Shown: positions 1-64,000 of the stretch, piece after piece
Position numbering within the stretch: the first letter of the stretch is position 1
How the letters are laid out: every line of letters starts with the position of its first letter
Source: Kaistella treverensis
GTDB lineage: Bacteria; Bacteroidota; Bacteroidia; Flavobacteriales; Weeksellaceae
DNA: 64,000 nt
Direction: 5' to 3'
NCBI RefSeq assembly: GCF_900114045.1
Contig: NZ_FORQ01000001.1
Coordinates: 558,001 to 622,000 of the forward strand
Notes under the pieces: generated by a model
What the model was told of the DNA's origin: nothing
Database searches by the model: none
Seen by the model: the letters and a program-made list of their open reading frames with translations, nothing else
Program-made: the position numbers and the translations under genes

Positions 1-742
1 ACCAATATTTCAAAGAATCCAGAATTTCAGTCAATGGAAATTTATCAGAAAAAGGCATGATTTCGTTTCTTTTTTTCTCAATAGCGGAATGCAGAGAAAG
101 CGCCAAATTTACACGCAGATTTTCGTCGGCGAGCATTTTTATCATTTTAGGAATTCCCGACGTTGATACGGTGATGCGGCGCGCAGACATTCCTAAACCT
201 TTCGGATCCGTAATTTTTCGGATGGATTCCACCACATTTTTGTAATTCATCATCGGCTCTCCCATTCCCATAAAAACGATGTTGGAAAGTGGCCGGTCGA
301 AATACAGTTTACTCTGTCTATCGATGAGTGCAACCTGATCAACAATTTCTGCAACTTCCAGATTTCGCATTCTTTTCAGGCGCGCTGTTGCGCAAAATTC
401 ACAGTTTAGCGAGCAGCCAACCTGAGACGAAACACAAGCTGTTGTTCGTGTTTCAGTAGGAATTAAAACTGATTCTACCAAAAGACCATCATGCAGTTTT
501 ACCCCATTTTTAATGGTTCCGTCGGTTGATTTTTGGAGCTGGTCGACGGAAATCGGGTTGATGAGATATTCCTGCGAAATGCGGTCGCGCAAATCTTTTG
601 AAAGATTCGTCATTTCATCGATGGAATGCAGATTTTTATTCCACAACCATTCATACACCTGTTTTGCACGAAAAGGTTTTTCGCCCAAGGAAACAAAATA
701 TTCCTGCAGTTGATCGAGGGACAATGTTCGGATATCTTTCAA
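1..742 (-). CDS. rlmN: 23S rRNA (adenine-2503-C2)-methyltransferase RlmN, partial
   Basis: RlmN is a radical-SAM enzyme that methylates C2 of A2503 in 23S rRNA and A37 in some tRNAs. About 247 residues are visible; the C-terminal part lies beyond the window edge. The radical-SAM cluster CxxxCxxC (GCSLNCEFC) is at residues 110, 114 and 117, followed by the GMGEPMMN motif. No ATG exists in frame between the upstream stop and the conserved N-terminus (KDIRTLSLDQLQ), so a TTG start at 742 is chosen. Family proteins begin at this point. The gene follows queA on the same strand after an 89-base gap that holds a perfect inverted repeat. Identification is firm; the exact start is less so. Confidence 0.93.
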   Translation of the reverse strand, partial: MKDIRTLSLDQLQEYFVSLGEKPFRAKQVYEWLWNKNLHSIDEMTNLSKDLRDRISQEYLINPISVDQLQKSTDGTIKNGVKLHDGLLVESVLIPTETRTTACVSSQVGCSLNCEFCATARLKRMRNLEVAEIVDQVALIDRQSKLYFDRPLSNIVFMGMGEPMMNYKNVVESIRKITDPKGLGMSARRITVSTSGIPKMIKMLADENLRVNLALSLHSAIEKKRNEIMPFSDKFPLTEILDSLKYW

Positions 743-766
743 AATAATTTTTGGTTTAAAATGATA

Positions 767-810
767 AAATTTTAGATTAAAAACACCGAAATGAATTTAA
801 TCTAAAATTT
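767..810. repeat. Perfect 15-bp inverted repeat between queA and rlmN
   Basis: Arms 767-781 and 796-810 are exact reverse complements and are separated by 14 bases. The stem is AT-rich and no U-run follows it in the direction of transcription, so it is not a standard terminator. It could be a processing site or weak attenuator in the queA-rlmN transcript. Confidence 0.6.
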
Positions 811-831
811 AAATCTTTCATTCACAGCTTC

Positions 832-1881
832 TTAAAGAATCAGCATCGCGTCGCCGTAAGAATAAAATTTATATTTGTGCTTGATGGCTTCTTCATAGGC
901 TTGCATGAGGAAATCTTTGCCGGCAAATGCAGCAATCATCATCATTAATGTAGATTTCGGCATGTGGAAATTGGTAATCATACAGTTGGCAACACCAAAT
1001 TCATGCGGCGGGAAAATAAATTTGTTTGTCCATCCGTGGTAAGGCCCAATTTTTTTGTTTGAAGAAACCGAAGTTTCAATCGTTCTCATTGTAGTTGTTC
1101 CTACAGCGCAAACTCTTCTTCCCTCGGAAACCGCCTTGTTGATGATATCGGCATTTTTCTGATCGATAATGGCCTCTTCAGATTCCATTTTATGCTTCGA
1201 TAAATCTTCAACTTCGATTGGGTTAAAAGTTCCCAAACCAACGTGAAGCGTAACTTCCGCAAAATCAATTCCTTTAATTTCCAGTTTTTTCATCAAATGA
1301 CGCGAAAAATGCAAACCTGCAGTTGGAGCTGCAACAGCGCCTTCGTGCTTCGCATAAATCGTTTGATAACGCTCTGCATCTTCAGGTTCAACTTCTCTTT
1401 TGAAATATTTCGGAAGCGGCGTTTCTCCCAATTCTTTCAGTTTCGCACGGAATTCCTCGTAAGAGCCATCGTACAAAAATCTTAAGGTTCGTCCTCTGGA
1501 AGTGGTATTATCGATAACTTCAGCTACTAAACCTTCGTCTTCCGTGAAAAATAATTTATTTCCGATTCTGATTTTTCGCGCCGGATCCACCAAAACGTCC
1601 CAAACGCGGGTTTCTTTATCAAGTTCTCTTAAAAGAAAAACTTCGATCTTCGCGCCGGTTTTTTCTTTATTTCCGTACAATCTTGCGGGGAAAACTTTGG
1701 TATTATTGAATATGAAGAGGTCTTTTTCTTCGAAATAATCTACGACATCTTTAAATAATCGGTGTTCGATCGTTTGTGTAGCACGGTTCAAAACCATCAG
1801 TTTTGCGTCGTCTCTGTGCTCTGCGGGATGTTCTGCCAAAAGTTCTTCGGGCAAATCGAAGTTAAAATCAGATGTTTTCAT
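832..1881 (-). CDS. queA: tRNA preQ1(34) S-adenosylmethionine ribosyltransferase-isomerase QueA
   Basis: QueA transfers the ribosyl group of SAM to preQ1 at tRNA position 34, giving epoxyqueuosine, the penultimate step of queuosine synthesis. The 349-residue product has the family's usual length and conserved blocks: [15 protein letters not shown] at the N-terminus, the [10 protein letters not shown] block near residue 185 and the [13 protein letters not shown] block near residue 305. It is read from a Bacteroidetes-type promoter 53 bases upstream and probably precedes rlmN in one unit; both enzymes modify translation RNAs. No other queuosine gene is in the window. Confidence 0.96.
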
Positions 1882-2249
1882 TTTTTAAATTACGGTTTAA
1901 AAATTACTCCGAAATCTCTGGAAATTCGGAGTGCAAATATACGACATTCCGAGGCGGAAGTCAAGCCGCTTGAAAATTCGCAATTATAAAGCTGTTTGAA
2001 ATTACATAAAACAGAAAAATTTGTTGCTAAAATGGCATTTTTTCCATTTTAAAAATTTAATCAAAGCAACTTTTAGCAAAACCAGAAAAAAAAGGCCGAA
2101 ATAACACGGAATTTTTTTTATAGAAAGTTTTTGACGGTTTTCATTCTTTAAATTTTATTAAATGAAATGGTATAGAAAGCAACATTTTTTAGTTTTACAG
2201 CAAATTGGCTTGATAAATGTAAGCGTGTTTAATTATTAAATAGAACATT
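1882..2249. other. Intergenic region between queA and a lipoprotein gene
   Basis: This 368-base gap separates two divergent genes. It holds the queA promoter, two copies of the dispersed motif (about 2020-2058 and 2071-2120) and otherwise AT-rich sequence. The copy at 2071-2120 closely matches one at 7670-7717. I see no convincing promoter for the lipoprotein gene, no RNA gene and no small reading frame worth calling. Confidence 0.5.
1934..1964 (-). promoter_or_regulatory. Promoter of queA (-33 TTG, -7 TATATTTG)
   Basis: On the minus strand TTGAC (from 1964) is followed after 20 bases by TATATTTG (1941-1934). This fits the Bacteroidetes consensus TTG-N17-23-TAnnTTTG. It is the best two-part promoter match in the window. 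Confidence 0.6.
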
Positions 2250-2798
2250 ATGAAAAGATTATCATTATTTATGGGAATGGTCGCTCTGATTTTTCTCACC
2301 AGTTGCCGTGACATCGTAAACTCTGTATTAGATGTTTTACCACCATTTGAAGTACCTTATTCAACTCAGATGACGGTGCCGTTTGCTGCTGTAAGCACCA
2401 CTGCATATACGAAATCGCCGGAAATTCATATGGATATCAACCTTGATAATGAAATCAAAGCGTACAATCCCAAATATTCCGTTGCAAATTTAAAGTCGGT
2501 GAAAATGAGTAAGCTGACTGCAACATATGTAAGTTCTACAGGTGGAACAAAACTGGACGTCATAAAAAATGCGAGAATTTACATTAAAGGAAGCAATCTC
2601 CCGGATAAACTTATCGCTACCGTGGAAAATAATACCAATCCAAATGAAATTGTTTTTTTTACTACAGACACGGAGATCGTAGAATATTTTAAAAGTAACC
2701 GTAATTCATTGGTGGTAGAAGTACAAGGAAGTAAAGTAACCGCGGACCAAATTACCATGAAATTAGCAGCTAATTTTAAAGTCCGCGCAGAACTTTAA
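2250..2798 (+). CDS. Putative lipoprotein of unknown function
   Basis: The 182-residue product starts with a lipoprotein signal (MKRLSLFMG...LTSC, lipobox Cys at residue 19), so it is probably anchored in the cell envelope. The mature part is rich in beta-prone and polar residues and has no catalytic motif I can name. It stands alone, divergent from queA and ended by a strong bidirectional terminator shared with the S9 peptidase gene. It is recognisable only as a Bacteroidetes-style hypothetical lipoprotein. Confidence 0.75.
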   Translation: MKRLSLFMGMVALIFLTSCRDIVNSVLDVLPPFEVPYSTQMTVPFAAVSTTAYTKSPEIHMDINLDNEIKAYNPKYSVANLKSVKMSKLTATYVSSTGGTKLDVIKNARIYIKGSNLPDKLIATVENNTNPNEIVFFTTDTEIVEYFKSNRNSLVVEVQGSKVTADQITMKLAANFKVRAEL

Positions 2799-2833
2799 AA
2801 AATCGAAAAAAAACCTAAAACAAGGGCAAAAAA

Positions 2834-2866
2834 AAGAAGTTCAGATTTTTCTGAACTTCTTTTTGT
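2834..2866. terminator. Bidirectional terminator
   Basis: AAGAAGTTCAG (2834-2844) pairs perfectly with CTGAACTTCTT (2851-2861) around a 6-base loop. T-runs or A-runs on both sides make it suitable for the convergent lipoprotein and S9 peptidase genes. Confidence 0.85.
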
Positions 2867-2867
2867 T

Positions 2868-4871
2868 TTATAAAGTTTCCTTCAGCCAGGAGAAAAATTC
2901 TCGTTGCCAAACCAGCGCATTTTGCGGATGCAACACCCAGTGGTTTTCATTGGGGAAATAAAGGAATTTCGATTTCAAACCTTTCAGCTGCGCCGCCTGG
3001 AAAGCTTCCTGACCTTGCTCATAAGGCACGCGGTAATCAATCCCACCCTGAATAATCATAATTGGTGTATTCCACTTATTCACATACTCCGGCTGCGATG
3101 GATCGAATTTCGTGTACGCTTTCGGCGTTGGAATGTCGTAAGGCGAACCACCCAAATCCCAGTTCGCGAACCAAAGTTCTTCTGTAGTTAAAAACCAGGA
3201 TTTCATATCAAAAAGACCGTCGTGCGCGATGAAGGTTTTAAATCGGTTTTCATGAATTCCGGCAAGCATGAAAACGCTGTAACCACCATAGCTTGCACCA
3301 ACTGCACCCATTCTGTCACCGTCTACATAAGGCAAAGTTTTCGCGTAATCAGCAGCTGCAAGATAATCGTCCATCACTTGCCCGCCCCAGTCTTTAGAAA
3401 TTTCTTCATTCCATTTTGTGCCCCAGCCCGGCATTCCGCGACGGTTTGGCGCTACAATGATATAATCGTTTGCCGCCATCAAAGCAAAATTCCATCTTGT
3501 GCTGAAAGTCTGTGTAAGCGCCGATTGCGGTCCACCCTGACAATATAATAAAGTTGGATATTTTTTCGCCGGATCAAAGTTTGGCGGATAAATAAACCAC
3601 ACGCCCATTTCCTTGCCGTCTGTGGTTTTCACCATTTTAAGTTCGGTTTTAGACGGCGTAATTTTCGCGTAATTCTCCTTATTAACTTCCGTAACCTGTG
3701 TCATGGTGCCTTTTTTAACATCAACATTAAACAGATCAGCATTGTGATTCATATCGGTTCTGGAAACCAGTAGATTGTTTTTATTTAAGGCATAAATATC
3801 ATTAACGTCGAAATTTCCCGAGGTAATCTGGGTAATTTTTTGGTTTTTAGGGTTTAATGAAAACAGCTGTTTCGTTCCGCGCCACGGTGTGGTGAAATAA
3901 ATATTTTTAGAATCTTCGGTCCAGAAAACTGATCCGGCAACGCTTTCATCCCACTTCGAAGTCAGATTCGAAACGCGACCTGATTTCCACTCGAGAATTT
4001 TAATATCATTTTTATCAGCTTCATAACCTTCTCTTTCCATGGACATCCAGGACAGATATTTTCCATCCGGTGAAAACTGTGGCGAAACATCATAACCTTT
4101 ATTGCTTCCGGTCAGGTTTCTTACCGCGCCCGTCGCTACATTATAAGCGAAAATATCGGTGTTTGTAGATTTTGCATATTCTTTTCCGCTCAATGGTTTT
4201 GTAACGTACAGCAATTCTGTAGAATCCGGGCTCCAGACAAAATCTTCGCTTCCACCGAAAGGCCGCTGTGGCGCATCGAAAGTTTTACCTTCCAGCAAAT
4301 CTTTAGCTGCTTCTACTTTTTCGGCGGTGTTTACCACAAAAACGTGGTTGTATTTCCCTTCGTTAAAATAATCCCAATGGCGGTGATTAAGGTCGGTATA
4401 AATCTGCGCTGTGGTTTTCGGCACATCGTCATATTTATCTTTACCCATTACTTTTTCCACCAAAACTTCTTTGCTGAAGGCGATTTTTTTACCGTCCGGG
4501 GAAATCACAATATTGTCAACTTTCCCGATGGTGTAAAATTCAGACCAGGTTTTTCCGGCATCTTTAGACAAATAAATTTTGTCGTCTTCCTGAGCATAAA
4601 TTCCGTTTTTATCCCATTGAATCAGCGATTTTTTTCCTAAGTCAAGATTGGTTGCCTGCGCATTTTTGATGTTTAAAAAGTAATTCTTTTTGTTGGTTTT
4701 TTCAGTTTTCAGGTCGGTTTTTCCCACGCTGTAAATTAAAGATGACTGATCCGGCGAAACGGCAGTAACTCCCAACTTATTCAGCGTCCAAAGCGTTTCG
4801 GGCGTCATCACATTTTGTGCATTCATAAGAAAAGGCGCAGCAATGGCGATCAAAGTATGTTTTAGTTTCAT
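2868..4871 (-). CDS. Secreted S9 family prolyl-oligopeptidase-type peptidase
   Basis: This is a serine peptidase of the dipeptidyl peptidase IV/acylaminoacyl peptidase type, about 667 residues. The N-terminus is a signal peptide (MKLKHTLIAIAAPFLMNAQ). A beta-propeller region of WD-like repeats (SPDG, SPDST, SPDGKY) precedes the C-terminal alpha/beta-hydrolase domain. The catalytic triad is visible: Ser in GASYGGYS near residue 527, Asp in GGIDYRVP near 610, His in NENHWVLHP near 642. An in-frame ATG at 4895 would add eight residues in front of the signal peptide, but it lies only about 5 bases from the predicted transcription start, so 4871 is preferred. Likely role: periplasmic peptide degradation. 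Confidence 0.92.
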   Translation of the reverse strand: MKLKHTLIAIAAPFLMNAQNVMTPETLWTLNKLGVTAVSPDQSSLIYSVGKTDLKTEKTNKKNYFLNIKNAQATNLDLGKKSLIQWDKNGIYAQEDDKIYLSKDAGKTWSEFYTIGKVDNIVISPDGKKIAFSKEVLVEKVMGKDKYDDVPKTTAQIYTDLNHRHWDYFNEGKYNHVFVVNTAEKVEAAKDLLEGKTFDAPQRPFGGSEDFVWSPDSTELLYVTKPLSGKEYAKSTNTDIFAYNVATGAVRNLTGSNKGYDVSPQFSPDGKYLSWMSMEREGYEADKNDIKILEWKSGRVSNLTSKWDESVAGSVFWTEDSKNIYFTTPWRGTKQLFSLNPKNQKITQITSGNFDVNDIYALNKNNLLVSRTDMNHNADLFNVDVKKGTMTQVTEVNKENYAKITPSKTELKMVKTTDGKEMGVWFIYPPNFDPAKKYPTLLYCQGGPQSALTQTFSTRWNFALMAANDYIIVAPNRRGMPGWGTKWNEEISKDWGGQVMDDYLAAADYAKTLPYVDGDRMGAVGASYGGYSVFMLAGIHENRFKTFIAHDGLFDMKSWFLTTEELWFANWDLGGSPYDIPTPKAYTKFDPSQPEYVNKWNTPIMIIQGGIDYRVPYEQGQEAFQAAQLKGLKSKFLYFPNENHWVLHPQNALVWQREFFSWLKETL

Positions 4872-4906
4872 AAAAAAAGATTTTATTTTCTGCAAAGGCA
4901 GACAGA

Positions 4907-4914
4907 CAAAGATA
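4907..4914 (-). promoter_or_regulatory. -7 element (TATCTTTG) of the S9 peptidase gene
   Basis: The minus strand reads TATCTTTG, an exact TAnnTTTG match, 36 bases before the chosen start codon. A -33 element is not obvious. Confidence 0.45.
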
Positions 4915-4928
4915 AAAAATTAGCCTGT

Positions 4929-5408
4929 TTAAGCCGATATTTTTTGAATTTCAGCTACAAACGTTTCGGGATTTTCAGGTGAAAGCATATAAATTTTGCC
5001 GCTTTTCAAGGTGATTTTTACTTTTTTGTAAATGTTGGTAACATACCAAACATCGCGGCCGTTGAAGTAACCGAAATAGCCGAACAAACCACCACCACCA
5101 AAAGTTCTCAAATTCAGGCCTGTTTTTTTCAGCTCTTCCACGCTTTTAATTTCATTTAAATTAATGACAACTGCGCCGAATAAATTTTGAATTAAAATTT
5201 GCTCCGAAGAAAGTGCAATTCTTTTCGGCACAAAAGCATACGAAATAAAAATAACCGCGATAAACAATACCGTCAAAAGCACGGAAACTGAAAGTTTTTG
5301 CGGCTCAATGAAGTATGAACTGCCAGCCAGCATAGGCAAAAAAATAAGCAAAATAACCGTCAATATTTTGGTGCGGCCATCCATTTCAGCAGTTTTAAAT
5401 TCCTTCAT
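4929..5408 (-). CDS. Membrane protein with a bacterial PH-like domain
   Basis: The 159-residue product has two hydrophobic segments (about residues 17-32 and 40-59) followed by a soluble domain. The pattern of that domain (RIALSSEQILIQNLFG..., then VKITLKSGKIYMLSPENPE) is that of small bacterial pleckstrin-homology-like domains. A glycine-rich stretch (FGGGGLFGYFGYF) lies in the middle. Function is unknown; such proteins are usually anchored with the domain facing the cytoplasm. It is probably co-transcribed with the small upstream reading frame. Confidence 0.65.
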   Translation of the reverse strand: MKEFKTAEMDGRTKILTVILLIFLPMLAGSSYFIEPQKLSVSVLLTVLFIAVIFISYAFVPKRIALSSEQILIQNLFGAVVINLNEIKSVEELKKTGLNLRTFGGGGLFGYFGYFNGRDVWYVTNIYKKVKITLKSGKIYMLSPENPETFVAEIQKISA

Positions 5409-5420
5409 TTTTTTTAGTTT

Positions 5421-5549
5421 TTAAAAAATATTATCGTACGGTGTAAAATCCAGGAAAATTTTGCCTTCAAAAAAAGTTGTGCTGAAAAGCAAAAATACCG
5501 AGCAAAACAAGGCAAATTTTAAAAATTTACCAAGCGAAAATATACTCAT
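5421..5549 (-). CDS. Possible 42-residue small membrane peptide
   Basis: An ATG at 5549 opens a 42-codon frame ending at 5421, giving a peptide that starts MSIFSLGKFLKFALFC and has one hydrophobic segment (about residues 10-27). It fills the gap between two minus-strand membrane-protein genes, ending 12 bases before the next start. The single hydrophobic helix and the neat placement support it; no family is recognised and chance cannot be excluded in AT-rich DNA. Confidence 0.35.
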   Translation of the reverse strand: MSIFSLGKFLKFALFCSVFLLFSTTFFEGKIFLDFTPYDNIF

Positions 5550-5585
5550 TATTCTGAGATTGATTTAGAAATTTAAAAAAAGCCG

Positions 5586-5930
5586 CTAATCACCGGAAGA
5601 AAATATTCCGCTAACTAAAGAAGTGATGAGCGAAAGCGCGATACTGAAAATAAACGCCCAACCAAAACCATCGATAGTCATTCCCGGAACGAACTTCGCT
5701 GCCAGCAAAACCACCAAAGCATTGATGACTAATGAAAAAAGTCCCAGCGTAAGAATGGTCAACGGCAAACCCAAAATCTTTAAAATGGGTGTTACAATTA
5801 GATTTAAAACACCTAAAATCAGCGCAAAAACCAACGCTGTTGAAAATCCGTCAATGTGCACGCCGGTTAAAATTTTGGTTAGAAAAAACGCTACAACCGC
5901 CGTTACGAGTAATCTGATAATTAAGTTCAT
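5586..5930 (-). CDS. Small four-helix membrane protein (phage holin 4_2-like family)
   Basis: The 114-residue product is almost entirely hydrophobic, with four predicted membrane segments and the pattern ALILGVLNLIVTPILKILGLPLTILTLG typical of the family annotated as phage holin 4_2 or YvlD-like. These are chromosomal membrane proteins; the name does not mean a prophage is present, and no phage gene is nearby. The function is not established. It is the first gene of a minus-strand group of small membrane proteins. Confidence 0.75.
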   Translation of the reverse strand: MNLIIRLLVTAVVAFFLTKILTGVHIDGFSTALVFALILGVLNLIVTPILKILGLPLTILTLGLFSLVINALVVLLAAKFVPGMTIDGFGWAFIFSIALSLITSLVSGIFSSGD

Positions 5931-6046
5931 AATCTGTATTTTTTATAAAAATACAAAAATTTTAATTTTAAGTAGCTTAACGATGCTTTTTTCTATTGAG
6001 AGGCAGAAGGGAAAAATTTGTTATCTTCATCGGAAAATTATTTTCT

Positions 6047-7594
6047 ATGAAGAATTACGCGAAATTATTCTTGGTTTCAACGGTTTTTGCCGTCGGACTC
6101 AATGCCCAAACCAAAGACCAAATGGTAAAATCCATCATGGATGAAACCTACCAAAACTCACAGCTTGAAACTTTAGCTTATGAACTTTTAGACAGCATCG
6201 GACCGCGACTTGTTGGAAGTCCGAAAATGCAGCAGGCGCACGACTGGGCGGTAAAACGTTTTGAAAACTGGGGGATTGCAGCAAAAAATGAAAAATGGGG
6301 CGACTGGAAATCCTGGGAAAGAGGGACTTCTTCCATTGAAATGGTTTCGCCGTACTTAAAATCAATTGAAGGAATGCAGCTCGCTTTCAGCCCAGCAACT
6401 TCTGCAAAAGGGGTAACTGCTGATGTCGTGATGCTGCCTATATTTAAAAATAAAAACGAATTTGACCAATGGTTGCCGAAAGTGAAAGGTAAACTGGTAA
6501 TGGTTTCACAATATCAGCCAACTGGTCGGCCAGACGAAAACTGGAAAGAATTTGCCACGCCGGAATCTTACGAAAAAATGAAGAAAGAAACCCAGGCTGC
6601 GGCGGAAGAATGGCAAAAATCCATTGCGGCGACCGGCGAAACTTCCAGAACACTGAATGCAAAACTCGAGAGCGCAGGCGCGGCAGGAATCCTTTCTTCC
6701 TACTGGTCACGCGGTTTTGGTGTGAATAAAATCTTTAATGCTGGCACGAAAAAAATTCCGGTTTTTGATGTTTCACTGGAAGCTTACGGCCAACTTTACC
6801 GAATGATTCAGCATGCTACAACTCCAAAATTAAAATTGGTGGCGCAGTCAAAAGACAAAGGCTCCGCTCCCACTTTCAATACCGTTGCGGAAATAAAAGG
6901 AACTGAAAAGCCGAACGAATATGTAATTCTTTCCGCGCACCTCGATTCCTGGGATGGCGGCACCGGCGCAACGGATAATGGTACCGGAACAATTACGATG
7001 ATGGAAGTTGCCCGGATTCTAAAAAAATATTATCCAAACCCGAAAAGGACGATTATCGTGGGACTTTGGGGAAGTGAAGAACAGGGTTTGAACGGTTCGC
7101 GCGGTTACGTTTCTGCCCACAAAAACGAAATGCCGAACGTGCAGGCGGTTTTTAATCAGGATAACGGAACCGGAAGAATCGCGAATATCAGCGGACAGGG
7201 TTTCCTTAACGCGTATGATTATATGGGAAGATGGCTGAGCGCCGTTCCGCGGGACTTAACCAAAGACATCAAAACCACTTATCCGGGCTTTCCTGGTGGT
7301 GGCGGATCGGATCATGCTTCGTTTGTTGCGGCGGGCGTTCCCGCATTTATGCTCGGTTCTTTGAGCTGGGATTACGGCGCTTACACCTGGCACACGAACC
7401 GCGATACTTACGACAAGATTGTTTTTGATGATTTGAAAAGCAACGTTGCTACGATCGCGATTTTAACCTACATGGCGAGTGAAGATCCGGAAAAAGCTTC
7501 TGCAGAAAAAATTAAACTTCCGCTGGACCGTAACGGCGAACCAGCGAAGTGGCCGGAAGTGAAAGAACCTACAAGAAAAGGCGGCTTCGACTAA
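6047..7594 (+). CDS. Secreted M28 family zinc aminopeptidase/carboxypeptidase Q-like
   Basis: This is a 515-residue metallopeptidase with a signal peptide (MKNYAKLFLVSTVFAVGLNAQ). The two-zinc site is visible: His and Asp in HLDSW near residue 298, Asp in ATDNGTG near 309, Glu pair in SEEQG near 343, Asp in NQDNGTG near 371 and His in WHTNRDT near 448. A PA-like insert (about residues 120-260) precedes the catalytic domain. A TTG at 5996 would extend the frame by 17 residues but would put a charged stretch before the signal peptide, so the ATG at 6047 is used. Likely role: degradation of peptides in the periplasm or outside the cell, like the S9 peptidase nearby. Confidence 0.92.
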   Translation: MKNYAKLFLVSTVFAVGLNAQTKDQMVKSIMDETYQNSQLETLAYELLDSIGPRLVGSPKMQQAHDWAVKRFENWGIAAKNEKWGDWKSWERGTSSIEMVSPYLKSIEGMQLAFSPATSAKGVTADVVMLPIFKNKNEFDQWLPKVKGKLVMVSQYQPTGRPDENWKEFATPESYEKMKKETQAAAEEWQKSIAATGETSRTLNAKLESAGAAGILSSYWSRGFGVNKIFNAGTKKIPVFDVSLEAYGQLYRMIQHATTPKLKLVAQSKDKGSAPTFNTVAEIKGTEKPNEYVILSAHLDSWDGGTGATDNGTGTITMMEVARILKKYYPNPKRTIIVGLWGSEEQGLNGSRGYVSAHKNEMPNVQAVFNQDNGTGRIANISGQGFLNAYDYMGRWLSAVPRDLTKDIKTTYPGFPGGGGSDHASFVAAGVPAFMLGSLSWDYGAYTWHTNRDTYDKIVFDDLKSNVATIAILTYMASEDPEKASAEKIKLPLDRNGEPAKWPEVKEPTRKGGFD

Positions 7595-7617
7595 GAATTC
7601 CAGCTAAAATATTGAAA

Positions 7618-7648
7618 CTGATGCGACAAATTGCATCGGTTTTTTTTT
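7618..7648 (+). terminator. Terminator of the M28 peptidase gene
   Basis: CTGATGC (7618-7624) pairs with GCATCGG (7633-7639, one G-T pair) and is followed by nine T. Confidence 0.8.
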
Positions 7649-7669
7649 GGCTTTAATTCTAAATAATAC

Positions 7670-7717
7670 CATTTAGCAAAATCCGAAAAAAATGCCCAAA
7701 TAACACCGAATTTTTTC
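7670..7717. repeat. Dispersed repeat matching 2071-2120
   Basis: The stretch TTTAGCAAAATCCG, an A-run, TGCCCAAATAACACCG and AATTTTTT closely follows the sequence at 2071-2120 (TTTAGCAAAACCAG, A-run, GGCCGAAATAACACGG, AATTTTTT). Both lie upstream of an unrelated gene. Confidence 0.55.
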
Positions 7718-7768
7718 ATTAATTCAGGCAAAAGTTAACAATGGTTAATTTTTTGATATGCTTAAAAA

Positions 7769-8206
7769 ATGCAGAATCAAAACTATAAAAACCACAGAAA
7801 ATTTTACCCGCCGCACCATTTCATTTTTCTTCCGCTGCTGGCTTTTCTGCTGATTTTCGGTGTACGGAAATATTTTACAGATGAAAAAAATGACCTCGTT
7901 TGGGCATTATTTTCAGTAATTATTTTCCTGTTTATTTATTTGACTTTGATGCTGCGCCAACATTACGCGCTGGGAAACCAAGACCGGATTATCAGAGTGG
8001 AATTCAAGCAGCGTTATTTCGAACTGTTTGGTAAAAGTTCTGATGAGGTAGAAAACAAACTTTCGTTCGGGCAAATTGCTGCATTGCGTTTTGCTTATGA
8101 TGATGAATTTAAAGTGCTTTTAGACAAAGCGCTTTCTGGAAATTTAAGCGGAAATGAAATTAAAAAATCAATCAAAAACTGGCGGCCGGATAACCACAGA
8201 GTTTAA
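7769..8206 (+). CDS. DUF6526 family membrane protein
   Basis: The 145-residue product has two membrane helices (about residues 19-35 and 45-62) after a short basic start that contains QNYKNHRKFYPPHHF, a signature of the DUF6526 family. The C-terminal part is soluble and charged (FGQIAALRFAYDDEFKVLLDKAL). The function of the family is unknown. It is followed by a small lipoprotein gene and a topoisomerase gene on the same strand, and may form an operon with them. Confidence 0.75.
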   Translation: MQNQNYKNHRKFYPPHHFIFLPLLAFLLIFGVRKYFTDEKNDLVWALFSVIIFLFIYLTLMLRQHYALGNQDRIIRVEFKQRYFELFGKSSDEVENKLSFGQIAALRFAYDDEFKVLLDKALSGNLSGNEIKKSIKNWRPDNHRV

Positions 8207-8241
8207 ATTGAAACATTTATAAACATTAAAAAAATACAATT

Positions 8242-8406
8242 ATGAAAAAGTTTACATTTCTTACATTAGCTGTTTTCGCATTACTTACCTTCACTGGCTG
8301 CGACGCCATAGGCACGATTTTCAAAGCCGGAATGTGGTGGGCATTTTTCTTAATCGGTGCTGTTATCGCCATCGTGATTTGGCTACTTACGCGAGGTAAA
8401 AACTAA
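8242..8406 (+). CDS. Small lipoprotein-like membrane peptide (54 aa)
   Basis: This 54-residue peptide (MKKFTFLTLAVFALLTFTGC...) has a lipobox with Cys at residue 20 and a second hydrophobic helix at about 31-50, ending LLTRGKN. It lies 35 bases after the DUF6526 gene and 3 bases before topoisomerase IB, which suggests translation from a common transcript. Similar tiny lipoproteins occur in related bacteria; no function is known to me. Confidence 0.7.
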   Translation: MKKFTFLTLAVFALLTFTGCDAIGTIFKAGMWWAFFLIGAVIAIVIWLLTRGKN

Positions 8407-8409
8407 ACG

Positions 8410-9534
8410 ATGAACGCAGATATTCCCAGCGTAGATCTTATCGCGAAAATAAGCCCGGCGAAAATCATTAAAATCATGAAAGACCCGGTAAAATCTGCAA
8501 AAGCAGTGAAACTGGTGTACTCAAATGATGGGGAAAGTCTGGGAATTTCCCGCCGTAAAAGGGGCAAAAATTTCACTTATTTTCTCGGTGACGAAAAGGT
8601 AAAAGATAAGGAGGAATTGGAGCGCATAAAAAAGCTCGCAATTCCTCCCGCCTGGGAAGATGTCTGGATTTGTGCTTTGCAGAACGGTCACCTTCAGGCT
8701 ACCGGAATTGACGCAAAACGCCGGAAACAATACCGATATCACCCGGTTTGGAATGCGCTGAGAAATCATACTAAGTTTTACCGGATGCTTCAGTTTGGTG
8801 AAATTTTACCAACCATTCGTCTTCAGCTTGAAAAAGATCTGTCTAGAAGAAATCTTGACAAAAGAAAGGTTTTGGCTTTGGTGGTGAGTTTGATGGAACG
8901 CACCAACATCCGAATCGGAAATAATATTTACGAAAAGCTTTACGGTTCTTTTGGGTTGACGACGCTAAAAGATAAACACGTAAATATTACCGGCCAAAAG
9001 ATTAAATTTTCTTTTAAAGGTAAAAAAGGTGTTTACCACGACATCGACCTTAAAAACAGAAAACTTGCTATTGCGGTGAAAAACTGCCGCGATATTCCCG
9101 GCAAGGAACTGTTCCAATATTACGACGATGACGGTAAACGCCACGCAATAGAAAGCGGAATGGTAAATGAATATATCAAGGAAATAAGTGGTGAAGATTT
9201 TACCGCGAAAGATTTCCGAACTTGGTCCGGAACAGTAAACGCACTGATTGCTTTTAAAGAAATTGAAGCCGCAACCGATCCGGAAGAGAAGACAACCCAA
9301 AAAGCAAAAATTAAAAAAGCGATTGAGCTTGTCGCCTGTGAACTCGGCAATACCAGCACGGTTTGCAGAAAATATTATATTCATCCGCTGATTTTGAATC
9401 TGTACGAAAGCGATTCGATTAAAAAATATCTGGACGAACTGGACGAGTTGGAAGTAGATGACGGAAAATCCGGTTTAACAAAAGAAGAATTGACTGTGAT
9501 GAAAATTCTGAAAAATGAAAAACCAGGTCTTTAA
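8410..9534 (+). CDS. DNA topoisomerase IB (poxvirus-like)
   Basis: Type IB topoisomerases relax supercoils by a 3'-phosphotyrosyl intermediate without ATP. The 374-residue product has the bacterial/poxvirus-type architecture: an N-terminal clamp (FTYFLGDEKVKD... AIPPAWEDVWIC), the catalytic domain with Arg in RIGN near residue 167, Lys in KFSFKGKKG, Arg in FRTWSG, and the nucleophilic Tyr in CRKYYIHP near residue 320. It starts 3 bases after the small lipoprotein gene and is closed by a strong terminator shared with the convergent exonuclease gene. Confidence 0.9.
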   Translation: MNADIPSVDLIAKISPAKIIKIMKDPVKSAKAVKLVYSNDGESLGISRRKRGKNFTYFLGDEKVKDKEELERIKKLAIPPAWEDVWICALQNGHLQATGIDAKRRKQYRYHPVWNALRNHTKFYRMLQFGEILPTIRLQLEKDLSRRNLDKRKVLALVVSLMERTNIRIGNNIYEKLYGSFGLTTLKDKHVNITGQKIKFSFKGKKGVYHDIDLKNRKLAIAVKNCRDIPGKELFQYYDDDGKRHAIESGMVNEYIKEISGEDFTAKDFRTWSGTVNALIAFKEIEAATDPEEKTTQKAKIKKAIELVACELGNTSTVCRKYYIHPLILNLYESDSIKKYLDELDELEVDDGKSGLTKEELTVMKILKNEKPGL

Positions 9535-9545
9535 TATAAATCACA

Positions 9546-9578
9546 AAAATTACCGGTTTTAGCCGGTAATTTTTTTTC
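9546..9578. terminator. Bidirectional terminator between topoisomerase IB and exonuclease genes
   Basis: AATTACCGG (9548-9556) and CCGGTAATT (9563-9571) form a perfect stem with loop TTTTAG, followed by T-runs. The TTTTAG loop recurs in other terminators of this window. Confidence 0.85.
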
Positions 9579-9599
9579 AATAATTTCATTTATAGCGCT

Positions 9600-10376
9600 T
9601 TAAAATTCTTTTAATTCAATCCAGGTTGGAACGTGGTCGCTTGATTTTTCCCAACCGCGAACTTCTTTATCTACTCCACCACTTTTTAAATATGGAAGCA
9701 CCGAGGGCGAAAGCAAAAAATGATCGATTCGCATTCCGGCATCGCGTTCATAAGCTTTCCGGAAATAGTCGTAGAAAGTATAAATAGTTTTGTCTGGAAA
9801 TAAATAGCGAATTGCGTCTGTCCAGCCCTGGTTTAAAACTTCCTGATAAGCTTTTCTAGCTTCGGGAAAAAACAGCGCGTCCTTGATATATTTCTCTGGT
9901 TTGTACACATCTTTTTCCGTCGGAATTACGTTAAAATCACCGCAAATAATCACCGGTTTTCCCGAGCTGATGAGCACTTCTGCCTGCGCGTCAAAATGCT
10001 GAAACCAGTTCATTTTATAATCAAATTTGGGTCCCGGCGCGGGATTTCCGTTCGGTAAATAAATGCAAACCAAGGTCAGTTTTTCCAGTTGAACTTCCAG
10101 ATATCGGCTTGCTGAATCATCATCATTTCCGGGTAAAGCCGTTTTCAGGACTTTTGGTTTTTCATCTTTGGTGAGAATTGCAACGCCATTCCAGCTTTTT
10201 TGTCCGAGCCAAATCGCGTGATAACCGGCTTCCAACAACTCATTTTCAGGAAACTTTTCCTGTGGCGCTTTCAGTTCCTGCAAGCAAACCACATCGGGTT
10301 TTTCCTGCGCAAGCCATTTTAAAAGGACTGGCAATCTGCCGTTAATGCCGTTTACATTGTAGGTTGCAATTTTCAT
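9600..10376 (-). CDS. xth: Exodeoxyribonuclease III
   Basis: This apurinic/apyrimidinic endonuclease and 3'-5' exonuclease acts in base-excision repair. The 258-residue product has the full endonuclease/exonuclease/phosphatase fold: MKIATYNVNGINGRL, the metal ligand Glu in CLQELKAP, GDFNVIPTEKDVY near residue 148, RIDHFLLSP and the catalytic His in SSDHVPTW near 247. The upstream sequence holds a TAnnTTTG element lying exactly between the arms of a perfect inverted repeat, which may be an operator. The gene is convergent with topoisomerase IB. Confidence 0.94.
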   Translation of the reverse strand: MKIATYNVNGINGRLPVLLKWLAQEKPDVVCLQELKAPQEKFPENELLEAGYHAIWLGQKSWNGVAILTKDEKPKVLKTALPGNDDDSASRYLEVQLEKLTLVCIYLPNGNPAPGPKFDYKMNWFQHFDAQAEVLISSGKPVIICGDFNVIPTEKDVYKPEKYIKDALFFPEARKAYQEVLNQGWTDAIRYLFPDKTIYTFYDYFRKAYERDAGMRIDHFLLSPSVLPYLKSGGVDKEVRGWEKSSDHVPTWIELKEF

Positions 10377-10383
10377 ATTGTGG

Positions 10384-10409
10384 TACTTTTCTCAAAATTA
10401 AGAAAAGTA
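10384..10409 (-). promoter_or_regulatory. Promoter of xth inside a 9-bp inverted repeat
   Basis: TACTTTTCT (10384-10392) and AGAAAAGTA (10401-10409) are exact reverse complements. The 8 bases between them read TAATTTTG on the minus strand, a full -7 match. The start codon is 8 bases downstream. A dimeric regulator could bind the arms and block the promoter (inference). Confidence 0.5.
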
Positions 10410-10450
10410 ATCGAAATGAAAAATGGAATTTCGTGATGGTGTAAAAGCAA

Positions 10451-10480
10451 AAAAAAATGCCCTTAAAAGGGCATTTTTTT
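10451..10480 (-). terminator. Terminator of the ferredoxin operon
   Basis: AAAAAAATGCCCTT (10451-10464) pairs with AAGGGCATTTTTTT (10467-10480). On the minus strand the hairpin ends in a U-run just after the ferredoxin stop codon. Confidence 0.85.
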
Positions 10481-10485
10481 TATTT

Positions 10486-10818
10486 TTATGGATACGGCGC
10501 GATCTGAACTTCCAAACCGTCAATCTCTTCGGTGATGTGGATTTGGCAACCGAGCCTGCTGCTGTCCTGCACATGGAAGGCTTCACTCAGCATAGCGTCT
10601 TCTTCTTCACCCATTTCCTGTAGGTTTTCGGAACCTTCCAAAACATAAACCTGACACGAGGCGCACATGGCCATACCGCCGCAAACGCCGATTGTTCCTT
10701 CTTCTGCAAGTTCATACGAGCGGATGACTTCCATTAAGTTCATCGACATATCCGTTGGCGCGACAACTTCGTGAATATCACCATTCCGGTCGGTAATTTT
10801 TAGCGCGATATCTTGCAT
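10486..10818 (-). CDS. 2Fe-2S ferredoxin (adrenodoxin type)
   Basis: This 110-residue electron carrier binds one [2Fe-2S] cluster through four Cys: CxxxxxCxxC in GVCGGMAMCASCQ plus a distal Cys in RLGCQIHI. This spacing is that of the adrenodoxin/putidaredoxin subgroup. It lies 42 bases downstream of a ferredoxin-NADP+ reductase-like gene on the same strand, so the two probably form an NADPH-to-ferredoxin electron chain. The acceptor enzyme is not in the window. Confidence 0.9.
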   Translation of the reverse strand: MQDIALKITDRNGDIHEVVAPTDMSMNLMEVIRSYELAEEGTIGVCGGMAMCASCQVYVLEGSENLQEMGEEEDAMLSEAFHVQDSSRLGCQIHITEEIDGLEVQIAPYP

Positions 10819-10860
10819 TTTTTTTGAAAAATTTAATTAAATGGAAAAAAAAGGGCTGAT

Positions 10861-11913
10861 TTAGTCGATTTTTTTTACAACTGCTTTTTCAGCTTCTTTT
10901 CGGCTTCCGTCGAAACCATCAATTCCGCTGACTGTTGTATATTTCAAAACGAATTTTTTACCTGGATTGAGCATGTTATAAACACTTTGACACATCAAAG
11001 TTGCCTCGTGGAAACCACATAAAATCAGCTTCAGTTTTCCCGGATAGGTATTGACGTCGCCAATGGCATAAACACCAGGAATATTGGTTTGATAATCCAA
11101 AGCATTATTCACCACAATTGCGTTTTTTTCAATTTCCAGACCCCAATTTGCGATATCACCCAATTTCGGTGTAAGACCGAAAAGCGGAATAAAGTAATCG
11201 GTTTCAAGGTCATAGATTTCACCATCTTTTTCCACGGTAATTGCGGTTAATTTTCCGTCGCCTTTCAAGCCACGAACTTCTGCAGGTGTCACCATGTGAA
11301 TTTTCCCCTGATCTTTCAGCGCCTGCACTTTTTCTACAGAATCCAAAGCGCCACGGAATTCATTTCTACGGTGAATTAAAGTAACATCACTCGCAATGTC
11401 GGTTAAAAATATGCTCCAATCCAAAGCCGAATCTCCGCCACCGGCAATTACGACTTTTTTATTTCGGAAATGTTCAGGTTCTTTAATGAAATATTCAACA
11501 CCATTTTCTTCATAATCTGCCAAGTTGTCCAGTGCAGGTTTTCTTGGCTCAAAAGTACCGAGACCACCAGCAATTGCAACTGCCTTAGCGTGGTGTACCG
11601 TTCCTTTATTGGTAATGACTTCAAAAGTGCCATCTTCCAGTTTTTTAAGCGTTTGCGCAGTTTCACCTAAAGTAAAACCTGGCTGAAACTGCTTAATTTG
11701 CTCCATTAAATTATCCACCAATGCGCCGGCGTTGATGGAAGGAAATCCGGGAATATCAAAAATGGGTTTTTTCGGGTAAAGTTCAGTTAACTGGCCACCA
11801 GGCTGTGGAAGAGCGTCGATGATATGACATTTTAATTTTAGTAAACCGGCTTCAAAAACCGCAAAAAGTCCTGTGGGACCAGCTCCTATAATCAATATAT
11901 CAGTTGTAATCAT
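10861..11913 (-). CDS. Ferredoxin--NADP+ reductase, thioredoxin-reductase-like type
   Basis: The 350-residue flavoprotein has an N-terminal FAD-binding motif (ILIIGAGPTGLFA), a central NADP-binding motif (VVIAGGGDSALDW) and the C-terminal flavin motif (GVYAIGDVNTYPGKLKLI). It lacks the CxxC disulfide of thioredoxin reductase, which fits the YumC-type ferredoxin-NADP+ reductase subgroup. Position directly upstream of a 2Fe-2S ferredoxin supports that partner. A canonical -7 element lies 28 bases before the start. Confidence 0.9.
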   Translation of the reverse strand: MITTDILIIGAGPTGLFAVFEAGLLKLKCHIIDALPQPGGQLTELYPKKPIFDIPGFPSINAGALVDNLMEQIKQFQPGFTLGETAQTLKKLEDGTFEVITNKGTVHHAKAVAIAGGLGTFEPRKPALDNLADYEENGVEYFIKEPEHFRNKKVVIAGGGDSALDWSIFLTDIASDVTLIHRRNEFRGALDSVEKVQALKDQGKIHMVTPAEVRGLKGDGKLTAITVEKDGEIYDLETDYFIPLFGLTPKLGDIANWGLEIEKNAIVVNNALDYQTNIPGVYAIGDVNTYPGKLKLILCGFHEATLMCQSVYNMLNPGKKFVLKYTTVSGIDGFDGSRKEAEKAVVKKID

Positions 11914-11941
11914 TAAAATATTTTTTTAGAGAATAATTGTG

Positions 11942-11949
11942 CAAATTTA
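11942..11949 (-). promoter_or_regulatory. -7 element (TAAATTTG) of the ferredoxin reductase gene
   Basis: The minus strand reads TAAATTTG 28 bases before the start codon; no clear -33 TTG is seen. Confidence 0.5.
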
Positions 11950-12056
11950 CGAAAAATTAAAAGATTTCTAAATGCCCGCCGATGAATAATTTCACAGAAC
12001 TACGCGACCAAAAGGCATTTTCTGCAGTATGGCAAATATTTTGCAAAAGCATGACC

Positions 12057-12824
12057 ATGAAAAAGATTTTTTTGCTGTCTGCATTTCTGTTTCTTACACA
12101 GATTTTCGGACAAAAACTCAATAATATTCAGTCGGGAGAGGTGCTGAAATACCGAATTCACTACGGACCGCTGAATGCCGGAACGGCAACTTTAACCACT
12201 TTAAAAACCACTTATTTAGGCGAACCCCATTTCTATGTGAAAGGCCACGGCAGAACAACCGGTGCGGTGCGGGCTTTCTTTAAAGTTGAAGATAATTACG
12301 AAAGTTTTATCAACTACAACACCGGTTTGCCGAGTTTTTACGTTCGAAACGTAAAGGAAGGAAACTACACACAGCATTACGAAACGGTTTTCAATCATAA
12401 AAACCAGACGGTATTGCTTACCGATAAAGAAAAAAATAAAACCACAGTAGAAAAATCGGTGAAGGGAGTTCAGGATATGCTTTCAGCTTTTTATTATCTA
12501 AGAAGTTTGGATCAGGATGAACTGAAAGTTGGTACCATCAAAAAGATGAATATCTGGATTGATGACGAAATGTTTCCGTTTCAGCTAAAAGTTGTAGGAA
12601 CTGAAAATATTAAAACCAAATTTGGTTATATCAACAGCTTGAAAATTATTCCCCAGGTAATGAGCGGCCGCGTTTTCAAAGATAAAGAAGGTGTTACATT
12701 GTACGTCAGCAATGACCGTAACCACGTGCCACTTTCTATAAAAGCTGAACTTGTGGTAGGTTCTTTAGTGGCAGCCATCGATTCTTTCCACAAAGTGAAA
12801 TATCCGCTAAACTTCACCAAATAA
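12057..12824 (+). CDS. DUF3108 domain periplasmic protein
   Basis: The 255-residue product begins with a signal peptide (MKKIFLLSAFLFLTQIFGQ) followed by a DUF3108 domain (SGEVLKYRIHYGPLNAGTATLT... near residue 28). The domain is predicted to be beta-rich and to lie in the periplasm; its function is unknown. Upstream in-frame ATGs at 11982 and 12051 would add up to 25 residues before the signal peptide, so the ATG at 12057 is preferred. A strong terminator follows. Confidence 0.82.
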   Translation: MKKIFLLSAFLFLTQIFGQKLNNIQSGEVLKYRIHYGPLNAGTATLTTLKTTYLGEPHFYVKGHGRTTGAVRAFFKVEDNYESFINYNTGLPSFYVRNVKEGNYTQHYETVFNHKNQTVLLTDKEKNKTTVEKSVKGVQDMLSAFYYLRSLDQDELKVGTIKKMNIWIDDEMFPFQLKVVGTENIKTKFGYINSLKIIPQVMSGRVFKDKEGVTLYVSNDRNHVPLSIKAELVVGSLVAAIDSFHKVKYPLNFTK

Positions 12825-12849
12825 ACATATACAATTTAGCTAAAATTAA

Positions 12850-12877
12850 AAAAAACGGTCTTTTAACCGTTTTTTTT
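12850..12877 (+). terminator. Terminator of the DUF3108 gene
   Basis: ACGGT (12855-12859) pairs with ACCGT (12866-12870), extended by A-run/T-run pairing, with a U-run of eight. The loop CTTTTA again resembles the recurrent terminator loop. Confidence 0.8.
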
Positions 12878-12941
12878 GTGAAAAATATAAAGCTGATGTA
12901 ACAAAAACGGTTTCGCGATTGTCTTATCACTAAAACAAACC

Positions 12942-15365
12942 ATGAAGCTAACGAGTGCCACCATTTTTCTTTTTTTATCTTTTGCCGGCGCGCACGCACA
13001 AACCGTAAAAAACGACAGTATCAGCCGGAAAAAAATACAGATTACCAGAATTGATCAGCCTATAAAGATTGATGGGCACCTGGACGAAGAAGTCTGGAAA
13101 AATGCCGCTGTAGCACGGAATTTCGTTGAATTTCAACCAAAAAATGGAAATCCGGAAGCACATGAGTTCCGTACGGAAGTTCGTGTTTTGTACGACGATA
13201 CTGGTATTTATTTCGGTGCTAAAATGTACGATCCGGATCCAAGTAAAATAGCAAAAGAACTGGTAGAACGGGACAATGTGGGAAATGATGACTTTTTCGA
13301 TGTGGTTATTAATGGATACAACGATCACCAGCAAAGTCTGGAGTTTATAATTATGCCAAGCGGCGTGCAGTTTGACGCGAAAATGACCAACGATTACGGT
13401 GAAGATTCCAACTGGAGCGCCGTGTGGTACAGCGGCACAAATATCGACGATGAAGGCTGGACAGCCGAGTTGAAAATTCCGTACTCAGAACTGCGTTTTC
13501 CGAAAAAGGATATTCAGGAATGGGGATTGAACTTCGTACGCCTCATTAACCGGACAAAAGTAAAATCAACCTGGAATTTCATCGATAACAAAAAAGGTTC
13601 TTTTCTGCTTTACGACGGTGTTATGCAAGGTATTGAAAACATTCAACCGCCAGTGCGACTCTCCTTTCTTCCCTACTTTTCGACTTATTTAAATAATTTC
13701 GACGGCAAAACTTCCACCATTGTAAATGGCGGAATGGATGTGAAATACGGTATTAATGATGCTTTTACTTTGGACACCACTTTAATTCCGGATTTCGGGC
13801 AAACTGCTTTTGATGACAATATTTTAAATTTAGGCCCTTTTGAGCAGCAATTTTCTGAAAAACGTTCGTTTTTCACCGAAGGAACGGAGCTTTTCAGCAA
13901 AGGAAATCTCTTTTATTCACGTCGTGTCGGCGATTATCCTTCGCGCTATCCGGAATTAAGCGACGACGAAACTTTAGTTGAAAACCTACAGAAAGTAAAA
14001 TTGCTGAACGCGACAAAAATTTCTGGCCGTACAAATAAAGGTTTGGGAATCGGTTTCTTTAATGCAATTACGAAAAAAACCGAGGTTGACATTAAAAATA
14101 CTGTTACCGGCGAAATTCGCACAGAAACAGTAGAACCTTTGGCCAACTACAACGTATTTGTTTTCGACCAGCGTTTTAACGGCAATTCCTCGGTTTCCTT
14201 AATCAATACCAATGTTACCCGCGCCGGCGATTTCCGCGATGCTAATGCCACGGCTTTTTTGGTGGATTTAACCGACAAAAAAAATAAATACAATTTTTCC
14301 GGTGCCGTGCGCGGAAGTTATGTTAGGGATGGCAACAGCGACTTTGGAACAAATATTAACGCCGGTCTCGCAAAAATTTATGGCAAAAGCACTTATCAGG
14401 CTGGCTTTCAGGCTGTTTCAAAAGATTACAACATCGATGATTTGGGCTACACAGGTCAAACCAATTATGTTCGCTACAACGGAAATTACGGTTACCGCTT
14501 GTTGCAACCCTCAAAAAGCTTCAACAATATCAATCTGAACATCAATCTGGGATATGCGCGTCGACTTGAAACTGATTTATTTAAATCCTTTGAAGTCCAT
14601 AGCAGCATTGGTTTTCAGGATAAGAAATTCCGTAATTTTGGTGGCGGACTTCTTTTCACACCAAATGGTGAAAACGATTTGTACGAGCCACGCGTTTTCG
14701 GAAAATACCTTTATGTTCCGGCTTTTATCAATCCGTGGATATGGTTTAATTCAGACAACCGTAAAAAGTTCACGTACAATTTCAGCATCGATTATTACGC
14801 TTATGATCAAACCGGCAGATATCGCCTGAACAATGATTTGGGAATAAATTACCGCTTAAATGACCATTTTTCTTTGAATTACCAGGGTGTTTTACAAACC
14901 AGCAATGAGGAGCAAGGTTTTGCAGGTGAAAATCTCGGCACAATTTACATCGGAAACCGAAACCGAAATACCGTGATCAATGGTTTATCATCGAAATATA
15001 CCATCAACAATAAAATGGCGCTGACCTTCAGTTTAAGACATTATTACACCGAAGTGAATTATACGAAATTCGGCACTTTAGAAGAAAACGGGCGCGTAAG
15101 ACCTGTTGATAACTATTCGAAAAACAACCAAACTTATAATTCCTGGAATGTGGATATGCGATATTCGTGGTGGTTTGCACCGGGCAGCCAGCTGACTTTG
15201 TTGTACCAAAATGCCGCTCAAAACTATCTGGATTATTCCAGAATAAATTTCGGCAAAAACTTCAGTAATTTATTTAATGAACCCATGAACAACACGCTCA
15301 GTTTAAAAGTTTCTTATTACATCGATTATAATCAGGCGAAAAACTGGTTCAAACAGAAAAGCTAA
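12942..15365 (+). CDS. DUF5916 outer-membrane protein with CBM9-like domain
   Basis: The 807-residue product has a signal peptide (MKLTSATIFLFLSFAGAHAQ), an N-terminal family-9 carbohydrate-binding-like domain (IDGHLDEEVWKNAA... to about residue 230) and a long DUF5916 region. The latter is rich in alternating aromatic and polar residues typical of an outer-membrane beta-barrel and contains FFTEGTELF. Such proteins are frequent in Bacteroidetes; ligand and role are unknown. It stands alone and is closed by a bidirectional terminator. Confidence 0.85.
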   Translation: MKLTSATIFLFLSFAGAHAQTVKNDSISRKKIQITRIDQPIKIDGHLDEEVWKNAAVARNFVEFQPKNGNPEAHEFRTEVRVLYDDTGIYFGAKMYDPDPSKIAKELVERDNVGNDDFFDVVINGYNDHQQSLEFIIMPSGVQFDAKMTNDYGEDSNWSAVWYSGTNIDDEGWTAELKIPYSELRFPKKDIQEWGLNFVRLINRTKVKSTWNFIDNKKGSFLLYDGVMQGIENIQPPVRLSFLPYFSTYLNNFDGKTSTIVNGGMDVKYGINDAFTLDTTLIPDFGQTAFDDNILNLGPFEQQFSEKRSFFTEGTELFSKGNLFYSRRVGDYPSRYPELSDDETLVENLQKVKLLNATKISGRTNKGLGIGFFNAITKKTEVDIKNTVTGEIRTETVEPLANYNVFVFDQRFNGNSSVSLINTNVTRAGDFRDANATAFLVDLTDKKNKYNFSGAVRGSYVRDGNSDFGTNINAGLAKIYGKSTYQAGFQAVSKDYNIDDLGYTGQTNYVRYNGNYGYRLLQPSKSFNNINLNINLGYARRLETDLFKSFEVHSSIGFQDKKFRNFGGGLLFTPNGENDLYEPRVFGKYLYVPAFINPWIWFNSDNRKKFTYNFSIDYYAYDQTGRYRLNNDLGINYRLNDHFSLNYQGVLQTSNEEQGFAGENLGTIYIGNRNRNTVINGLSSKYTINNKMALTFSLRHYYTEVNYTKFGTLEENGRVRPVDNYSKNNQTYNSWNVDMRYSWWFAPGSQLTLLYQNAAQNYLDYSRINFGKNFSNLFNEPMNNTLSLKVSYYIDYNQAKNWFKQKS

Positions 15366-15385
15366 ATTTCTCTTCATAACTAAAG

Positions 15386-15415
15386 AAAAAGCTTCCGGAA
15401 AATCCGGAAGCTTTT
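15386..15415. terminator. Bidirectional terminator
   Basis: GCTTCCGGA (15391-15399) pairs perfectly with TCCGGAAGC (15403-15411), flanked by A-run and T-run, between the convergent DUF5916 and pheS genes. Confidence 0.85.
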
Positions 15416-15459
15416 ATATTTAAGAAAAATTTGCCGCTAAAAGGCCAAATTTTTTGGTT

Positions 15460-16470
15460 TTACAAACTTTTAAATTGCTGCAACATTCGGATGTCATTTT
15501 CGAAAAACATGCGGATGTCACTCATTTGATAAAGCAGCATTACAATTCTTTCGATACCCATTCCGAAAGCGTAACCTGAAAATTTATCAGGGTCGATGTT
15601 GACATTTGTTAAAACCGCGGGATCCACCATTCCGCAACCCATAATTTCGAGCCAACCAGTTCCTTTTGTAATGCGGTAATCGGTTTCGGAATTTAAACCC
15701 CAATATACATCAACTTCCGCGGAAGGTTCTGTAAACGGGAAATAAGACGGACGCAACCTGATTTTTGATTTACCAAAAAGCTCGGTGGTGAAATATTGAA
15801 TGGTTTGTTTCAAATCCGCGAAACTTACGTTCTGATCGATGTAAAGACCTTCGATCTGATGAAAGATACAGTGAGATCTGCTTGAAATTGCTTCATTCCG
15901 GAAAACGCGGCCCGGCGACAAGATACGCATCGGCGGCTCATTATTTTCCATATAGCGTATCTGCACCGATGAAGTGTGCGTTCTCAGCAAAATATCAGGA
16001 TCGGTTTCAATGAAAAAAGTGTCCTGCATATCGCGCGCCGGGTGATATTCGGGCAAATTGAGCGCGGTAAAATTGTGCCAGTCATCTTCGATTTCCGGGC
16101 CGTCTGCTACCGCAAAACCAATAGAACGAAAGATTTCGATGATTTGGTTTTTCACTAAATTAATCGGATGCCGCGTACCTAATTCCGATGGATAACCGGG
16201 TTTTGTAAGGTCATCTTTTTCCAGAATAATCTGCGATGTCGAAGAATTTTTCAGCTCCACGAGTTTGGTTTCTACCGCCTGTTTAAGCGTGTTTATTTTC
16301 TGACCAAATTCTTTTTTCTGCTCGCTCGGGACATCTTTAAACATAGAAAAAATATCATTTAAAATGCCCTTTTTTCCGCTGAATTTTATTCGGAACTGTT
16401 CAATTTCATCTTTGTTTGCAGACTGGAAATTTCCCACTTCCACCAACAGTTCATCTATTTTTTCTAACAT
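15460..16470 (-). CDS. pheS: Phenylalanine--tRNA ligase alpha subunit
   Basis: PheS is the catalytic subunit of the alpha2-beta2 PheRS. The 336-residue protein has the N-terminal coiled coil (about residues 1-85), then class II motif 2 ([10 protein letters not shown] followed by [16 protein letters not shown]) and motif 3 ([14 protein letters not shown]-like block, here [14 protein letters not shown] near residue 310). The pheT partner is not adjacent, which is common in this group. It lies downstream of rdgB on the same strand but has its own -7 element. Confidence 0.96.
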
Positions 16471-16490
16471 CTTCTTAAATATAGTGAGTG

Positions 16491-16498
16491 CAAAAATA
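16491..16498 (-). promoter_or_regulatory. -7 element (TATTTTTG) of pheS
   Basis: The minus strand reads TATTTTTG 20 bases before the pheS start, an exact TAnnTTTG match. Confidence 0.4.
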
Positions 16499-16551
16499 CG
16501 GTTTTTAGATCAAAAAAACTGGCCGCTTTTTGGGCAAATTTTTCAGAATTT

Positions 16552-17133
16552 CTAAACTTCTTCCGCCATAAAATCCAGCAACTGATCGATGGCTTTCCGG
16601 CGGTGACTGATTTTGTTTTTCTCCTCCATGGGCATTTCTGCAAAAGTAATTTCGTAATTGTCCGGCTGAAAAATGGGATCATAACCAAAACCTTCAGAAC
16701 CGCTCAGTTCTCTGCGAATCTGTCCGTAAATTCTTCCTTCAAAATAATGAACTCCGTTCTCATCCATTAAGCACATTACCGTGACAAAATAAGCTTTTCG
16801 GTTTTCCTCGTGCTCCATTTCTCCCAGTACTTTGGCCATATTTTTTGCAAAATCGTGTTTGCCGGCATACCGCGCAGAGTAAATCCCGGGACGGCCGTCC
16901 AACGCATCTACAACCAAGCCGGAATCATCACCAAGACTGGCTTTTCCGGTGGTTTTAAAACAATATTCAGCTTTGATGCACGCGTTCTCGCGAAAGGTAT
17001 TTCCGTCTTCCACAATCTCATCGTGAATGTCATAATCGGTGAGCGAAGTCACTGTAAATTTTTCCCCTAAAATCTGCTGAATTTCTTCTTTTTTATGTTG
17101 ATTGTGTGTGGCGACAAGAATTTCTTTCTTCAT
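16552..17133 (-). CDS. rdgB: Non-canonical purine NTP pyrophosphatase (RdgB/HAM1)
   Basis: This 193-residue enzyme hydrolyses dITP, ITP and XTP to the monophosphates, keeping damaged purines out of DNA and RNA. Family signatures are clear: ILVATHNQHKKEEI at the N-terminus, DDSGLVVDALDGRPGIYSAR near residue 66, GFGYDPIF near 145 and SHRRKA near 175. Length is typical. It is 20 bases downstream of the CPBP protease gene and upstream of pheS on the same strand. Confidence 0.95.
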   Translation of the reverse strand: MKKEILVATHNQHKKEEIQQILGEKFTVTSLTDYDIHDEIVEDGNTFRENACIKAEYCFKTTGKASLGDDSGLVVDALDGRPGIYSARYAGKHDFAKNMAKVLGEMEHEENRKAYFVTVMCLMDENGVHYFEGRIYGQIRRELSGSEGFGYDPIFQPDNYEITFAEMPMEEKNKISHRRKAIDQLLDFMAEEV

Positions 17134-17153
17134 AAATTCAGTTTAATTAATGA

Positions 17154-17990
17154 CTATTGGTCCTGATAATGAACCCGGTATTTTCGGGTAAATAAAATAT
17201 AAAATGTGGTAAACAGAACGATGCCGATGCCGAGAAAAAGCCATTCGGACATTTTTGCGGCGTCCGCAAAACTTTCACTTTTGGTATAAAAAAGCAAAAT
17301 GCTGGAACATAAATTATTGAAAGCGTGCAGTAAAATTGGTAAAAGCAAAGATTTTGTTTTGTAATACACCAAACCCAAAACGCTACCGAGCAACACTGCA
17401 CCTACGAACTGCCAGGGATTTCCGTGCACCAAGCCGAAAGTTACCGAAGAAATCAAAATGGCATAAAACGGCCGCATGCCTTTGTTCAGCAAACCTTTCA
17501 TGATGATTCCACGGAAAACAATTTCCTCAAATAGCGGCGCCATAAAAACGGCAAGCACAATAAGTGTAGCTGGATTTGACGTCATCTGTTCCATCAATCT
17601 ACTGAAGTAATCATAATATTTACCGAAAAAGGGACCAGTAATAGGAATTTGTGAAGTAATAAATTCTGCGATAAACATCATTCCCAACATCATCGGAAAA
17701 ATCAAAACGTAGGTCATGAAATTGGTGGGCGCAAAATTGAAATTCAATTTTTTACCGGTGCTGGGACGGCAAATAAAATAATCAAAAAAGAAAATAGCGC
17801 CCACAAATAATGCCGCATTGGAAATCAGCAAGTAAAAATCCTCATACTGAAAATTGACGTTAAAGCCAAAAACACTCACCACATTCATCAAGGAAATCAG
17901 GGTAACTCCGGCAATGGCACCGGCCACAAGCGCCACAGCACCTTTAAAACCGAAAGTGTATTTTGGAGCGCGGGATTTTACTTCCATCAA
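17154..17990 (-). CDS. CPBP family intramembrane glutamic protease
   Basis: The 278-residue membrane protein has about seven to eight hydrophobic helices and the Abi/CPBP (Rce1-like) motifs: EEIVFRG near residue 158, FGLVHGN near 190 and LLHAFNN near 225, which provide the catalytic Glu and His residues. Members cleave membrane-bound substrates or process prenylated or bacteriocin-type peptides; the substrate here is unknown. It lies upstream of rdgB in the same direction with its own -7 element. Confidence 0.88.
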   Translation of the reverse strand: MMEVKSRAPKYTFGFKGAVALVAGAIAGVTLISLMNVVSVFGFNVNFQYEDFYLLISNAALFVGAIFFFDYFICRPSTGKKLNFNFAPTNFMTYVLIFPMMLGMMFIAEFITSQIPITGPFFGKYYDYFSRLMEQMTSNPATLIVLAVFMAPLFEEIVFRGIIMKGLLNKGMRPFYAILISSVTFGLVHGNPWQFVGAVLLGSVLGLVYYKTKSLLLPILLHAFNNLCSSILLFYTKSESFADAAKMSEWLFLGIGIVLFTTFYILFTRKYRVHYQDQ

Positions 17991-18003
17991 AAAATATTTT
18001 AGG

Positions 18004-18011
18004 CAAAGATA
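18004..18011 (-). promoter_or_regulatory. -7 element (TATCTTTG) of the CPBP gene
   Basis: The minus strand reads TATCTTTG 13 bases before the start codon at 17990, implying a very short leader or start at the second Met. Confidence 0.4.
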
Positions 18012-18135
18012 ATTGTATTCATCGGATGATGCGGAAAATTGCTTTTAAATATGAAAAATTTGCTGCTTTAAGGCCGAATTTTTACGTTTTCATTTTCGGT
18101 AAAAAAAAGCGATTTTTGCAGTCTCAAATATAATT

Positions 18136-19731
18136 ATGTCAGATTTACTTAAAGAGATAGGAAAAAGAAAAACCTTTGGAATTATTGCGCACCCGGATGC
18201 CGGAAAAACCACACTTACCGAAAAACTGTTGCTTTTTGGAGGCGCGATTCAGGAAGCGGGCGCTGTAAAATCCAATAAGATTAAAAAAGGTGCAACTTCC
18301 GATTTTATGGAAATTGAGCGCCAGAGAGGAATCTCTGTGGCGACTTCGGTTCTGGCATTTGAGTATAAAAATCACAAAATCAATATTTTAGATACGCCCG
18401 GACACAAAGATTTCGCTGAAGATACCTATCGAACTTTAACTGCTGTTGATTCAGTTATCGTCGTGGTCGACGTGGCAAAAGGTGTGGAAGAACAAACTGA
18501 AAAGCTCGTTCAGGTCTGCAGAATGCGCAATATTCCGATGATTGTTTTCATTAATAAACTCGACCGCGAGGGAAAAGACGCATTTGATTTATTGGATGAG
18601 GTGGAACAGAAACTCGGGTTGTCTGTCGTGCCACTTTCGTTGCCGATTGGAATGGGAAGTCAATTTCAGGGAATTTATAATATTTGGGAAAATAATATTC
18701 AGCTCTTTTTAGAAGAAAAAAAACAACGCATTGGAACTGCTGTAAAATTTGATGACATCAACGATCCGAAGGTTGATGAAGCGATTGGTGAAATAGCTGC
18801 CGCAACTTTGCGCGAAGAACTGGAACTCATCCAGGAAGTTTACCCGAAATTCAACCGCGAAGATTATATGAACGGCGATTTGCAGCCGGTTTTTTTCGGT
18901 TCAGCTTTGAATAATTTCGGTGTCCGCGAATTGTTAGACGCGTTTATCGAAATCGCGCCAAATCCGCAGCCGAAAGAAAGCGATTCGAGACTCGTAAAAC
19001 CTGAAGAAAAAGATTTTACCGGCTTTATTTTTAAAATTCATGCCAATATGGACCCAAAACACCGCGATCGTCTGGCTTTCGTAAAAATCGTGTCCGGAAC
19101 TTTTAAAAGAAATGAAAATTACCTACTCGTCCGCGAAAATAAAAAAATGAAATTTTCTTCGCCGAACGCTTTTTTCGCGGACAAAAAGGAAGTTGTTGAT
19201 GAAAGTTTTCCAGGCGACATCGTCGGACTTCACGATACCGGAAATTTCCGGATTGGTGACACCCTAACCGGCGGTGAAAAATTAAGCTTTAAAGGAATCC
19301 CGAATTTCTCGCCGGAACATTTCCGATACATAAACAATGATGATCCGTTGAAAGCGAAACAGCTTGCAAAAGGCATTGACCAACTGATGGACGAAGGTGT
19401 GGCGCAACTTTTTATTCTGGAAATGAACAACCGAAAAGTCATCGGAACTGTCGGTGCTTTACAGTACGAAGTTATTCAATACCGTTTGGAGCATGAATAT
19501 GGCGCAAAATGTACCTACGAACCACTTTCCATCCATAAAGCGTGTTGGATTGAAGCGGATGAAAAATCTGAAGAATTCCAGGAATTTGCGCGGTTGAAAC
19601 AACGGTTTATGGCGCGCGACAAATATGGACAACGTGTTTTCCTTGCGGATTCGTCGTTTACGATTCATATGACTCAGGAAAAATTCCCGAACGTGAAACT
19701 GCATTTCATCAGCGAATTTGAGAATTCATAA
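18136..19731 (+). CDS. prfC: Peptide chain release factor 3
   Basis: RF3 is a GTPase that recycles RF1/RF2 from the ribosome after termination. The 531-residue product has the G1 motif (AHPDAGKTTL), G3 (DTPGHKDF) and G4 (NKLDREG), then the domain II and III blocks up to the C-terminus (ERxxFHMTQEKFPNVKLHF-like end, here HMTQEKFPNVKLHF). Length matches the family. It is a single gene with a strong terminator 47 bases downstream. Confidence 0.96.
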   Translation: MSDLLKEIGKRKTFGIIAHPDAGKTTLTEKLLLFGGAIQEAGAVKSNKIKKGATSDFMEIERQRGISVATSVLAFEYKNHKINILDTPGHKDFAEDTYRTLTAVDSVIVVVDVAKGVEEQTEKLVQVCRMRNIPMIVFINKLDREGKDAFDLLDEVEQKLGLSVVPLSLPIGMGSQFQGIYNIWENNIQLFLEEKKQRIGTAVKFDDINDPKVDEAIGEIAAATLREELELIQEVYPKFNREDYMNGDLQPVFFGSALNNFGVRELLDAFIEIAPNPQPKESDSRLVKPEEKDFTGFIFKIHANMDPKHRDRLAFVKIVSGTFKRNENYLLVRENKKMKFSSPNAFFADKKEVVDESFPGDIVGLHDTGNFRIGDTLTGGEKLSFKGIPNFSPEHFRYINNDDPLKAKQLAKGIDQLMDEGVAQLFILEMNNRKVIGTVGALQYEVIQYRLEHEYGAKCTYEPLSIHKACWIEADEKSEEFQEFARLKQRFMARDKYGQRVFLADSSFTIHMTQEKFPNVKLHFISEFENS

Positions 19732-19777
19732 TTTTGTAAAGTTCTTGTAAAATTAATTTTTAAAATACTCATTAACA

Positions 19778-19806
19778 GACTCTTGATAATTTCAAGAGTC
19801 TTTTTT
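19778..19806 (+). terminator. Terminator of prfC
   Basis: GACTCTTGA (19778-19786) pairs perfectly with TCAAGAGTC (19792-19800), followed by six T. Confidence 0.85.
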
Positions 19807-19861
19807 CATTTTTAAAGGAATACAATTTGATTAACTTTCGGCGACCCAAATTTAAAATAAG

Positions 19862-21016
19862 ATGAAAAAAATATTTCCGGTTGTTTTGCTGTTTTTTTTA
19901 ATTTTTTCCTGCTCGAAACAAGAATTTACACAAACAACCGATACGATTAAACGTGCCGACAGCCTTTTTACCAAGGCGAATGACGGTCTGAAAACTTTAG
20001 ACTCCATTTCTAAAAACATCAGCGATTCCAACGGAATAGCGAAAAAAATAATTATTCCGAAAATTGAAAAACAGACGAAAAGAATTGACAGCACGCTGAA
20101 ATCCGGCAGCTGGCGAATCGATTCGCTGAACAAAGAAATCACGAAAATTACGAAGCACGTAAAAACCGGAACCGATGTCGCAAAAACTTTAGATTCTGCG
20201 AGCCAACTTTTGAAAAATGGTGAAAATGCCATCGCGGTTTTATCCAAAACTGCAGACCGAATTTTAAAGCAAACGCAGGAAAAAAAAGAAGCGGAGCCCG
20301 CAAATCCGGCTCCGGAAGTTCAACGTGATGAAGAAAATTCGATGGCACCTGCTCAAAAAGATCCGTTGATTAAGAAAACTTTTCTTGAAATTGAAGTTGA
20401 AAACCTTTCAGATGCAAAAGCACTTTTACGTCAGCAACTTCGCGACAGCAACGGAAATTTGGTTTCCGAAAATTTCACCACTTCCGAAGGAATTAAAAAA
20501 GAAAATCTGGAAATGCGAATTCCGATGCGCGATTTCGATTATTTTGTACAGAGTATTTCGGCGCAATTGGGTGATGTCACGCTGAAAAATACAACTTCAC
20601 GCGGTTCTGATTTAATGAGCAATACAAGCGGTTCCGTGGAAATTACGCTTATTCAGAAAAATAATAATTTTGCGAGCGGAATGCCAAATTCTACTGTCGA
20701 GGAGCCGGAAAAAACCGCAGGAAATGAAACTTTTGGCAGCAAATCTTCTGATGCTTTTAAAAGTGGTTCCGATGTTTTAAAAAAAATATTTTTAGCACTT
20801 TTGCCCTTCTGGCCAGTGTTTGTGTTTGGTGGAATTATTTTTCTCATTTATTTTAAAACGAAAAATCAACAAAAATCGCCACCCATTCCGACTACTGAAA
20901 ATATAGAAAATCTCGAGGAAAAGCCGGCAGAAAATCTAATTGAAAAGCCGAAAAATAGCAATGCCAAATCGGAAGATTCAGAACCGGATTATTCGAGGTA
21001 TTTACCAAAAAAATAG
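19862..21016 (+). CDS. Putative lipoprotein with coiled coil and C-terminal membrane helix
   Basis: The 384-residue product has a lipobox (FLIFSC, Cys at 17), a long polar helical region with regular Lys/Asp/Ser spacing that suggests coiled coil (about residues 25-140), a beta-rich middle (FLEIEVENLSDAKALLRQQL...) and a strongly hydrophobic helix near 309-330 (LLPFWPVFVFGGIIFLIYF). A charged tail follows. No family is recognised. The lipid anchor plus a membrane helix would let it span from one membrane to another or sit doubly anchored; this is inference. Confidence 0.65.
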   Translation: MKKIFPVVLLFFLIFSCSKQEFTQTTDTIKRADSLFTKANDGLKTLDSISKNISDSNGIAKKIIIPKIEKQTKRIDSTLKSGSWRIDSLNKEITKITKHVKTGTDVAKTLDSASQLLKNGENAIAVLSKTADRILKQTQEKKEAEPANPAPEVQRDEENSMAPAQKDPLIKKTFLEIEVENLSDAKALLRQQLRDSNGNLVSENFTTSEGIKKENLEMRIPMRDFDYFVQSISAQLGDVTLKNTTSRGSDLMSNTSGSVEITLIQKNNNFASGMPNSTVEEPEKTAGNETFGSKSSDAFKSGSDVLKKIFLALLPFWPVFVFGGIIFLIYFKTKNQQKSPPIPTTENIENLEEKPAENLIEKPKNSNAKSEDSEPDYSRYLPKK

Positions 21017-21034
21017 CCTTTTAGCGGCAAATTT

Positions 21035-22108
21035 TTAATCTTCCAGTGCGTACACCGCAAAACTCGCGAGCCAGTGATCACCGCCGTAATTTCCCTGAAA
21101 AAGCAGCGGCAAAGCATTGGCTAAAAAACGCTCGGAAGTTTTAGAAAAATGCCGTTTTAGCGGGTGATTTTTCGGTAAAGATTTCGCAATACCTTTCATA
21201 CACCAGGCTCTGCTAAAGGAAAGTCCAACCAAATGAACGGTTTGGAAATCATTAATATCGCTGATGACCGGAATCTGCGAAATGTTTTCCACACTTTTTT
21301 TATCGTAAAATTTGTTGAGCCATTTTACAAAGTCTTTCTGCGGAAGAATCCTTCGCATTAAGTCGGCGATTTCTAAACTTGGTGAGAAAAAATCGCTGCC
21401 GTCGGGTTCCAGATATGCCGGAGTTTTCTGGTCGTTTAAATAGAAGTTTTTTGACTTTTCTATCAACTGATTTTCGAAAACTTTGTCATTCGAAGCGCGT
21501 GCCCAGTCAATCGCAAAAGCCATAGCAAATGCCGAATTCGGGTGAACGCCGGTTCTGTTTGGATACGTTTGTTTTGGTAAATAAGCTTTCCACAGACGCA
21601 GAATTTCCCCGGTTAAAGGTTTCAGATTTTGGTGCCAAATTTTAGCTTTTGGATGATCCCATGTCGCTAGTTCTTCATCTAATTTCAGCAACCACGCCCA
21701 ACCGTAAGTTCTTTCGAAATTTGCTGCGATTTCATATTTAGTGAAATAATTTGCCTCTTCAAGCACATTTTTTTTCAGAAATGAATTTTCCAGAATTTTT
21801 AAAATCTCATCGGAATTTTCTAAATGCGGTTTGGTTTTCAGCAAACGTACAAGCATCCAATGACCGTGAACCGAAGAATGCCAATCAAAACAGCCGTAAA
21901 AACTGGGATGCAGTTGGCTTGGCGACAAAGAAACTTCATTAGAATTATTAATGATATGCGCGGTTTTGTTTGGAAATTCCTGATTGATACACTTCAAGGG
22001 TTTTTCTGCTAATTTTAGGGCAATTTCATCCGTCAGCTTCGGCAAAACCTGACTTTGGAAAGCTACACTCATTAAAATGGTAAAAGGTAAAAAGTATTTC
22101 ATCTTCAA
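21035..22108 (-). CDS. DUF2891 family protein, secreted
   Basis: The 357-residue product has a signal peptide (MKMKYFLPFTILMSVAFQSQ) and the DUF2891 pattern, including SFYGCFDWHSSVHGHWMLVRLL near residue 70 and FFSPSLEIADLMRRILP near 245. The aromatic-rich helical repeats suggest an alpha/alpha-barrel fold of the kind used by some glycan-processing enzymes, but no activity is established. It starts 4 bases after the stop of a small membrane-protein gene, so the two are co-transcribed. The coding sequence includes one copy of the dispersed motif at 21143-21173. Confidence 0.82.
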   Translation of the reverse strand: MKMKYFLPFTILMSVAFQSQVLPKLTDEIALKLAEKPLKCINQEFPNKTAHIINNSNEVSLSPSQLHPSFYGCFDWHSSVHGHWMLVRLLKTKPHLENSDEILKILENSFLKKNVLEEANYFTKYEIAANFERTYGWAWLLKLDEELATWDHPKAKIWHQNLKPLTGEILRLWKAYLPKQTYPNRTGVHPNSAFAMAFAIDWARASNDKVFENQLIEKSKNFYLNDQKTPAYLEPDGSDFFSPSLEIADLMRRILPQKDFVKWLNKFYDKKSVENISQIPVISDINDFQTVHLVGLSFSRAWCMKGIAKSLPKNHPLKRHFSKTSERFLANALPLLFQGNYGGDHWLASFAVYALED

Positions 22109-22112
22109 AAAT

Positions 22113-22355
22113 TTAAAAATGAAGTTTGCCTTCCGTGATTAAATAATAGAAAATTCCCGCCGCGAAAAATAAAAACAGATAAATGAGGACCAGGATTTTT
22201 TGCCGTTTTAAGGAGGATAAAATCAGAAGTCCTAAAATTCCTGTTTCCAGCACGACAATTTTGTGGATGGGATCCGGCAGAAACAGCGAGCCAGCGATAA
22301 GCGCCAAAGAAAGGAAATGGAAAATGCGTTCTTTCTGCAGTATATATTCTTTCAT
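22113..22355 (-). CDS. Small membrane protein of unknown function (80 aa)
   Basis: The 80-residue product has three hydrophobic segments (about residues 13-25, 30-46 and 52-70) and no recognised motif. It lies directly upstream of the DUF2891 gene with a 4-base gap and downstream of a terminator-like hairpin, which makes it the first gene of a two-gene unit. Confidence 0.6.
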   Translation of the reverse strand: MKEYILQKERIFHFLSLALIAGSLFLPDPIHKIVVLETGILGLLILSSLKRQKILVLIYLFLFFAAGIFYYLITEGKLHF

Positions 22356-22369
22356 TTTTTAAAAATAAG

Positions 22370-22400
22370 AAATCCTTTCAGATTGCTGAAAGGATTTTCT
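22370..22400 (-). terminator. Terminator of the acyl-CoA dehydrogenase unit
   Basis: AAATCCTTTCAG (22370-22381) pairs perfectly with CTGAAAGGATTT (22386-22397) around ATTG. On the minus strand a T-rich tract follows, directly after the stop of the 120-residue protein gene. Confidence 0.75.
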
Positions 22401-22402
22401 TT

Positions 22403-22765
22403 TTATTTCATATTCACGATTCGGTCGACAATATATTTCGTATTTCCGCGCCACGGTATAGCGCCGTTGTATTCCTTATAATGTAAATCGAACTGCTTGC
22501 CGCTGTTTTCTTCAAGTTGCTTAAAAATTGCTTCATTTTCCACAGAGAATTCAAATTCATAGCTGGTCAGCGCGCCGGTTTTTCCGCGGCCGAAACCTTC
22601 CTGAATAAGCTTGCCTTCGTAGGTTTTGAAAATATAGCCTTTTTTGTTCGCATAATTTAAATATCCAGATTTCACGCCTTCAGCAAAAACGAAATAGTAT
22701 TTATACCAAACGAAAATTCCCAAAAAGAGAAGCACGGCAATGATAACAATCCAGATTTTTTTCAT
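22403..22765 (-). CDS. Conserved hypothetical membrane-anchored protein (120 aa)
   Basis: The 120-residue product has one N-terminal membrane helix (KIWIVIIAVLLFLGIFVWY) and a soluble domain with GYLNYANKKGYIFKTYEGKLIQEG and WRGNTKYIVDRI. Related bacteria carry the same protein, often with a misleading enzyme name; I see no dehydrogenase or other catalytic motif. It follows the acyl-CoA dehydrogenase gene by 12 bases and shares its transcript. Confidence 0.65.
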   Translation of the reverse strand: MKKIWIVIIAVLLFLGIFVWYKYYFVFAEGVKSGYLNYANKKGYIFKTYEGKLIQEGFGRGKTGALTSYEFEFSVENEAIFKQLEENSGKQFDLHYKEYNGAIPWRGNTKYIVDRIVNMK

Positions 22766-22777
22766 AAGAAAAGGTTT

Positions 22778-23923
22778 TTAGCTGTTTTTAGCAATACTTC
22801 GTGAAATTACGATTTTCTGGATTTCGGAAGTTCCTTCGTAGATTTGAGTGATTTTCGCATCGCGCATCATTCTTTCTACGTGGTATTCTTTTACATAACC
22901 GTAGCCACCGTGAATTTGCACTGCTTCAATTGTAGTGTCCATTGCAACCTGTGAAGCGTATAATTTCGCCATCGCACCGATTTCCGAAATATCTTTTCCT
23001 TCATCTTTTTCTACCGCTGCTTTATAGCACAACATTCTGGCAGCCATAATGGATGTTGCCATATCTGCAAGTTTGAAAGCGATTGCCTGGTGGTTGATAA
23101 TTTCCGTTTTAAAAGCTTTTCTGGTTTTCGCATACTTTAAAGCAAGTTCATAAGCTCCGGAAGCAATTCCCAAGGCCTGAGATGCGATTCCGATACGGCC
23201 GCCATTAAGCACAGCCATCGCGAAGTTGAAGCCGAAACCGTCCTCACCAATTCTGTTTTCTTTCGGTACCACCACATCCGTGAAAAGCAATGAGTGCGTG
23301 TCGCTTCCGCGAATTCCTAATTTGTCTTCTTTCGGACCGATTTCAAAACCTTTCCAACTTCTCTCCACGATAAAAGCGTTAATTCCTTTATGTTTTTTTT
23401 CCGGATCAGTTTGCGCAATTACAATATAATAAGTGGCGTTTCCTCCGTTGGTAATCCAGTTTTTGGTTCCGTTTAAGATATAGTGATCTCCTTTGTCAAT
23501 CGCTGTAGTTTGCTGCGAAGTGGCATCTGAACCCGCTTCCGGCTCGGATAAAGCAAAAGCACCGATCACTTCACCACTGGCAAGTGGTTTCAGGTATTTC
23601 ATTTTTTGCTCTTCGTTGCAGAATTTTTCCAATCCTGCACAAACTAAAGAGTTGTTTACAGACATTACCACGGCTGCAGACGCATCAACTTTCGCGATTT
23701 CTTCCATTGCGAGCACATAAGAAACGCTGTCCATTCCGGCGCCGCCGTATTTCGGGTCTACCATCATTCCGAGCAGTCCCAATTCGCCCATTTTTTTTAC
23801 CTGTTCGTAGGGAAACTTCTGTTGGTTGTCTCGCTCGATAACGCCGGGTAAAAGTTCGGTTTGTGCAAAATCTCTGGCGGCTTGCTGAATCATCAACTGT
23901 TCTTCAGATAAATTAAAATCCAT
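22778..23923 (-). CDS. Acyl-CoA dehydrogenase (short-chain type)
   Basis: This 381-residue FAD enzyme performs the first step of beta-oxidation or of branched-chain amino acid degradation. Family signatures are complete: MDFNLSEEQ, FALSEPEAGSD near residue 130, NGTKNWITNGG near 153, and the catalytic Glu in QIYEGTSEIQ at residue 363, the position used by short/medium-chain enzymes. It is divergent from a long-chain acyl-CoA synthetase gene, which fits fatty-acid use. Substrate chain length cannot be read from sequence alone. Confidence 0.93.
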   Translation of the reverse strand: MDFNLSEEQLMIQQAARDFAQTELLPGVIERDNQQKFPYEQVKKMGELGLLGMMVDPKYGGAGMDSVSYVLAMEEIAKVDASAAVVMSVNNSLVCAGLEKFCNEEQKMKYLKPLASGEVIGAFALSEPEAGSDATSQQTTAIDKGDHYILNGTKNWITNGGNATYYIVIAQTDPEKKHKGINAFIVERSWKGFEIGPKEDKLGIRGSDTHSLLFTDVVVPKENRIGEDGFGFNFAMAVLNGGRIGIASQALGIASGAYELALKYAKTRKAFKTEIINHQAIAFKLADMATSIMAARMLCYKAAVEKDEGKDISEIGAMAKLYASQVAMDTTIEAVQIHGGYGYVKEYHVERMMRDAKITQIYEGTSEIQKIVISRSIAKNS

Positions 23924-24018
23924 AAAATAAAAAATTGTTAGACCGTAAATTTACAATATTTCTAAAAAGTAAAAAACTTATTTAAAATTTACCTCACAAT
24001 ACTTGTTGCAGGTTTAAA

Positions 24019-24026
24019 TAAATTTG
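24019..24026 (+). promoter_or_regulatory. -7 element (TAAATTTG) of the acyl-CoA synthetase gene
   Basis: TAAATTTG lies 65 bases upstream of the start codon in the divergent promoter region. Confidence 0.45.
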
Positions 24027-24091
24027 ATATTTTTACATAAAACCATGAAGGTTTACAAATTTCATAATTTATCCTCTATAAAATATCTGAT

Positions 24092-25870
24092 ATGTCAATA
24101 AAAAGAATTTTTGATTTCGCACATCACGCTCTGGAAAATTATTCCCGGGATGACATGTTTGTAACAAAATACAATGGAAAGTGGGAAAAAATATCAACAG
24201 CCGAATTTATTAACCAGGGAAATAAAGTTTCTCGCGGTTTATTAAAACTCGGCATCCAACCCGGCGATAAAATTGCGCTTATTACTACGGCAACAAGGAC
24301 AGAATGGGCGGTTATGGACTTGGGAATTTCACAGATCGGCGCGATTTCCGTACCGGTTTACCCTAGTATTTCCTCGGAAGATTATGATTTTATCTTTAAT
24401 AATGCAGAAGTGAAATATTGTTTTGTTTCTGATAAAGAGCTTTACGATAAAGTTCAGAAAATTAAAGGAAATGTGGCGAGTCTGCAAGGTATTTTCACCT
24501 TCGAACAGGTTGACGGCGCTGCCAACTGGCAAGAGATTATCGATTTGGGTAAAGACGATACCACGCAAAATGAAGTTGACGATTTAGCAAAATCAATAAA
24601 TTCAGAGGATTTAGCCACATTAATTTATACTTCCGGAACGACAGGCAGACCAAAAGGCGTAATGCTGACGCACCAAAATATCGTGTCGAACGTTTTGGCA
24701 TCAAACCCGAGAATTCCACGCGTAAAAGGTTTGGAATACAGCGACATTAAAATCCTGAGTTTCCTGCCGATTTGCCACATTTTCGAGCGCATGCTTTTTT
24801 ATCTTTATCAATATAATGGTTACGCGATTTATTTCGCGGAAAGCATTGATAAAATGGGCGAAAATATTAAAGAAGTTCAGCCGCACATTATGTCTGTGGT
24901 ACCGCGGCTTATCGAAAAAGTGTACGATAAAATTTATGACAAAGGCACCAGCGCCGGTGGTTTAAAATCAAAAATTTTCCTTTGGGCGTTAGGCGTAAAC
25001 AAAGCGAAAGAAAAAATCGGAAAACCTTCCGGTTTGAAAGAGATTATCGCTGATAAACTCGTATTTTCTAAATGGCGCGAAGGTTTAGGTGGAAACATTA
25101 TCACGCTGGTTTCCGGTTCTGCCGCACTTTCTGCGAGACTCAATAAAATGTTTCAAAATGCCGGAATCCCGATTTTGGAAGGTTATGGCCTGACAGAAAC
25201 TTCACCAGTGATTTCGGTGAACAGTTTCGGGAAAATTAAAATCGGCACCGTTGGTCATGTTTTGGATAACTTGGATGTGAAAATCCAGGAAGACGGTGAA
25301 ATTACAGTGAAGGGTCCTTCGGTGTTTAAAGGTTATTTTAAAAATGAAGAAATGACCAAAGAAGCTTTTAACGAAGAAGGTTATTTCAAAACCGGTGACA
25401 TCGGACATATTGATGACGAAGGTTATCTGCACATTACCGACCGCAAAAAAGAAATGTTTAAAACTTCGGGCGGAAAATATATTGCGCCGCAGGTTATTGA
25501 AAATTTAGCGAAAGCTTCGAAATTCATTGAGCAAATTATGGTTGTTGGTGACGGTGAAAAAATGCCGTGCGCGCTTGTTCAGCCGGATTTCAATTTCATA
25601 AAAAACTGGGCAGAGAGAAAAGAGCTAAAAATTGGTGATACACCTGCAGAAATCGTAAAAAGCCCAGAGCTGAAAGAAAGAATTAAAAAAGAAATCGATT
25701 ATCTAAACACCAAATTAGGTAATTGGGAACAGATCAAAAGATTTGAACTGACGCCCGATATCTGGTCAATCGAACTTGGTTTGCTGACTCCAACGCTGAA
25801 GCTGAAAAGAAAAGCCGTGAAAGAAAAATACAACAAACTGTACAACGAAATGTACGGTCATACCGAATAA
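24092..25870 (+). CDS. Long-chain fatty-acid--CoA ligase (AMP-forming)
   Basis: The enzyme activates fatty acids to acyl-CoA through an acyl-adenylate. The 592-residue product has the AMP-binding motif YTSGTTGRPKGVMLTH near residue 180, GYGLTETSP near 368, and the A7-A8 block TGDIGHIDDEGYLHITDRKK near 435. Length and motifs fit the FadD15-like long-chain group used across Bacteroidetes. It faces acyl-CoA dehydrogenase across a shared regulatory region and is closed by a strong terminator. Confidence 0.93.
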   Translation: MSIKRIFDFAHHALENYSRDDMFVTKYNGKWEKISTAEFINQGNKVSRGLLKLGIQPGDKIALITTATRTEWAVMDLGISQIGAISVPVYPSISSEDYDFIFNNAEVKYCFVSDKELYDKVQKIKGNVASLQGIFTFEQVDGAANWQEIIDLGKDDTTQNEVDDLAKSINSEDLATLIYTSGTTGRPKGVMLTHQNIVSNVLASNPRIPRVKGLEYSDIKILSFLPICHIFERMLFYLYQYNGYAIYFAESIDKMGENIKEVQPHIMSVVPRLIEKVYDKIYDKGTSAGGLKSKIFLWALGVNKAKEKIGKPSGLKEIIADKLVFSKWREGLGGNIITLVSGSAALSARLNKMFQNAGIPILEGYGLTETSPVISVNSFGKIKIGTVGHVLDNLDVKIQEDGEITVKGPSVFKGYFKNEEMTKEAFNEEGYFKTGDIGHIDDEGYLHITDRKKEMFKTSGGKYIAPQVIENLAKASKFIEQIMVVGDGEKMPCALVQPDFNFIKNWAERKELKIGDTPAEIVKSPELKERIKKEIDYLNTKLGNWEQIKRFELTPDIWSIELGLLTPTLKLKRKAVKEKYNKLYNEMYGHTE

Positions 25871-25894
25871 ATTTACATCAAATCTATTTTTGTA

Positions 25895-25925
25895 AAATAT
25901 CCGCTTTTAGGCGGATATTTTTTTG
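25895..25925 (+). terminator. Terminator of the acyl-CoA synthetase gene
   Basis: AAATATCCGC (25895-25904) pairs perfectly with GCGGATATTT (25911-25920) around TTTTAG, then a T-run. Confidence 0.87.
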
Positions 25926-26087
25926 TTCTAAATTAACTCGGTTTTTAAAAGTGACGTGTCAATTTGAAAAAATTGCTTGTTTAAGCGGCTTTTTTTTTAT
26001 TTAAGAACTGCCAAGTTTTTAGATTTAAAATCCTGAACCTCAATTGCTAAAGTCTGCTAAATTTTACTTTTGCTTTCCTTAATTTCT

Positions 26088-26095
26088 TATCTTTG
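26088..26095 (+). promoter_or_regulatory. -7 element (TATCTTTG) of acnA
   Basis: TATCTTTG matches TAnnTTTG. A TTTTG lies upstream but with only 15 bases of spacing, shorter than consensus. Confidence 0.45.
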
Positions 26096-26109
26096 AGAAT
26101 AGCGTGAAA

Positions 26110-26146
26110 TTTTAGCCGTTTAAGCCCGAAATTTTACCGGCTAAAA
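26110..26146 (+). promoter_or_regulatory. Inverted repeat in the acnA leader
   Basis: TTTTAGCCG (26110-26118) and CGGCTAAAA (26138-26146) are exact reverse complements around a 19-base loop. The sequence belongs to the dispersed motif seen between other genes. It could fold in the aconitase mRNA leader. Confidence 0.45.
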
Positions 26147-26234
26147 CAGGTGATTTTTGCTTTTTCTAAACAGAGAAAAATCTTCCTTATTCGACCATTT
26201 CACCATTTCCGAATCTCATTAAAAATTCAAAATT

Positions 26235-29021
26235 ATGGAGCGAGATATTTTTCAAATCAAAAGAAGTTTACAAACAGCAGACGGAAATTTCAGCTACTTT
26301 AGCCTTCCGGAACTTCAAAAACAGGGATTTCCGATCGACAAACTACCCTTTTCCATCCGGATTCTTCTGGAAAATGCGATTCGTAATTACGACGGTTTTT
26401 CCATTACCAAAGAAAATATTGAGACTTTACTTTTTTGGTCGCCAAAAGCTTCAGATAAAGATATTCCGTTCAAGCCCGCGCGCGTGCTAATGCAGGATTT
26501 CACCGGAGTTCCGGCGGTTGTAGATATTGCGGCGCTTCGCGCGGAAGTCGCAAGAAAAGGTAAAGATCCAGACACGATTAATCCGCTGGTTCCTGTTGAT
26601 TTGATTATTGACCACTCCGTTCAAGTTGATTATTTCGGAACTGAAGGCGCTTACGCCAGAAATATTGAAGAGGAATACAAGCGAAATAAAGAACGCTACC
26701 AGTTTTTGAAATGGGCGCAAAACTCATTTGACAATTTCAGTGTCGTGCCGCCTGGAATGGGAATTTGTCACCAAATAAACCTTGAATATTTGTCGAAAGG
26801 CGTCATTGAAAGAAATGGTGAAGTTTTTCCCGATACTTTGGTGGGAACCGACAGTCACACGCCGATGGTGAATGGTATTGGCGTAGTTGCCTGGGGCGTT
26901 GGTGGTATTGAAGCCGAAGCCGCAATTCTCGGTCAGCCGCTTTATTTTATTATGCCGGAAGTTATAGGATTGAAACTTACGGGCAAGCTTCCGCTGGGTT
27001 CTACCGCGACAGATTTGGTTTTAACGATTGCCAACTTGCTCCGAAAATTCGGTGTGGTCGGAAAATTTGTTGAAGTTTTCGGTCCCGGTTTAGCTAATCT
27101 TTCGGTACCTGACCGCGCAACCATCGGAAATATGTCGCCGGAATTTGGCTGCACCATCACCTACTTCCCTATCGACGACAAAACCTTGGAATATATGCGG
27201 AAAAGCAACCGTTCCGAAAACCAAATCGACTTGGTTGAAAAATACTGCAAAAACAATATGCTTTGGCGGGAAAACGAAGACGAAATCACGTACACGAGCG
27301 TGGTAGAACTCGATCTTTCCACCATTGAACCGTCCGTTGCAGGACCAAAAAGACCGCAAGACAAAATACTTTTAAAAGATTTTAAAAACACATTCATCGA
27401 GCTTTTACACAGTTCATTCAACAGACATTACATCACTTGGGAAGACCGCGAAATCGAAAAATCTATTACGCGGTTTGATAACGAAGGTGGCGATTTACCG
27501 GTGCCGGAATCTAAAGCGCTCGCGAGAAACGAAGAAATTGAAACCAACAGCAAACAGGGTTTGCAAAATGTCTGGATTACGCGAGGTGATGAAAAATTCA
27601 TGCTGTCGGACGGAGCTGTTGCAATAGCAGCGATTACTTCGTGTACAAATACTTCAAATCCGTTTGTGATGATCGGCGCGGGTTTGGTAGCACGAAAAGC
27701 GCGTGAACGCGGCATTGATGTGAAACCTTGGGTAAAAACTTCGCTGGCGCCAGGCTCTAAAGTAGTGACCGATTACCTTGAAAAAGCAGATCTATTGAAA
27801 GATTTGGAAGCTTTGCATTTCCATTTGGTCGGTTATGGCTGTACGTCGTGTATCGGAAATTCCGGGCCTTTAGCACCGAAAATTGCAAAAGCAGTTGACG
27901 AATATAATTTAATTGTAACCTCGGTACTTTCCGGAAACCGGAATTTTGAAGCCAGGATTCATCCGCAGGTTAAAATGAATTTTTTAATGTCGCCGATGTT
28001 GGTCGTCGCTTATGCGCTCGCAGGCCGCGTGGATATTGATTTAACCACCGAACCGATTAGTTTCGATTCCAATCAGGAGCCCGTTTATCTGAAAGACATC
28101 TGGCCTTCGGATGAAGAAATCAATGAAATTTTAAGCAAAGTTTTATCACCAAATGATTTTGCTAAAAATTATGATGAAATTTTTGATGGTAACGAAATCT
28201 GGAGGAATCTGGAAATTCCGGGCGGAAAATTATATGAATGGGATGACGACTCAACATATATTAAAGAAATTCCGTTTTTCCACGATTTACCTTCGGAAAC
28301 CGAACCTTTGCAGGACATTGAAAATGCGCGCGCTCTGCTGGTTTTGGGAGACAGTGTAACGACGGATCATATTTCACCAGCCGGAGCTTTCAGTGAAAAT
28401 TCTGCTGCCGGAAAATATCTTTTGAACCGCGGTGTTCCGAAAGAAGATTTCAATTCGTACGGTTCGCGCCGAGGAAATGATGAAGTGATGGTTCGCGGAA
28501 CTTTTGCAAATGTGAGAATTAAAAATAAACTGGCGGAAAAAGAAGGCGGTTACACCACATTTTTACCTACCGGCGAAGAAATGACCGTTTACGAAGCTTC
28601 GGTTAAATATAAAGAAGCGCAAACGCCATTAATCGTTTTGACCGGAAAAGAATACGGCAGCGGCTCTTCGCGTGACTGGGCGGCAAAAGGAACTTTTTTG
28701 CTTGGAATTAAAGCTGTTTTGGCTGAAAGTTATGAGCGGATTCACCGAAGTAATTTAGTTGGATTGGGTGTTTTACCGCTTCAATATAAAAACGGCGACA
28801 CCGCAGAAAGTTACGGACTTACCGGAAAAGAAATATTTTCAATTACCGGTATTGCAGAGGACATTAAACCTTTGAAAGAAATTGAGATAACCGCAAAAAG
28901 CATGAATGGCGACGAAATTAAATTTAATGTCATCGCACGTTTGGATTCACTGATTGAAATAGAATATTACCGTAACGGCGGAATTTTACAATATGTGCTT
29001 CGCCAGTTTTTAGAAAAATAA
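26235..29021 (+). CDS. acnA: Aconitate hydratase (AcnA type)
   Basis: Aconitase interconverts citrate and isocitrate in the TCA cycle with a [4Fe-4S] cluster. The 928-residue product has the AcnA/IRP1 layout: the large domains 1-3 carry one cluster Cys in SCTNTSNP near residue 470 and two in GCTSCIG near 535, and the C-terminal swivel domain carries DSVTTDHISPAG and KEYGSGSSRDWAAKG. The start block MERDIFQIKRSLQTADGN is typical. It is followed 27 bases later by an AhpD-like gene in the same unit. Confidence 0.97.
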   Translation: MERDIFQIKRSLQTADGNFSYFSLPELQKQGFPIDKLPFSIRILLENAIRNYDGFSITKENIETLLFWSPKASDKDIPFKPARVLMQDFTGVPAVVDIAALRAEVARKGKDPDTINPLVPVDLIIDHSVQVDYFGTEGAYARNIEEEYKRNKERYQFLKWAQNSFDNFSVVPPGMGICHQINLEYLSKGVIERNGEVFPDTLVGTDSHTPMVNGIGVVAWGVGGIEAEAAILGQPLYFIMPEVIGLKLTGKLPLGSTATDLVLTIANLLRKFGVVGKFVEVFGPGLANLSVPDRATIGNMSPEFGCTITYFPIDDKTLEYMRKSNRSENQIDLVEKYCKNNMLWRENEDEITYTSVVELDLSTIEPSVAGPKRPQDKILLKDFKNTFIELLHSSFNRHYITWEDREIEKSITRFDNEGGDLPVPESKALARNEEIETNSKQGLQNVWITRGDEKFMLSDGAVAIAAITSCTNTSNPFVMIGAGLVARKARERGIDVKPWVKTSLAPGSKVVTDYLEKADLLKDLEALHFHLVGYGCTSCIGNSGPLAPKIAKAVDEYNLIVTSVLSGNRNFEARIHPQVKMNFLMSPMLVVAYALAGRVDIDLTTEPISFDSNQEPVYLKDIWPSDEEINEILSKVLSPNDFAKNYDEIFDGNEIWRNLEIPGGKLYEWDDDSTYIKEIPFFHDLPSETEPLQDIENARALLVLGDSVTTDHISPAGAFSENSAAGKYLLNRGVPKEDFNSYGSRRGNDEVMVRGTFANVRIKNKLAEKEGGYTTFLPTGEEMTVYEASVKYKEAQTPLIVLTGKEYGSGSSRDWAAKGTFLLGIKAVLAESYERIHRSNLVGLGVLPLQYKNGDTAESYGLTGKEIFSITGIAEDIKPLKEIEITAKSMNGDEIKFNVIARLDSLIEIEYYRNGGILQYVLRQFLEK

Positions 29022-29048
29022 GGCGTTAAACAACCAAAAAAATATCAA

Positions 29049-29390
29049 ATGGAAAACCACGATTTATATCCGGAAACAACAAATGAAATATCAGAAAAAA
29101 AGGCTGCTTTAGCACCGAAAAATATTGAGGCCTGGCGGAATTTCAGCAAAACCGTTTTTGAAGCCGGCGCTTTAGACGAAAAAACAAAACAGCTAATTGC
29201 TGTTGCCGTGGCACATGTAACGCAATGTCCGTACTGTATCAGGTCGCATTCTAAAACCGCTTTGCGGAAAGGTGCCACCAAAGAAGAAGTAATGGAAGCA
29301 ATTTGGGTTGCCGCGGAAATGCGCGCCGGTGCGGCTTATGCGCATGCGACAATTGCAATGGATGAAATGGAAAACACTAAAACGCATTAA
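29049..29390 (+). CDS. Carboxymuconolactone decarboxylase-family (AhpD-like) protein
   Basis: The 113-residue product has the CxxCxxxH redox motif (CPYCIRSH near residue 57) of AhpD-like peroxidase-reducing proteins, within a helical CMD domain (EEVMEAIWVAAEMRAGAAYAHA). Despite the family name, this Cys-containing type is associated with oxidant defence rather than aromatic degradation. It sits 27 bases after aconitase, an oxidant-sensitive Fe-S enzyme, and shares its transcript; a protective link is inference. Confidence 0.85.
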   Translation: MENHDLYPETTNEISEKKAALAPKNIEAWRNFSKTVFEAGALDEKTKQLIAVAVAHVTQCPYCIRSHSKTALRKGATKEEVMEAIWVAAEMRAGAAYAHATIAMDEMENTKTH

Positions 29391-29437
29391 GCAATTTTAA
29401 GCACTTTAAGCACTTATTTATGCAACTTTAAGCAAAA
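29386..29437. repeat. Short repeats of TTTAAGCA type
   Basis: Four imperfect copies of TTAAGCA follow one another from the stop codon of the AhpD-like gene. The meaning is unknown; they merge into a copy of the dispersed motif at 29441-29470. Confidence 0.4.
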
Positions 29438-29538
29438 TCAAAAAAATGTGCTGTTTTAGCGGGAGAAAATATTTGCAGAAAAGCGCTTCTCATTCACTTT
29501 AAAATTTTACAAAAATTTGCCGTTTTAACCGTCAAAAA

Positions 29539-29566
29539 AATATCCGTTTGTAAGCGGATATTTTTT
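29539..29566 (+). terminator. Terminator of the acnA unit
   Basis: AATATCCG (29539-29546) pairs perfectly with CGGATATT (29555-29562), followed by T-run. Confidence 0.8.
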
Positions 29567-29567
29567 A

Positions 29568-29575
29568 TATATTTG
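29568..29575 (+). promoter_or_regulatory. -7 element (TATATTTG) of the zinc-ribbon gene
   Basis: TATATTTG lies 17 bases before the start codon and directly after the upstream terminator, giving a predicted leader of only about 10 bases. Confidence 0.45.
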
Positions 29576-29592
29576 ATTATCAATAGATTTTT

Positions 29593-29940
29593 ATGCAGAA
29601 CTGTCTGGAATGTGGCGAAAAAATAATCGGCAGAAGCGATAAAAAATTCTGCAACGATGGGTGCCGGAATGCCTACAATAATAAGCACAATAAAGATTCA
29701 TCAAACCTGATGCGCAACATCAATAATAAACTGCGCAAAAACCACCGAATTTTAAGCGAGCAACCGTACAAAGAAGGAAAAGCTAAAACCACGCGCAATA
29801 AACTGCTGGCGGAAGGTTTTGATTTTGAGTATTTTACATCTTTAATAGTTTATAAAAACGGCGCGGAATACCGTTTCATTTATGATATGGGTTATAAATT
29901 GCTTGAAGACGACTGGATTTTACTGGTGAGGAAGGAATGA
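29593..29940 (+). CDS. Zinc-ribbon hypothetical protein (DUF2116-like start)
   Basis: The 115-residue product begins with a zinc-ribbon pattern (CLECGEKIIGRSDKKFCNDGCRNAY; four Cys at about residues 4, 7, 20 and 24) as found in DUF2116-type proteins, followed by a basic helical part and a beta-rich C-terminus (EYRFIYDMGYKLLEDDWILLV). The role is unknown; nucleic-acid binding is plausible from the ribbon and basic charge. It has its own promoter and terminator. Confidence 0.75.
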   Translation: MQNCLECGEKIIGRSDKKFCNDGCRNAYNNKHNKDSSNLMRNINNKLRKNHRILSEQPYKEGKAKTTRNKLLAEGFDFEYFTSLIVYKNGAEYRFIYDMGYKLLEDDWILLVRKE

Positions 29941-29962
29941 ATTTTACGCTACAATAACCAAA

Positions 29963-29990
29963 AAGAACGGAAAATATTCCGCTCCTTTTT
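29963..29990 (+). terminator. Terminator of the zinc-ribbon gene
   Basis: CGGAA (29968-29972) pairs with TTCCG (29977-29981), extended over one mismatch, followed by a T-rich tract. It may serve both strands. Confidence 0.65.
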
Positions 29991-30010
29991 TACCTTTTTT
30001 CTGAAATTTT

Positions 30011-30847
30011 CTATTCGCCGTCTTCTAAGAGGCGGATTTTATCTTCTAAAATTTCAATTTTTTTATCGCGGTACAAACCACCGATAGCTTTTTTGAAATT
30101 TTTCTTGCTCATCTGCAGTTCGTCTTTTATTTCTTCAGGCGTAGATTTGTCGGAAAGGTAAATCAGACCATAATTCACTTCGAGTTTATCCAAAATTATT
30201 TTCTGGAATTCATCAATATTATCGTAACCTTCCGGCTGAAGCGTTACGTCAATTTTTCCATCTTCGCGGATGCTTTTTATAAAACCAGTTTCTTCCGAAA
30301 GCGGAAATAATTTTTTGTAAACATCGGAAGTGTAAATTAAACCAATGTATTTTTTGTTGATGACCACATTCCAGCCCAGTTCGCTTTCACCGGCAATAAT
30401 TAAATTCACCTTTTCACCTTTTTCAAAAGGCAGATTTTCGTAACTCGGATTTTTCTTAAAACGCGTGGTTCCCGTAATTAAACCTAAAAATTCATCAATG
30501 TAAACATGCACCAAATAGCGCTTTCCTTCTACGATTTTCGCGCGTTGCTGCTTGTACGGAACAAAAAGATCTTTAATAATTCCCCAATCCATAAAAGCGC
30601 CGCTTGGTAAGCTCTGCACACAAGTCATCACGGCGTATTCACCGATTTCCGCATTAGGTTTTTCGGTGGTAGCTTTTAATTTATCATCGTCCTGATAAAC
30701 AAAAACCTCCATTTCGTCGCCAATTTCAGCATCTTCAGAAGCAAATATTTTTGGTAAAAATGCGCGCTCGCCTGATTCATCTTCAAGAAAAAGTCCGGAA
30801 TAATTTTTTTCAGCGATTTTTAAAATTTGAGTTTTTCCGAGGTTCAT
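30011..30847 (-). CDS. CvfB-like S1 RNA-binding protein
   Basis: The 278-residue product resembles CvfB, an RNA-binding protein with S1-like domains and a C-terminal winged helix. Visible blocks are DESGERAFLPK, MDWGIIKDLFVPYKQQ near residue 88, GLIYTSDVYKKLFPLS near 180 and the C-terminal STPEEIKDELQMSKKNFKKAIGGLYRDKKI. Extension to 30949 would run through a hydrophobic stretch, overlap the divergent gene and lie upstream of the predicted promoter, so 30847 is chosen. In Gram-positive bacteria CvfB affects virulence gene expression; the role here is unknown. Confidence 0.85.
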   Translation of the reverse strand: MNLGKTQILKIAEKNYSGLFLEDESGERAFLPKIFASEDAEIGDEMEVFVYQDDDKLKATTEKPNAEIGEYAVMTCVQSLPSGAFMDWGIIKDLFVPYKQQRAKIVEGKRYLVHVYIDEFLGLITGTTRFKKNPSYENLPFEKGEKVNLIIAGESELGWNVVINKKYIGLIYTSDVYKKLFPLSEETGFIKSIREDGKIDVTLQPEGYDNIDEFQKIILDKLEVNYGLIYLSDKSTPEEIKDELQMSKKNFKKAIGGLYRDKKIEILEDKIRLLEDGE

Positions 30848-30881
30848 AAAGGCGTAGATAAATGTGATTAATGATAAAACG

Positions 30882-30889
30882 CAAAGATA
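30882..30889 (-). promoter_or_regulatory. -7 element (TATCTTTG) of the CvfB-like gene
   Basis: The minus strand reads TATCTTTG 34 bases before the chosen start, and it decides that start over the longer alternative. Confidence 0.5.
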
Positions 30890-30947
30890 AGGTATTTTCC
30901 GAGGAATTTTCGGGAATGGTTGTTGCTGCGTTTTTCGAAAAAAAAGC

Positions 30948-31967
30948 ATGAATTCGCTCCAAAAATTTTCACCGGAATTTAACCGACTTTCACCGCAGGA
31001 AAATGCTGATTTGGATAAAGCTTTAATTTCGGTTCAGAAATTTATCGAAAGTTCTGCGGCGATTAGCGAGCTAAATTATGCCACACGCGATGCGCACTCA
31101 AAAACTTACGCCACGGTAAAAGCGAAATTAGAAATTTCGGAAAATTTTCCCGATTTCATCGCCAAAATTTTTGATCAAAAAGATTATAAACTTTTGCTGA
31201 GATTTTCAAATGCAAATCTTGTTATCAATAAAAAAGGACGGGAAATTCCTGTTTACGGATTTTCAGTAAAATTTAAAAATTTCAGGCAAAAAGAAGCAAA
31301 TTTTCCGCTGGTGAATTTTCCACTTTTTCCGACCAATTCGCCATCGGTTTTTCTGAAATTTTTCACCTCGGTGAATACTTTTTTGGTCACTAAACAGGAC
31401 AATTTTCTGGTTTCAGCTTTAGACCTGCCGCATTTGCTGAGGAATGGTTTTTCGCTCGCGAGCGATATGTTTTCCGCTGATTTAGCAAAACGGACTTTTC
31501 AGTTTTTAAAACATTCAAAAGATTTTTTCTTCTCTTTTAAATATTCCGGAATTGGATGTTATCGCCTCGGAGATTTTATGATGAAATTAAGTGTGGAACC
31601 GGAAAACATCAGCTCAAAAATCGGGCGCGGCGAACCGCAGAAAGATTCAATTAACTGGTTTTTAGCCTCACACGAAACTTCATTTAATTTAATGATTGAA
31701 ATGTGTGAAAATCTGGAAAATCAACCCATCAATAATTTAAAAAAAGAGTGGAAAAAGTCGCCAAAATTTTGCCTTGGAAAAATTAAAATTCCAAAAGCTG
31801 CCTTTTTAAATTCCGATGATCCAGCAGTTGAAAATCTTAATTTTAATCCATTTGAAAATCCTGAAATCTTGCAGCCGGTCGGAAAAATTCAGCAACTCCG
31901 GAAGAAAGTTTATGAAGCATCGATTCATACGCGCAACGAGTTAAATCGGAAAAAAATGCCTAAATAA
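30948..31967 (+). CDS. Catalase-like domain protein
   Basis: The 339-residue product follows the order of catalase-related blocks: ATRDAHSKTYATVKA near residue 46 (His aligned with the catalytic His), LLRFSNA near 85, YGFSVKFKN near 103, FPLVNFPLFPTNSP, and a C-terminal NPFENPEILQPVGKIQQLRKKVYEAS block. The heme-ligand motif RxxxY of true catalases is not evident, so activity is uncertain. It resembles small catalase-like proteins of the SrpA group. It is divergent from the CvfB-like gene. Confidence 0.72.
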   Translation: MNSLQKFSPEFNRLSPQENADLDKALISVQKFIESSAAISELNYATRDAHSKTYATVKAKLEISENFPDFIAKIFDQKDYKLLLRFSNANLVINKKGREIPVYGFSVKFKNFRQKEANFPLVNFPLFPTNSPSVFLKFFTSVNTFLVTKQDNFLVSALDLPHLLRNGFSLASDMFSADLAKRTFQFLKHSKDFFFSFKYSGIGCYRLGDFMMKLSVEPENISSKIGRGEPQKDSINWFLASHETSFNLMIEMCENLENQPINNLKKEWKKSPKFCLGKIKIPKAAFLNSDDPAVENLNFNPFENPEILQPVGKIQQLRKKVYEASIHTRNELNRKKMPK

Positions 31968-31999
31968 AGGTAAATATTTGATTTTTTAAAAACAAAGCA

Positions 32000-32197
32000 A
32001 TGCCGTCTTCTGTAATTAAAAAATATTTCTACAAACCGGAACAGCAAATTCTTACGATTGTGTATGTTTCGGGCGCAGTTTATGATTATCTTGATGTTCC
32101 GCAGGAAATTTTCGATGATTTTCGCGCCGCTTTTTCAAAAGGCACTTTTTTAAATAAGAAAATCAAACCCAACTTTAAATACGAAAAAAAGACCTGA
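32000..32197 (+). CDS. KTSC domain protein (65 aa)
   Basis: This 65-residue protein is a single KTSC domain: SSVIKKYFYKPEQQIL, VYVSGAVYDYLDVPQEIFDDF and the SKGTFLNKKI end that names the family. In other bacteria the domain is found alone or fused to lysyl-tRNA synthetase-like or nuclease domains; its role is unknown. It lies 32 bases after the catalase-like gene and is closed by a bidirectional terminator. Confidence 0.8.
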   Translation: MPSSVIKKYFYKPEQQILTIVYVSGAVYDYLDVPQEIFDDFRAAFSKGTFLNKKIKPNFKYEKKT

Positions 32198-32210
32198 ATA
32201 ACCACCAAAA

Positions 32211-32240
32211 AAAAGAGAAGGCGAAACTTCTCTTTTAATT
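32211..32240. terminator. Bidirectional terminator between the KTSC and lpdA genes
   Basis: AAAAGAGAAG (32211-32220) pairs perfectly with CTTCTCTTTT (32227-32236) around GCGAAA, with A- and T-rich flanks. Confidence 0.83.
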
Positions 32241-32258
32241 TTTATAGCAATTTAATAT

Positions 32259-33662
32259 TTAGAAATGTAAAGCTCTTTTTCCGGTTGCGTCCAGCGCAGC
32301 TTCTTTCATGGCTTCAGCGTACGTCGGGTGAGCGTGTGACATTCTGGAAATATCTTCAGCACTTGCGCGGTATTCCATCGCTACAACAGCTTCGGCAATT
32401 AAGTCTGCAGCTCTCGCGCCGATTATGTGAACGCCTAAAATTTCATCGGTTTGCTCATCAGCAATTACTTTGATGAAACCATCAACATCACCGGAAGCAC
32501 GGCTTCGGCCCAAAGCGCGCATGGGGAAATTACCGATTTTGATGGCAACACCTTCCGCTTTCAATTGCTCTTCAGTTTTACCAACTGCGGCAACTTCCGG
32601 CCAGGTATACACCACGCCCGGAATTAAATTATAATTGATATGCGGTTTTTGTCCGGCAATAAGTTCTGCAACCAAAGTTCCTTCTTCGGAAGCTTTGTGC
32701 GCCAGCATTGCGCCTACAACCACATCACCGATCGCGTAAATATTGGAAACATTGGTTTGCAAATGTTCGTTTACTTTTACTCTGCCTCTTTCGTCGAGAT
32801 CAACACCCGCTTTTTCTATGGCAAGTCCGTCTGTGTATGGTTTTCTACCCACAGCAACCAAAACATAATCACCTTCGAAAATTACTTCTTCACCTTTCTT
32901 ATCTTTCGCGGTAACTTTTACGGTATCGCCGTTTCTTTCCACAGACTGTACACCGGTAGAAAGGTTGAATTTCATTCCCTGCTTTCTGAGCACTTTATTC
33001 AGTTCTTTCGATAAAGCACCGTCCATGGTCGGGATAATTTTATCCATAAATTCCACCACAGTGACTTCAGATCCTAATCTTTTGTAAACAGAACCCAGCT
33101 CCAATCCGATAACACCTCCACCGATAACGATGAGGTGTTTCGGAATTTCTTTCAGCTCCAAAGCTTCCGTAGAAGTGATGATTCTTTCTTTATCCAAAGT
33201 AATGAAAGGCAGCGTGCTCGGCTTAGAACCCGTCGCGATAATGGTATATTTCGATTCGATGGTTTCTGTAGCACCATCATTTTTTGTTATTTTAACCTGA
33301 GTCGGCGATTCAAAACTTCCCACGCCTTCGAAAACGGTGATCTTGTTTTTATCCATCAAAAACTGGATTCCTTTTGTAGTTTGGTCCACCACTTCGCGCT
33401 TGCGTTCAATCATTCGGGAAAGATCTGCGACAGGATCGTTGATAATGATTCCGTGGTTGGCAAAATTGTGTTTCGCGTTTTCGAAATGCTCGGAACTGTC
33501 CAGCAGCGCTTTACTCGGGATACAACCTACGTTCAGACAAGTACCGCCAAGAACCGGATATTTTTCGATAATTGCTGTTTTCATACCCAGCTGCGCACAT
33601 CTAATCGCCGCAACATACCCACCAGGACCGGAACCGATAACGGTCACATCAAATTGACTCAT
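32259..33662 (-). CDS. lpdA: Dihydrolipoyl dehydrogenase (E3)
   Basis: E3 reoxidises the lipoyl groups of pyruvate, 2-oxoglutarate or branched-chain dehydrogenase complexes and of the glycine cleavage system. The 467-residue flavoprotein has the FAD motif GSGPGGYVAA, the redox disulfide in GTCLNVGCIPSK (Cys 42 and 47), an NAD motif GGGVIGLELG near residue 180, the FAD motif YAIGDVV near 310 and the catalytic HAHPTYAE near 445. No E1 or E2 gene is adjacent. A canonical -7 element lies 33 bases upstream of the start. Confidence 0.97.
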   Translation of the reverse strand: MSQFDVTVIGSGPGGYVAAIRCAQLGMKTAIIEKYPVLGGTCLNVGCIPSKALLDSSEHFENAKHNFANHGIIINDPVADLSRMIERKREVVDQTTKGIQFLMDKNKITVFEGVGSFESPTQVKITKNDGATETIESKYTIIATGSKPSTLPFITLDKERIITSTEALELKEIPKHLIVIGGGVIGLELGSVYKRLGSEVTVVEFMDKIIPTMDGALSKELNKVLRKQGMKFNLSTGVQSVERNGDTVKVTAKDKKGEEVIFEGDYVLVAVGRKPYTDGLAIEKAGVDLDERGRVKVNEHLQTNVSNIYAIGDVVVGAMLAHKASEEGTLVAELIAGQKPHINYNLIPGVVYTWPEVAAVGKTEEQLKAEGVAIKIGNFPMRALGRSRASGDVDGFIKVIADEQTDEILGVHIIGARAADLIAEAVVAMEYRASAEDISRMSHAHPTYAEAMKEAALDATGKRALHF

Positions 33663-33695
33663 ATTTATCTTTTTATGATTTTATTAAAAGTGTAG

Positions 33696-33703
33696 CAAAT
33701 TTA
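33696..33703 (-). promoter_or_regulatory. -7 element (TAAATTTG) of lpdA
   Basis: The minus strand reads TAAATTTG 33 bases upstream of the lpdA start codon. Confidence 0.5.
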
Positions 33704-33769
33704 CAAAATATTTTCCCGTTCCGCGGCGTGGATTTCCGGAGAATTTTCGGGGTTATGTAGGCATTTTTT

Positions 33770-33860
33770 CAAGAGCCGGGAACCTACTTTCACTACTCGC
33801 TTCCCGCCCGCGCTTTCCCGGCGATTGGGAGAGCTCAAACATGCCGTTCAATCAGGGCTA
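33770..33860 (-). repeat. REP-like dispersed element, copy B
   Basis: On the minus strand it begins TAGCCCTGATTGAACGGCAT (33860-33841) and continues through GGGAAAGCGCGGGCGGG to GAAGCGAG. The opening matches copy A at 54028 (TAGCCCCGATTGCAGCGGCA), and AAAGCGCG recurs in all three copies. The inner hairpin arms differ from those of copies A and C. It sits downstream of the nrdJ terminator in the same orientation as nrdJ. Confidence 0.6.
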
Positions 33861-33915
33861 AAAATTTCCAGCTTACAAACCAAATAATCTGAAAAAGTCA
33901 AGTTAGACAAAAACA

Positions 33916-33949
33916 AAAAAAAGGCGTATTTAGCGCCTTTTTTTTTAAT
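33916..33949 (-). terminator. Terminator of nrdJ
   Basis: AAAGGCG (33921-33927) pairs with CGCCTTT (33935-33941). A long A-run on the plus strand gives a U-run on the transcript. Confidence 0.8.
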
Positions 33950-34001
33950 ATATTCAGGAGAGTTCTTCGTCGTTTCACTTTGTTCACTCGTTGCACCAAC
34001 A

Positions 34002-36554
34002 TTACCCACACTTACTATTCCCGCAATTTTTACACGTCAAACAGCCTTCCTGATAAACCACCTGATCAGAGCCACAGCTCGAGCATTTCCCTGTAGCTTC
34101 CGTTCCATCAGGAATGTAGCGCTTCAAAGCTCGCGCAACACCGGCTTTCCAGTTGTTAATAGACTCTGAATCGAGCTCCAAACGATTAATCAATTCCACT
34201 GCGTTTTCAATCGGCATTCCGTGTCTTAAAGTCCCGGAAATCAGTTTAGCGTAATTCCAGAATTCAGGTTTAAATTTATGCGAAAGACCTTCGATGGTAG
34301 TTTTATAACCACGCAGATTTTTAAACTGGAAATCATAGCGCGATTTTCCGTTCTCGTCCTGGTTTTTAATAATCACGCCTTCATTCACCCAGCGCGGAAC
34401 GGCAATTCCTTCTTCATCTTCAGCAAGACCTGTAAAAATTTCATAAGGTTTCCCTTCAATTAAACCGACAAAAGCAATCCATTTTTCTTTATTATTTTGA
34501 AAACGAACAACATCAGCTTCTAAAATATGCGGTCTTTTGGTAGGAAAAACTGGAGTGATCATTTCTGCTTTTTCCTCATTTTTATCCTCTGCGGAAATCA
34601 AAACGCCGGAGCGCGAACCGTCACGGTAAACTGTCACGCCTTTACAGCCCACTTCCCACGCTTTGATGTAAAGCTGATTTACCAATTCTTCCGTCGCATC
34701 ATTCGGTACATTGATCGTCACTGAAATCGAATGGTCCACCCATTTTTGAATCGCGCCCTGCATCTCCACTTTGCTTAACCAATCCACATCATTTGAAGTT
34801 GCTTTATAGTAAGGTGATTGCTCAATAATTTTATTCAATTCTTCCTGAGAATAATTTTTTTCGGTGTCTATTCCCTGAACTTCCATCCACTCTTTAAAAC
34901 GGTGGTGAAAAACCAAGTATTCTTCCCAAGAATCCCCAACTTCATCCACAAAATCCACGCGGATATCCTGATCGTTTGGATTTACTTTTCGGCGTCTTTT
35001 ATAAACCGGTAAAAATACAGGCTCAATACCGGAAGTCGTTTGCGACATCAACGACGTACTGCCGGTCGGCGCAATTGTCAGTAAAGCAATATTTCTTCTG
35101 CCGTATTTTTTTAAATCTTCATACAGTTTCGGATCTGCTTCTTTAATTCTTAATATAAAAGGATTTTTTTCCTCTCTTTTAGCATCATAAATTGCAAAAG
35201 CGCCGCGTTCTTTCGCCATTTCAACAGACGAACGGTACGCCGCCAACGCTAAAGTTTTGTGCACCAAAGTCGAAAATTCATTTCCTTCTTTGCTTCCGTA
35301 TTGAATATTTAACGCTGCCAACATATCTCCTTCTGCGGTAATTCCAACACCGGTTCTTCGGCCTTCAATTGTTTTCTGACGAATTTTTAACCAAAGATTC
35401 TTCTCAGTCGCTTTTATTTCTTCGCCTTCAGGATCTGCTGAAATTTTGGCCAAAATAGCGTCAATTTTTTCAATTTCAAGATCGATAATATCGTCCATCA
35501 TTCTTTGCGCATAACCGACATGTTCTTTGAAAAGCTCAAAATTAAATTTTGCCTGCTTCGTGAACGGATTTTCAACATAAGAAAATAAATTTACCGCCAA
35601 AAGTCGACAAGAATCGTACGGACACAAAGGAATTTCACCACACGGATTCGTAGAAACCGTTTCATAACCGAGGTCCGCGTAACAATCCGGCAAAGATTCA
35701 TTGATAATGGTGTCCCAGAAAAGAATTCCCGGTTCAGCAGATTTCCAGGCATTGTGGATGATTTTATTCCACAGATCAACAGCTTTAATTTCCTTTTGAA
35801 ATTTCGGATTTTTGCTGTGAATCGGATATTTTTGGATGTAATTTTCTTTATTGACAACGGCTTTCATAAAATCATCATCAATTCTTACGGAAATATTCGC
35901 GCCGGTAATTTTTCCTTGCTCCAGCTTTGCATTCACGAAATCTTCAGAATCGGGATGATTCACAGAAACCGAAAGCATGAGCGCGCCACGGCGGCCGTCC
36001 TGAGCCACTTCGCGTGTAGAGTTCGAATATCTTTCCATAAACGGAACCAAACCTGTGGAAGTCAGCGCAGAATTTTTCACCGCGGAACCTTTCGGTCGGA
36101 TGTTGGAAAGGTCGTGACCTACTCCACCGCGGCGTTTCATCAGCTGAACCTGCTCTTCATCAATTTTCATGATGCTTCCGTAAGAATCGCTTTGCGTGCC
36201 GCTACCGATTACAAAACAGTTCGAAAGCGACGCGATCTGGAAATTGTTGCCAATTCCCGTCATCGGACTTCCCTGCGGAATGATGTATTTGAAATTTTTG
36301 ATCAGGTCGAAAACTTTATCTTCAGAAAGCGCATTTGGATATTTTTCTTCAATTCGGGCGATTTCCGAAGCAATTCTGCGGTGCATATCGTCCGGATTTT
36401 GCTCATAAATATTGCCGTCCGAATCTTTCAGTGCATATTTGCTGACCCAAACTTTAGCTGCTAAATCGTCGTCGCCGAAATATTCTAAAGAAGCCTGAAA
36501 AGCTTCATCGTACGTAAAAGTCATAATTTTTTTTGAAGATAGAGTTGCTTCCAT
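34002..36554 (-). CDS. nrdJ: Adenosylcobalamin-dependent (class II) ribonucleotide reductase
   Basis: This enzyme makes deoxyribonucleotides using coenzyme B12 and works with or without oxygen. The 850-residue product has the reductase barrel motifs: LSNCFVIGSG near residue 130, GGVGHDLSNIRPKGS near 160, STNPCGEIPLCPYDSC near 300, and TIAPTGSTSLM near 495 with GIEPVF. A C-terminal zinc-ribbon-like tail (CSSCG...CLTCKNCG...C) ends the protein. No second subunit gene is adjacent, as expected for class II. The ATG at 36554 is used; an alternative at 36524 (MTFTYDEAF) is possible. Confidence 0.94.
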   Translation of the reverse strand: MEATLSSKKIMTFTYDEAFQASLEYFGDDDLAAKVWVSKYALKDSDGNIYEQNPDDMHRRIASEIARIEEKYPNALSEDKVFDLIKNFKYIIPQGSPMTGIGNNFQIASLSNCFVIGSGTQSDSYGSIMKIDEEQVQLMKRRGGVGHDLSNIRPKGSAVKNSALTSTGLVPFMERYSNSTREVAQDGRRGALMLSVSVNHPDSEDFVNAKLEQGKITGANISVRIDDDFMKAVVNKENYIQKYPIHSKNPKFQKEIKAVDLWNKIIHNAWKSAEPGILFWDTIINESLPDCYADLGYETVSTNPCGEIPLCPYDSCRLLAVNLFSYVENPFTKQAKFNFELFKEHVGYAQRMMDDIIDLEIEKIDAILAKISADPEGEEIKATEKNLWLKIRQKTIEGRRTGVGITAEGDMLAALNIQYGSKEGNEFSTLVHKTLALAAYRSSVEMAKERGAFAIYDAKREEKNPFILRIKEADPKLYEDLKKYGRRNIALLTIAPTGSTSLMSQTTSGIEPVFLPVYKRRRKVNPNDQDIRVDFVDEVGDSWEEYLVFHHRFKEWMEVQGIDTEKNYSQEELNKIIEQSPYYKATSNDVDWLSKVEMQGAIQKWVDHSISVTINVPNDATEELVNQLYIKAWEVGCKGVTVYRDGSRSGVLISAEDKNEEKAEMITPVFPTKRPHILEADVVRFQNNKEKWIAFVGLIEGKPYEIFTGLAEDEEGIAVPRWVNEGVIIKNQDENGKSRYDFQFKNLRGYKTTIEGLSHKFKPEFWNYAKLISGTLRHGMPIENAVELINRLELDSESINNWKAGVARALKRYIPDGTEATGKCSSCGSDQVVYQEGCLTCKNCGNSKCG

Positions 36555-36660
36555 ATATGTATTTGTTTGAAGAAATAAATATATAGAAGTTATATGACAT
36601 AGCGAAAAGTTTACAAAAAATTTAATCTAAGAAACTGATTATTAAATCAATAATTTTTTT

Positions 36661-36714
36661 ATTTGCCACGAAAGTGAGCAAATTTTTAAATTTTGCTTAT
36701 GACAGCGGTCATAA
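36661..36714. repeat. Cluster of three inverted repeats after the glycosyltransferase gene
   Basis: Three adjoining stem-loops are visible. ATTTGC/GCAAAT with inner CAC/GTG and loop GAAA occupies 36661-36683. AGCAAATTT against AAATTTTGCT occupies 36677-36697. TTATGAC/GTCATAA occupies 36697-36714 and spans the glycosyltransferase stop codon. No clean U-run follows on the minus strand, so termination may be weak. Confidence 0.5.
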
Positions 36715-37782
36715 ATTTTGGAAAACCTCTTCGTATTTTTTTAAAATCAAATCTTTTGAAAAACGTGAAGAAATTGAATTTTTAATTTCAGCAGAATTAT
36801 GCTTTTGATTTAGAATGGTAGAAATTTTAGCCGCAAAATCGGCATTTTTTTCAATACTAAATATTTCACCGTTAATGCCGGGTTGAATGATTTCGGAAAT
36901 TCCGCCCGGGCAACAGTTTGCGAGAGAATACGTTCCACAAGCGCCGGCTTCAAGTAAAACATTCGGAAAACCTTCGTAACGCGAAGAAAGAATAAAAAGA
37001 TCTGCAAATTTTAGGTATTGATACGGATTTTTTTGCTGTCCGTGAAAGATTACATTTTTTAAATTTAAATCTTTTTTCATCTGAAGAAGTAAATCTTTGT
37101 CGCGTCCATCGCCCAAAATATGCAGCAGAATTTTCTCCTCTTTTAAATGGCTAAAAACTTTCAGCAGATTATCAAAACCTTTTCTCGCGGATAGATTTCC
37201 TATGGCGACTACATTTTTAAAATTGTTTTTAAAACCTTCGGGTTTTTCTGCAAATTCCAGTTTTTCATTAATGAAATCAAAATCCACCGGATTATTGATT
37301 TTAATTAATTTTTCCGGTTTAAGGTTGAAATTTTCAATAAGATCATTTTTCATATCGTCACTCTGGCAAATGATTTTATCGTAATTATTGTAAAAACGGT
37401 AAAAAAACCGAATTTCTTTTCGGGTAACGTGTTTCGACACGACATTTGTCTCGCGCGCTACAAATTTTATTTTCGGAAAAATCTTAATAAATAATGCCAA
37501 ATAAGCGTTAATTTCCCCAAAGCCGCTGAAGACAATATCCGGTTTTCGGCTCTTTAAAACATTTAGAATAGAAAATAATGAATTCCGAATTCTGGGTGTT
37601 TTAATGTCAATAATTTCTACATCATCTTTCAAAATTTCCAGATAACCGCCTTCTTTGCGAAGTAGAAGGATTTTCGGATCGAAGGTTTCGCGTGACAGAT
37701 GGTTCGCAATTGTCGTGACAATACGCTCTGCGCCGCCCATTTCCAAATCCGGAAGTATAAATAAAATGACGGTCTTCTTCAT
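36709..37782 (-). CDS. GT4-family glycosyltransferase
   Basis: The 357-residue product has the GT-B fold of retaining GT4 transferases: an N-terminal glycine-rich loop with MGGAERIV, a Rossmann-like C-terminal domain (VVAIGNLSARKGFDNLLKVF near residue 190) and the nucleotide-sugar motif SRYEGFPNVLLEAGACG near residue 270. It probably adds a sugar to a cell-surface glycan. It stands alone rather than in a polysaccharide cluster. A terminator-like hairpin lies only 15 bases upstream of the start codon. Confidence 0.88.
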   Translation of the reverse strand: MKKTVILFILPDLEMGGAERIVTTIANHLSRETFDPKILLLRKEGGYLEILKDDVEIIDIKTPRIRNSLFSILNVLKSRKPDIVFSGFGEINAYLALFIKIFPKIKFVARETNVVSKHVTRKEIRFFYRFYNNYDKIICQSDDMKNDLIENFNLKPEKLIKINNPVDFDFINEKLEFAEKPEGFKNNFKNVVAIGNLSARKGFDNLLKVFSHLKEEKILLHILGDGRDKDLLLQMKKDLNLKNVIFHGQQKNPYQYLKFADLFILSSRYEGFPNVLLEAGACGTYSLANCCPGGISEIIQPGINGEIFSIEKNADFAAKISTILNQKHNSAEIKNSISSRFSKDLILKKYEEVFQNL

Positions 37783-37790
37783 GTTTTTTA

Positions 37791-37842
37791 GAAAAAACCT
37801 TGTCAGTTTTTTGGAACAGTGACAAGGCTAAATGCGAATTTA
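37791..37842 (-). promoter_or_regulatory. Terminator-like hairpin at the start of the glycosyltransferase leader
   Basis: CCTTGTCA (37798-37805) pairs perfectly with TGACAAGG (37820-37827). On the minus strand six T follow, 15 bases before the start codon. Upstream the minus strand reads TAAATTCG (37842-37835), one base off the -7 consensus. It is either the terminator of the upstream recQ unit or an attenuator. Confidence 0.55.
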
Positions 37843-37907
37843 CAATATTTCGCTAAAGGTTTATCAATAAAAATTGGCGGTTAAAACGGGCATTTTTTGC
37901 TAAACAG

Positions 37908-38162
37908 CTAAATGTTTTCTTCGGAATCAATCGACTCGATATGCGAAGCTATATTTTCTAAAAGTTCATCTGGTGTCATTCCTGCTGCAAATTGCTGGTC
38001 GAAATCCTGTTCTTCAACTTTTTCTGAATTGATGTTTGTGGCACATTTCTCTAAACTTGCCGAATTTTTAATGTCAATTAGTTTTTGCAAAACCTCAGCA
38101 TCATCCAAACTTTCAATCCAGCCGATGAGATTTTTTCGGGCTTCAAACAATGAATTTTTCAT
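37908..38162 (-). CDS. Small acidic hypothetical protein (84 aa)
   Basis: The 84-residue product is helical and acidic, with LIGWIESLDDAEVLQKLIDIKNS in the first half and MTPDELLENIASHIESIDSEENI in the second. The pattern resembles antitoxin-like proteins of type II toxin-antitoxin modules, but no toxin gene is next to it. It begins 4 bases after the recQ stop codon, so it is translated from the recQ transcript. Function unknown. Confidence 0.6.
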   Translation of the reverse strand: MKNSLFEARKNLIGWIESLDDAEVLQKLIDIKNSASLEKCATNINSEKVEEQDFDQQFAAGMTPDELLENIASHIESIDSEENI

Positions 38163-38166
38163 TTTT

Positions 38167-40371
38167 TTAATTTGCTACGTCTGAAATAAATTTAATACGC
38201 AACATCCGGACTTCTTCGTCGCTAAGATCATCACCAAATTCTGCGAGCAAAATTTTCATGCTGTCGCTTTCACTTTCGCCCATAAAAGACATAAAATCTT
38301 CCACAATATCTTCGTCAAAATTTTCGTCAATATAATAATCAATATTCAGTTTAGTTCCCTGATAAACAATGCGTTCCATTTCTTTCAAAAGATCGTCCAT
38401 GGAGAGATTTTTCGCTTTCGCAATGTCTTCAAGATCAATTTTTTTGTCGGTGCTCTGGATAATAAAAACTTTGTGGCTGGATTTGTTCGCCACGGTTTTC
38501 ATCACCATATCCTGCGTCCGCTCGATATTATTTTCTTCGACATATTTCCTGATAAAATCCGCAAAATCCTTTCCGTATTTTTTAGCTTTGCCGTCGCCAA
38601 CACCGTAAATATTCCCGATTTCCTCCACCGTAATCGGATATTGCACCGTCATATCTTCAAGGCTTGGATCCATAAAAATGGTGTACGGCGGTTTTCCGAG
38701 CTTTTTCGCCACGGTTTTCCTCAATTCTTTCAGCTGTGAAAATAAAACTTCGTCTAAGCCGCCGCTCGCTTGGGACTGTCCCTTATCGGCATTTGCTTTC
38801 GTTTGTTCCAGGTTATATTCTCGGTCTTCGGCAATGAAAAATATGTTTTCCTTCTTTTCTGCAAGTGCTTTCTGTCCTTTTTCGGTAAGTTTTAAAACGC
38901 CATAGGTTTCAATATCTTTTTGAAGGAAATTCTGCACCGTCGCCTGACGGATAATCGTTTTCCAAAAGTTTTCGTTTTCTTTTTTTCCGATACCAAAATG
39001 TTTCGTGGTCTCTAATTTATAGGATTTTGTGACCGGATTTTCTTTACCGACAATTACCGAGATTAAATCTTTGGTTTTAAATTTTTCCTCTAAATCTTTC
39101 ACCAATTGCAATAGCGTAATCAGTTCCTTCGACGCATCTTTCAGCACCGGCGGATTTACAGCATTGTCGCACATTCCTGCGCCCTGACCGTTTTTCGGGT
39201 CGAACTGTTCACCAAAATAGTACAGGATATATTGGCGGCGACTCATCGAAGTTTCCACATAACCCACGACTTCATTTAAAAGCTGCAAACCGATCTCACG
39301 TTCCGAAACTGGTTTTTGTGCTAAAAATTTCTCAAGTTTTTCAATGTCTTTCGGATCGTAAAAAGCCAGACAATAACCTTCGCCGCCGTCTCTTCCGGCG
39401 CGGCCGGTTTCCTGGTAATAACTTTCAAGCGATTTCGGGATATCGTAATGAATCACAAAACGCACATCGGGTTTATCGATTCCCATTCCGAAAGCGATGG
39501 TGGCAACAATGACGTCGGCATCTTCCATCAGAAATTTATCCTGATTCATGACGCGCGTTTTTTGGTCGAGACCGGCGTGGTATGGCAAAGCATTAATTCC
39601 GTTCACCTGAAGAACCTGCGCAAATTCTTCCACTTTTCTCCGGCTTAAACAGTACACAATTCCGGATTTACCTTTTCGTGCATTGATGAATTTTACGATT
39701 TCGCGGTCGATATTTACCTTTGGTCTTACTTCGTAAAAAAGATTCGGGCGGTTAAAACTTTCTTTGAAAACCACGGCATTGTTCATTCCCAGAGTTTTCT
39801 GAATGTCATCCTGAACTTTCGGAGTAGCCGTCGCGGTTAAAGCAATTACGGGAACATCCGCAATTTTATCAATTATCGATTTCAAATTCCGGTATTCCGG
39901 GCGGAAATCGTGTCCCCATTCGGAAATACAGTGCGCTTCATCGATGGCGACGAAAGAAATTTCAACTTCTTTTAAAAATTCCTGATATTCTTCTTTAATT
40001 AAAGATTCCGGCGCAACATATAAAAGTTTTGTAACACCAGAACGGATATCATCAAAAACCTGTTTCGTCTGGGTTTTATTTAAAGAAGAATTCAGAACGT
40101 GTGCGACACCTTCCACAGATGAAAGTCCATTGATAGCGTCCACCTGGTTTTTCATCAACGCGATAAGCGGTGAAACTACGATCGCTGTTCCGTCCGACAT
40201 CAGGGCGGGTAATTGATAGCAAAGTGATTTTCCGCCACCGGTGGGCATCAGCACGAATACGTCTTTACCTTCCAGCAGCGTGTTTATAATGGTTTCCTGT
40301 TGACCTTTAAATGTGGAAAAACCGAAATATTTCTTGAGCTCTTTGGATAGATCGGTATTGGATGTTTTCAT
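38167..40371 (-). CDS. recQ: ATP-dependent DNA helicase RecQ
   Basis: RecQ unwinds DNA 3'-5' in recombination and fork repair. The 734-residue product has the helicase core (Walker A MPTGGGKSLCYQ near residue 42, DEAH in AIDEAHCISEWGHDFRPEY, motif VI QETGRAGRDG), an RQC region and a C-terminal HRDC domain (LRKTVAKKLGKPPYTIF... IYGVGDGKAKKYG). The zinc site of the RQC region, normally four Cys, is reduced to a single Cys here (RRQYILYYFGEQFDPKNGQG...MCDN), as in other flavobacterial RecQ. An ATG at 40383 is four codons upstream. Confidence 0.95.
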   Translation of the reverse strand: MKTSNTDLSKELKKYFGFSTFKGQQETIINTLLEGKDVFVLMPTGGGKSLCYQLPALMSDGTAIVVSPLIALMKNQVDAINGLSSVEGVAHVLNSSLNKTQTKQVFDDIRSGVTKLLYVAPESLIKEEYQEFLKEVEISFVAIDEAHCISEWGHDFRPEYRNLKSIIDKIADVPVIALTATATPKVQDDIQKTLGMNNAVVFKESFNRPNLFYEVRPKVNIDREIVKFINARKGKSGIVYCLSRRKVEEFAQVLQVNGINALPYHAGLDQKTRVMNQDKFLMEDADVIVATIAFGMGIDKPDVRFVIHYDIPKSLESYYQETGRAGRDGGEGYCLAFYDPKDIEKLEKFLAQKPVSEREIGLQLLNEVVGYVETSMSRRQYILYYFGEQFDPKNGQGAGMCDNAVNPPVLKDASKELITLLQLVKDLEEKFKTKDLISVIVGKENPVTKSYKLETTKHFGIGKKENENFWKTIIRQATVQNFLQKDIETYGVLKLTEKGQKALAEKKENIFFIAEDREYNLEQTKANADKGQSQASGGLDEVLFSQLKELRKTVAKKLGKPPYTIFMDPSLEDMTVQYPITVEEIGNIYGVGDGKAKKYGKDFADFIRKYVEENNIERTQDMVMKTVANKSSHKVFIIQSTDKKIDLEDIAKAKNLSMDDLLKEMERIVYQGTKLNIDYYIDENFDEDIVEDFMSFMGESESDSMKILLAEFGDDLSDEEVRMLRIKFISDVAN

Positions 40372-40468
40372 TTTCAATTTCATATTTATATAACGGCTCC
40401 TCTTTCCTCGTCTAAAACATCGCCGCTCAAAAATTTAGAATTAATCTAAGAAGATAGATATTGTTTCC

Positions 40469-40476
40469 TAAATTTG
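40469..40476 (+). promoter_or_regulatory. -7 element (TAAATTTG) upstream of kdsD
   Basis: TAAATTTG lies 157 bases before the kdsD start codon, predicting a leader of about 150 bases. That leader contains a small hairpin (TCGCG/CGCGA, 40559-40574) and one copy of the dispersed motif. Confidence 0.4.
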
Positions 40477-40633
40477 CATTGTAACCAAAGTTAAAAAATT
40501 AAAATTACAATTTAGTCCTACTTTGCGATTTTATCACGACCGAAGCATTTGTGCTGTTTCGCGAAAAAACGCGAGCTTAGAATTTATTACCAAAAAAAAT
40601 AGGACCTAAAATGGCAAATTTTTACCAAATTTA

Positions 40634-41593
40634 ATGAATACTCAGAACATTCTAAACCTCGCTCAACACGCACTTTCCGTTGAAATCGCCGAGCTTGAAG
40701 CCCTAAAAAACCGTCTTGATTCCGAATTCGTGCGCGCGGTAGAAATCATCAATAAAAGCTCCGGAAAATTAATTGTCGTAGGAATTGGCAAATCCGCGCA
40801 CGTCGGCAATAAAATGGTTGCCACGCTAAACTCTACAGGAACACCAGCGCAATTTTTACACGCTTCGGAAGCAATTCACGGTGATTTGGGTGTTATTCAA
40901 AAATCCGATGTTGTACTTTGTATTTCCAACTCCGGAAATTCGCCGGAGATTGTGACGCTTTTACCATTTTTGAAGGAATATTCCGCGGCGCTTATCGGCA
41001 TGACCGGAAACTCAAAAAGTAAACTAGCGGAATTTTCTGACGTTATTTTAGACACTTTTGTGGAAAAGGAAGCTTGCCCGATTAAGCTCGCGCCCACAAG
41101 TTCCACCACAGTTCAAATGGCTTTGGGAGATGCTTTGGCGGTTTGCTTAATGGAACTCAATGGTTTTAAAGAAAACGATTTTGCTAAATTTCATCCAGGC
41201 GGAAGTTTAGGTAAAAATCTTACGGCCAAGGTTGAACAGTTTTTATCACCGCAAAAACCTCAGGTTTCACCGGATTCTTCGGTGCGGGACATTATTATTT
41301 CCGTAAGCAGTTCTAAGCACGGTATTACGGTGGTTACGGATGCTGAAAAAATTACCGGTGTAATTACCGACGGTGATTTGCGGCGGATGCTCCTCAGCGA
41401 CCGCGATCTTACGGAGCTTAAAGCTGACGATATTATGAGCAAAAATCCGAAAAGCGTGGATAAAAATTCTTTAGCAAAAGAAGCGATGCAGATTTTAAAA
41501 GATAAAAATATCGGTCAGCTTATCGTGACGGATAACGGAAAATATTTCGGTATTATTGATATTCACCGGCTTTTGGATGAAGGAATTAATTAG
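40634..41593 (+). CDS. kdsD: Arabinose-5-phosphate isomerase (KdsD/KpsF family)
   Basis: The enzyme converts ribulose 5-phosphate to arabinose 5-phosphate, the first step of Kdo synthesis for lipopolysaccharide. The 319-residue product has an N-terminal SIS sugar-isomerase domain (VVGIGKSAHVGNKMVATLNSTG near residue 48, CISNSGNSPEI near 95, KLAPTSSTT near 150) and two C-terminal CBS domains (about residues 205-319, ending GIIDIHRLL). The domain order and length match KdsD. The remaining Kdo genes are not in the window. Confidence 0.93.
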   Translation: MNTQNILNLAQHALSVEIAELEALKNRLDSEFVRAVEIINKSSGKLIVVGIGKSAHVGNKMVATLNSTGTPAQFLHASEAIHGDLGVIQKSDVVLCISNSGNSPEIVTLLPFLKEYSAALIGMTGNSKSKLAEFSDVILDTFVEKEACPIKLAPTSSTTVQMALGDALAVCLMELNGFKENDFAKFHPGGSLGKNLTAKVEQFLSPQKPQVSPDSSVRDIIISVSSSKHGITVVTDAEKITGVITDGDLRRMLLSDRDLTELKADDIMSKNPKSVDKNSLAKEAMQILKDKNIGQLIVTDNGKYFGIIDIHRLLDEGIN

Positions 41594-41763
41594 CACTTGC
41601 CGATTTCTAGCCATTTCAAAAAAAAACGGTCAAAAAGCACGGAATTTTTAGAAATAGAATATTTGGAACATATTAAATTTATTCAGCAATTAATTTATAA
41701 TTTCGCAACTGCAGAAAAAAACCGCTTTACCGGCGGACTCGTACATAATTAAAATAAATTTTC

Positions 41764-42591
41764 GTGACCGAAAAAAAAGAAATGTCCTTTCTCGGGCATA
41801 TAGGTGAATTAAGAGCACATTTAGTCCGTTCTCTCATTGCGATAGTGGTTTGTGCCATCGTTATCGGTTTCAATGTAAACTGGATTATGGACCATATTTT
41901 TTTCGGGCCTACACGCAATGATTTTTTAACTTTTCGTGTGGTGAATCATTTTTCGCGCGAACTCATCGGTGAAAACAGCATCACGCTTCCCGGAAATTTT
42001 GCTGTTCAGCAGAAAAAACTTTTCGAGCAGTTCAACGTGATGATGGCAGTTTCCATTTTTGGTGGAATGGTTGCAGCTTTTCCTTATTTAATCTGGGAGT
42101 TATGGCGCTTTATCTCGCCGGCTTTACATCCGAAAGAAAGAAAAAATTCGGTTTTCTTAATCAATTTTGTCTGGATTTTATTTGCGGTTGGAATTCTTTG
42201 CGGCTACTTTTTAATCTTGCCTTTCGCTATAAATTTTGGTTTGCTTTTCAAAGTTTCAGACAGCATCACGCAGCTTTTTGATTTGACAGATTACACCACT
42301 TTATTTATGCAGATTGTTTTAGGAATGGGAATGGTTTTCCTTTTTCCGGTGATTGTTTATTTCCTTACTTCGATCGGAATTCTTACGCCGCAATTCATGC
42401 GGAAATACCGCCGGCACGCGATTGTTTTAATTATGGTTGTAGCAGCGATTATCACACCTGCCGATGTTTTAAGCATGATGATGGCCGCTTTACCGCTGCT
42501 TTTGCTATACGAATTCAGCATTTTGATGTGTGCTTACACCTTCAAAAAAGTGCAGAAAAGAAATCTGGAAAGCACGGAACTTCAAAAATAA
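41764..42591 (+). CDS. tatC: Sec-independent protein translocase TatC
   Basis: TatC recognises twin-arginine signal peptides and forms the core of the Tat pore with TatA. The 275-residue membrane protein has six hydrophobic helices, the conserved MSFLGHIGELRAHLVRSL start, SPALHPKERKN near residue 120 and DVLSMMMAALPLLLLYE near 240. A GTG start at 41764 (MTEKKEMSFLGH) fits the family; an ATG six codons later is an alternative. No tatA is adjacent. The gene ends at a terminator shared with a convergent gene. Confidence 0.95.
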   Translation: MTEKKEMSFLGHIGELRAHLVRSLIAIVVCAIVIGFNVNWIMDHIFFGPTRNDFLTFRVVNHFSRELIGENSITLPGNFAVQQKKLFEQFNVMMAVSIFGGMVAAFPYLIWELWRFISPALHPKERKNSVFLINFVWILFAVGILCGYFLILPFAINFGLLFKVSDSITQLFDLTDYTTLFMQIVLGMGMVFLFPVIVYFLTSIGILTPQFMRKYRRHAIVLIMVVAAIITPADVLSMMMAALPLLLLYEFSILMCAYTFKKVQKRNLESTELQK

Positions 42592-42596
42592 AAAAT

Positions 42597-42628
42597 AAAA
42601 AAACGGCCTATTTGACCGTTTTTTTTGT
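42597..42628. terminator. Bidirectional terminator between tatC and SRPBCC genes
   Basis: ACGG (42603-42606) pairs with CCGT (42616-42619), extended by A/T pairs, with T-run of eight. The loop contains TATTTGA. Confidence 0.75.
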
Positions 42629-42629
42629 T

Positions 42630-43055
42630 TTACTGTTCTACAAATTCTTTTAAATTTTTACCTAAAATTTCAGTCCAGCCGTTGTTAAAGCTTTCCTTTT
42701 GAAAGTCGGTGCCGAGGTGCTTAAAATTTTCGAGGCCTTTATGCGTGATTTTTACCAAAGTTTTGTCGCCGTCTTCCTCAAGCTCCCATTTCACAATGCT
42801 CTTGTCTTTCGAAAGTTCGGGGTAAGTCCAGGTATGCTTTAGCTTGCGCTCCGGAATTATTTCTAAGATTTCACAGCGGTGGTGATATTTTTTAGCCTCG
42901 CCCGGCTCATAAAAATTGAATTCTTTATGAGTTTCAAGCTCAAAATCTGGAATATCGAAATACCATTTTTTCATCAGTGCTTTATCAGTCAAAGCTTGCC
43001 AAACCTTTTCTACCGGCGCATTGATCTCCTTTTTTACGACAACATTTTCGTGCAT
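42630..43055 (-). CDS. SRPBCC/AHSA1 domain protein
   Basis: The 141-residue product is a single START-like SRPBCC domain of the AHSA1 type: VVVKKEINAPVEKVWQALTDKALMKKWYF at the start, a central LKHTWTYPELSKDKSIVKWELEE and a C-terminal long helix (GWTEILGKNLKEFVEQ). Such proteins bind hydrophobic ligands or assist chaperones; the ligand is unknown. It has its own promoter and is convergent with tatC. Confidence 0.85.
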   Translation of the reverse strand: MHENVVVKKEINAPVEKVWQALTDKALMKKWYFDIPDFELETHKEFNFYEPGEAKKYHHRCEILEIIPERKLKHTWTYPELSKDKSIVKWELEEDGDKTLVKITHKGLENFKHLGTDFQKESFNNGWTEILGKNLKEFVEQ

Positions 43056-43098
43056 AACAGTAATTTTTTGTTGATGCTAATAAAGTTACCACAAATTT

Positions 43099-43106
43099 CA
43101 AACATA
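43099..43106 (-). promoter_or_regulatory. -7 element (TATGTTTG) of the SRPBCC gene
   Basis: The minus strand reads TATGTTTG 43 bases before the start codon. Confidence 0.45.
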
Positions 43107-43150
43107 GATAAAAGTATTCGCCTGATTTAATTCATTCTTTAATTTTAAAT

Positions 43151-43158
43151 TACATTTG
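43151..43158 (+). promoter_or_regulatory. -7 element (TACATTTG) of the metallo-hydrolase gene
   Basis: TACATTTG lies 67 bases before the start codon of the metallo-hydrolase gene, in the divergent promoter region shared with the SRPBCC gene. Confidence 0.45.
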
Positions 43159-43225
43159 TGCGCATTTAAATGTAAAATTTTAATTCATTTTATTTTTTAA
43201 AAGTGAACGAAATTAACCAAAGTCA

Positions 43226-44344
43226 ATGAAAGTTCTGAAGAAAATTATGATAGCAGTTTTAATATTAATTTCAGTTTTGGTGGTTTCCGGCTATTTTATT
43301 TTGCAGCACCCCAAATTCGGGAAAGCGCCGTCGGGAAAGCGCTTGGAAAGAATTAAAAAGTCGCCGCATTATAAAAATAATAGTTTTGACAATCTGAATT
43401 TTACGCCGCAACTCGCGGAAGATACTTCGATGCCGAAAGTGATGTACCGCTTTTTGTTTGGTAAAAATGGAAATGCCAAACCGCAGCAGAAATTCAATTT
43501 CACCAAAAGCAATCTAAAAAATTTAAATCCGAATGAAAACGTCTACGTTTGGATGGGACATTCTTCCTATTTTCTGCAGATTGACGGCAAAAAAATTCTG
43601 GTTGATCCGGTTTTCAGCGGAAATGCCTCACCATTTTCATTCACCACGAAAGCATTTGGAGGTTCAGATGTATACACGACAGACGACATTCCGGAGCTTG
43701 ATTATCTTATAATTTCGCACGATCATTGGGATCACCTCGATTACGAAACCGTGACAAAACTGCTGCCGAAAGTCAAGCAGGTAATCACCGGTTTGGGAAC
43801 AGGCGAACATCTGGAATATTGGGGTTATAAGCCTGAAAAAATTATCGAACTGGATTGGGGCGAAAGCGCAGATTTAGGAAACGGTTTTAAAGTTTATGCC
43901 GAAACAGCGCGGCATTTTTCCGGCAGAACATTCAAAAGAAATCAGGCAATTTGGGCAAGTTTTGTTTTCGAAACACCACAGCGAAAAATTTATCTCGGCG
44001 GCGATTCCGGTTTTGATGACCACTTTGAAAAAATCGGTAAAAAACACGGCGGTTTTGAACTTGCAATTTTAGAACTTGGGCAGTATAATAAAGACTGGCG
44101 CTATATTCATATGTTGCCCGAAGAATTTCTGGTTGCAGCGAAAAACCTAAACGCGAAGCACATCATTCCGGTTCACAATTCGAAATTTGAGCTTTCACTG
44201 CACAGCTGGAAAGAACCTCTGGAGAAAATTACCGCGCTAAACAAAATCGAAAAATTACCGCTTATAACGCCCAAAATTGGTGAAATTGTTCATTGGCAGG
44301 ATGACACCAAAACTTACGAAAATTGGTGGGAAGCTTATGATTAA
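43226..44344 (+). CDS. Metallo-beta-lactamase-fold hydrolase (NAPE-PLD-like)
   Basis: The 372-residue product has one N-terminal membrane helix (IMIAVLILISVLVVSGYFI) and a metallo-beta-lactamase domain. The metal motif HxHxDH is present in SHDHWDHLDY near residue 165, with further ligands in ARHFSGR near 230 and GGDSGFDDHF near 260. The order and spacing fit the phospholipase-D-like (NAPE-PLD/RomA) group that acts on membrane lipids. The anchor suggests it works at the inner membrane or in the periplasm. Substrate unknown. Confidence 0.85.
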   Translation: MKVLKKIMIAVLILISVLVVSGYFILQHPKFGKAPSGKRLERIKKSPHYKNNSFDNLNFTPQLAEDTSMPKVMYRFLFGKNGNAKPQQKFNFTKSNLKNLNPNENVYVWMGHSSYFLQIDGKKILVDPVFSGNASPFSFTTKAFGGSDVYTTDDIPELDYLIISHDHWDHLDYETVTKLLPKVKQVITGLGTGEHLEYWGYKPEKIIELDWGESADLGNGFKVYAETARHFSGRTFKRNQAIWASFVFETPQRKIYLGGDSGFDDHFEKIGKKHGGFELAILELGQYNKDWRYIHMLPEEFLVAAKNLNAKHIIPVHNSKFELSLHSWKEPLEKITALNKIEKLPLITPKIGEIVHWQDDTKTYENWWEAYD

Positions 44345-44375
44345 CCGTTTGGAACGAATTTTTCTGAATTAAAAA

Positions 44376-44413
44376 TTCGCCGTTAAAACGCCTGATTTTT
44401 GCAAAACGGCGAA
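44376..44413. repeat. 9-bp inverted repeat between the hydrolase and TspO-like genes
   Basis: TTCGCCGTT (44376-44384) and AACGGCGAA (44405-44413) are exact reverse complements. The 20-base loop holds GCCTGATTTTTGC, which belongs to the dispersed motif. Three CTAAAA units follow directly before the next start codon. Confidence 0.55.
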
Positions 44414-44437
44414 AAACTAAAACTAAAACTAAAAACC

Positions 44438-45211
44438 ATGAAAAAAACATTACAGATTGCCAACGGCTTCGCTTTAGTTTTCACCATTATCTTCAATTAT
44501 TTAAGCAACACGGGCATTTTCGACGGTAAAACGATCGGTGATGTTTCCGACCAATACAAAACTTTAATTACACCCCCAGGTTATGCTTTTTCGATTTGGG
44601 GTTTAATCTACCTTTTCATGCTGGCTTTCGTAATTTATACCGGCCGAAGTTTATTTAAACCCGAAAAAAACGACACTGACAAATTTGTAGAAAAAATAGG
44701 TTGGTGGTTCGTTCTTTCCTGTGTTGCAAACTGTTCCTGGATCGTCGTTTGGTTGTATGGTTACGCAGGTTTTTCAGTTTTAATTTTAATTGTCGCGCTG
44801 GTTTCTTTGCTAATGATTTTAATACCAGCTTTAGATTTTGCTAAAAGCGGCTTAAAAAAGTGGTTAATAAGCTTTCCATTTCAGATTTACGCCGGTTGGA
44901 TGAGTGTTGCGCTGATTGTTGCCACCGCTTCTTGGCTGCAAAAAATTGGCTGGAACGGTTTCGGCATTCCGGAAGCGGCCTGGACCATTATTCTAATCAG
45001 CATTGCTACTGTTATTCATCTATTGATGACGTGGAGAAAAAATGCTCCGTTTTTCGCATTTGTCGGAGCTTGGGCTTTTGTCGCAATTGCGCAGTCAAAC
45101 AGCGACACCAATTCTGTCGTTAACACTTACGCGATTATTGCAGCGGTTGTTTTAGTAATCAGCAGCGTTATCCATTTATTTAAATTTAAAACTGCCACCG
45201 CCCAACCTTAA
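44438..45211 (+). CDS. TspO/MBR-like tryptophan-rich membrane protein
   Basis: The 257-residue membrane protein has about seven hydrophobic helices and many Trp. The block TPPGYAFSIWGLIYLFMLAF near residue 46 matches the TspO/MBR signature, and the order of helices is that of the longer two-part homologues in Bacteroidetes. TspO proteins bind tetrapyrroles and affect stress responses; the ligand here is unknown. The ATG at 44438 is preferred over one 13 codons upstream that would add a basic repeat-derived tail. Confidence 0.75.
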   Translation: MKKTLQIANGFALVFTIIFNYLSNTGIFDGKTIGDVSDQYKTLITPPGYAFSIWGLIYLFMLAFVIYTGRSLFKPEKNDTDKFVEKIGWWFVLSCVANCSWIVVWLYGYAGFSVLILIVALVSLLMILIPALDFAKSGLKKWLISFPFQIYAGWMSVALIVATASWLQKIGWNGFGIPEAAWTIILISIATVIHLLMTWRKNAPFFAFVGAWAFVAIAQSNSDTNSVVNTYAIIAAVVLVISSVIHLFKFKTATAQP

Positions 45212-45254
45212 TTTTAAAATCTTTAGTGTCTTTAAGGCTAAAAAAATAGTTTCG

Positions 45255-45262
45255 TAAATTTG
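45255..45262 (+). promoter_or_regulatory. -7 element (TAAATTTG) of the alpha/beta hydrolase gene
   Basis: TAAATTTG lies 15 bases before the ATG at 45278 and overlaps the alternative TTG start at 45260, which therefore cannot be used from this promoter. Confidence 0.5.
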
Positions 45263-45277
45263 AGGAAATTCAAAAAA

Positions 45278-46279
45278 ATGTCATTTAAGCAGCTAATTTT
45301 TTCCGTGTTCTTTCTGTTTTTCATTTCCTGCAATGCACAGAATCTTTCTAAACTTCAACCTTTGGATGCGGAGCTGACTACTGTAAAATATCCGTTTCCG
45401 GTTCATTTTAAAGAAGTGAAAAACCAAGGACAAAACTTGAAAATGGCTTTCATGGATGCAAAACCTGAAAAACCAAACGGTAAAACCATTGTTCTACTTC
45501 ACGGTAAAAATTTCAACGGATATTATTTCGAACAAACCGCGAAAGCGCTTTTAAAAGAAGGTTTTCGCGTCATAATGCCGGATCAGATTGGTTTCGGGAA
45601 ATCGTCGAAACCGAAACAGTATCAATTCAGTTTTCAGCAACTTGCAGAAAATACCAAAATTATTTTAGATGATATAAAAATCGAAAAATTTATCCTTTTA
45701 GGCCATTCAATGGGCGGAATGTTGGCCACGAAAATCGCAGTGATGTATCCCGAAAGCGTGGAAAAACTCATCCTGGAAAATTCGATTGGTCTGGAAGATT
45801 ACCGGAACTTTTCACCATACCAAAACATCGATCAATTGTACGCTTCCGAGCTTAAAAACACCTACCATTCCTACAAAGATTATCAGCTGAAATTTTACTA
45901 CGACGGAAAATGGAAACCTGAATACGACCCGTGGCTGAATCTTTTAGCTGGCTGGACGATTTCAAAAGATTTCCCGATAACTGCCTGGAACGCCGCGCTG
46001 ACCACCGATATGATTTACACGCAACCTGTGGTTGACGATTTTGAAAAAATTACAGCGCCAACGCTTTTAATCATCGGTACGCGGGACAGAACCGCGATTG
46101 GCAAAGGAAATGCACCGAAAGAATTGCAGCCGCTGATGGGACTTTACCAAAATTTAGGCAAAGAAACCCAGAAAAAAATTAAAGGTTCTAAACTTGTAGA
46201 GCTGGAAAATGTAGGACATTCGCCGCACATCGAAGTTTTTGACCGATTTATAAAACCGCTGCTGGAATTTATCAAATAA
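45278..46279 (+). CDS. Alpha/beta-fold hydrolase, lipoprotein
   Basis: The 333-residue product has a lipoprotein signal (MSFKQLIFSVFFLFFISC, Cys at 18) and an alpha/beta hydrolase fold: LLHGKNFNGYYFE with the oxyanion His-Gly near residue 75, the nucleophile Ser in LGHSMGG near 147, acid Asp in IIGTRDRTAIG near 266 and catalytic His in ENVGHSPHIE near 310. The substrate is unknown. It is followed by a perfect terminator before the AraC-type regulator. Confidence 0.86.
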   Translation: MSFKQLIFSVFFLFFISCNAQNLSKLQPLDAELTTVKYPFPVHFKEVKNQGQNLKMAFMDAKPEKPNGKTIVLLHGKNFNGYYFEQTAKALLKEGFRVIMPDQIGFGKSSKPKQYQFSFQQLAENTKIILDDIKIEKFILLGHSMGGMLATKIAVMYPESVEKLILENSIGLEDYRNFSPYQNIDQLYASELKNTYHSYKDYQLKFYYDGKWKPEYDPWLNLLAGWTISKDFPITAWNAALTTDMIYTQPVVDDFEKITAPTLLIIGTRDRTAIGKGNAPKELQPLMGLYQNLGKETQKKIKGSKLVELENVGHSPHIEVFDRFIKPLLEFIK

Positions 46280-46294
46280 GCATTTAGAAAATGG

Positions 46295-46327
46295 AAAATT
46301 TGCCCTTTTAACGGCAAATTTTTTTGT
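46295..46327 (+). terminator. Terminator before the AraC-type regulator
   Basis: AAATTTGCC (46296-46304) pairs perfectly with GGCAAATTT (46313-46321) around CTTTTAAC, then a T-run. It is the clearest full version of the dispersed motif. Confidence 0.85.
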
Positions 46328-46352
46328 GCCGGATTTTTTGTAATTTTAAAAA

Positions 46353-47228
46353 ATGGGTCAAAAGGTTTACTATAATGGTGTTTATGGCGAGCAATCGATA
46401 AAGTTGGTACGTGAAATCATCAATATTATTCCGTTGGACGATGTTTTCAGCAAATCCGGATATTCCATAAAATCGCACGCGCACCGCAATTTGTTCCAAA
46501 TTTTCGTGCTTGAAAAGGGCAAAATTAAGCTTTTGGCGAACAACGAAAAATATTCCGTCTCAAAGCCTTCCGTTCTCACGATTCCGCAATCTGTACTTCA
46601 TGGTTTGGAGTTTGAGCCGGGCTCCAAAGGTTATTTGATTTCACTTTCCGCAAACGCTGTGGACCAAATGCTGAAGTTTGATGTGGCAGTAATTTACGAA
46701 CTCGACACCATCAGCATTACCGAAATCAATCAGGAAAACCAGCTCGTTCAGGACGCCTATACAACAATTAAAAAATGTATTTTCGAATATCAAAACCAGC
46801 TTCCGGGCAAAGATTTGGCGCTGCAATATTTGGTCGGTATGCTTTTGCTGCGGCTTTACCGCATCAGCCAGGCGCACCAAACGCAGATTCACACGCTGAA
46901 TCAGAACGAAAGAAAGGTTTTCCGAAAATTTAAAAAACTGGTTCAGGAAAATAATTCCATTAAGAAAAAAATCGAAGATTACGCTTCCGAGCTCGGAATT
47001 TCTGTAGCGTCGCTCAGCCAAATCTGCAAAACGATTTCCGGTAAAACGCCGAAAGAAGTCATCCTGGATTTCCTGATTTTGAACATCAAATCAACCTTGA
47101 AAAATATGGAATACAGCATTTCCGAAGTTTCCTATCAGTTTGATATTGATGATCCGAGCTACTTTGCGCGGCTTTTCAAGCAGAAAACCGGACAAACGCC
47201 GAAACAATACCGCGCAAATTATAATTAA
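46353..47228 (+). CDS. AraC-family transcriptional regulator of the catechol operon
   Basis: The 291-residue product has an N-terminal cupin-like sensor region (HRNLFQIFVLEKGKIKLLANNEKYSV... near residue 45) and a C-terminal AraC DNA-binding domain (about residues 185-290) with two helix-turn-helix parts, ending in the family signature ISEVSYQFDIDDPSYFARLFKQKTGQTPKQYR. It lies directly upstream of catB in the same direction with a 167-base gap that carries two ATCCTA repeats 21 bases apart. It probably activates the operon in response to a pathway compound such as muconate; the inducer is inference. Confidence 0.88.
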   Translation: MGQKVYYNGVYGEQSIKLVREIINIIPLDDVFSKSGYSIKSHAHRNLFQIFVLEKGKIKLLANNEKYSVSKPSVLTIPQSVLHGLEFEPGSKGYLISLSANAVDQMLKFDVAVIYELDTISITEINQENQLVQDAYTTIKKCIFEYQNQLPGKDLALQYLVGMLLLRLYRISQAHQTQIHTLNQNERKVFRKFKKLVQENNSIKKKIEDYASELGISVASLSQICKTISGKTPKEVILDFLILNIKSTLKNMEYSISEVSYQFDIDDPSYFARLFKQKTGQTPKQYRANYN

Positions 47229-47292
47229 CCAGCAATTCATCTTCTTTTAAAATCGCATCTTAAACCGCCAATTTTTCTGGTATTTCCAATTT

Positions 47293-47319
47293 ATCCTAGT
47301 AATAATTGAAAAAATCCTA
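47293..47319 (+). promoter_or_regulatory. Candidate AraC-type operator upstream of catB
   Basis: ATCCTA occurs at 47293-47298 and again at 47314-47319, a 21-base repeat distance (two helical turns). AraC-type activators typically bind direct half-sites at this spacing. The catB start is 77 bases further on. The half-sites are short, so chance is possible. Confidence 0.4.
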
Positions 47320-47395
47320 TTTTTCTGGAAATAAGAGTGGTAAATTCGGTATTCAATTAAGTTACAGCAATTTAACTTTAAAAATATGAGCACTA

Positions 47396-48520
47396 ATGGC
47401 AGATTTTCCCAGAATTACAAGCGTTGAAGCGGACATTATTGAACTGCCGACCATTCGTCCGCACAAACTGTCGATGACCACCATGATGAGCCAAACAATG
47501 GTAATCATTAAAATTACCTCGGACGACGGAATTATCGGCTGGGGCGAAGCAACCACAATCGGTGGAATGACCTACGGTCCAGAATCTCCGGAGGCGATGA
47601 AACTCACCATCGAGCGATATATTTCGCCATTACTGAGCGGGAAAGATGCTTCAAATATCAATGCTTTAATGCTTGATATCAATAAAAATGTGAAAGGCAG
47701 CACATTTGCAAAAGCAGGAATAGAAACCGCCTTGCTTGATGCTTTGGGAAAAAGACTGAATGTTTCCGTTTCGCAGCTTTTGGGCGGTGCAGTTCGCATA
47801 GAACTTCCGGTTTTATGGACTTTAGCCAGCGGTAATACCGAAAAAGATATCGAGGAAGCTCAGTATTTAATTTCAATCAACCGGCATGACACTTTTAAAC
47901 TCAAAATCGGCAGTAACGAACCAAAAAAAGATGTTGCACACGTTGTCGCAATTAAAAAAGCGCTGGGCGAAAACATTAAAATTACGGTTGACATTAACCA
48001 AGCCTGGGACGAATTTACCGCAAAAACCTGGATTAAAGTTTTACAGGAAAACGGCGTGGATTTAATTGAACAGCCGATTATTAAAACCAATTTTGACGGT
48101 TTAGCACGCTTAACCGAATTTTTCCATGTTCCGATTATGGCGGATGAAGCTGTTGCAACCACTGAAGATGCGATGAAACTTGCAAAAATTCACGGTGGAA
48201 GCGTTTTCGCTGTTAAAATTATGAAAGCCGGAGGTTTGTACAATTCCGCGAAAATAGCGGCAATTGCAGATGCTGCAGATATTGCGCTTTACGGCGGCAC
48301 AATGCTCGAAGGCACCATCGGTTCGGTTGCTTCGGCGCACGTTTTCAGCACTTTTAATAAGTTGCAATGGGGCACCGAACTTTTCGGTCCGTTGCTCCTG
48401 ACGGACGATATTGTAACCAACCCGATGGTTTTCAAAGACCGCCAACTTTCCGTCCCGAATAGTCCGGGTCTCGGAATTGAAATTGACACCGATAAACTCA
48501 ATCACTTTAAAAGAAAATAA
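47396..48520 (+). CDS. catB: Muconate cycloisomerase
   Basis: CatB converts cis,cis-muconate to muconolactone. The 374-residue enolase-superfamily protein has the catalytic Lys pair in FKLKIGS near residue 169, metal ligands in VDINQAW near 198, EQP near 224 and ADEAV near 249, and KIMKAGG near 274. The N-terminal capping domain contains GIIGWGEATTIGG. Its place directly before catC and catA supports muconate rather than another substrate of the superfamily. It is the first gene of the operon; catC begins 3 bases after its stop. Confidence 0.93.
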   Translation: MADFPRITSVEADIIELPTIRPHKLSMTTMMSQTMVIIKITSDDGIIGWGEATTIGGMTYGPESPEAMKLTIERYISPLLSGKDASNINALMLDINKNVKGSTFAKAGIETALLDALGKRLNVSVSQLLGGAVRIELPVLWTLASGNTEKDIEEAQYLISINRHDTFKLKIGSNEPKKDVAHVVAIKKALGENIKITVDINQAWDEFTAKTWIKVLQENGVDLIEQPIIKTNFDGLARLTEFFHVPIMADEAVATTEDAMKLAKIHGGSVFAVKIMKAGGLYNSAKIAAIADAADIALYGGTMLEGTIGSVASAHVFSTFNKLQWGTELFGPLLLTDDIVTNPMVFKDRQLSVPNSPGLGIEIDTDKLNHFKRK

Positions 48521-48523
48521 ATC

Positions 48524-48814
48524 ATGGTATACGTAGTAGAAATGGATGTGAAAATCCCTGAAAGCTGGGATGAAGACAAGTTAAAAAGCTTCCTTGAAAG
48601 AGAAAAAGAGACGTCTCAAAAATGGCAAAATTCCGGGAAGTGGAAACATCTTTGGCGTGTGGCAGGAAAATATTCTAATATCAGCATACTGGATGTTGAA
48701 AGTCCGGAAGAACTGCATGAAATCATCAGCTCTCTCCCACTTTTCCCATACATGAATATAAAAGTGACAAGCATTTGCAAACACCCAAATGCCATCAAAG
48801 AAAATTTACTATAA
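48524..48814 (+). CDS. catC: Muconolactone delta-isomerase
   Basis: CatC shifts the double bond of muconolactone to give 3-oxoadipate enol-lactone. The 96-residue product matches the family over its whole length: MVYVVEMDVKIPESWDEDKL at the start, KWKHLWRVAGKYSNISI in the middle and HEIISSLPLFPYMNIKVTSICKHP at the end. It is translationally close to catB (3-base gap) and 32 bases before catA. Confidence 0.94.
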   Translation: MVYVVEMDVKIPESWDEDKLKSFLEREKETSQKWQNSGKWKHLWRVAGKYSNISILDVESPEELHEIISSLPLFPYMNIKVTSICKHPNAIKENLL

Positions 48815-48846
48815 TCAAAAGAATATTAATAAAAAAATTACGAATT

Positions 48847-49782
48847 ATGTTGACAAGAGAACAGATAGACGAAGTTTACGACAAAATAGTTTCTAAAGAA
48901 AGCGCTGAAGCCGGAAATCCGCGCGTGAAAGAAATCACTAACCGATTGCTGAAAGATCTATTTTATGCGATGGTTGATCTTAATATCACATCTGAAGAAA
49001 TGTGGCACGCCGCCGATTTTCTGCGCGAAGTTGGCGAAACCAACCAATGGGGACTGGTGTTCGCCGGAACCGGAATTGAACATTTTATCGACGTTATGGA
49101 AGATCAGGCAGACAAAGAAGCCGGTATTGAAGGCGTTACCGCAAGAACCATTGAAGGGCCGCTTTACGTTGCCGGCGCACCGGAAACCCAATCGTACGCT
49201 GAGCTTGAAAATGATCCGGAAGAAAACCGGGATTTGGAAAGATTTTATATGGAAGGTCAGATTAAAGATGTTCACGGAAATCCTGTCGAAGGTGCTTTAC
49301 TTGAGGTCTGGCATTGCAACGGAAACGGAATGTATTCCTATTTCGATACTTCGCAATCGGAATTCAATTTACGACGCGCGATCAAAGTTGGAGCGGATGG
49401 TAAATATAAATTCAAAACCATTGTTCCGCCAGGATACGCGTGTCCTCCGGGAAGCCCAACTGAACGACTAATGTCGATGCTTGGCAGACATGGCGCAAGA
49501 CCGGCGCATATTCACTTTTTTGTGACACATCCGGATTACCGCAAACTCACCACGCAAATCAATATTGAAGGCGATCCATTAATCTACGACGATTTTGCTT
49601 TTGCAACGCGCGAGGAACTCGTACCGCATATCAGCAGACACACGGCCGAAGAAGCGGAAGCAAACGGTTACGAAAAAGAACCTTATGCGCACGCAACTTT
49701 TAATTTCTCAATAATTAAAGAAGTTAAAGCGCCAGACGACGGTGAAAACCACCGTTCACGAGCTTCCTACGAAAACGCGTAG
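48847..49782 (+). CDS. catA: Catechol 1,2-dioxygenase
   Basis: CatA opens the catechol ring between the hydroxyls (intradiol) to give cis,cis-muconate, using non-heme Fe(III). The 311-residue product has the N-terminal helical dimerisation domain and GPLYVAGAP near residue 104. The iron ligands are Tyr near 163 (MYSYFD), Tyr near 197 (PPGYACPP) and His near 221 and 223 (RPAHIHFF). A frame open from 48775 overlaps catC, but the conserved start MLTREQIDEVYDKIV is at 48847. It follows catC by 32 bases and precedes pcaD. Confidence 0.95.
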   Translation: MLTREQIDEVYDKIVSKESAEAGNPRVKEITNRLLKDLFYAMVDLNITSEEMWHAADFLREVGETNQWGLVFAGTGIEHFIDVMEDQADKEAGIEGVTARTIEGPLYVAGAPETQSYAELENDPEENRDLERFYMEGQIKDVHGNPVEGALLEVWHCNGNGMYSYFDTSQSEFNLRRAIKVGADGKYKFKTIVPPGYACPPGSPTERLMSMLGRHGARPAHIHFFVTHPDYRKLTTQINIEGDPLIYDDFAFATREELVPHISRHTAEEAEANGYEKEPYAHATFNFSIIKEVKAPDDGENHRSRASYENA

Positions 49783-49801
49783 CTCACCAAAATAGCAAAT
49801 C

Positions 49802-49838
49802 TGCCAAACTCTTCATTTTCGGATGTGGAGTTTTGGCA
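49802..49838 (+). repeat. Stem-loop between catA and pcaD
   Basis: TGCCAAACTC (49802-49811) is nearly complementary to GAGTTTTGGCA (49828-49838), with one extra base. There is no U-run, so it may be an intercistronic processing or stability element rather than a terminator. Confidence 0.45.
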
Positions 49839-49856
49839 ATATAAATATCACAAAAA

Positions 49857-50633
49857 ATGCCCAAAATAACCGTCAATAAAGCCGTTTTAAATTACAAATT
49901 CCTGGACAACGGAAAAGCTGAAACCTTGGTTTTTTCAAATTCCCTCGGGACGAATTATTCCATGTGGGCGAAGCAGGAAAATGAACTTTCGAAACATTTC
50001 AACCTTTTATTTTCCGATACTCGCGGTCATGGAGAAAGCGAAACAACCGACGGCGATTACTCTGCTGAACTTTTAGGAAATGATATTTTGGAGCTGACAG
50101 AAATTTTAGGCTTTAAAAGCTTTATTTTTTGCGGTTTATCGATGGGCGGATTAGTCGGACAATGGCTGGCGCTAAATGGCGGATCGCGCGTTGAAAAGCT
50201 CATTTTATGCAATACTTCTCCTAAAATCGGAACGAAGGAAAGCTGGAATGAGAGAATTTCAATTGTTAAAACTAAAGGACTGAAACCTGTTGGCGAAAAC
50301 ACCGCCGAAAAATGGTTTACCGATGATTTCATTAAAAACGAACCTGAAGAAGTTCAGCAAATTTTAGAAAATTTCAAAAAAAATTCAGCCCAGGGTTATT
50401 CTTCATGTTGCGCTATGGTTCGCGATGCAGATTTTAGTGAAGAGATAAAAAACATCGAAAAACCGGTTTTAATTATTTCCGGAAGTGAAGATCCGGTAAC
50501 TACCGTCGATGACGGAAATAAGATGCAGAAACTCATTAAAAATTCACAGCATATAATTTTAAATGCAAGACATTTATCGGCTTTTGAATGTCCAAAAGAA
50601 TTTAATGACGCTCTGCTGAATTTTTTGAAATAA
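49857..50633 (+). CDS. pcaD: 3-oxoadipate enol-lactonase
   Basis: PcaD hydrolyses 3-oxoadipate enol-lactone to 3-oxoadipate. The 258-residue alpha/beta hydrolase has SNSLGTNYSMW with the oxyanion region near residue 28, DTRGHGESETTDGDY near 59, the nucleophile Ser in GLSMGGLVGQW near 96, acid Asp in ISGSEDPVTT near 212 and His in ARHLSAFE near 238. Motifs and operon position agree. A stem-loop lies in the 74-base gap after catA. Confidence 0.92.
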   Translation: MPKITVNKAVLNYKFLDNGKAETLVFSNSLGTNYSMWAKQENELSKHFNLLFSDTRGHGESETTDGDYSAELLGNDILELTEILGFKSFIFCGLSMGGLVGQWLALNGGSRVEKLILCNTSPKIGTKESWNERISIVKTKGLKPVGENTAEKWFTDDFIKNEPEEVQQILENFKKNSAQGYSSCCAMVRDADFSEEIKNIEKPVLIISGSEDPVTTVDDGNKMQKLIKNSQHIILNARHLSAFECPKEFNDALLNFLK

Positions 50634-50667
50634 AGAAAAATTTGCCGCTTTAAGGGCAAAAAAATAT
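50634..50667. repeat. Dispersed motif copy with reversed terminator polarity inside the cat operon
   Basis: TTTGCC (50641-50646) pairs with GGCAAA (50655-50660). The U-run would lie on the minus strand, so it cannot terminate the plus-strand operon in the usual way. Confidence 0.5.
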
Positions 50668-50732
50668 GAAGTGTCTTTTGCAATCATTTTAAATTATTGT
50701 AAACCATTTGATTAAAATTTAAAACTCAAGTA

Positions 50733-52079
50733 ATGAAAAATGTACCACAAATAAGTCCAAAAGAAGCTGCCAAACTCGTAAAAAGTGGTGATACACTTTT
50801 GCAAGGCGGCTTCGGCATGACAGGAAATCCGGTTCACCTAATGCACGCGCTTGCGGAAACGGAAACCAAAGATTTAACATTTATAGGAAATAATGTTGGC
50901 GAACCCGGTCTCGGTGGCGGGCGGCTTTTGCGAAACGGACAGTTAAAAAAAATGATCGGTTCGTTTTTCACATCAAATCCCGAAGCGGTGAAATCCGCAC
51001 AAAATGGTGATGTTAAATATGAGCTTATTCCGCAGGGAACTTTAGCTGAAGCGGTGCGCGCAGGCGGCGCAGGTATTGGTGGTTTTTATACCGTAACCGC
51101 AGCAGGAACCGAAATCGCAAAAGGCAAAGAAACGAAAGTAATCAACGGAAAAGAAATGGTTTTTGTTCCCGCAATTCGCGGAAATGTCGCCTTTGTCCGC
51201 GCCTGGAAAGCTGATGCCGCCGGTAATCTGCAGTATCGGATGACCGAGCAGAACTTTAATAAAGCTTTTGCGACCGCCGCAGATTTGGTCATAGCTGAAG
51301 TTGAGGAAATCGTAGAAGTTGGCGAAATTGCTCCGGAAAATATTCATACGCAAGGCTGCTACGTTGATTATTTGGTACAGGCGCACACCACTTTGGAAGA
51401 ATTGGGAAGTTCTGGCTCAGTAAATAAATCGAAAGTAGTTTCCGAAAAGCGGATGAATATGGCAAAACGCGCTTTAGCTGAACTGCGTAAAGGCGAAGTC
51501 GTGAATTTAGGAATTGGAATTCCAACCTTAGTAGCTGATTTAATTACACCCGAACACGGAATAATTTTACACACCGAAAACGGAATGCTCGGCGTAGGTC
51601 CCGTTCCACAAGACGGCGGCGGCGCAATGGATTATCCGGTAAATGCGGGCAAAATTCCAGTAACAGCGCTTCCGGGAACTAGCTATTTTGACAGCGCGGA
51701 ATCGTTCGCGATGATTCGCGGTGGTCACGTAGATACCGCCGTAATGGGCGGTTTGCAGGTAGATGAAGCCGGAAATTTAGCAAACTGGGCAGTCCCGGGA
51801 GAACCGCTTTTGGGTGTTGGCGGCGCAATGGATTTAGCATCCGGTGCGAAAAAACTCATCATTACCATGATGCACACGGAAAAAGACGGAACTTCGAAAA
51901 TAGTTCCCGTTTGCGACTTGCCATTAACCACGAAAGGTGCGGTAGACATGGTGATTACTGATTTGGCGGTTTTCCGCTATTTAAATGGTAAACTAACTTT
52001 AACCGAATTATTACCCGGTGCAACCATTGAAGAAATACGCGAAAAAACAGCTGCAAAATTCGAAGAAAAACTGCAGTAA
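50733..52079 (+). CDS. 3-oxoacid (3-oxoadipate) CoA-transferase, A and B subunits fused
   Basis: The 448-residue protein combines both subunits of a family I CoA-transferase in one chain. The A part (about residues 1-225) has [15 protein letters not shown] and [12 protein letters not shown]; the B part (about 235-448) has [14 protein letters not shown] and the catalytic Glu in TENGMLGVG near residue 282, then [14 protein letters not shown]. Between catABC/pcaD and the thiolase gene the substrate is most likely 3-oxoadipate with succinyl-CoA as donor (PcaI plus PcaJ). In most proteobacteria these are two genes, so the fusion is notable, though fused forms exist for related enzymes such as SCOT. 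Confidence 0.88.
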
Positions 52080-52122
52080 ACTTTTGCAAAAGCACGGCTG
52101 TTTTCGAAATTAAATTTTAATT

Positions 52123-52653
52123 ATGAGCCCAATTACCGGCTTTAGAAACTTTGTTTTTTCACCCATCATCATTTATATTTTCCGGTGTTGGGTGGGATTT
52201 ACAATTGGTTTTTGGCTCATGAAACAATTTCCAAATTTCGATCTTTTTTGGGCGTTGCTTTCAATTATGCTGGTCATCTCGCCGGAAGGCAAAGATTCTC
52301 CACGCCTGACGATGGAACGTGTAAAAGCCAACTTAATCGGTGCTTTATCTGCGTTCGTGGTGATTGCTGTGCCCGTAGATATTTTTTACAGAATTTTGGT
52401 TGGAATTCTGATTGCAGCCTTGCTGTGTAATTTATTTAATCTGCTGAACGTTTCGCGCACCGCTGTCGTTGCCATTATTATCATTCTGATTGAAAAACCA
52501 AACGACGGTTTTATGGCATCGATAGATCGCTTTCTTTCGGTTCTGGTTGGGTGTACAATCGGACTTTTGGTTGTGATTTTTACCGGCTCTATGGCCAAAT
52601 TTTTACATAAAAACATTTTGAAGATTGGGGACAGAGTCAATGACGAATCTTAA
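52123..52653 (+). CDS. FUSC-type membrane protein in the catechol operon
   Basis: The 176-residue product has about five hydrophobic helices and the FUSC/aromatic-acid-exporter pattern FPNFDLFWALLSIMLVISPEGKDSPRLTMERVKANLIGALSAF. It lacks the cytoplasmic domain of full-length exporters, so it is a half-size member. Its place between the CoA transferase and thiolase genes suggests transport or efflux of an aromatic or organic acid, but the family is also common outside aromatic operons. Confidence 0.7.
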   Translation: MSPITGFRNFVFSPIIIYIFRCWVGFTIGFWLMKQFPNFDLFWALLSIMLVISPEGKDSPRLTMERVKANLIGALSAFVVIAVPVDIFYRILVGILIAALLCNLFNLLNVSRTAVVAIIIILIEKPNDGFMASIDRFLSVLVGCTIGLLVVIFTGSMAKFLHKNILKIGDRVNDES

Positions 52654-52697
52654 AAAATTAAAAAAACGTATCTTTAAGACTTAAAAAAATAATTTAG

Positions 52698-53918
52698 ATG
52701 ACAGGCAAAAACGCATATATTATTGATGGAACCCGCTCTGCAATTGGGAATTTTAAAGGAAGTCTGGCGCCGGTAAGAACCGATGATTTAATGGCGTCCG
52801 TAATTAAAAGTTTAATTGAAAAAAATCCGAATGTTCCGGTTGATAAAATTGATGATGTAATTATCGGCTGCGCAAACCAAGCCGGTGAAGACAACCGAAA
52901 TATTGCCAGAATGTCGCTGCTTTTGGCAGGACTTCCGGTAACCGTTCCGGGTGAAACCGTAAACAGACTTTGTGCCTCGGGAATGAGCGCAATCGTTCAG
53001 GCGTCGCGCGCAATAAAATCAGGTGAAGGAGATCTTTTTATCGCCGGCGGCGTGGAAGGAATGTCACGTGGACCATACGCAATTTCAAAAACTGAAAATG
53101 CTTTTGGAACGGATCAGAAAATGTACGACACGAGTTTTGGCTGGCGTTTCATCAACCCGCAAATGGAAAAAATGTACGGCACCGATGCAATGGGGAAAAC
53201 CGCTGAAAATTTGGCTGAAATGTTCCATATTTCGCGTGAAGAGCAGGATGAATTTGCTTTAAACTCTCAGCAAAAAGCTAAAAAGGCGCAGGACAGTGGA
53301 CGATTAGCCGAAGAAATCTCGGATATCGTGATTCCACAAAGGAAAGGTGAACCAACCGTGGTAAATCAGGACGAATTTATCAAGCCCAACTCCACTATGG
53401 AGATTTTAGGTAAACTGCGCGCTGCATTTGTAAAGGAAAACGGAACCGTTACTGCCGGAAATGCCTCAGGACTTAATGACGGTGCAGCTGCGGTAATTGT
53501 AGCTTCAGATGAAGCTGTAGAAAAATATAATCTGAAGCCTTTGGCAAAAATCGTTACATCCGCTGTTACCGGAACTGAACCCAGAATTATGGGAATTGGT
53601 CCCGTAGATGCTACAAAACTGGCGTTGAAAAGAGCAAATTTAACGCTGGAACAAATGGACGTTATTGAACTTAATGAAGCGTTTTCTGCTCAAAGCATTG
53701 CGGTATTGAAAGGGCTAGAAATTGCACACGACGATCCACGCGTGAATATCAACGGTGGTGCAATTGCACTTGGTCACCCACTGGGAATGAGTGGAACGCG
53801 AATCACCTACTCCGCTGCTTTGGAATTGAATAAAACCGGAAAAAAATACGCCTTAGCTACAATGTGTATCGGTGTGGGACAGGGCTACGCGGTGATTTTG
53901 GAGAACACCAACGTTTAA
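52698..53918 (+). CDS. pcaF: 3-oxoadipyl-CoA/acetyl-CoA acyltransferase (thiolase)
   Basis: The thiolase splits 3-oxoadipyl-CoA with CoA into succinyl-CoA and acetyl-CoA. The 406-residue product has the active-site Cys in VNRLCASGMSA at residue 92, GGVEGMSRGPYA, the His in GGAIALGHPLGMSG near 358 and the second Cys in ATMCIGVGQG near 390. Sequence alone does not separate PcaF from other thiolases; being the last gene of the operon supports the assignment. A strong terminator follows. Confidence 0.88.
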   Translation: MTGKNAYIIDGTRSAIGNFKGSLAPVRTDDLMASVIKSLIEKNPNVPVDKIDDVIIGCANQAGEDNRNIARMSLLLAGLPVTVPGETVNRLCASGMSAIVQASRAIKSGEGDLFIAGGVEGMSRGPYAISKTENAFGTDQKMYDTSFGWRFINPQMEKMYGTDAMGKTAENLAEMFHISREEQDEFALNSQQKAKKAQDSGRLAEEISDIVIPQRKGEPTVVNQDEFIKPNSTMEILGKLRAAFVKENGTVTAGNASGLNDGAAAVIVASDEAVEKYNLKPLAKIVTSAVTGTEPRIMGIGPVDATKLALKRANLTLEQMDVIELNEAFSAQSIAVLKGLEIAHDDPRVNINGGAIALGHPLGMSGTRITYSAALELNKTGKKYALATMCIGVGQGYAVILENTNV

Positions 53919-53937
53919 AAATTTCACAAAAATTAGT

Positions 53938-53971
53938 AAAAAAGCCGGGAAAAATTTTTCCGGCTTTTTTT
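53938..53971 (+). terminator. Terminator of the catechol operon
   Basis: AAAGCCGG (53941-53948) pairs with CCGGCTTT near 53960-53967, extended inward by A/T pairs with one bulged G, followed by T-run. Confidence 0.82.
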
Positions 53972-54027
53972 GCCTGCTTTAGGAGCAGATTTTTTGGTTT
54001 CTTCGAAAGATAAAATAACCGGACTTC

Positions 54028-54130
54028 TAGCCCCGATTGCAGCGGCATCCTTTTGCGGAACGAAGTGCAGCAAAAGATACAGCGCAAAGCGCGTTGAAAT
54101 TTTGAAAGAAGCGAAAACCGTGTTGCTCCT
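54028..54130 (+). repeat. REP-like dispersed element, copy A
   Basis: It opens TAGCCCCGATTGCAGCGGCA and holds ATCCTTTTGC (54047-54056) pairing with GCAAAAGAT (54070-54078), with one bulged C. It then has GCGCAAAGCGCG and ends near GTTGCTCC. It lies downstream of the pcaF terminator in the same orientation. Copy C at 56212 shows the same bulged stem, copy B at 33860 the same opening. Confidence 0.65.
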
Positions 54131-54137
54131 AAAAATT

Positions 54138-54584
54138 TTAGTGTGCCTGAACTTTTGAAGGATCGTCGTAATTCACCATCCAGTTGATGCCGAATTTGTC
54201 CCTCCACATCCCAAAATAAGCGCCCCAAAACGTGTCGGAAAGCGGCATTGTAACATTTCCGCCGACAGAAAGCCCGTGGAAAACGCGGTCTGCTTCTTCG
54301 CGGGAATCAGTGTTTATAGAAAGCGAAATGTTGTTGCCAACCTGGTGCTCGTGCACGCCCGGCATTGTGTCGCTGCCCATCAAAATGGTTTCTTGGGAAA
54401 TCGGGAGCGTGATGTGCATGATTCTGCTTTTCACGTCATCCGAAAGTGGTGGCATTCCTTCTGCGGGCGGCATATCGCCGAATCTGCCGACCATCGGAAA
54501 TTCTCCGCCAAAAACGGATTTGTAGAAAATGAAAGCTTCTTCGCAGTTGCCGTCGAAGGTTAAATACGCGTTAATTGATGCCAT
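54138..54584 (-). CDS. VOC-family (PhnB-like) glyoxalase-fold protein
   Basis: The 148-residue product is a vicinal-oxygen-chelate fold protein of the PhnB group: INAYLTFDGNCEEAFIFYKSVFGGEF at the start, a MGSDTMPG block near residue 68 and a C-terminal FWGAYFGMWRDKFGINWMVNY. Members of this group often lack demonstrated activity; metal ligands are not certain from sequence. It belongs to a short run of minus-strand accessory genes. Confidence 0.85.
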   Translation of the reverse strand: MASINAYLTFDGNCEEAFIFYKSVFGGEFPMVGRFGDMPPAEGMPPLSDDVKSRIMHITLPISQETILMGSDTMPGVHEHQVGNNISLSINTDSREEADRVFHGLSVGGNVTMPLSDTFWGAYFGMWRDKFGINWMVNYDDPSKVQAH

Positions 54585-54595
54585 GCTTTTATTAG

Positions 54596-54652
54596 TGATT
54601 AATTTTTAATGATAAATGGATAGTTGAGAGTTGAGAGTTGACAATTAATAAT
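54596..54652. repeat. AT-rich short-repeat spacer
   Basis: The stretch has overlapping units of the type GAGAGTTGAGAGTTGACAA and ATTAATAATTAA. It ends inside the stop region of the acetyltransferase gene. Related units occur on the other side of that gene. Confidence 0.5.
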
Positions 54653-55109
54653 TAATTTTCAGTTCCATTTTGATGTTTGCGCGTTCGTAAGGAGTTTCTT
54701 TATCCAGCGGAACTTCTACAAAGCCAAACTTTTCATACATCGCAAGTGCGGGTTTTAAGCTGCGGTTGGAAAGTAAAATCAACTTTTCGAGCCCTAATTT
54801 TTTAGCTTCGCGAAGCGAATGCTCCATTAAAATTTTGCCGATGCCTTGACCTTGAAAATTTTCAGTTACCGCCATTTTTGCAAGTTCGTAACCGTCGTGT
54901 TCTTTTAACAGTGCGGCTGTTCCAACAATTTTATCGCCGGCTTTTGCCAGAAAAATTTTGCCGCCTTTAGCGATGATTTCTGTTTCGGGATTTGAAAGCT
55001 GATGTTCATCAAAATCCTCTACAACAAAATATTTCTGAAGCCATTCTACATTAAGGTTTTTAAAATCGTCGCGGTATTGCGGTTCAAAATCTATGATTTC
55101 TATGTCCAC
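54645..55109 (-). CDS. GNAT-family N-acetyltransferase
   Basis: The 154-residue product has the acetyl-CoA binding pattern of GNAT enzymes (GQGIGKILMEHSLREAKKLG near residue 97) with the preceding beta strands KIVGTAALLKEHDGYELAKMAV. The acceptor substrate is unknown. The gene is flanked on both sides by related AT-rich repeats, which hints that it may be a mobile or recently exchanged segment, though this is only a suggestion. Confidence 0.88.
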   Translation of the reverse strand: MDIEIIDFEPQYRDDFKNLNVEWLQKYFVVEDFDEHQLSNPETEIIAKGGKIFLAKAGDKIVGTAALLKEHDGYELAKMAVTENFQGQGIGKILMEHSLREAKKLGLEKLILLSNRSLKPALAMYEKFGFVEVPLDKETPYERANIKMELKINY

Positions 55110-55111
55110 TT

Positions 55112-55186
55112 TTTTAATTGTTAATTGTTGATAATTGGTAATTGATAGTTAACAATTAATATTTAACCATTAATAATTAACCATTA
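55112..55186. repeat. AT-rich tandem-like repeats upstream of the acetyltransferase gene
   Basis: TTAACCATTA occurs twice (55163-55172 and 55177-55186), and TTAATTG-type units occur several times before that. It fills the gap between two minus-strand genes. Confidence 0.6.
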
Positions 55187-55657
55187 TCACTGGTTTGTCC
55201 AGTTGGTTTTGTAGGTTAATTTTCCGTCGTAGCTTTTCCACTCGCCGACAAATTCGACGAACTGTCTTTCAATTTGCTGCGTTTTTTTGTTCCAGAAAAA
55301 GGTGTAAATCATTTTGCCGGTAAAAATCCCGGAATGCGGACCGCTCGGTTCTTCCGCAAGTTCGTATTCACCAAAAACCATATTTCTCTTTTTGCCGTCT
55401 TTGTATTTGGTGAGTGTGAGTTTTCCTTCGAATTTGCTTAAATTATTTTCAACCAAAGTGTTTCCGGACAGAAAATATTGCTGGTCATTTTTCCGGTTTT
55501 GCTGGGAGAGATTTATTTTGACCTTAATGGGCATTTTTTCCGGGCCGATTGTACCGGAATAAGGTTGCGATTTATTGAGCCAAACTTCGGAAATATTCGG
55601 CATTTGCGCAGTTACAAAACTGCTGATCAAAATTAAAAGAAAGAAGATTTTTTTCAT
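55187..55657 (-). CDS. Secreted hypothetical protein (156 aa)
   Basis: The 156-residue product has a signal peptide (MKKIFFLLILISSFVTAQ) and a beta-rich mature part with PYSGTIGPEKMPIKVKINL and HSGIFTGKMIYTFFWN. I do not recognise a family. It lies 19 bases downstream of the DUF1569 gene on the same strand and may share its transcript. Confidence 0.65.
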   Translation of the reverse strand: MKKIFFLLILISSFVTAQMPNISEVWLNKSQPYSGTIGPEKMPIKVKINLSQQNRKNDQQYFLSGNTLVENNLSKFEGKLTLTKYKDGKKRNMVFGEYELAEEPSGPHSGIFTGKMIYTFFWNKKTQQIERQFVEFVGEWKSYDGKLTYKTNWTNQ

Positions 55658-55676
55658 TTTTTTGTGTTTTTAAATT

Positions 55677-56132
55677 TTAAACGCCGAATTGCTCAAGATG
55701 ATGGTTTAAATGTTTGGCAAACATATTATTCCATTCCTGCGCGCTGAGTTTTCCGAAAGAGAAAGATTCTTTACCGTCAAAAGCTTCGCGGGCCAACTGC
55801 TGTGTTTTCTGGATAAAACCGATAAGGCGCTTTTTTTCCAGGATAAAATCCTGACGCTCTTTAATCAAAAATTGCGGAGCTGTTGGTGAGTTTTGAGTAT
55901 ATGCTTTTTCACCTACAACCTTGGGTTTTACAAAACTTTTTAAAATAAATTTGGCAATACCGCCGGGTTTTTTGTGTTTCTGCGGTTCGTACACCATTTC
56001 GTACGTTACATTGCAGTGCGCCAGCATTTGGTCCACCGACATTTTTCCCCAGTTTGGTACGGCGAACGGTGTAAGTTTGTTAATTCTGTCAATGTAATTC
56101 TGTGCCTGCTGCGCATTGAAAACGTCCTGCAT
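55677..56132 (-). CDS. DUF1569 (DinB-like fold) protein
   Basis: The 151-residue product matches DUF1569: the helical start AQNYIDRINKLTPFAVPNWGKMSVDQMLAHCNVTYEMV and a C-terminal WNNMFAKHLNHHLEQFGV. His residues (AHC near 41 and KHLNHH near 145) are placed as in the metal-binding DinB fold. The function of the family is unknown. It is the first gene of a short minus-strand run. Confidence 0.82.
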   Translation of the reverse strand: MQDVFNAQQAQNYIDRINKLTPFAVPNWGKMSVDQMLAHCNVTYEMVYEPQKHKKPGGIAKFILKSFVKPKVVGEKAYTQNSPTAPQFLIKERQDFILEKKRLIGFIQKTQQLAREAFDGKESFSFGKLSAQEWNNMFAKHLNHHLEQFGV

Positions 56133-56211
56133 ATTTTTCTGGTTTTTGTTTCTAACAAATATATTTAAAAAATATCAGGTTAAAACGATGTTTTTTCTGA
56201 AAACGGCAAGC

Positions 56212-56297
56212 CGGACAAGCGATTGAAATGGAAATCCTTTTTTATCGGAAAAGGCAAAAGCGGCGGGAAATAAAAAAGATTGCAATGGAAAGCGCGG
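56212..56297 (+). repeat. REP-like dispersed element, copy C
   Basis: GCGATTGAAATGGAAATCC (from 56219) is followed by TTTTTTATC and later ATAAAAAAGAT (56270-56280). The arms pair with the same single bulged C as in copy A. AAAGCGCG follows at 56289. It leads directly into a long hairpin at 56298. Confidence 0.6.
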
Positions 56298-56336
56298 TCC
56301 CGAAAATTGCCGGTTAAAGCCGGTAATTTTTCGGGA
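56298..56336. terminator. Long hairpin, possible terminator
   Basis: TCCCGAAAATTGCCGG (56298-56313) pairs with CCGGTAATTTTTCGGGA (56320-56336), with a minor mismatch, around TTAAAG. The core CCGG plus AATT flanks resembles the terminator at 9548. It lies between DUF1569 and the alpha-2-macroglobulin gene. Confidence 0.55.
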
Positions 56337-56344
56337 TGGCCCAA

Positions 56345-56378
56345 AAAAACCCGCTTCAAAATGAAACGGATTTGGTTG
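56345..56378 (-). terminator. Terminator of the alpha-2-macroglobulin gene
   Basis: On the minus strand ATCCGTTTC pairs with GAAGCGGGT (two G-T pairs) around ATTTT, followed by a T-run. Confidence 0.7.
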
Positions 56379-56379
56379 T

Positions 56380-56405
56380 GCGATTGCTTCGTTCCTCGCA
56401 ATGAC
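56380..56405 (-). repeat. REP-type sequence next to the alpha-2-macroglobulin stop codon
   Basis: The minus strand reads TCATTGCGAGGAACGAAGCA then ATCGC, a palindromic unit (ATTGC...GCAAT) known as an intergenic repeat in many unrelated bacteria. It begins one base after the stop codon region of the alpha-2-macroglobulin gene. Only one copy was noticed in the window. Confidence 0.55.
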
Positions 56406-56406
56406 T

Positions 56407-59400
56407 TTACTCGGAAATCGTGATTTTCGTGCCTTTCGTATGCGCGTTCATTTGCGGCGCGTAGTAATTTTGCAGCGTTGTGATGCCGTTGCTGAAAGTG
56501 CCCGAAGCGTTGCAAATGTAGTCGTACTCGAAGACGTATTTTCCTTTCGGCATGAACTCGATGTAGAAGTTCGTGGAGGCGTCTTTTGTGGATTGATAGT
56601 AGCCGAGGCCGTTTTTCCATTCGTATCCGGAAATTACGCTGAGCGGCTCGAAACCTGCCGCCCGCATGTCTTTCAGGTGAATGTATTCCATGTTGCGGTC
56701 GGTGTTTAAAATCATTCTCACCGTTACTTTGTCGCCAACTTTCAGCGGTGAATTTGTGTTGATTTTTACCAATTCTTCGCCATTTACGGTTTTCACTTTT
56801 TTGTAAAGTTCTTTGGTGATTGAAAGGTAAGATTCTGAGGATTTTATTTTGTCTAAATCTTCGTAATACTGCCAGAACAAGCCACCCTGAACGATTCCCG
56901 GACCAGGTTTTGTGACCGTAACAGTACCGAGATTTTTATCAATTTTTTCGGATTTCACGGTTTTTTTCACATAACCGGTAGCTTTTGCGTCAGGATTTTC
57001 AAGTTCTTTCCCGCCCCAGATTATTTTGGCTTTTTCACTTTCTGGCGTGGTCCAAGATTTTCCGGAGTTCAGGATGGTGAAAATAACTTCAGCGGTGCCG
57101 CGCGAACTTCTCCAAGAATTGACTTCTTTCTGCGTGATGAGCCAGATTTTCAGCTCTTCAATAAAATTCACGTCTTGAGGGGTTAATTTTTCGAAAGCTT
57201 CCAAAGCGCCGGCGTGATTCACGGTTTTCGAAGAATACCAGCCCCAGTCGTTGAGGTTTTGTTTCCAATAAGTTCCCTGAGTTTCGGTGTCTGTTGAAGT
57301 TTCTTTCAGATACGTCAGGAATTTTTTCGCGATATCTTTTTGGCCGTAATTATTAAACAAAAGCGCTAAACGGTGCAAACCAAAGAAAGTAAAATCGGTG
57401 ATTTTTTCGGTTTTTGCTTTTGAAATAACGGCATTTTTCAGCGCTGGGCCTTTTTGCTTTAATGGAAATTCTTTTTCCCAATAATTTCGTGTGTCTAAAT
57501 AATCGAGGACGAAATTATTCACGACAAATTTTTTGTCGATTTCTCCGTATTTTGCAACTTCCTGATCGACAAAATTAATAAGTTTTGCAACCAGTTCTTT
57601 TTGCTCTGAAGATTGATAATCTGCGATATTTCCTTTTAGCCAAATATTAATTCTGCCGAGGTTTTTCAGAATATAAAGCGAGGTTGAATATGAACTCGGA
57701 TAACCGGAATACCAGGAAAATCCACCGTCGGGATTTTGCAGTTTCTGCAGTTCTGCCCAATCTTCATTTATGGAATTTCGCATGGTGTTGGCATCGAATA
57801 ATCTTGCGATTTTCTGCATTTGCTCGGTCTCGTTCTGGCTTTCCAAAACCCACGGCGTTTCTTCCAAAAGCAGCTGTTTCAATTCCAGATTTTTTTCGAG
57901 GTTTGAAGTCAGCAAACCTTTACTTTGGTATTCTTCGAAAACGGTTTTCAGCTTCGGATTGGCTTTGAAGATTTCTGCCGCCAAAACATCGGCAAACCAT
58001 TTATTGAAAATAACGTCGGCAGAATTGTTCTGGTCATTTTTTAAACTTGGCAAAGCGAACAAAATTTCCCAGATTGGATTTGTGGTCAGTTCCAAAGTAT
58101 TTGAAAAATTATTTGCCGTTGTAGAGGCATTTTTTGCTAAATTTTCTAAAGTGAAAGTTTTGGTTTGTCCTTCTTTCACAAAAATTGGAACGGTGTCGGT
58201 AACCAACATTCTGTTTGGTAAAACTGCAATTGCCATTTGTTCACCATCAGAAAAATTACCTGCTTTAGCGACTATTTTTAGGATTATGGAGGAAACATTG
58301 TTTGGAACTTTCAGTTTCCAGCTCACTACTCCATTTCCGTTTTCTTTTAATTCAAAAGATTTTTGGATGTCATTTAAATTGAATTTACCGGAAATATCTT
58401 CATTAGTAAAAGCATCCAAGATCTGGAGTTGCGCCGTTCCGTTTAATTTTTTGTCGACCAAACTTGAAAGTTTTGACTGCAAATTCAGTTCATCACCTTC
58501 GCGCAAAAAGCGTGGATAATTCGGTGTAACGGAAAATTCTTTCTGAGTAATGACCGTTTTTTCTAAAATTGCCGCGCGCGCATCTTTGGTGTGTGCTAAA
58601 AACATCAATTTCCACTGTGTTAAAGCTTCCGGCGAGGTGAATTCAAAATTGACGTTTCCATCTTTATCGGTCATTAAATTCGGGAAGAAAAAAGCGGTTT
58701 CGTTTAGGTTTTGGCGAACCGGAATTTTATCCATGTCTTTCACCGCAATTTGAATGCCGGGAACTTTTCCAGAAACGGCTGAAACGACCGCGGAATCAAC
58801 CGCATTTGAAGGCGGAGGTGGCGGAGGTGTTCGGGATTCCATTTTGGCGGCAGACTGGACTCGAGTTCCATATGCTGTTACGACTACCTCTTTCGTTAAT
58901 GTTCCGTAAAGTTCATTATACTGATCAAACCAACTAAAATTTGGAATATTAATATTTTCCTGCTTCAAATAAGGAATTGTTTTGCTGTAATTTTCCTGCG
59001 CTAAATAATTTTGAACAGCATAAGAATTCATGATGAAATATTTGCGGTAAATCTGCTGCCACGAGTAAGAATTGCCGGCAAACTGATCCAAAGATTTGTC
59101 GTACATATTTGCCAAAACTTCAGCATTCACTTTTTCTTTTTCCTCGCCGAGGACTTTCACCGTCCATTTTTCTTTCGAATTCGGCTGCAGCTTGTCGCGG
59201 AAAGTAACGGTTTCAATTCGAAGTGGCTTTTTGTCGGAGCTTATAGCTAAAGTGATATTTTCGGTTTTCACGTCGTTGAACGCCACGAGCTGAAATTGAA
59301 GATTGAGTTGATCAATACTTTCATCTTTCGGAAAAGCCACGGAATATTCTAAAACGCCATTTTTTAAGGTTTTTTGCTCTGTTACTGTGTCGCCATTTCC

Positions 59401-62283
59401 GTTTTGAAGGTAGATGTTGACCAATGCATTTGGCACGGCGGAATAAACGTAAATTTTCGCTTTTTCGTTTCGTTGATATTCCAGTTTTGGCTGAATGACT
59501 TTCAAAAATGGTTTCTGCGAATCTGTTAAAAAACGTTTATCGAAAACTTCGAAAGTTCTTTCAGTTCTGATGGTGTCTTTTCCTTCAATATTGAACAGTT
59601 CCAATTTGTATTTTCCGGCCCCTAAAGAGCCAAGATTCAAGATTCGAGAATCAAGATTTTCTTCGCGTTTATTTTGAGTCTCGGTTCTAGGTTCTTGAGT
59701 CTTCTCCAAAATTACTTTTTCAACTTTTAGCTCTTTTTCGTCTTTAGAAAAATAGTCATGCGGAAATTTTTGAATAAATTCTGCTTTTGAATATTTCGGC
59801 AAATCCTGAATTTCACTTTCAAAGTTGGAGCGGAAAATCCTTTCTTCAGGTTGAAGTTTTGAAAGTTTTACATGATACGATTTCGCTAAATTCTGGTCGT
59901 TGTAATTTTTGGTTTCAACTTTAATTTTTACCGGTTCATCAGTGAAAGAATCCTTGATTTCATCCGCTTTAATGTAATGTGACACCGATGCAACTTTTAC
60001 ATTTTCCGTCGCAGATTGCGTTTCACCATTAATATCGGTTACGGACGCATTTATTTCATAATTATCAATCTGAATTCCCTTCAAGGTTTCATCTTTTTCC
60101 AGCGCCACTTTGATAGTGAACTCCCCTTTTTCATTGGTTTTTACTTCACCTAAAATAGAGTTTTGGTTGTCATTTCCCCGCGGAAACCAATAGAAATACA
60201 TCCAGCGGATATTACGTTTTTTAATTTCGTAATTCACGGTCGCGTTGGTGAGCGGAACGCCCGAAAACATCACGGCTTTACCTTTAATTTCAATGGTTTC
60301 ACCGTACTTATATTCGTCTTTTACCGGATCGATGGTTATCTCGAATTTTGGTCTTTTATACTCTTCTACCCGGAAATATTTGCTCGCATCATTATCCAAA
60401 TCATCGGACTCAACCTGAAGCGAAAACTGGCCGTTTAACTTTCCGTTGGGTAGGACAAAACTTCCGTGGTAAGAACCAAATATATTCGTCGTGAAATTTT
60501 GCGAGGAAACCTCTTCGCCATTGGCATCAATTAACTTAATTTTTTGGGAAACTCCTGCCGCTACAGATTCTTTTTCCTGCAGCAATTTTGTGTTAATCAC
60601 TTTAAAATACACAATTTGCCCAGGCCGATAAATCGCGCGATCCAGGAAAATTTGCGCGTAATTTTCCTGCACTTGTTTTTGAGGTTCACTGTAGTTATCG
60701 CCGTAAACCTGCATCAAATTATAATCATTCGTCGCCGGTTGTTTCACCAAATAATAGCGATAATAATTGTCGTTTTTGGAAATCGGAAATTTAAAAATGG
60801 CGTCTGCATCAGTTTTCACATCGAAGGTGGAAGCGATCTTGCGGTCCGCCATTTCAAAGATTTTTAAGCCGCTATTTGGCAAGATTTTTCCTTTTTGCCG
60901 ATCCACGAGTTTCATTTCGTTGGCTGCAATTTTAGTTTCATTTTTTTTCTGATAAATAATTCGCGACGATGTAGCAATAAAATAGAAATTTTCGTGAATG
61001 GCGCCGTCCACCACATATTCCGCCAAATAAATTCCGGCTGGAAGCGGTTTTATTTCAAGTGAAGTTTTATGCGTTTTGAAATCACTCATCGTAGGCAAAC
61101 TGTACGTTTCTTTCCGAACCAAAGTTTTTTTCACCGCCGCAAAACGGCTCTTATCATAAGAATTCGCAACATATTGCAGGAAATTCTGCTCATCATTTTT
61201 TACCTCGTAGATATTCAAAGAAAATTCCGAAACATTTTTCGCTTCAGCAACCAAATGAATCGGCAAATTTGCCTGCGTGTGCGTTTCGTAATGGATGGTC
61301 AAAACAGGCTGAATAATTCTGCTTTCGCGGTTCAGAATATTGTTAATAAGCTTTGAATTTGAATATTTTTGCTTTGCTTCTTTGATTAAATTTAAAGCCT
61401 CGCCGAAATTCTCTTCGGAAATTAATTCATCTACCAAATCAGCATAAATCATTACCTTATAATCGCCGGCTGTTGATGAATTCAATAAAGCCTGCAGCCT
61501 TTCTTTTTTGTCTTGACAGTTGGTAAACACACAGTCGTCCTGCAGTTTTTTATGTTGAAAAAAAAGCTTCGAATTGCCGGTATTTTTTTGAATTAATTCC
61601 GAATATAATTCCGCAATTTTGGTTTGATTTACCTTTAATTCATTTGGAGTAAAAAGATCATCGTTTTTCAAAAATTCAATTTCGTTCATCGAAGTCCACT
61701 CAAAAAGTGTCGGAAAATAATCCAAATCTTCAGTTCCTTCAAAAATTTCCTTGTATTTGGAAAGCTGAATTTTAGCTAATTCCGCTTTTTTGGTGTCAAG
61801 CTCCTCGTAATGTTTTGCCAGGAAATTTTTAAAATCGAGTTTGCTCCACGTTTCAATTTGTGAAAAATCTTGATTATTAAAGTTTGTGCGCTGATTGATT
61901 TCCCAGGAATCGTTTTGATAATATTCACTGAAAAATTCACCTAAAAGCACCGTATAAAGCAACTTCTGCTCACCTTTGAGTTCATTTCCGAATGTGGAAA
62001 GTTTAGAAAAAAAACGGCTCGCAGCGTCATTATTTTCGTCGTCTGAAGTTTGGTTTACAATGCTAAATTCCGCTTTTAGCGAGCGAATCAGCTGTATCGT
62101 GTTGGCTTCTTTCATGGCTTTCTGCTGGATTTCTAAAATGAGTGGTAAATTAGATTTATATTTTCCGGTTTTATAATTTTCCGCGACTTTTTTCCATTGA
62201 TCGTCGTAATATTTTTGCCCGAAAACTCCCGAACAGAAAGCGAAAAAAACGAGAAGGCTGAGGATTTTGGTAAATTTTTTCAT
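56407..62283 (-). CDS. Alpha-2-macroglobulin family protein with SusC-like segment
   Basis: The 1958-residue secreted protein starts with a signal peptide (MKKFTKILSLLVFFAFCSGVFGQ). Macroglobulin beta domains follow, with the MG2-type block QIFLDRAIYRPGQIVYFKV near residue 555 and the alpha-2-macroglobulin signature NETAFFFPNLMTDKDGNVNFEFTSPEALTQW near 1190. The C-terminal part is helical. The thioester motif CxEQ is absent, so it should not trap proteases covalently. A segment near residues 1130-1185 reads EVVVTAYGTR, a six-proline run and AVSGKVPGIQI, as in the TonB-dependent SusC plug start. The longer frame from 62304 adds seven residues before the signal peptide, so 62283 is used. Confidence 0.87.
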   Translation of the reverse strand: MKKFTKILSLLVFFAFCSGVFGQKYYDDQWKKVAENYKTGKYKSNLPLILEIQQKAMKEANTIQLIRSLKAEFSIVNQTSDDENNDAASRFFSKLSTFGNELKGEQKLLYTVLLGEFFSEYYQNDSWEINQRTNFNNQDFSQIETWSKLDFKNFLAKHYEELDTKKAELAKIQLSKYKEIFEGTEDLDYFPTLFEWTSMNEIEFLKNDDLFTPNELKVNQTKIAELYSELIQKNTGNSKLFFQHKKLQDDCVFTNCQDKKERLQALLNSSTAGDYKVMIYADLVDELISEENFGEALNLIKEAKQKYSNSKLINNILNRESRIIQPVLTIHYETHTQANLPIHLVAEAKNVSEFSLNIYEVKNDEQNFLQYVANSYDKSRFAAVKKTLVRKETYSLPTMSDFKTHKTSLEIKPLPAGIYLAEYVVDGAIHENFYFIATSSRIIYQKKNETKIAANEMKLVDRQKGKILPNSGLKIFEMADRKIASTFDVKTDADAIFKFPISKNDNYYRYYLVKQPATNDYNLMQVYGDNYSEPQKQVQENYAQIFLDRAIYRPGQIVYFKVINTKLLQEKESVAAGVSQKIKLIDANGEEVSSQNFTTNIFGSYHGSFVLPNGKLNGQFSLQVESDDLDNDASKYFRVEEYKRPKFEITIDPVKDEYKYGETIEIKGKAVMFSGVPLTNATVNYEIKKRNIRWMYFYWFPRGNDNQNSILGEVKTNEKGEFTIKVALEKDETLKGIQIDNYEINASVTDINGETQSATENVKVASVSHYIKADEIKDSFTDEPVKIKVETKNYNDQNLAKSYHVKLSKLQPEERIFRSNFESEIQDLPKYSKAEFIQKFPHDYFSKDEKELKVEKVILEKTQEPRTETQNKREENLDSRILNLGSLGAGKYKLELFNIEGKDTIRTERTFEVFDKRFLTDSQKPFLKVIQPKLEYQRNEKAKIYVYSAVPNALVNIYLQNGNGDTVTEQKTLKNGVLEYSVAFPKDESIDQLNLQFQLVAFNDVKTENITLAISSDKKPLRIETVTFRDKLQPNSKEKWTVKVLGEEKEKVNAEVLANMYDKSLDQFAGNSYSWQQIYRKYFIMNSYAVQNYLAQENYSKTIPYLKQENINIPNFSWFDQYNELYGTLTKEVVVTAYGTRVQSAAKMESRTPPPPPPSNAVDSAVVSAVSGKVPGIQIAVKDMDKIPVRQNLNETAFFFPNLMTDKDGNVNFEFTSPEALTQWKLMFLAHTKDARAAILEKTVITQKEFSVTPNYPRFLREGDELNLQSKLSSLVDKKLNGTAQLQILDAFTNEDISGKFNLNDIQKSFELKENGNGVVSWKLKVPNNVSSIILKIVAKAGNFSDGEQMAIAVLPNRMLVTDTVPIFVKEGQTKTFTLENLAKNASTTANNFSNTLELTTNPIWEILFALPSLKNDQNNSADVIFNKWFADVLAAEIFKANPKLKTVFEEYQSKGLLTSNLEKNLELKQLLLEETPWVLESQNETEQMQKIARLFDANTMRNSINEDWAELQKLQNPDGGFSWYSGYPSSYSTSLYILKNLGRINIWLKGNIADYQSSEQKELVAKLINFVDQEVAKYGEIDKKFVVNNFVLDYLDTRNYWEKEFPLKQKGPALKNAVISKAKTEKITDFTFFGLHRLALLFNNYGQKDIAKKFLTYLKETSTDTETQGTYWKQNLNDWGWYSSKTVNHAGALEAFEKLTPQDVNFIEELKIWLITQKEVNSWRSSRGTAEVIFTILNSGKSWTTPESEKAKIIWGGKELENPDAKATGYVKKTVKSEKIDKNLGTVTVTKPGPGIVQGGLFWQYYEDLDKIKSSESYLSITKELYKKVKTVNGEELVKINTNSPLKVGDKVTVRMILNTDRNMEYIHLKDMRAAGFEPLSVISGYEWKNGLGYYQSTKDASTNFYIEFMPKGKYVFEYDYICNASGTFSNGITTLQNYYAPQMNAHTKGTKITISE

Positions 62284-62331
62284 ATAATCATTGCTTGATT
62301 CCAATTTGGGATTCTCAAAGGTTTTATTGGT

Positions 62332-62339
62332 TAAATTTG
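62332..62339 (+). promoter_or_regulatory. -7 element (TAAATTTG) of the UbiA-like/recF unit
   Basis: TAAATTTG ends 6 bases before the ATG at 62346, with TTTG 23 bases further upstream (62305-62308). Transcription would start at or next to the start codon, so the mRNA may be leaderless. An alternative start at 62295 lies upstream of this promoter. Confidence 0.5.
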
Positions 62340-62345
62340 CATAGT

Positions 62346-63104
62346 ATGCAGATTTTAAAAGTACTAAAAAAATACGTGATTGACAGCCAAATTTATGTTT
62401 CCGTGATGGGAACTTCTCTGGCTGTTTTTTTTATGCTGGAACAAAATCTCATCAAAGTCCCTACAATTTTATTAATTTTCATCACCTATTTCAGCGGTTA
62501 TCTGTACACCAAATACCAAAATACAGGCAAAATATTCTACCGTGTTTTAGCTTTTAATGTGGTGTGTGGCATTGTTTCCGCGCTTTTAATTTTGTACAAC
62601 CACAATGAATACCGCCTCATAAAATGGATGATTATTGTGGTCATCGGACTTTTGTACAACAGCACTTCTCTCACTGTTTTTGTGCGGAAAATCCCGCTTT
62701 TTAAAGTTTTTTATGTGGGTTTAACCTGGGCTTTAATCAATTCCTGGTTAATTTTACCGCAGTTCAATGCTGAAATTTTCTGGATCAGCTGGTTATTTAT
62801 CACCGCTTTGGTATTGCCGTTCGACATCCGTGATATGGCGTCTGACACGGTGGTGACCTTCCCGCGCTTAATCGGTGTACAAAACACCAAATATTTTGCT
62901 TATTTTTTGGTGTTTTTAAGCTTAATAATTGCGGTATTTTCTTTGGAGCCAAAATTTGCTTTTGCCTTTTTTTTAGCTGCTGTTTGCACCTTTTTTTTCA
63001 TTTTTTATTCCGAGCAGTCGCACAAAGACACTTATTTTTCTTTTTGGGTAGAAAGCTGTTCCGCCCTGCCGCTTTTAATTATCATTTTAATGAAGTATTT
63101 TTGA
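62346..63104 (+). CDS. UbiA-like polytopic membrane protein
   Basis: The 252-residue protein has seven to eight membrane helices. The block PFDIRDMASDT near residue 160 resembles the second Asp-rich motif of UbiA prenyltransferases (DxxDxxxD), but the first Asp-rich motif near the N-terminus is not evident, so transferase activity is doubtful. It precedes recF by 3 bases and both are probably read from the promoter at 62332. Related bacteria carry it as a hypothetical membrane protein. Confidence 0.65.
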   Translation: MQILKVLKKYVIDSQIYVSVMGTSLAVFFMLEQNLIKVPTILLIFITYFSGYLYTKYQNTGKIFYRVLAFNVVCGIVSALLILYNHNEYRLIKWMIIVVIGLLYNSTSLTVFVRKIPLFKVFYVGLTWALINSWLILPQFNAEIFWISWLFITALVLPFDIRDMASDTVVTFPRLIGVQNTKYFAYFLVFLSLIIAVFSLEPKFAFAFFLAAVCTFFFIFYSEQSHKDTYFSFWVESCSALPLLIIILMKYF

Positions 63105-63107
63105 CGA

Positions 63108-64000
63108 ATGATCATCCGCAAACTTTCATTAATTAATTTTAAAAATCATTCGGCGCAAAACTTCGAATTTTCCACGCAAATCAACTGCTTTGTGGGAAAC
63201 AACGGTGTCGGAAAAACCAATATTTTAGATGCTTTGCATTATCTGTCTGTCGCGAAAAGTTTTCTGGGAAATACCGATTTGAACAACATTAAGCTAAATG
63301 AAAAATTTTTCGCCTTAGAAGGGGAAATTTTTGATGGTGAAAAAGACAATATTCTTCAAATTCAGCAGCCGAAAGACACCAAAAAAATCCTGAAGAAAAA
63401 CGACAAGTTATACAATCGAATTGCGGATCACATTGGTTTTTTGCCCAGCGTTATTATTTCGCCTTACGATTCCAATTTAATTTCTGATGCCGGCGAAAGT
63501 CGCCGGAAATTTCTGGATTCTATGATTTCGCAAACCGATTCGGATTATCTTTTTAATTTAATTCAATATCAAAAAGCAATTCAGCAAAGAAATTCCTTAT
63601 TAAAGAATTTTGCTAAAAACCGGTTTTTTGATGCAGAAAGCCTGGAAATTTATAATGAACCTTTAACGAGATTCGCGACGCGCATTTTTGAAAAAAGAAA
63701 GCAGTTCACGGATTTGATGATTCCCATTATTCAGAATTATTACCGCGTGATTTCGCACGATAATGAAGAAGTTTCCGTTCAATATAAATCCGACCTTTTT
63801 CAGGCAAATTTTTCGGAAATTCTGAATAAAAATCTGGAACGCGACCGCGTATTAACCTACACTTCAAAAGGTGTTCATAAAGATGATTTGCTTTTCGAGA
63901 TGAATGCTTCACCGATGCGGAAAACTGCGAGCCAGGGACAGCAAAAATCGTTTCTCATCGCGCTGAAACTTTCGCAAATGAACAGAATTAAAGAACTGAC
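63108..64000 (+). CDS. recF: DNA replication and repair protein RecF, partial
   Basis: RecF is an SMC-like ATPase that helps load RecA at gaps. About 297 residues are visible; the C-terminus lies beyond the window. The start MIIRKLSLINFKNH and the Walker A motif GNNGVGKTN near residue 31 are typical, PSVIISPYDSNLISD near 115 and GESRRKFLDSMIS near 130 follow, and the signature motif ASQGQQKSFLIALKLSQ near 275 is present. It starts 3 bases after the UbiA-like gene, so the two are co-transcribed. No dnaA or dnaN is seen. Confidence 0.95.
   Translation, partial: MIIRKLSLINFKNHSAQNFEFSTQINCFVGNNGVGKTNILDALHYLSVAKSFLGNTDLNNIKLNEKFFALEGEIFDGEKDNILQIQQPKDTKKILKKNDKLYNRIADHIGFLPSVIISPYDSNLISDAGESRRKFLDSMISQTDSDYLFNLIQYQKAIQQRNSLLKNFAKNRFFDAESLEIYNEPLTRFATRIFEKRKQFTDLMIPIIQNYYRVISHDNEEVSVQYKSDLFQANFSEILNKNLERDRVLTYTSKGVHKDDLLFEMNASPMRKTASQGQQKSFLIALKLSQMNRIKEL

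Follow-up and report, generated by a model that had tools for sequence, protein, structure and literature searches.

Three hairpins and their surroundings

The window considered here, a stretch of 64,000 nucleotides of the Kaistella treverensis genome, holds three related copies of an intergenic hairpin element, lying on the strands and close to the positions given in a first-pass annotation of this DNA. They are referred to below as copies A, B and C. The features around them are as follows, the identities of the genes being presumed from the sequences of their open reading frames.

32259..33662, minus strand: gene presumed to be dihydrolipoyl dehydrogenase-like, downstream of copy C; used as a search query
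33766..33863 (core match 33776-33863), minus strand: copy C, called a diverged Flavo-1, with type IV core GATTGAACGGCATGTTTGAGCTC...GCGAGTAGTGAAAG and 3′ end GGTTCCCGGCTCTTGAAAAA
52698..53918, plus strand: gene presumed to be thiolase-like, upstream of copy A
53940..53975, plus strand: terminator-like hairpin of the thiolase-like gene, upstream of copy A; seen by eye and absent from the list of the terminator pattern scan
54025..54100, plus strand: copy A, core, Flavo-1 type I
54033-54043 with 54081-54092, plus strand: copy A, lower stem
54044-54080, plus strand: copy A, variable tip, holding the bulged-C arm
54101..54135, plus strand: copy A, 3′ tail, read from the sequence, with end GTTGCTCCTAAAAA, 2 bases short of the stop codon of the VOC-like gene (minus strand)
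54138..54584, minus strand: gene presumed to be VOC-like, its 3′ end abutting copy A
56205..56303, plus strand: copy B, core, Flavo-1 type II
56219-56229 with 56284-56295, plus strand: copy B, lower stem
56299..56349, plus strand: copy B, second hairpin (CCCGAAAATTGCCGG...CCGG..TTTTTCGGG) with 3′ end GGCCCAAAAAAA, from sequence and fold
56407..62304, minus strand: gene presumed to be alpha-2-macroglobulin-like, its 3′ end facing copy B; used as a search query

Copy B is set on the plus strand and has a minus-strand gene on either side: it is downstream of 56407-62304 and upstream of 55677-56132. The A-run of its 3′ end reads, on the other strand, as the T-run that belongs to the terminator of the opposing gene. 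A pattern scan finds, within the 5′ end of copy A, a terminator-like site on the minus strand (54038-54017), so that this end may act as a terminator for the opposing gene; the scan returns 12 such sites in 3.1 kb vs 4.8 expected. The co-oriented terminator that had been described before both A and B was found by eye before A, and also before C, and is lacking before B.

Several sequence features had been proposed as common to the three copies. GATTG occurs in all of them, while the GG(C/A)AT box does not extend to B, which reads GGAAAT and not GGAAT. Sharing of AAAGCGCG is accidental: in C it is part of the variable tip, and its presence in A is apparently recent because the nearest relative genome reads AAAGCGGG there. 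The bulged-C arm, given as ATCCTTTT paired with AAAAGAT, exists in the form ATCC-T(n)/A(n)-GAT, but in A and B rather than in A and C; the inner arm of C is GCATGTTTGAGCTC...GCGAGTAGTG, unlike that of the other two.

A catalogued family with a diverged form

Copies A and B are members of Rfam family RF01705 (Flavo-1), with covariance model scores of 53.9 and 54.4 bits (curated cut-off 42 bits), and resemble it in stem, loops and taxon; the similar sequences in other flavobacteria mentioned in the first-pass annotation are this family. Copy C gives no RF01705 match even at E ≤ 10 and is below the curated cut-off. It is reached at 18.5 bits (E 0.0087-0.028) by R1, a covariance model trained on 30 Flavo-1 copies of the K. 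treverensis genome, copy C excluded; the training set includes A and B, which score 78.5 and 59.5 bits. Copy C is called a diverged Flavo-1 subtype rather than a curated member because canonical copies of relatives occupy the same site. The three repeats are one catalogued flavobacterial hairpin family, Flavo-1, with C as a strongly diverged form.

In the K. treverensis genome at least 42 RF01705 matches are found at E ≤ 0.001, the own-genome counts being lower bounds (150 of 683 candidates scored), and 61 of 100 genomes, this one among them, are RF01705-positive. One exact type I pattern occurs in 4 stretches of viral contigs. Other type IV copies also fall under the cut-off, at 28.9 bits (L071) and 29.4 bits (the A-site copy of genome G019). 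By eye, the 76-position RF01705 model does not reach the outer stem of a subtype (GCGTG/CACGC, GCAAT/ATTGC etc.) or the 3′ tail. The Rfam cut-off loses the type IV subtype, the form seen at 8 of the 22 occupied A-site loci when types are assigned by eye.

Covariation and the folding strand

The Flavo-1 stem is real by covariation, not by energy. Among 69 distinct arm pairs, taken from kept parses only of copies recruited with a covariance model, which favours paired and conserved arms, 98.6% of cells are paired vs 72.4% in shuffles, double-change cells number 136 vs 40.7 ± 6.2, and the covariation score is 0.735 vs 0.229 in shuffles and 0.06-0.19 with the partner slid. One stem column shows all four Watson-Crick pairs. 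Two further measures, pairs with any double change (5 vs 4.8) and further pair types (13 vs 13.3), do not exceed the shuffles because every variable column has many states. The refuting outcome named in the first-pass annotation, a lack of further copies or of compensatory changes, did not occur, in view of the 42 Rfam matches and the strong covariation, and its proposal of a repeated, structured, intergenic flavobacterial element is supported.

Folding energy was rejected as evidence for the element. The RNA folds of A and C are no better than shuffles (z 0.23 and 0.66), nor is the DNA nearest-neighbour fold of A (z 0.66), in which the stem is absent and would therefore need a partner or the sheared G.A loop energy terms missing from the model. 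Alone of the three, the RNA fold of copy B beats its shuffles (z −2.59), and the structure that it shows is the second hairpin, not the Flavo-1 stem.

Of 148 distinct elements, 131 were counted for wobble pairs, which are rare in the arms: 6 G.U and 1 A.C stand against 642 Watson-Crick cells. The other 17 were left out, 12 of them (several of type IV) because they did not fit the arm pattern and 5 as misparsed (at most 2 Watson-Crick of five pairs). Variable columns of 36 distinct tRNAs (stretches L072-L211) hold 72 G.U vs 652 Watson-Crick cells, so that G.U is about tenfold rarer in Flavo-1; intolerance of G.U by 2-bp helices, or descent from few founders, can also cause a low wobble content. 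In the tips of 82 elements, 881 Watson-Crick, 13 G.T, 2 A.C and 16 other pairs are counted. Summed over arms and tips, G.T exceeds A.C by 19 to 3 (p 0.0009), which points to one folding strand. A wider arm count that includes misparsed rows gives 443 Watson-Crick, 5 G.U, 6 A.C and 11 other of 465 cells in 93 of 102 elements; its six A.C sit in four rows judged misparsed, and with those kept the comparison of G.T with A.C becomes 18 vs 8. The folding strand is also lower in corrected energy in 64% of 102 elements, by −1.2 kcal/mol in the mean difference.

Retention of sites and exchange in place

Flavo-1 copies are retained at orthologous sites. The nearest relative genome has 28 of its 30 best copies at a K. 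treverensis Flavo-1 site, the copy A site is occupied in 22 of 30 genus loci, and the copy C site holds canonical Flavo-1 in relatives. Tips or cores are sometimes exchanged in place, as seen in 4 of 28 pairs. The arms change about three times more slowly than the flanks beyond the tail (16 changes in 729 aligned bases vs 350 in 5261, p 2e-7). No such slowing is seen in the 3′ tail, with 5.5% of bases changed, or in the near 5′ flank, with 7.3%, when these are set against the distant flanks (5.9 and 7.4%). In 21 of 43 own-genome copies the tail resembles a consensus, itself typed from these copies, with a score no lower than the 99% level of the null. The idea, formed by eye, that tips derive from a set of palindromes common in the genome was unsupported by counts in about 3.2 Mb.

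Relation to transcription

The orientation of Flavo-1 does not follow neighbouring genes. Of 72 copies, 67 are flanked on each side by a called gene; their contexts are mixed (-E- 26, +E- 16, +E+ 13, -E+ 12), and the placing of the element after a terminator, read earlier from A and B, does not hold as a rule. The folding strand is antisense to the 3′ neighbour gene in 42 of 67 copies (p 0.05) and, in 86 of 138, coincides with the strand of negative GC skew (p 0.005); both biases are modest, with copies counted that are partly orthologous. The promoter pattern TTG-17..22-TAnnTTTG, which covers sigma-A-like promoters only, is present in 1 of 43 upstream stretches compared with a shuffled mean of 0.43; the copies thus generally lack a sigma-A-like promoter pattern of their own.

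These observations bear on the reading of Flavo-1 as a structured RNA, either an sRNA or a protein-binding RNA element in untranslated regions, which is possible but on balance improbable. It has the catalogues on its side: Rfam files RF01705 as 'Gene; sRNA', and the listing in Weinberg 2010 marks Flavo-1 as RNA 'y' and cis-regulatory 'n' (PMC2864571). Covariation of the kind found in RNAs and the preference for one folding strand also agree with an RNA, as do the several 5′ transcribed regions of F. psychrophilum that coincide with Flavo-1 matches in a published transcriptome (PMC9723704). The same data set describes the matches as sense or antisense to transcribed regions, with many in none (PMC9723704), which speaks against a general RNA role, as do the near absence of sigma-A-like patterns, the lack of a common sense of transcription among neighbours and the scarcity of G.U relative to tRNAs.

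Mobility and neutral decay

If Flavo-1 were a mobile element of the MITE or REP kind, or what is left of one, with a transposase acting in trans, its multicopy, intergenic hairpins would be accounted for; this origin is nevertheless unlikely. Flavo-1 copy and Y1 gene numbers correlate (rho 0.69 in 100 genomes, 0.42 within the genus), both numbers tracking kinship and genome size. In three relatives, 4 of 11 Y1 genes have a Flavo-1 copy no farther than 4 kb away vs 1.4 expected, a weak excess (p 0.04, the distance having been picked post hoc), and an R1 copy lies 1.9-4 kb from a Y1 gene in 10 of 19 stretches, of which 5 were preselected for a nearby copy and 4 others seem to repeat the same two loci in further species. 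Against this, the Y1 transposase (PF01797) has 0 matches in the K. treverensis genome and in its nearest relative (G018), yet these carry 42 and 46 copies. Of 19 Y1 genes of relatives inspected by eye, none is bordered by Flavo-1 in the 170 bases to either side, where other short palindromes mostly stand. The label 'REP-like' in the strict sense is therefore not upheld, the full copy set being present here with no Y1 match.

The copies also lack a consistent terminal inverted repeat. An inverted tail in the 5′ flank reaches at least the 99% null score in 4 of 43 own copies, and pairing of 5′ flank and tail is no better within a copy than between copies (p 0.44). The 5′ flank of copy A resembles an inverted tail, but a whole-element inverted repeat is not general among copies and was rejected. 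Mobility is further opposed by the persistence of copies at the same sites and by the lack of a match to copy A on plasmids or phages.

The weakest account, neutral remains whose arm complementarity is kept only by replication slippage between arms (quasi-palindrome correction), fits the near-perfect complementarity, the few wobble pairs and the replacement of tips but is very improbable, as such correction would erase the mismatches conserved in the GNA/GNA loops, and as change in the arms is slower than in the flanks.

A proposed site-bound hairpin mark

The explanation favoured here, with somewhat less than even confidence, is that Flavo-1 is a cis-acting hairpin mark at fixed intergenic sites, folding from one strand, probably of DNA. 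A mark of folded single-strand DNA seems to suit the element better than does a small RNA that stands alone. In the single-stranded state, one defined strand would form short Watson-Crick helices that, split by GNA/GNA purine internal loops, make up the lower stem, above which would come the bulged-C arm (in types I and II) and then a freely variable palindromic tip. The fold would be made mainly by single-stranded DNA and not by stand-alone RNA, as has been discussed as a possible mode of action for the STAXI motif (PMC2864571). A putative host protein that binds or cuts hairpins may recognise the GNA-loop stem, and the exchange of tips and cores may be a by-product of hairpin cutting with templated repair or of conversion between copies. 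The putative service to the cell would concern chromosome structure, replication or transcription insulation, insulation between neighbouring units being a guess.

It is conceivable, although decidedly unlikely, that Flavo-1 loci are fixed DNA sites that exchange the folded hairpin as a cassette, the tip or whole core coming from elsewhere while site, orientation and outer stem persist over the age of the genus. If so, Flavobacteriia would possess a hairpin-exchange system that Rfam files as a small RNA.

Flavo-1 was described in 2010 and figures in Rfam as an sRNA without known function; a review of 2022 mentions it in the section that treats the most abundant sRNAs (PMC9029176). Many of the sRNAs annotated automatically in Flavobacteriia would be misleading entries should it act as folded DNA or lack general transcription. 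The family also offers a natural experiment: each genome has about 40 sites, many of them retained since the genus arose, where the sequence of the hairpin is replaced while its structure stays.

Comparison with known systems

REP elements associated with RAYT (Y1 HUH) transposases are likewise short, multicopy, intergenic hairpins with a conserved bulge, and carry the foot tag GTAG (or CGTC) according to a published description (PMC3733652). GTAG, the only form scored, is found in 2 of 43 own copies, with CTAG in 22, TTAG in 4, ATAG in 3 and no TAG in 12. Membership of Flavo-1 in the REP/RAYT group fails: the genome has no Y1 match, the GTAG foot is rare, RAYT genes of relatives mostly bear other palindromes and the copies are site-bound.

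The ERIC/IRU sequences of enterobacteria are imperfect palindromes of about 100-150 bp, many at conserved intergenic places, and resemble Flavo-1 as site-retained imperfect palindromes; they are not known for the all-four-pair covariation or in-place core exchange seen in Flavo-1. The attC sites of integrons are proposed to act as single-stranded DNA structures and conserve structure rather than sequence, as does Flavo-1.

Family assignment and copy number

Flavo-1 (RF01705) is a known family, and the window (G000:C10:558001-622000, in a genome of 2.38 Mb) holds one diverged subtype of it. At the Rfam gathering threshold the window gives two matches, both Flavo-1, and these are copies A and B of the three repeats described in the first-pass annotation. 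Copy C is absent from the Rfam search of the window even at E ≤ 10, and is reached weakly by R1, a covariance model whose 30 building copies, all from the same genome, do not include it.

54025-54100, + strand: copy A, Flavo-1 (RF01705) at the Rfam gathering threshold
56205-56303, + strand: copy B, Flavo-1 (RF01705) at the Rfam gathering threshold
33776-33863, - strand: copy C, weak match to R1 (18.5 bits)

The covariance-model search of the whole genome and its relatives that had been proposed as a check did find further copies: among the 150 of 683 candidates scored in K. treverensis, at least 42 are Rfam matches at E ≤ 0.001 and at least 30 exceed the curated cut-off. Under stricter filters, Flavo-1 is found in 61 of 100 related genomes (K. 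treverensis counted in) and in 44 of 296 genomes drawn evenly from the phylum.

Several features adjoin the copies. Copy A follows a gene run at 47396-53918, presumably a beta-ketoadipate (catechol/protocatechuate) degradation cluster, whose last gene is thiolase-like. Inside the 5′ end of copy A lies a terminator-like pattern (54038-54017, - strand) that could serve the neighbouring VOC-like gene (54138-54584, - strand). Copy B is adjoined by a GATTGCTTCGTTCCTCGCAATGAC-type repeat (56375-56405), of which the exact form CATTGCGAGGAACGAAGCAATC occurs once in the window; related pieces (TCGCAATGAC) lie within Flavo-1 tips at Epilithonimonas loci. At one site occupied in three species (L003, L051, L054), the 3′ end of the element in each of them passes directly into a TAAATTTG promoter-like stretch that belongs to the next gene.

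Anatomy and covariation

Oriented copies and pair counts give a lower stem with the 5′ side NN-G-A-T-N-GNA-XY and the 3′ side X′Y′-GNA-N′-AG-C-NN, in which Watson-Crick steps are interrupted by an A.G mismatch and GNA/GNA 3×3 loops. Sheared G.A pairs would fit such interruptions. An inner arm follows, then a variable palindromic tip. The bulged C noted earlier is kept in inner types I and II.

Inner types of the element, sorted by eye
Type I: GCGGCATCC...GATAYAGCGG
Type II: GTGGAAATCC...GATTGYAACGG
Type III: GCGGCTACCCCGCA...GAGGAGTAATAGCGG
Type IV: GAACGGCATGTTTGAGCTC...GCGAGTAGTG and related forms

An outer-stem subtype was recognized by eye in seven K. treverensis copies (L012, L013, L025, L030, L064, L068, L069), where a 5-base strand (GCGTG, GCAAT, GCAAG or GCGTA) adjoins the lower stem and its complement sits past the variable insert, mostly directly 5′ of CC(C) and an A-run. 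Copies with TAGCCC have a discernible 3′ tail ending in TTGCTCCTAAAA; of the 43 own copies, 21 score at or above the 99% null level against a tail consensus typed from these copies themselves.

Over 69 distinct arm pairs, standard pairs fill 98.6% of 483 cells (72.4% when shuffled) and the covariation score is 0.735, against 0.229 for shuffled and 0.06-0.19 for slid partners. The compensatory stem changes on which the first-pass annotation had staked its structural claim are present, with 136 double-change cells against 40.7 ± 6.2 shuffled. Two counts stay at the shuffled level, those of pairs in which a double change occurs (5, shuffled 4.8) and of pair types (13, shuffled 13.3). The shuffle control is optimistic because the rows are related and comprise kept parses only. 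Folding energy relative to shuffles gives the stem no support in copies A (z 0.23) and C (z 0.66), and the value for copy B (z -2.59) is owed to its second hairpin.

Retention of sites and exchange in place

Flavo-1 sites are old and kept. The VOC-like protein is matched in 34 of 36 genus genomes, and site A, the orthologous place of copy A, is filled in 22 of the 30 best VOC-like loci, in the same orientation and just beyond the stop of the gene, while the far-side gene differs among loci. By eye, these 22 copies comprise ten of type I, three of type II, eight of type IV and one truncated. The A-site sequence is identical between G023 (L222) and a K. jeonii locus (L072), which suggests that Kaistella species are among the genus-mates compared, and one genome outside the genus also has a site-A copy (L045). 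A VOC match is present in 53 of the 80 named loci, and in eight of these (L072, L074, L075, L077, L079, L120, L129, L138), several being genomes already in the genus set, a copy lies within 45 bases of the VOC end; the other VOC loci, including mainstream Chryseobacterium species, have none within that distance. At site C, the 1.5-kb stretch upstream of the lpd-like (dihydrolipoyl dehydrogenase-like) gene contains a match in 15 of 30 loci, mostly of type I, and two further copies look degenerate by eye. Site B is filled in 6 of 30 loci.

The tree of the 20 genomes having all three marker proteins has good support on 5 of its 17 inner branches. On this tree, site A requires five presence changes and four type changes among occupied genomes, and site C four changes in total when the two degenerate copies are scored as type I. 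Type IV at site C is confined to K. treverensis and its nearest compared genome, G018, and type I there spans the two halves of the tree, so that one type switch at this site is the simplest reading.

G018 has 46 copies, and 28 of its best 30 share their site with the K. treverensis genome. Across 27 pairs, the arms are changed at 16 of 729 aligned bases against 350 of 5261 beyond the near flanks (Fisher p 2e-7), although model-based copy finding favours conserved arms; L312 was excluded because its whole core differs. Tail (66/1196) and near 5′ flank (58/793) evolve no more slowly than distant flanks. Tip identity falls below 60% in 3 of the 28 pairs (L306/L070, L323/L030, L331/L003), and the core type differs in a fourth, L312/L004. 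There, L312 best matches the copy at another site (0.87 with L308 or L005, against 0.70 for its orthologous partner), the pattern that conversion from copy to copy would leave. In single species, other small palindromes (CCCGATAGCTATCGGG; CCTTCGACAAGCTCAGG or a close variant of it) have been inserted into the Flavo-1 elements of sites A and C (L217 tail; L251, L252, L255).

RNA or DNA

In five variable stem columns of 131 parsed elements there are 642 Watson-Crick, 6 G.U, 1 A.C and 6 other cells; the variable columns of 36 distinct tRNAs (L072-L211) give 652 Watson-Crick and 72 G.U, ARAGORN reporting only stems that it accepts. The tips of 82 elements hold 881 Watson-Crick, 13 G.T, 2 A.C and 16 other cells. 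G.T exceeds A.C by 19 to 3 (18 to 8 if misparsed rows are retained), and therefore one strand folds; a single folding strand argues against a symmetric cruciform. In three single-contig relatives, the replichores of each being fitted to 20 sampled stretches, the folding strand coincides with the strand of negative GC skew for 86 of 138 copies (32/47, 28/51 and 26/40; p 0.005).

Transcription finds no support in promoter patterns, present in 1 of 43 own copies against 0.43 when shuffled, or in gene contexts. For 67 of 72 copies, some orthologous to each other, the contexts (element E between neighbour strands) are -E- 26, +E- 16, +E+ 13 and -E+ 12; relative to the 3′ neighbour, the folding strand runs antisense in 42 of the 67 (p 0.05), and 16 of the 67 gaps are convergent, compared with 29 of 197 in the background (p 0.09). 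In the published transcriptome of F. psychrophilum (PMC9723704), Flavo-1 hits lie sense or antisense within transcribed regions, and many fall outside any such region.

In the available parts of the original paper, Flavo-1 is mentioned once, as a table entry (PMC2864571). No proposal of a DNA role for Flavo-1/RF01705 was found in the literature searched, in which subscription journals are thinly covered, and site retention, exchange in place and the wobble facts were not found in print there.

Relation to REP systems

The label 'REP-like' was not retained. The K. treverensis and G018 genomes, with at least 42 and 46 Flavo-1 copies, have no match to the Y1 (RAYT) transposase (PF01797). In the genus as a whole, the six genomes lacking one carry at least 36, 25, 6, 38, 8 and 13 copies, with at most 42 scored. 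Counts of Flavo-1 and Y1 do correlate (rho 0.69 over 100 genomes, 0.42 within the genus), of which kinship and genome size may be the source. By R1, a copy lies 1.9-4 kb from the Y1 gene in 10 of 19 stretches from relatives, five of these ten having been chosen beforehand for proximity. For three genomes the lists are full, and 4 of the 11 Y1 genes listed there have a copy no more than 4 kb away, against 1.4 expected (p 0.04), a distance picked afterwards. Inspected by eye, the 19 stretches show no Flavo-1 within 170 bases of the Y1 genes, whose edges mostly bear other palindromes. Despite the proximity, Flavo-1 is not classed as REP, as Y1-less genomes carry copies and Y1 genes are mostly edged by other palindromes. 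In genus-mates (L336-L354), these Y1 genes are mostly edged by short palindromes of their own, for example around GCTCCGTAGGAGC and GTCGCGGAGCGAC, and together they are likely to be REP systems of a kind absent from the K. treverensis genome.
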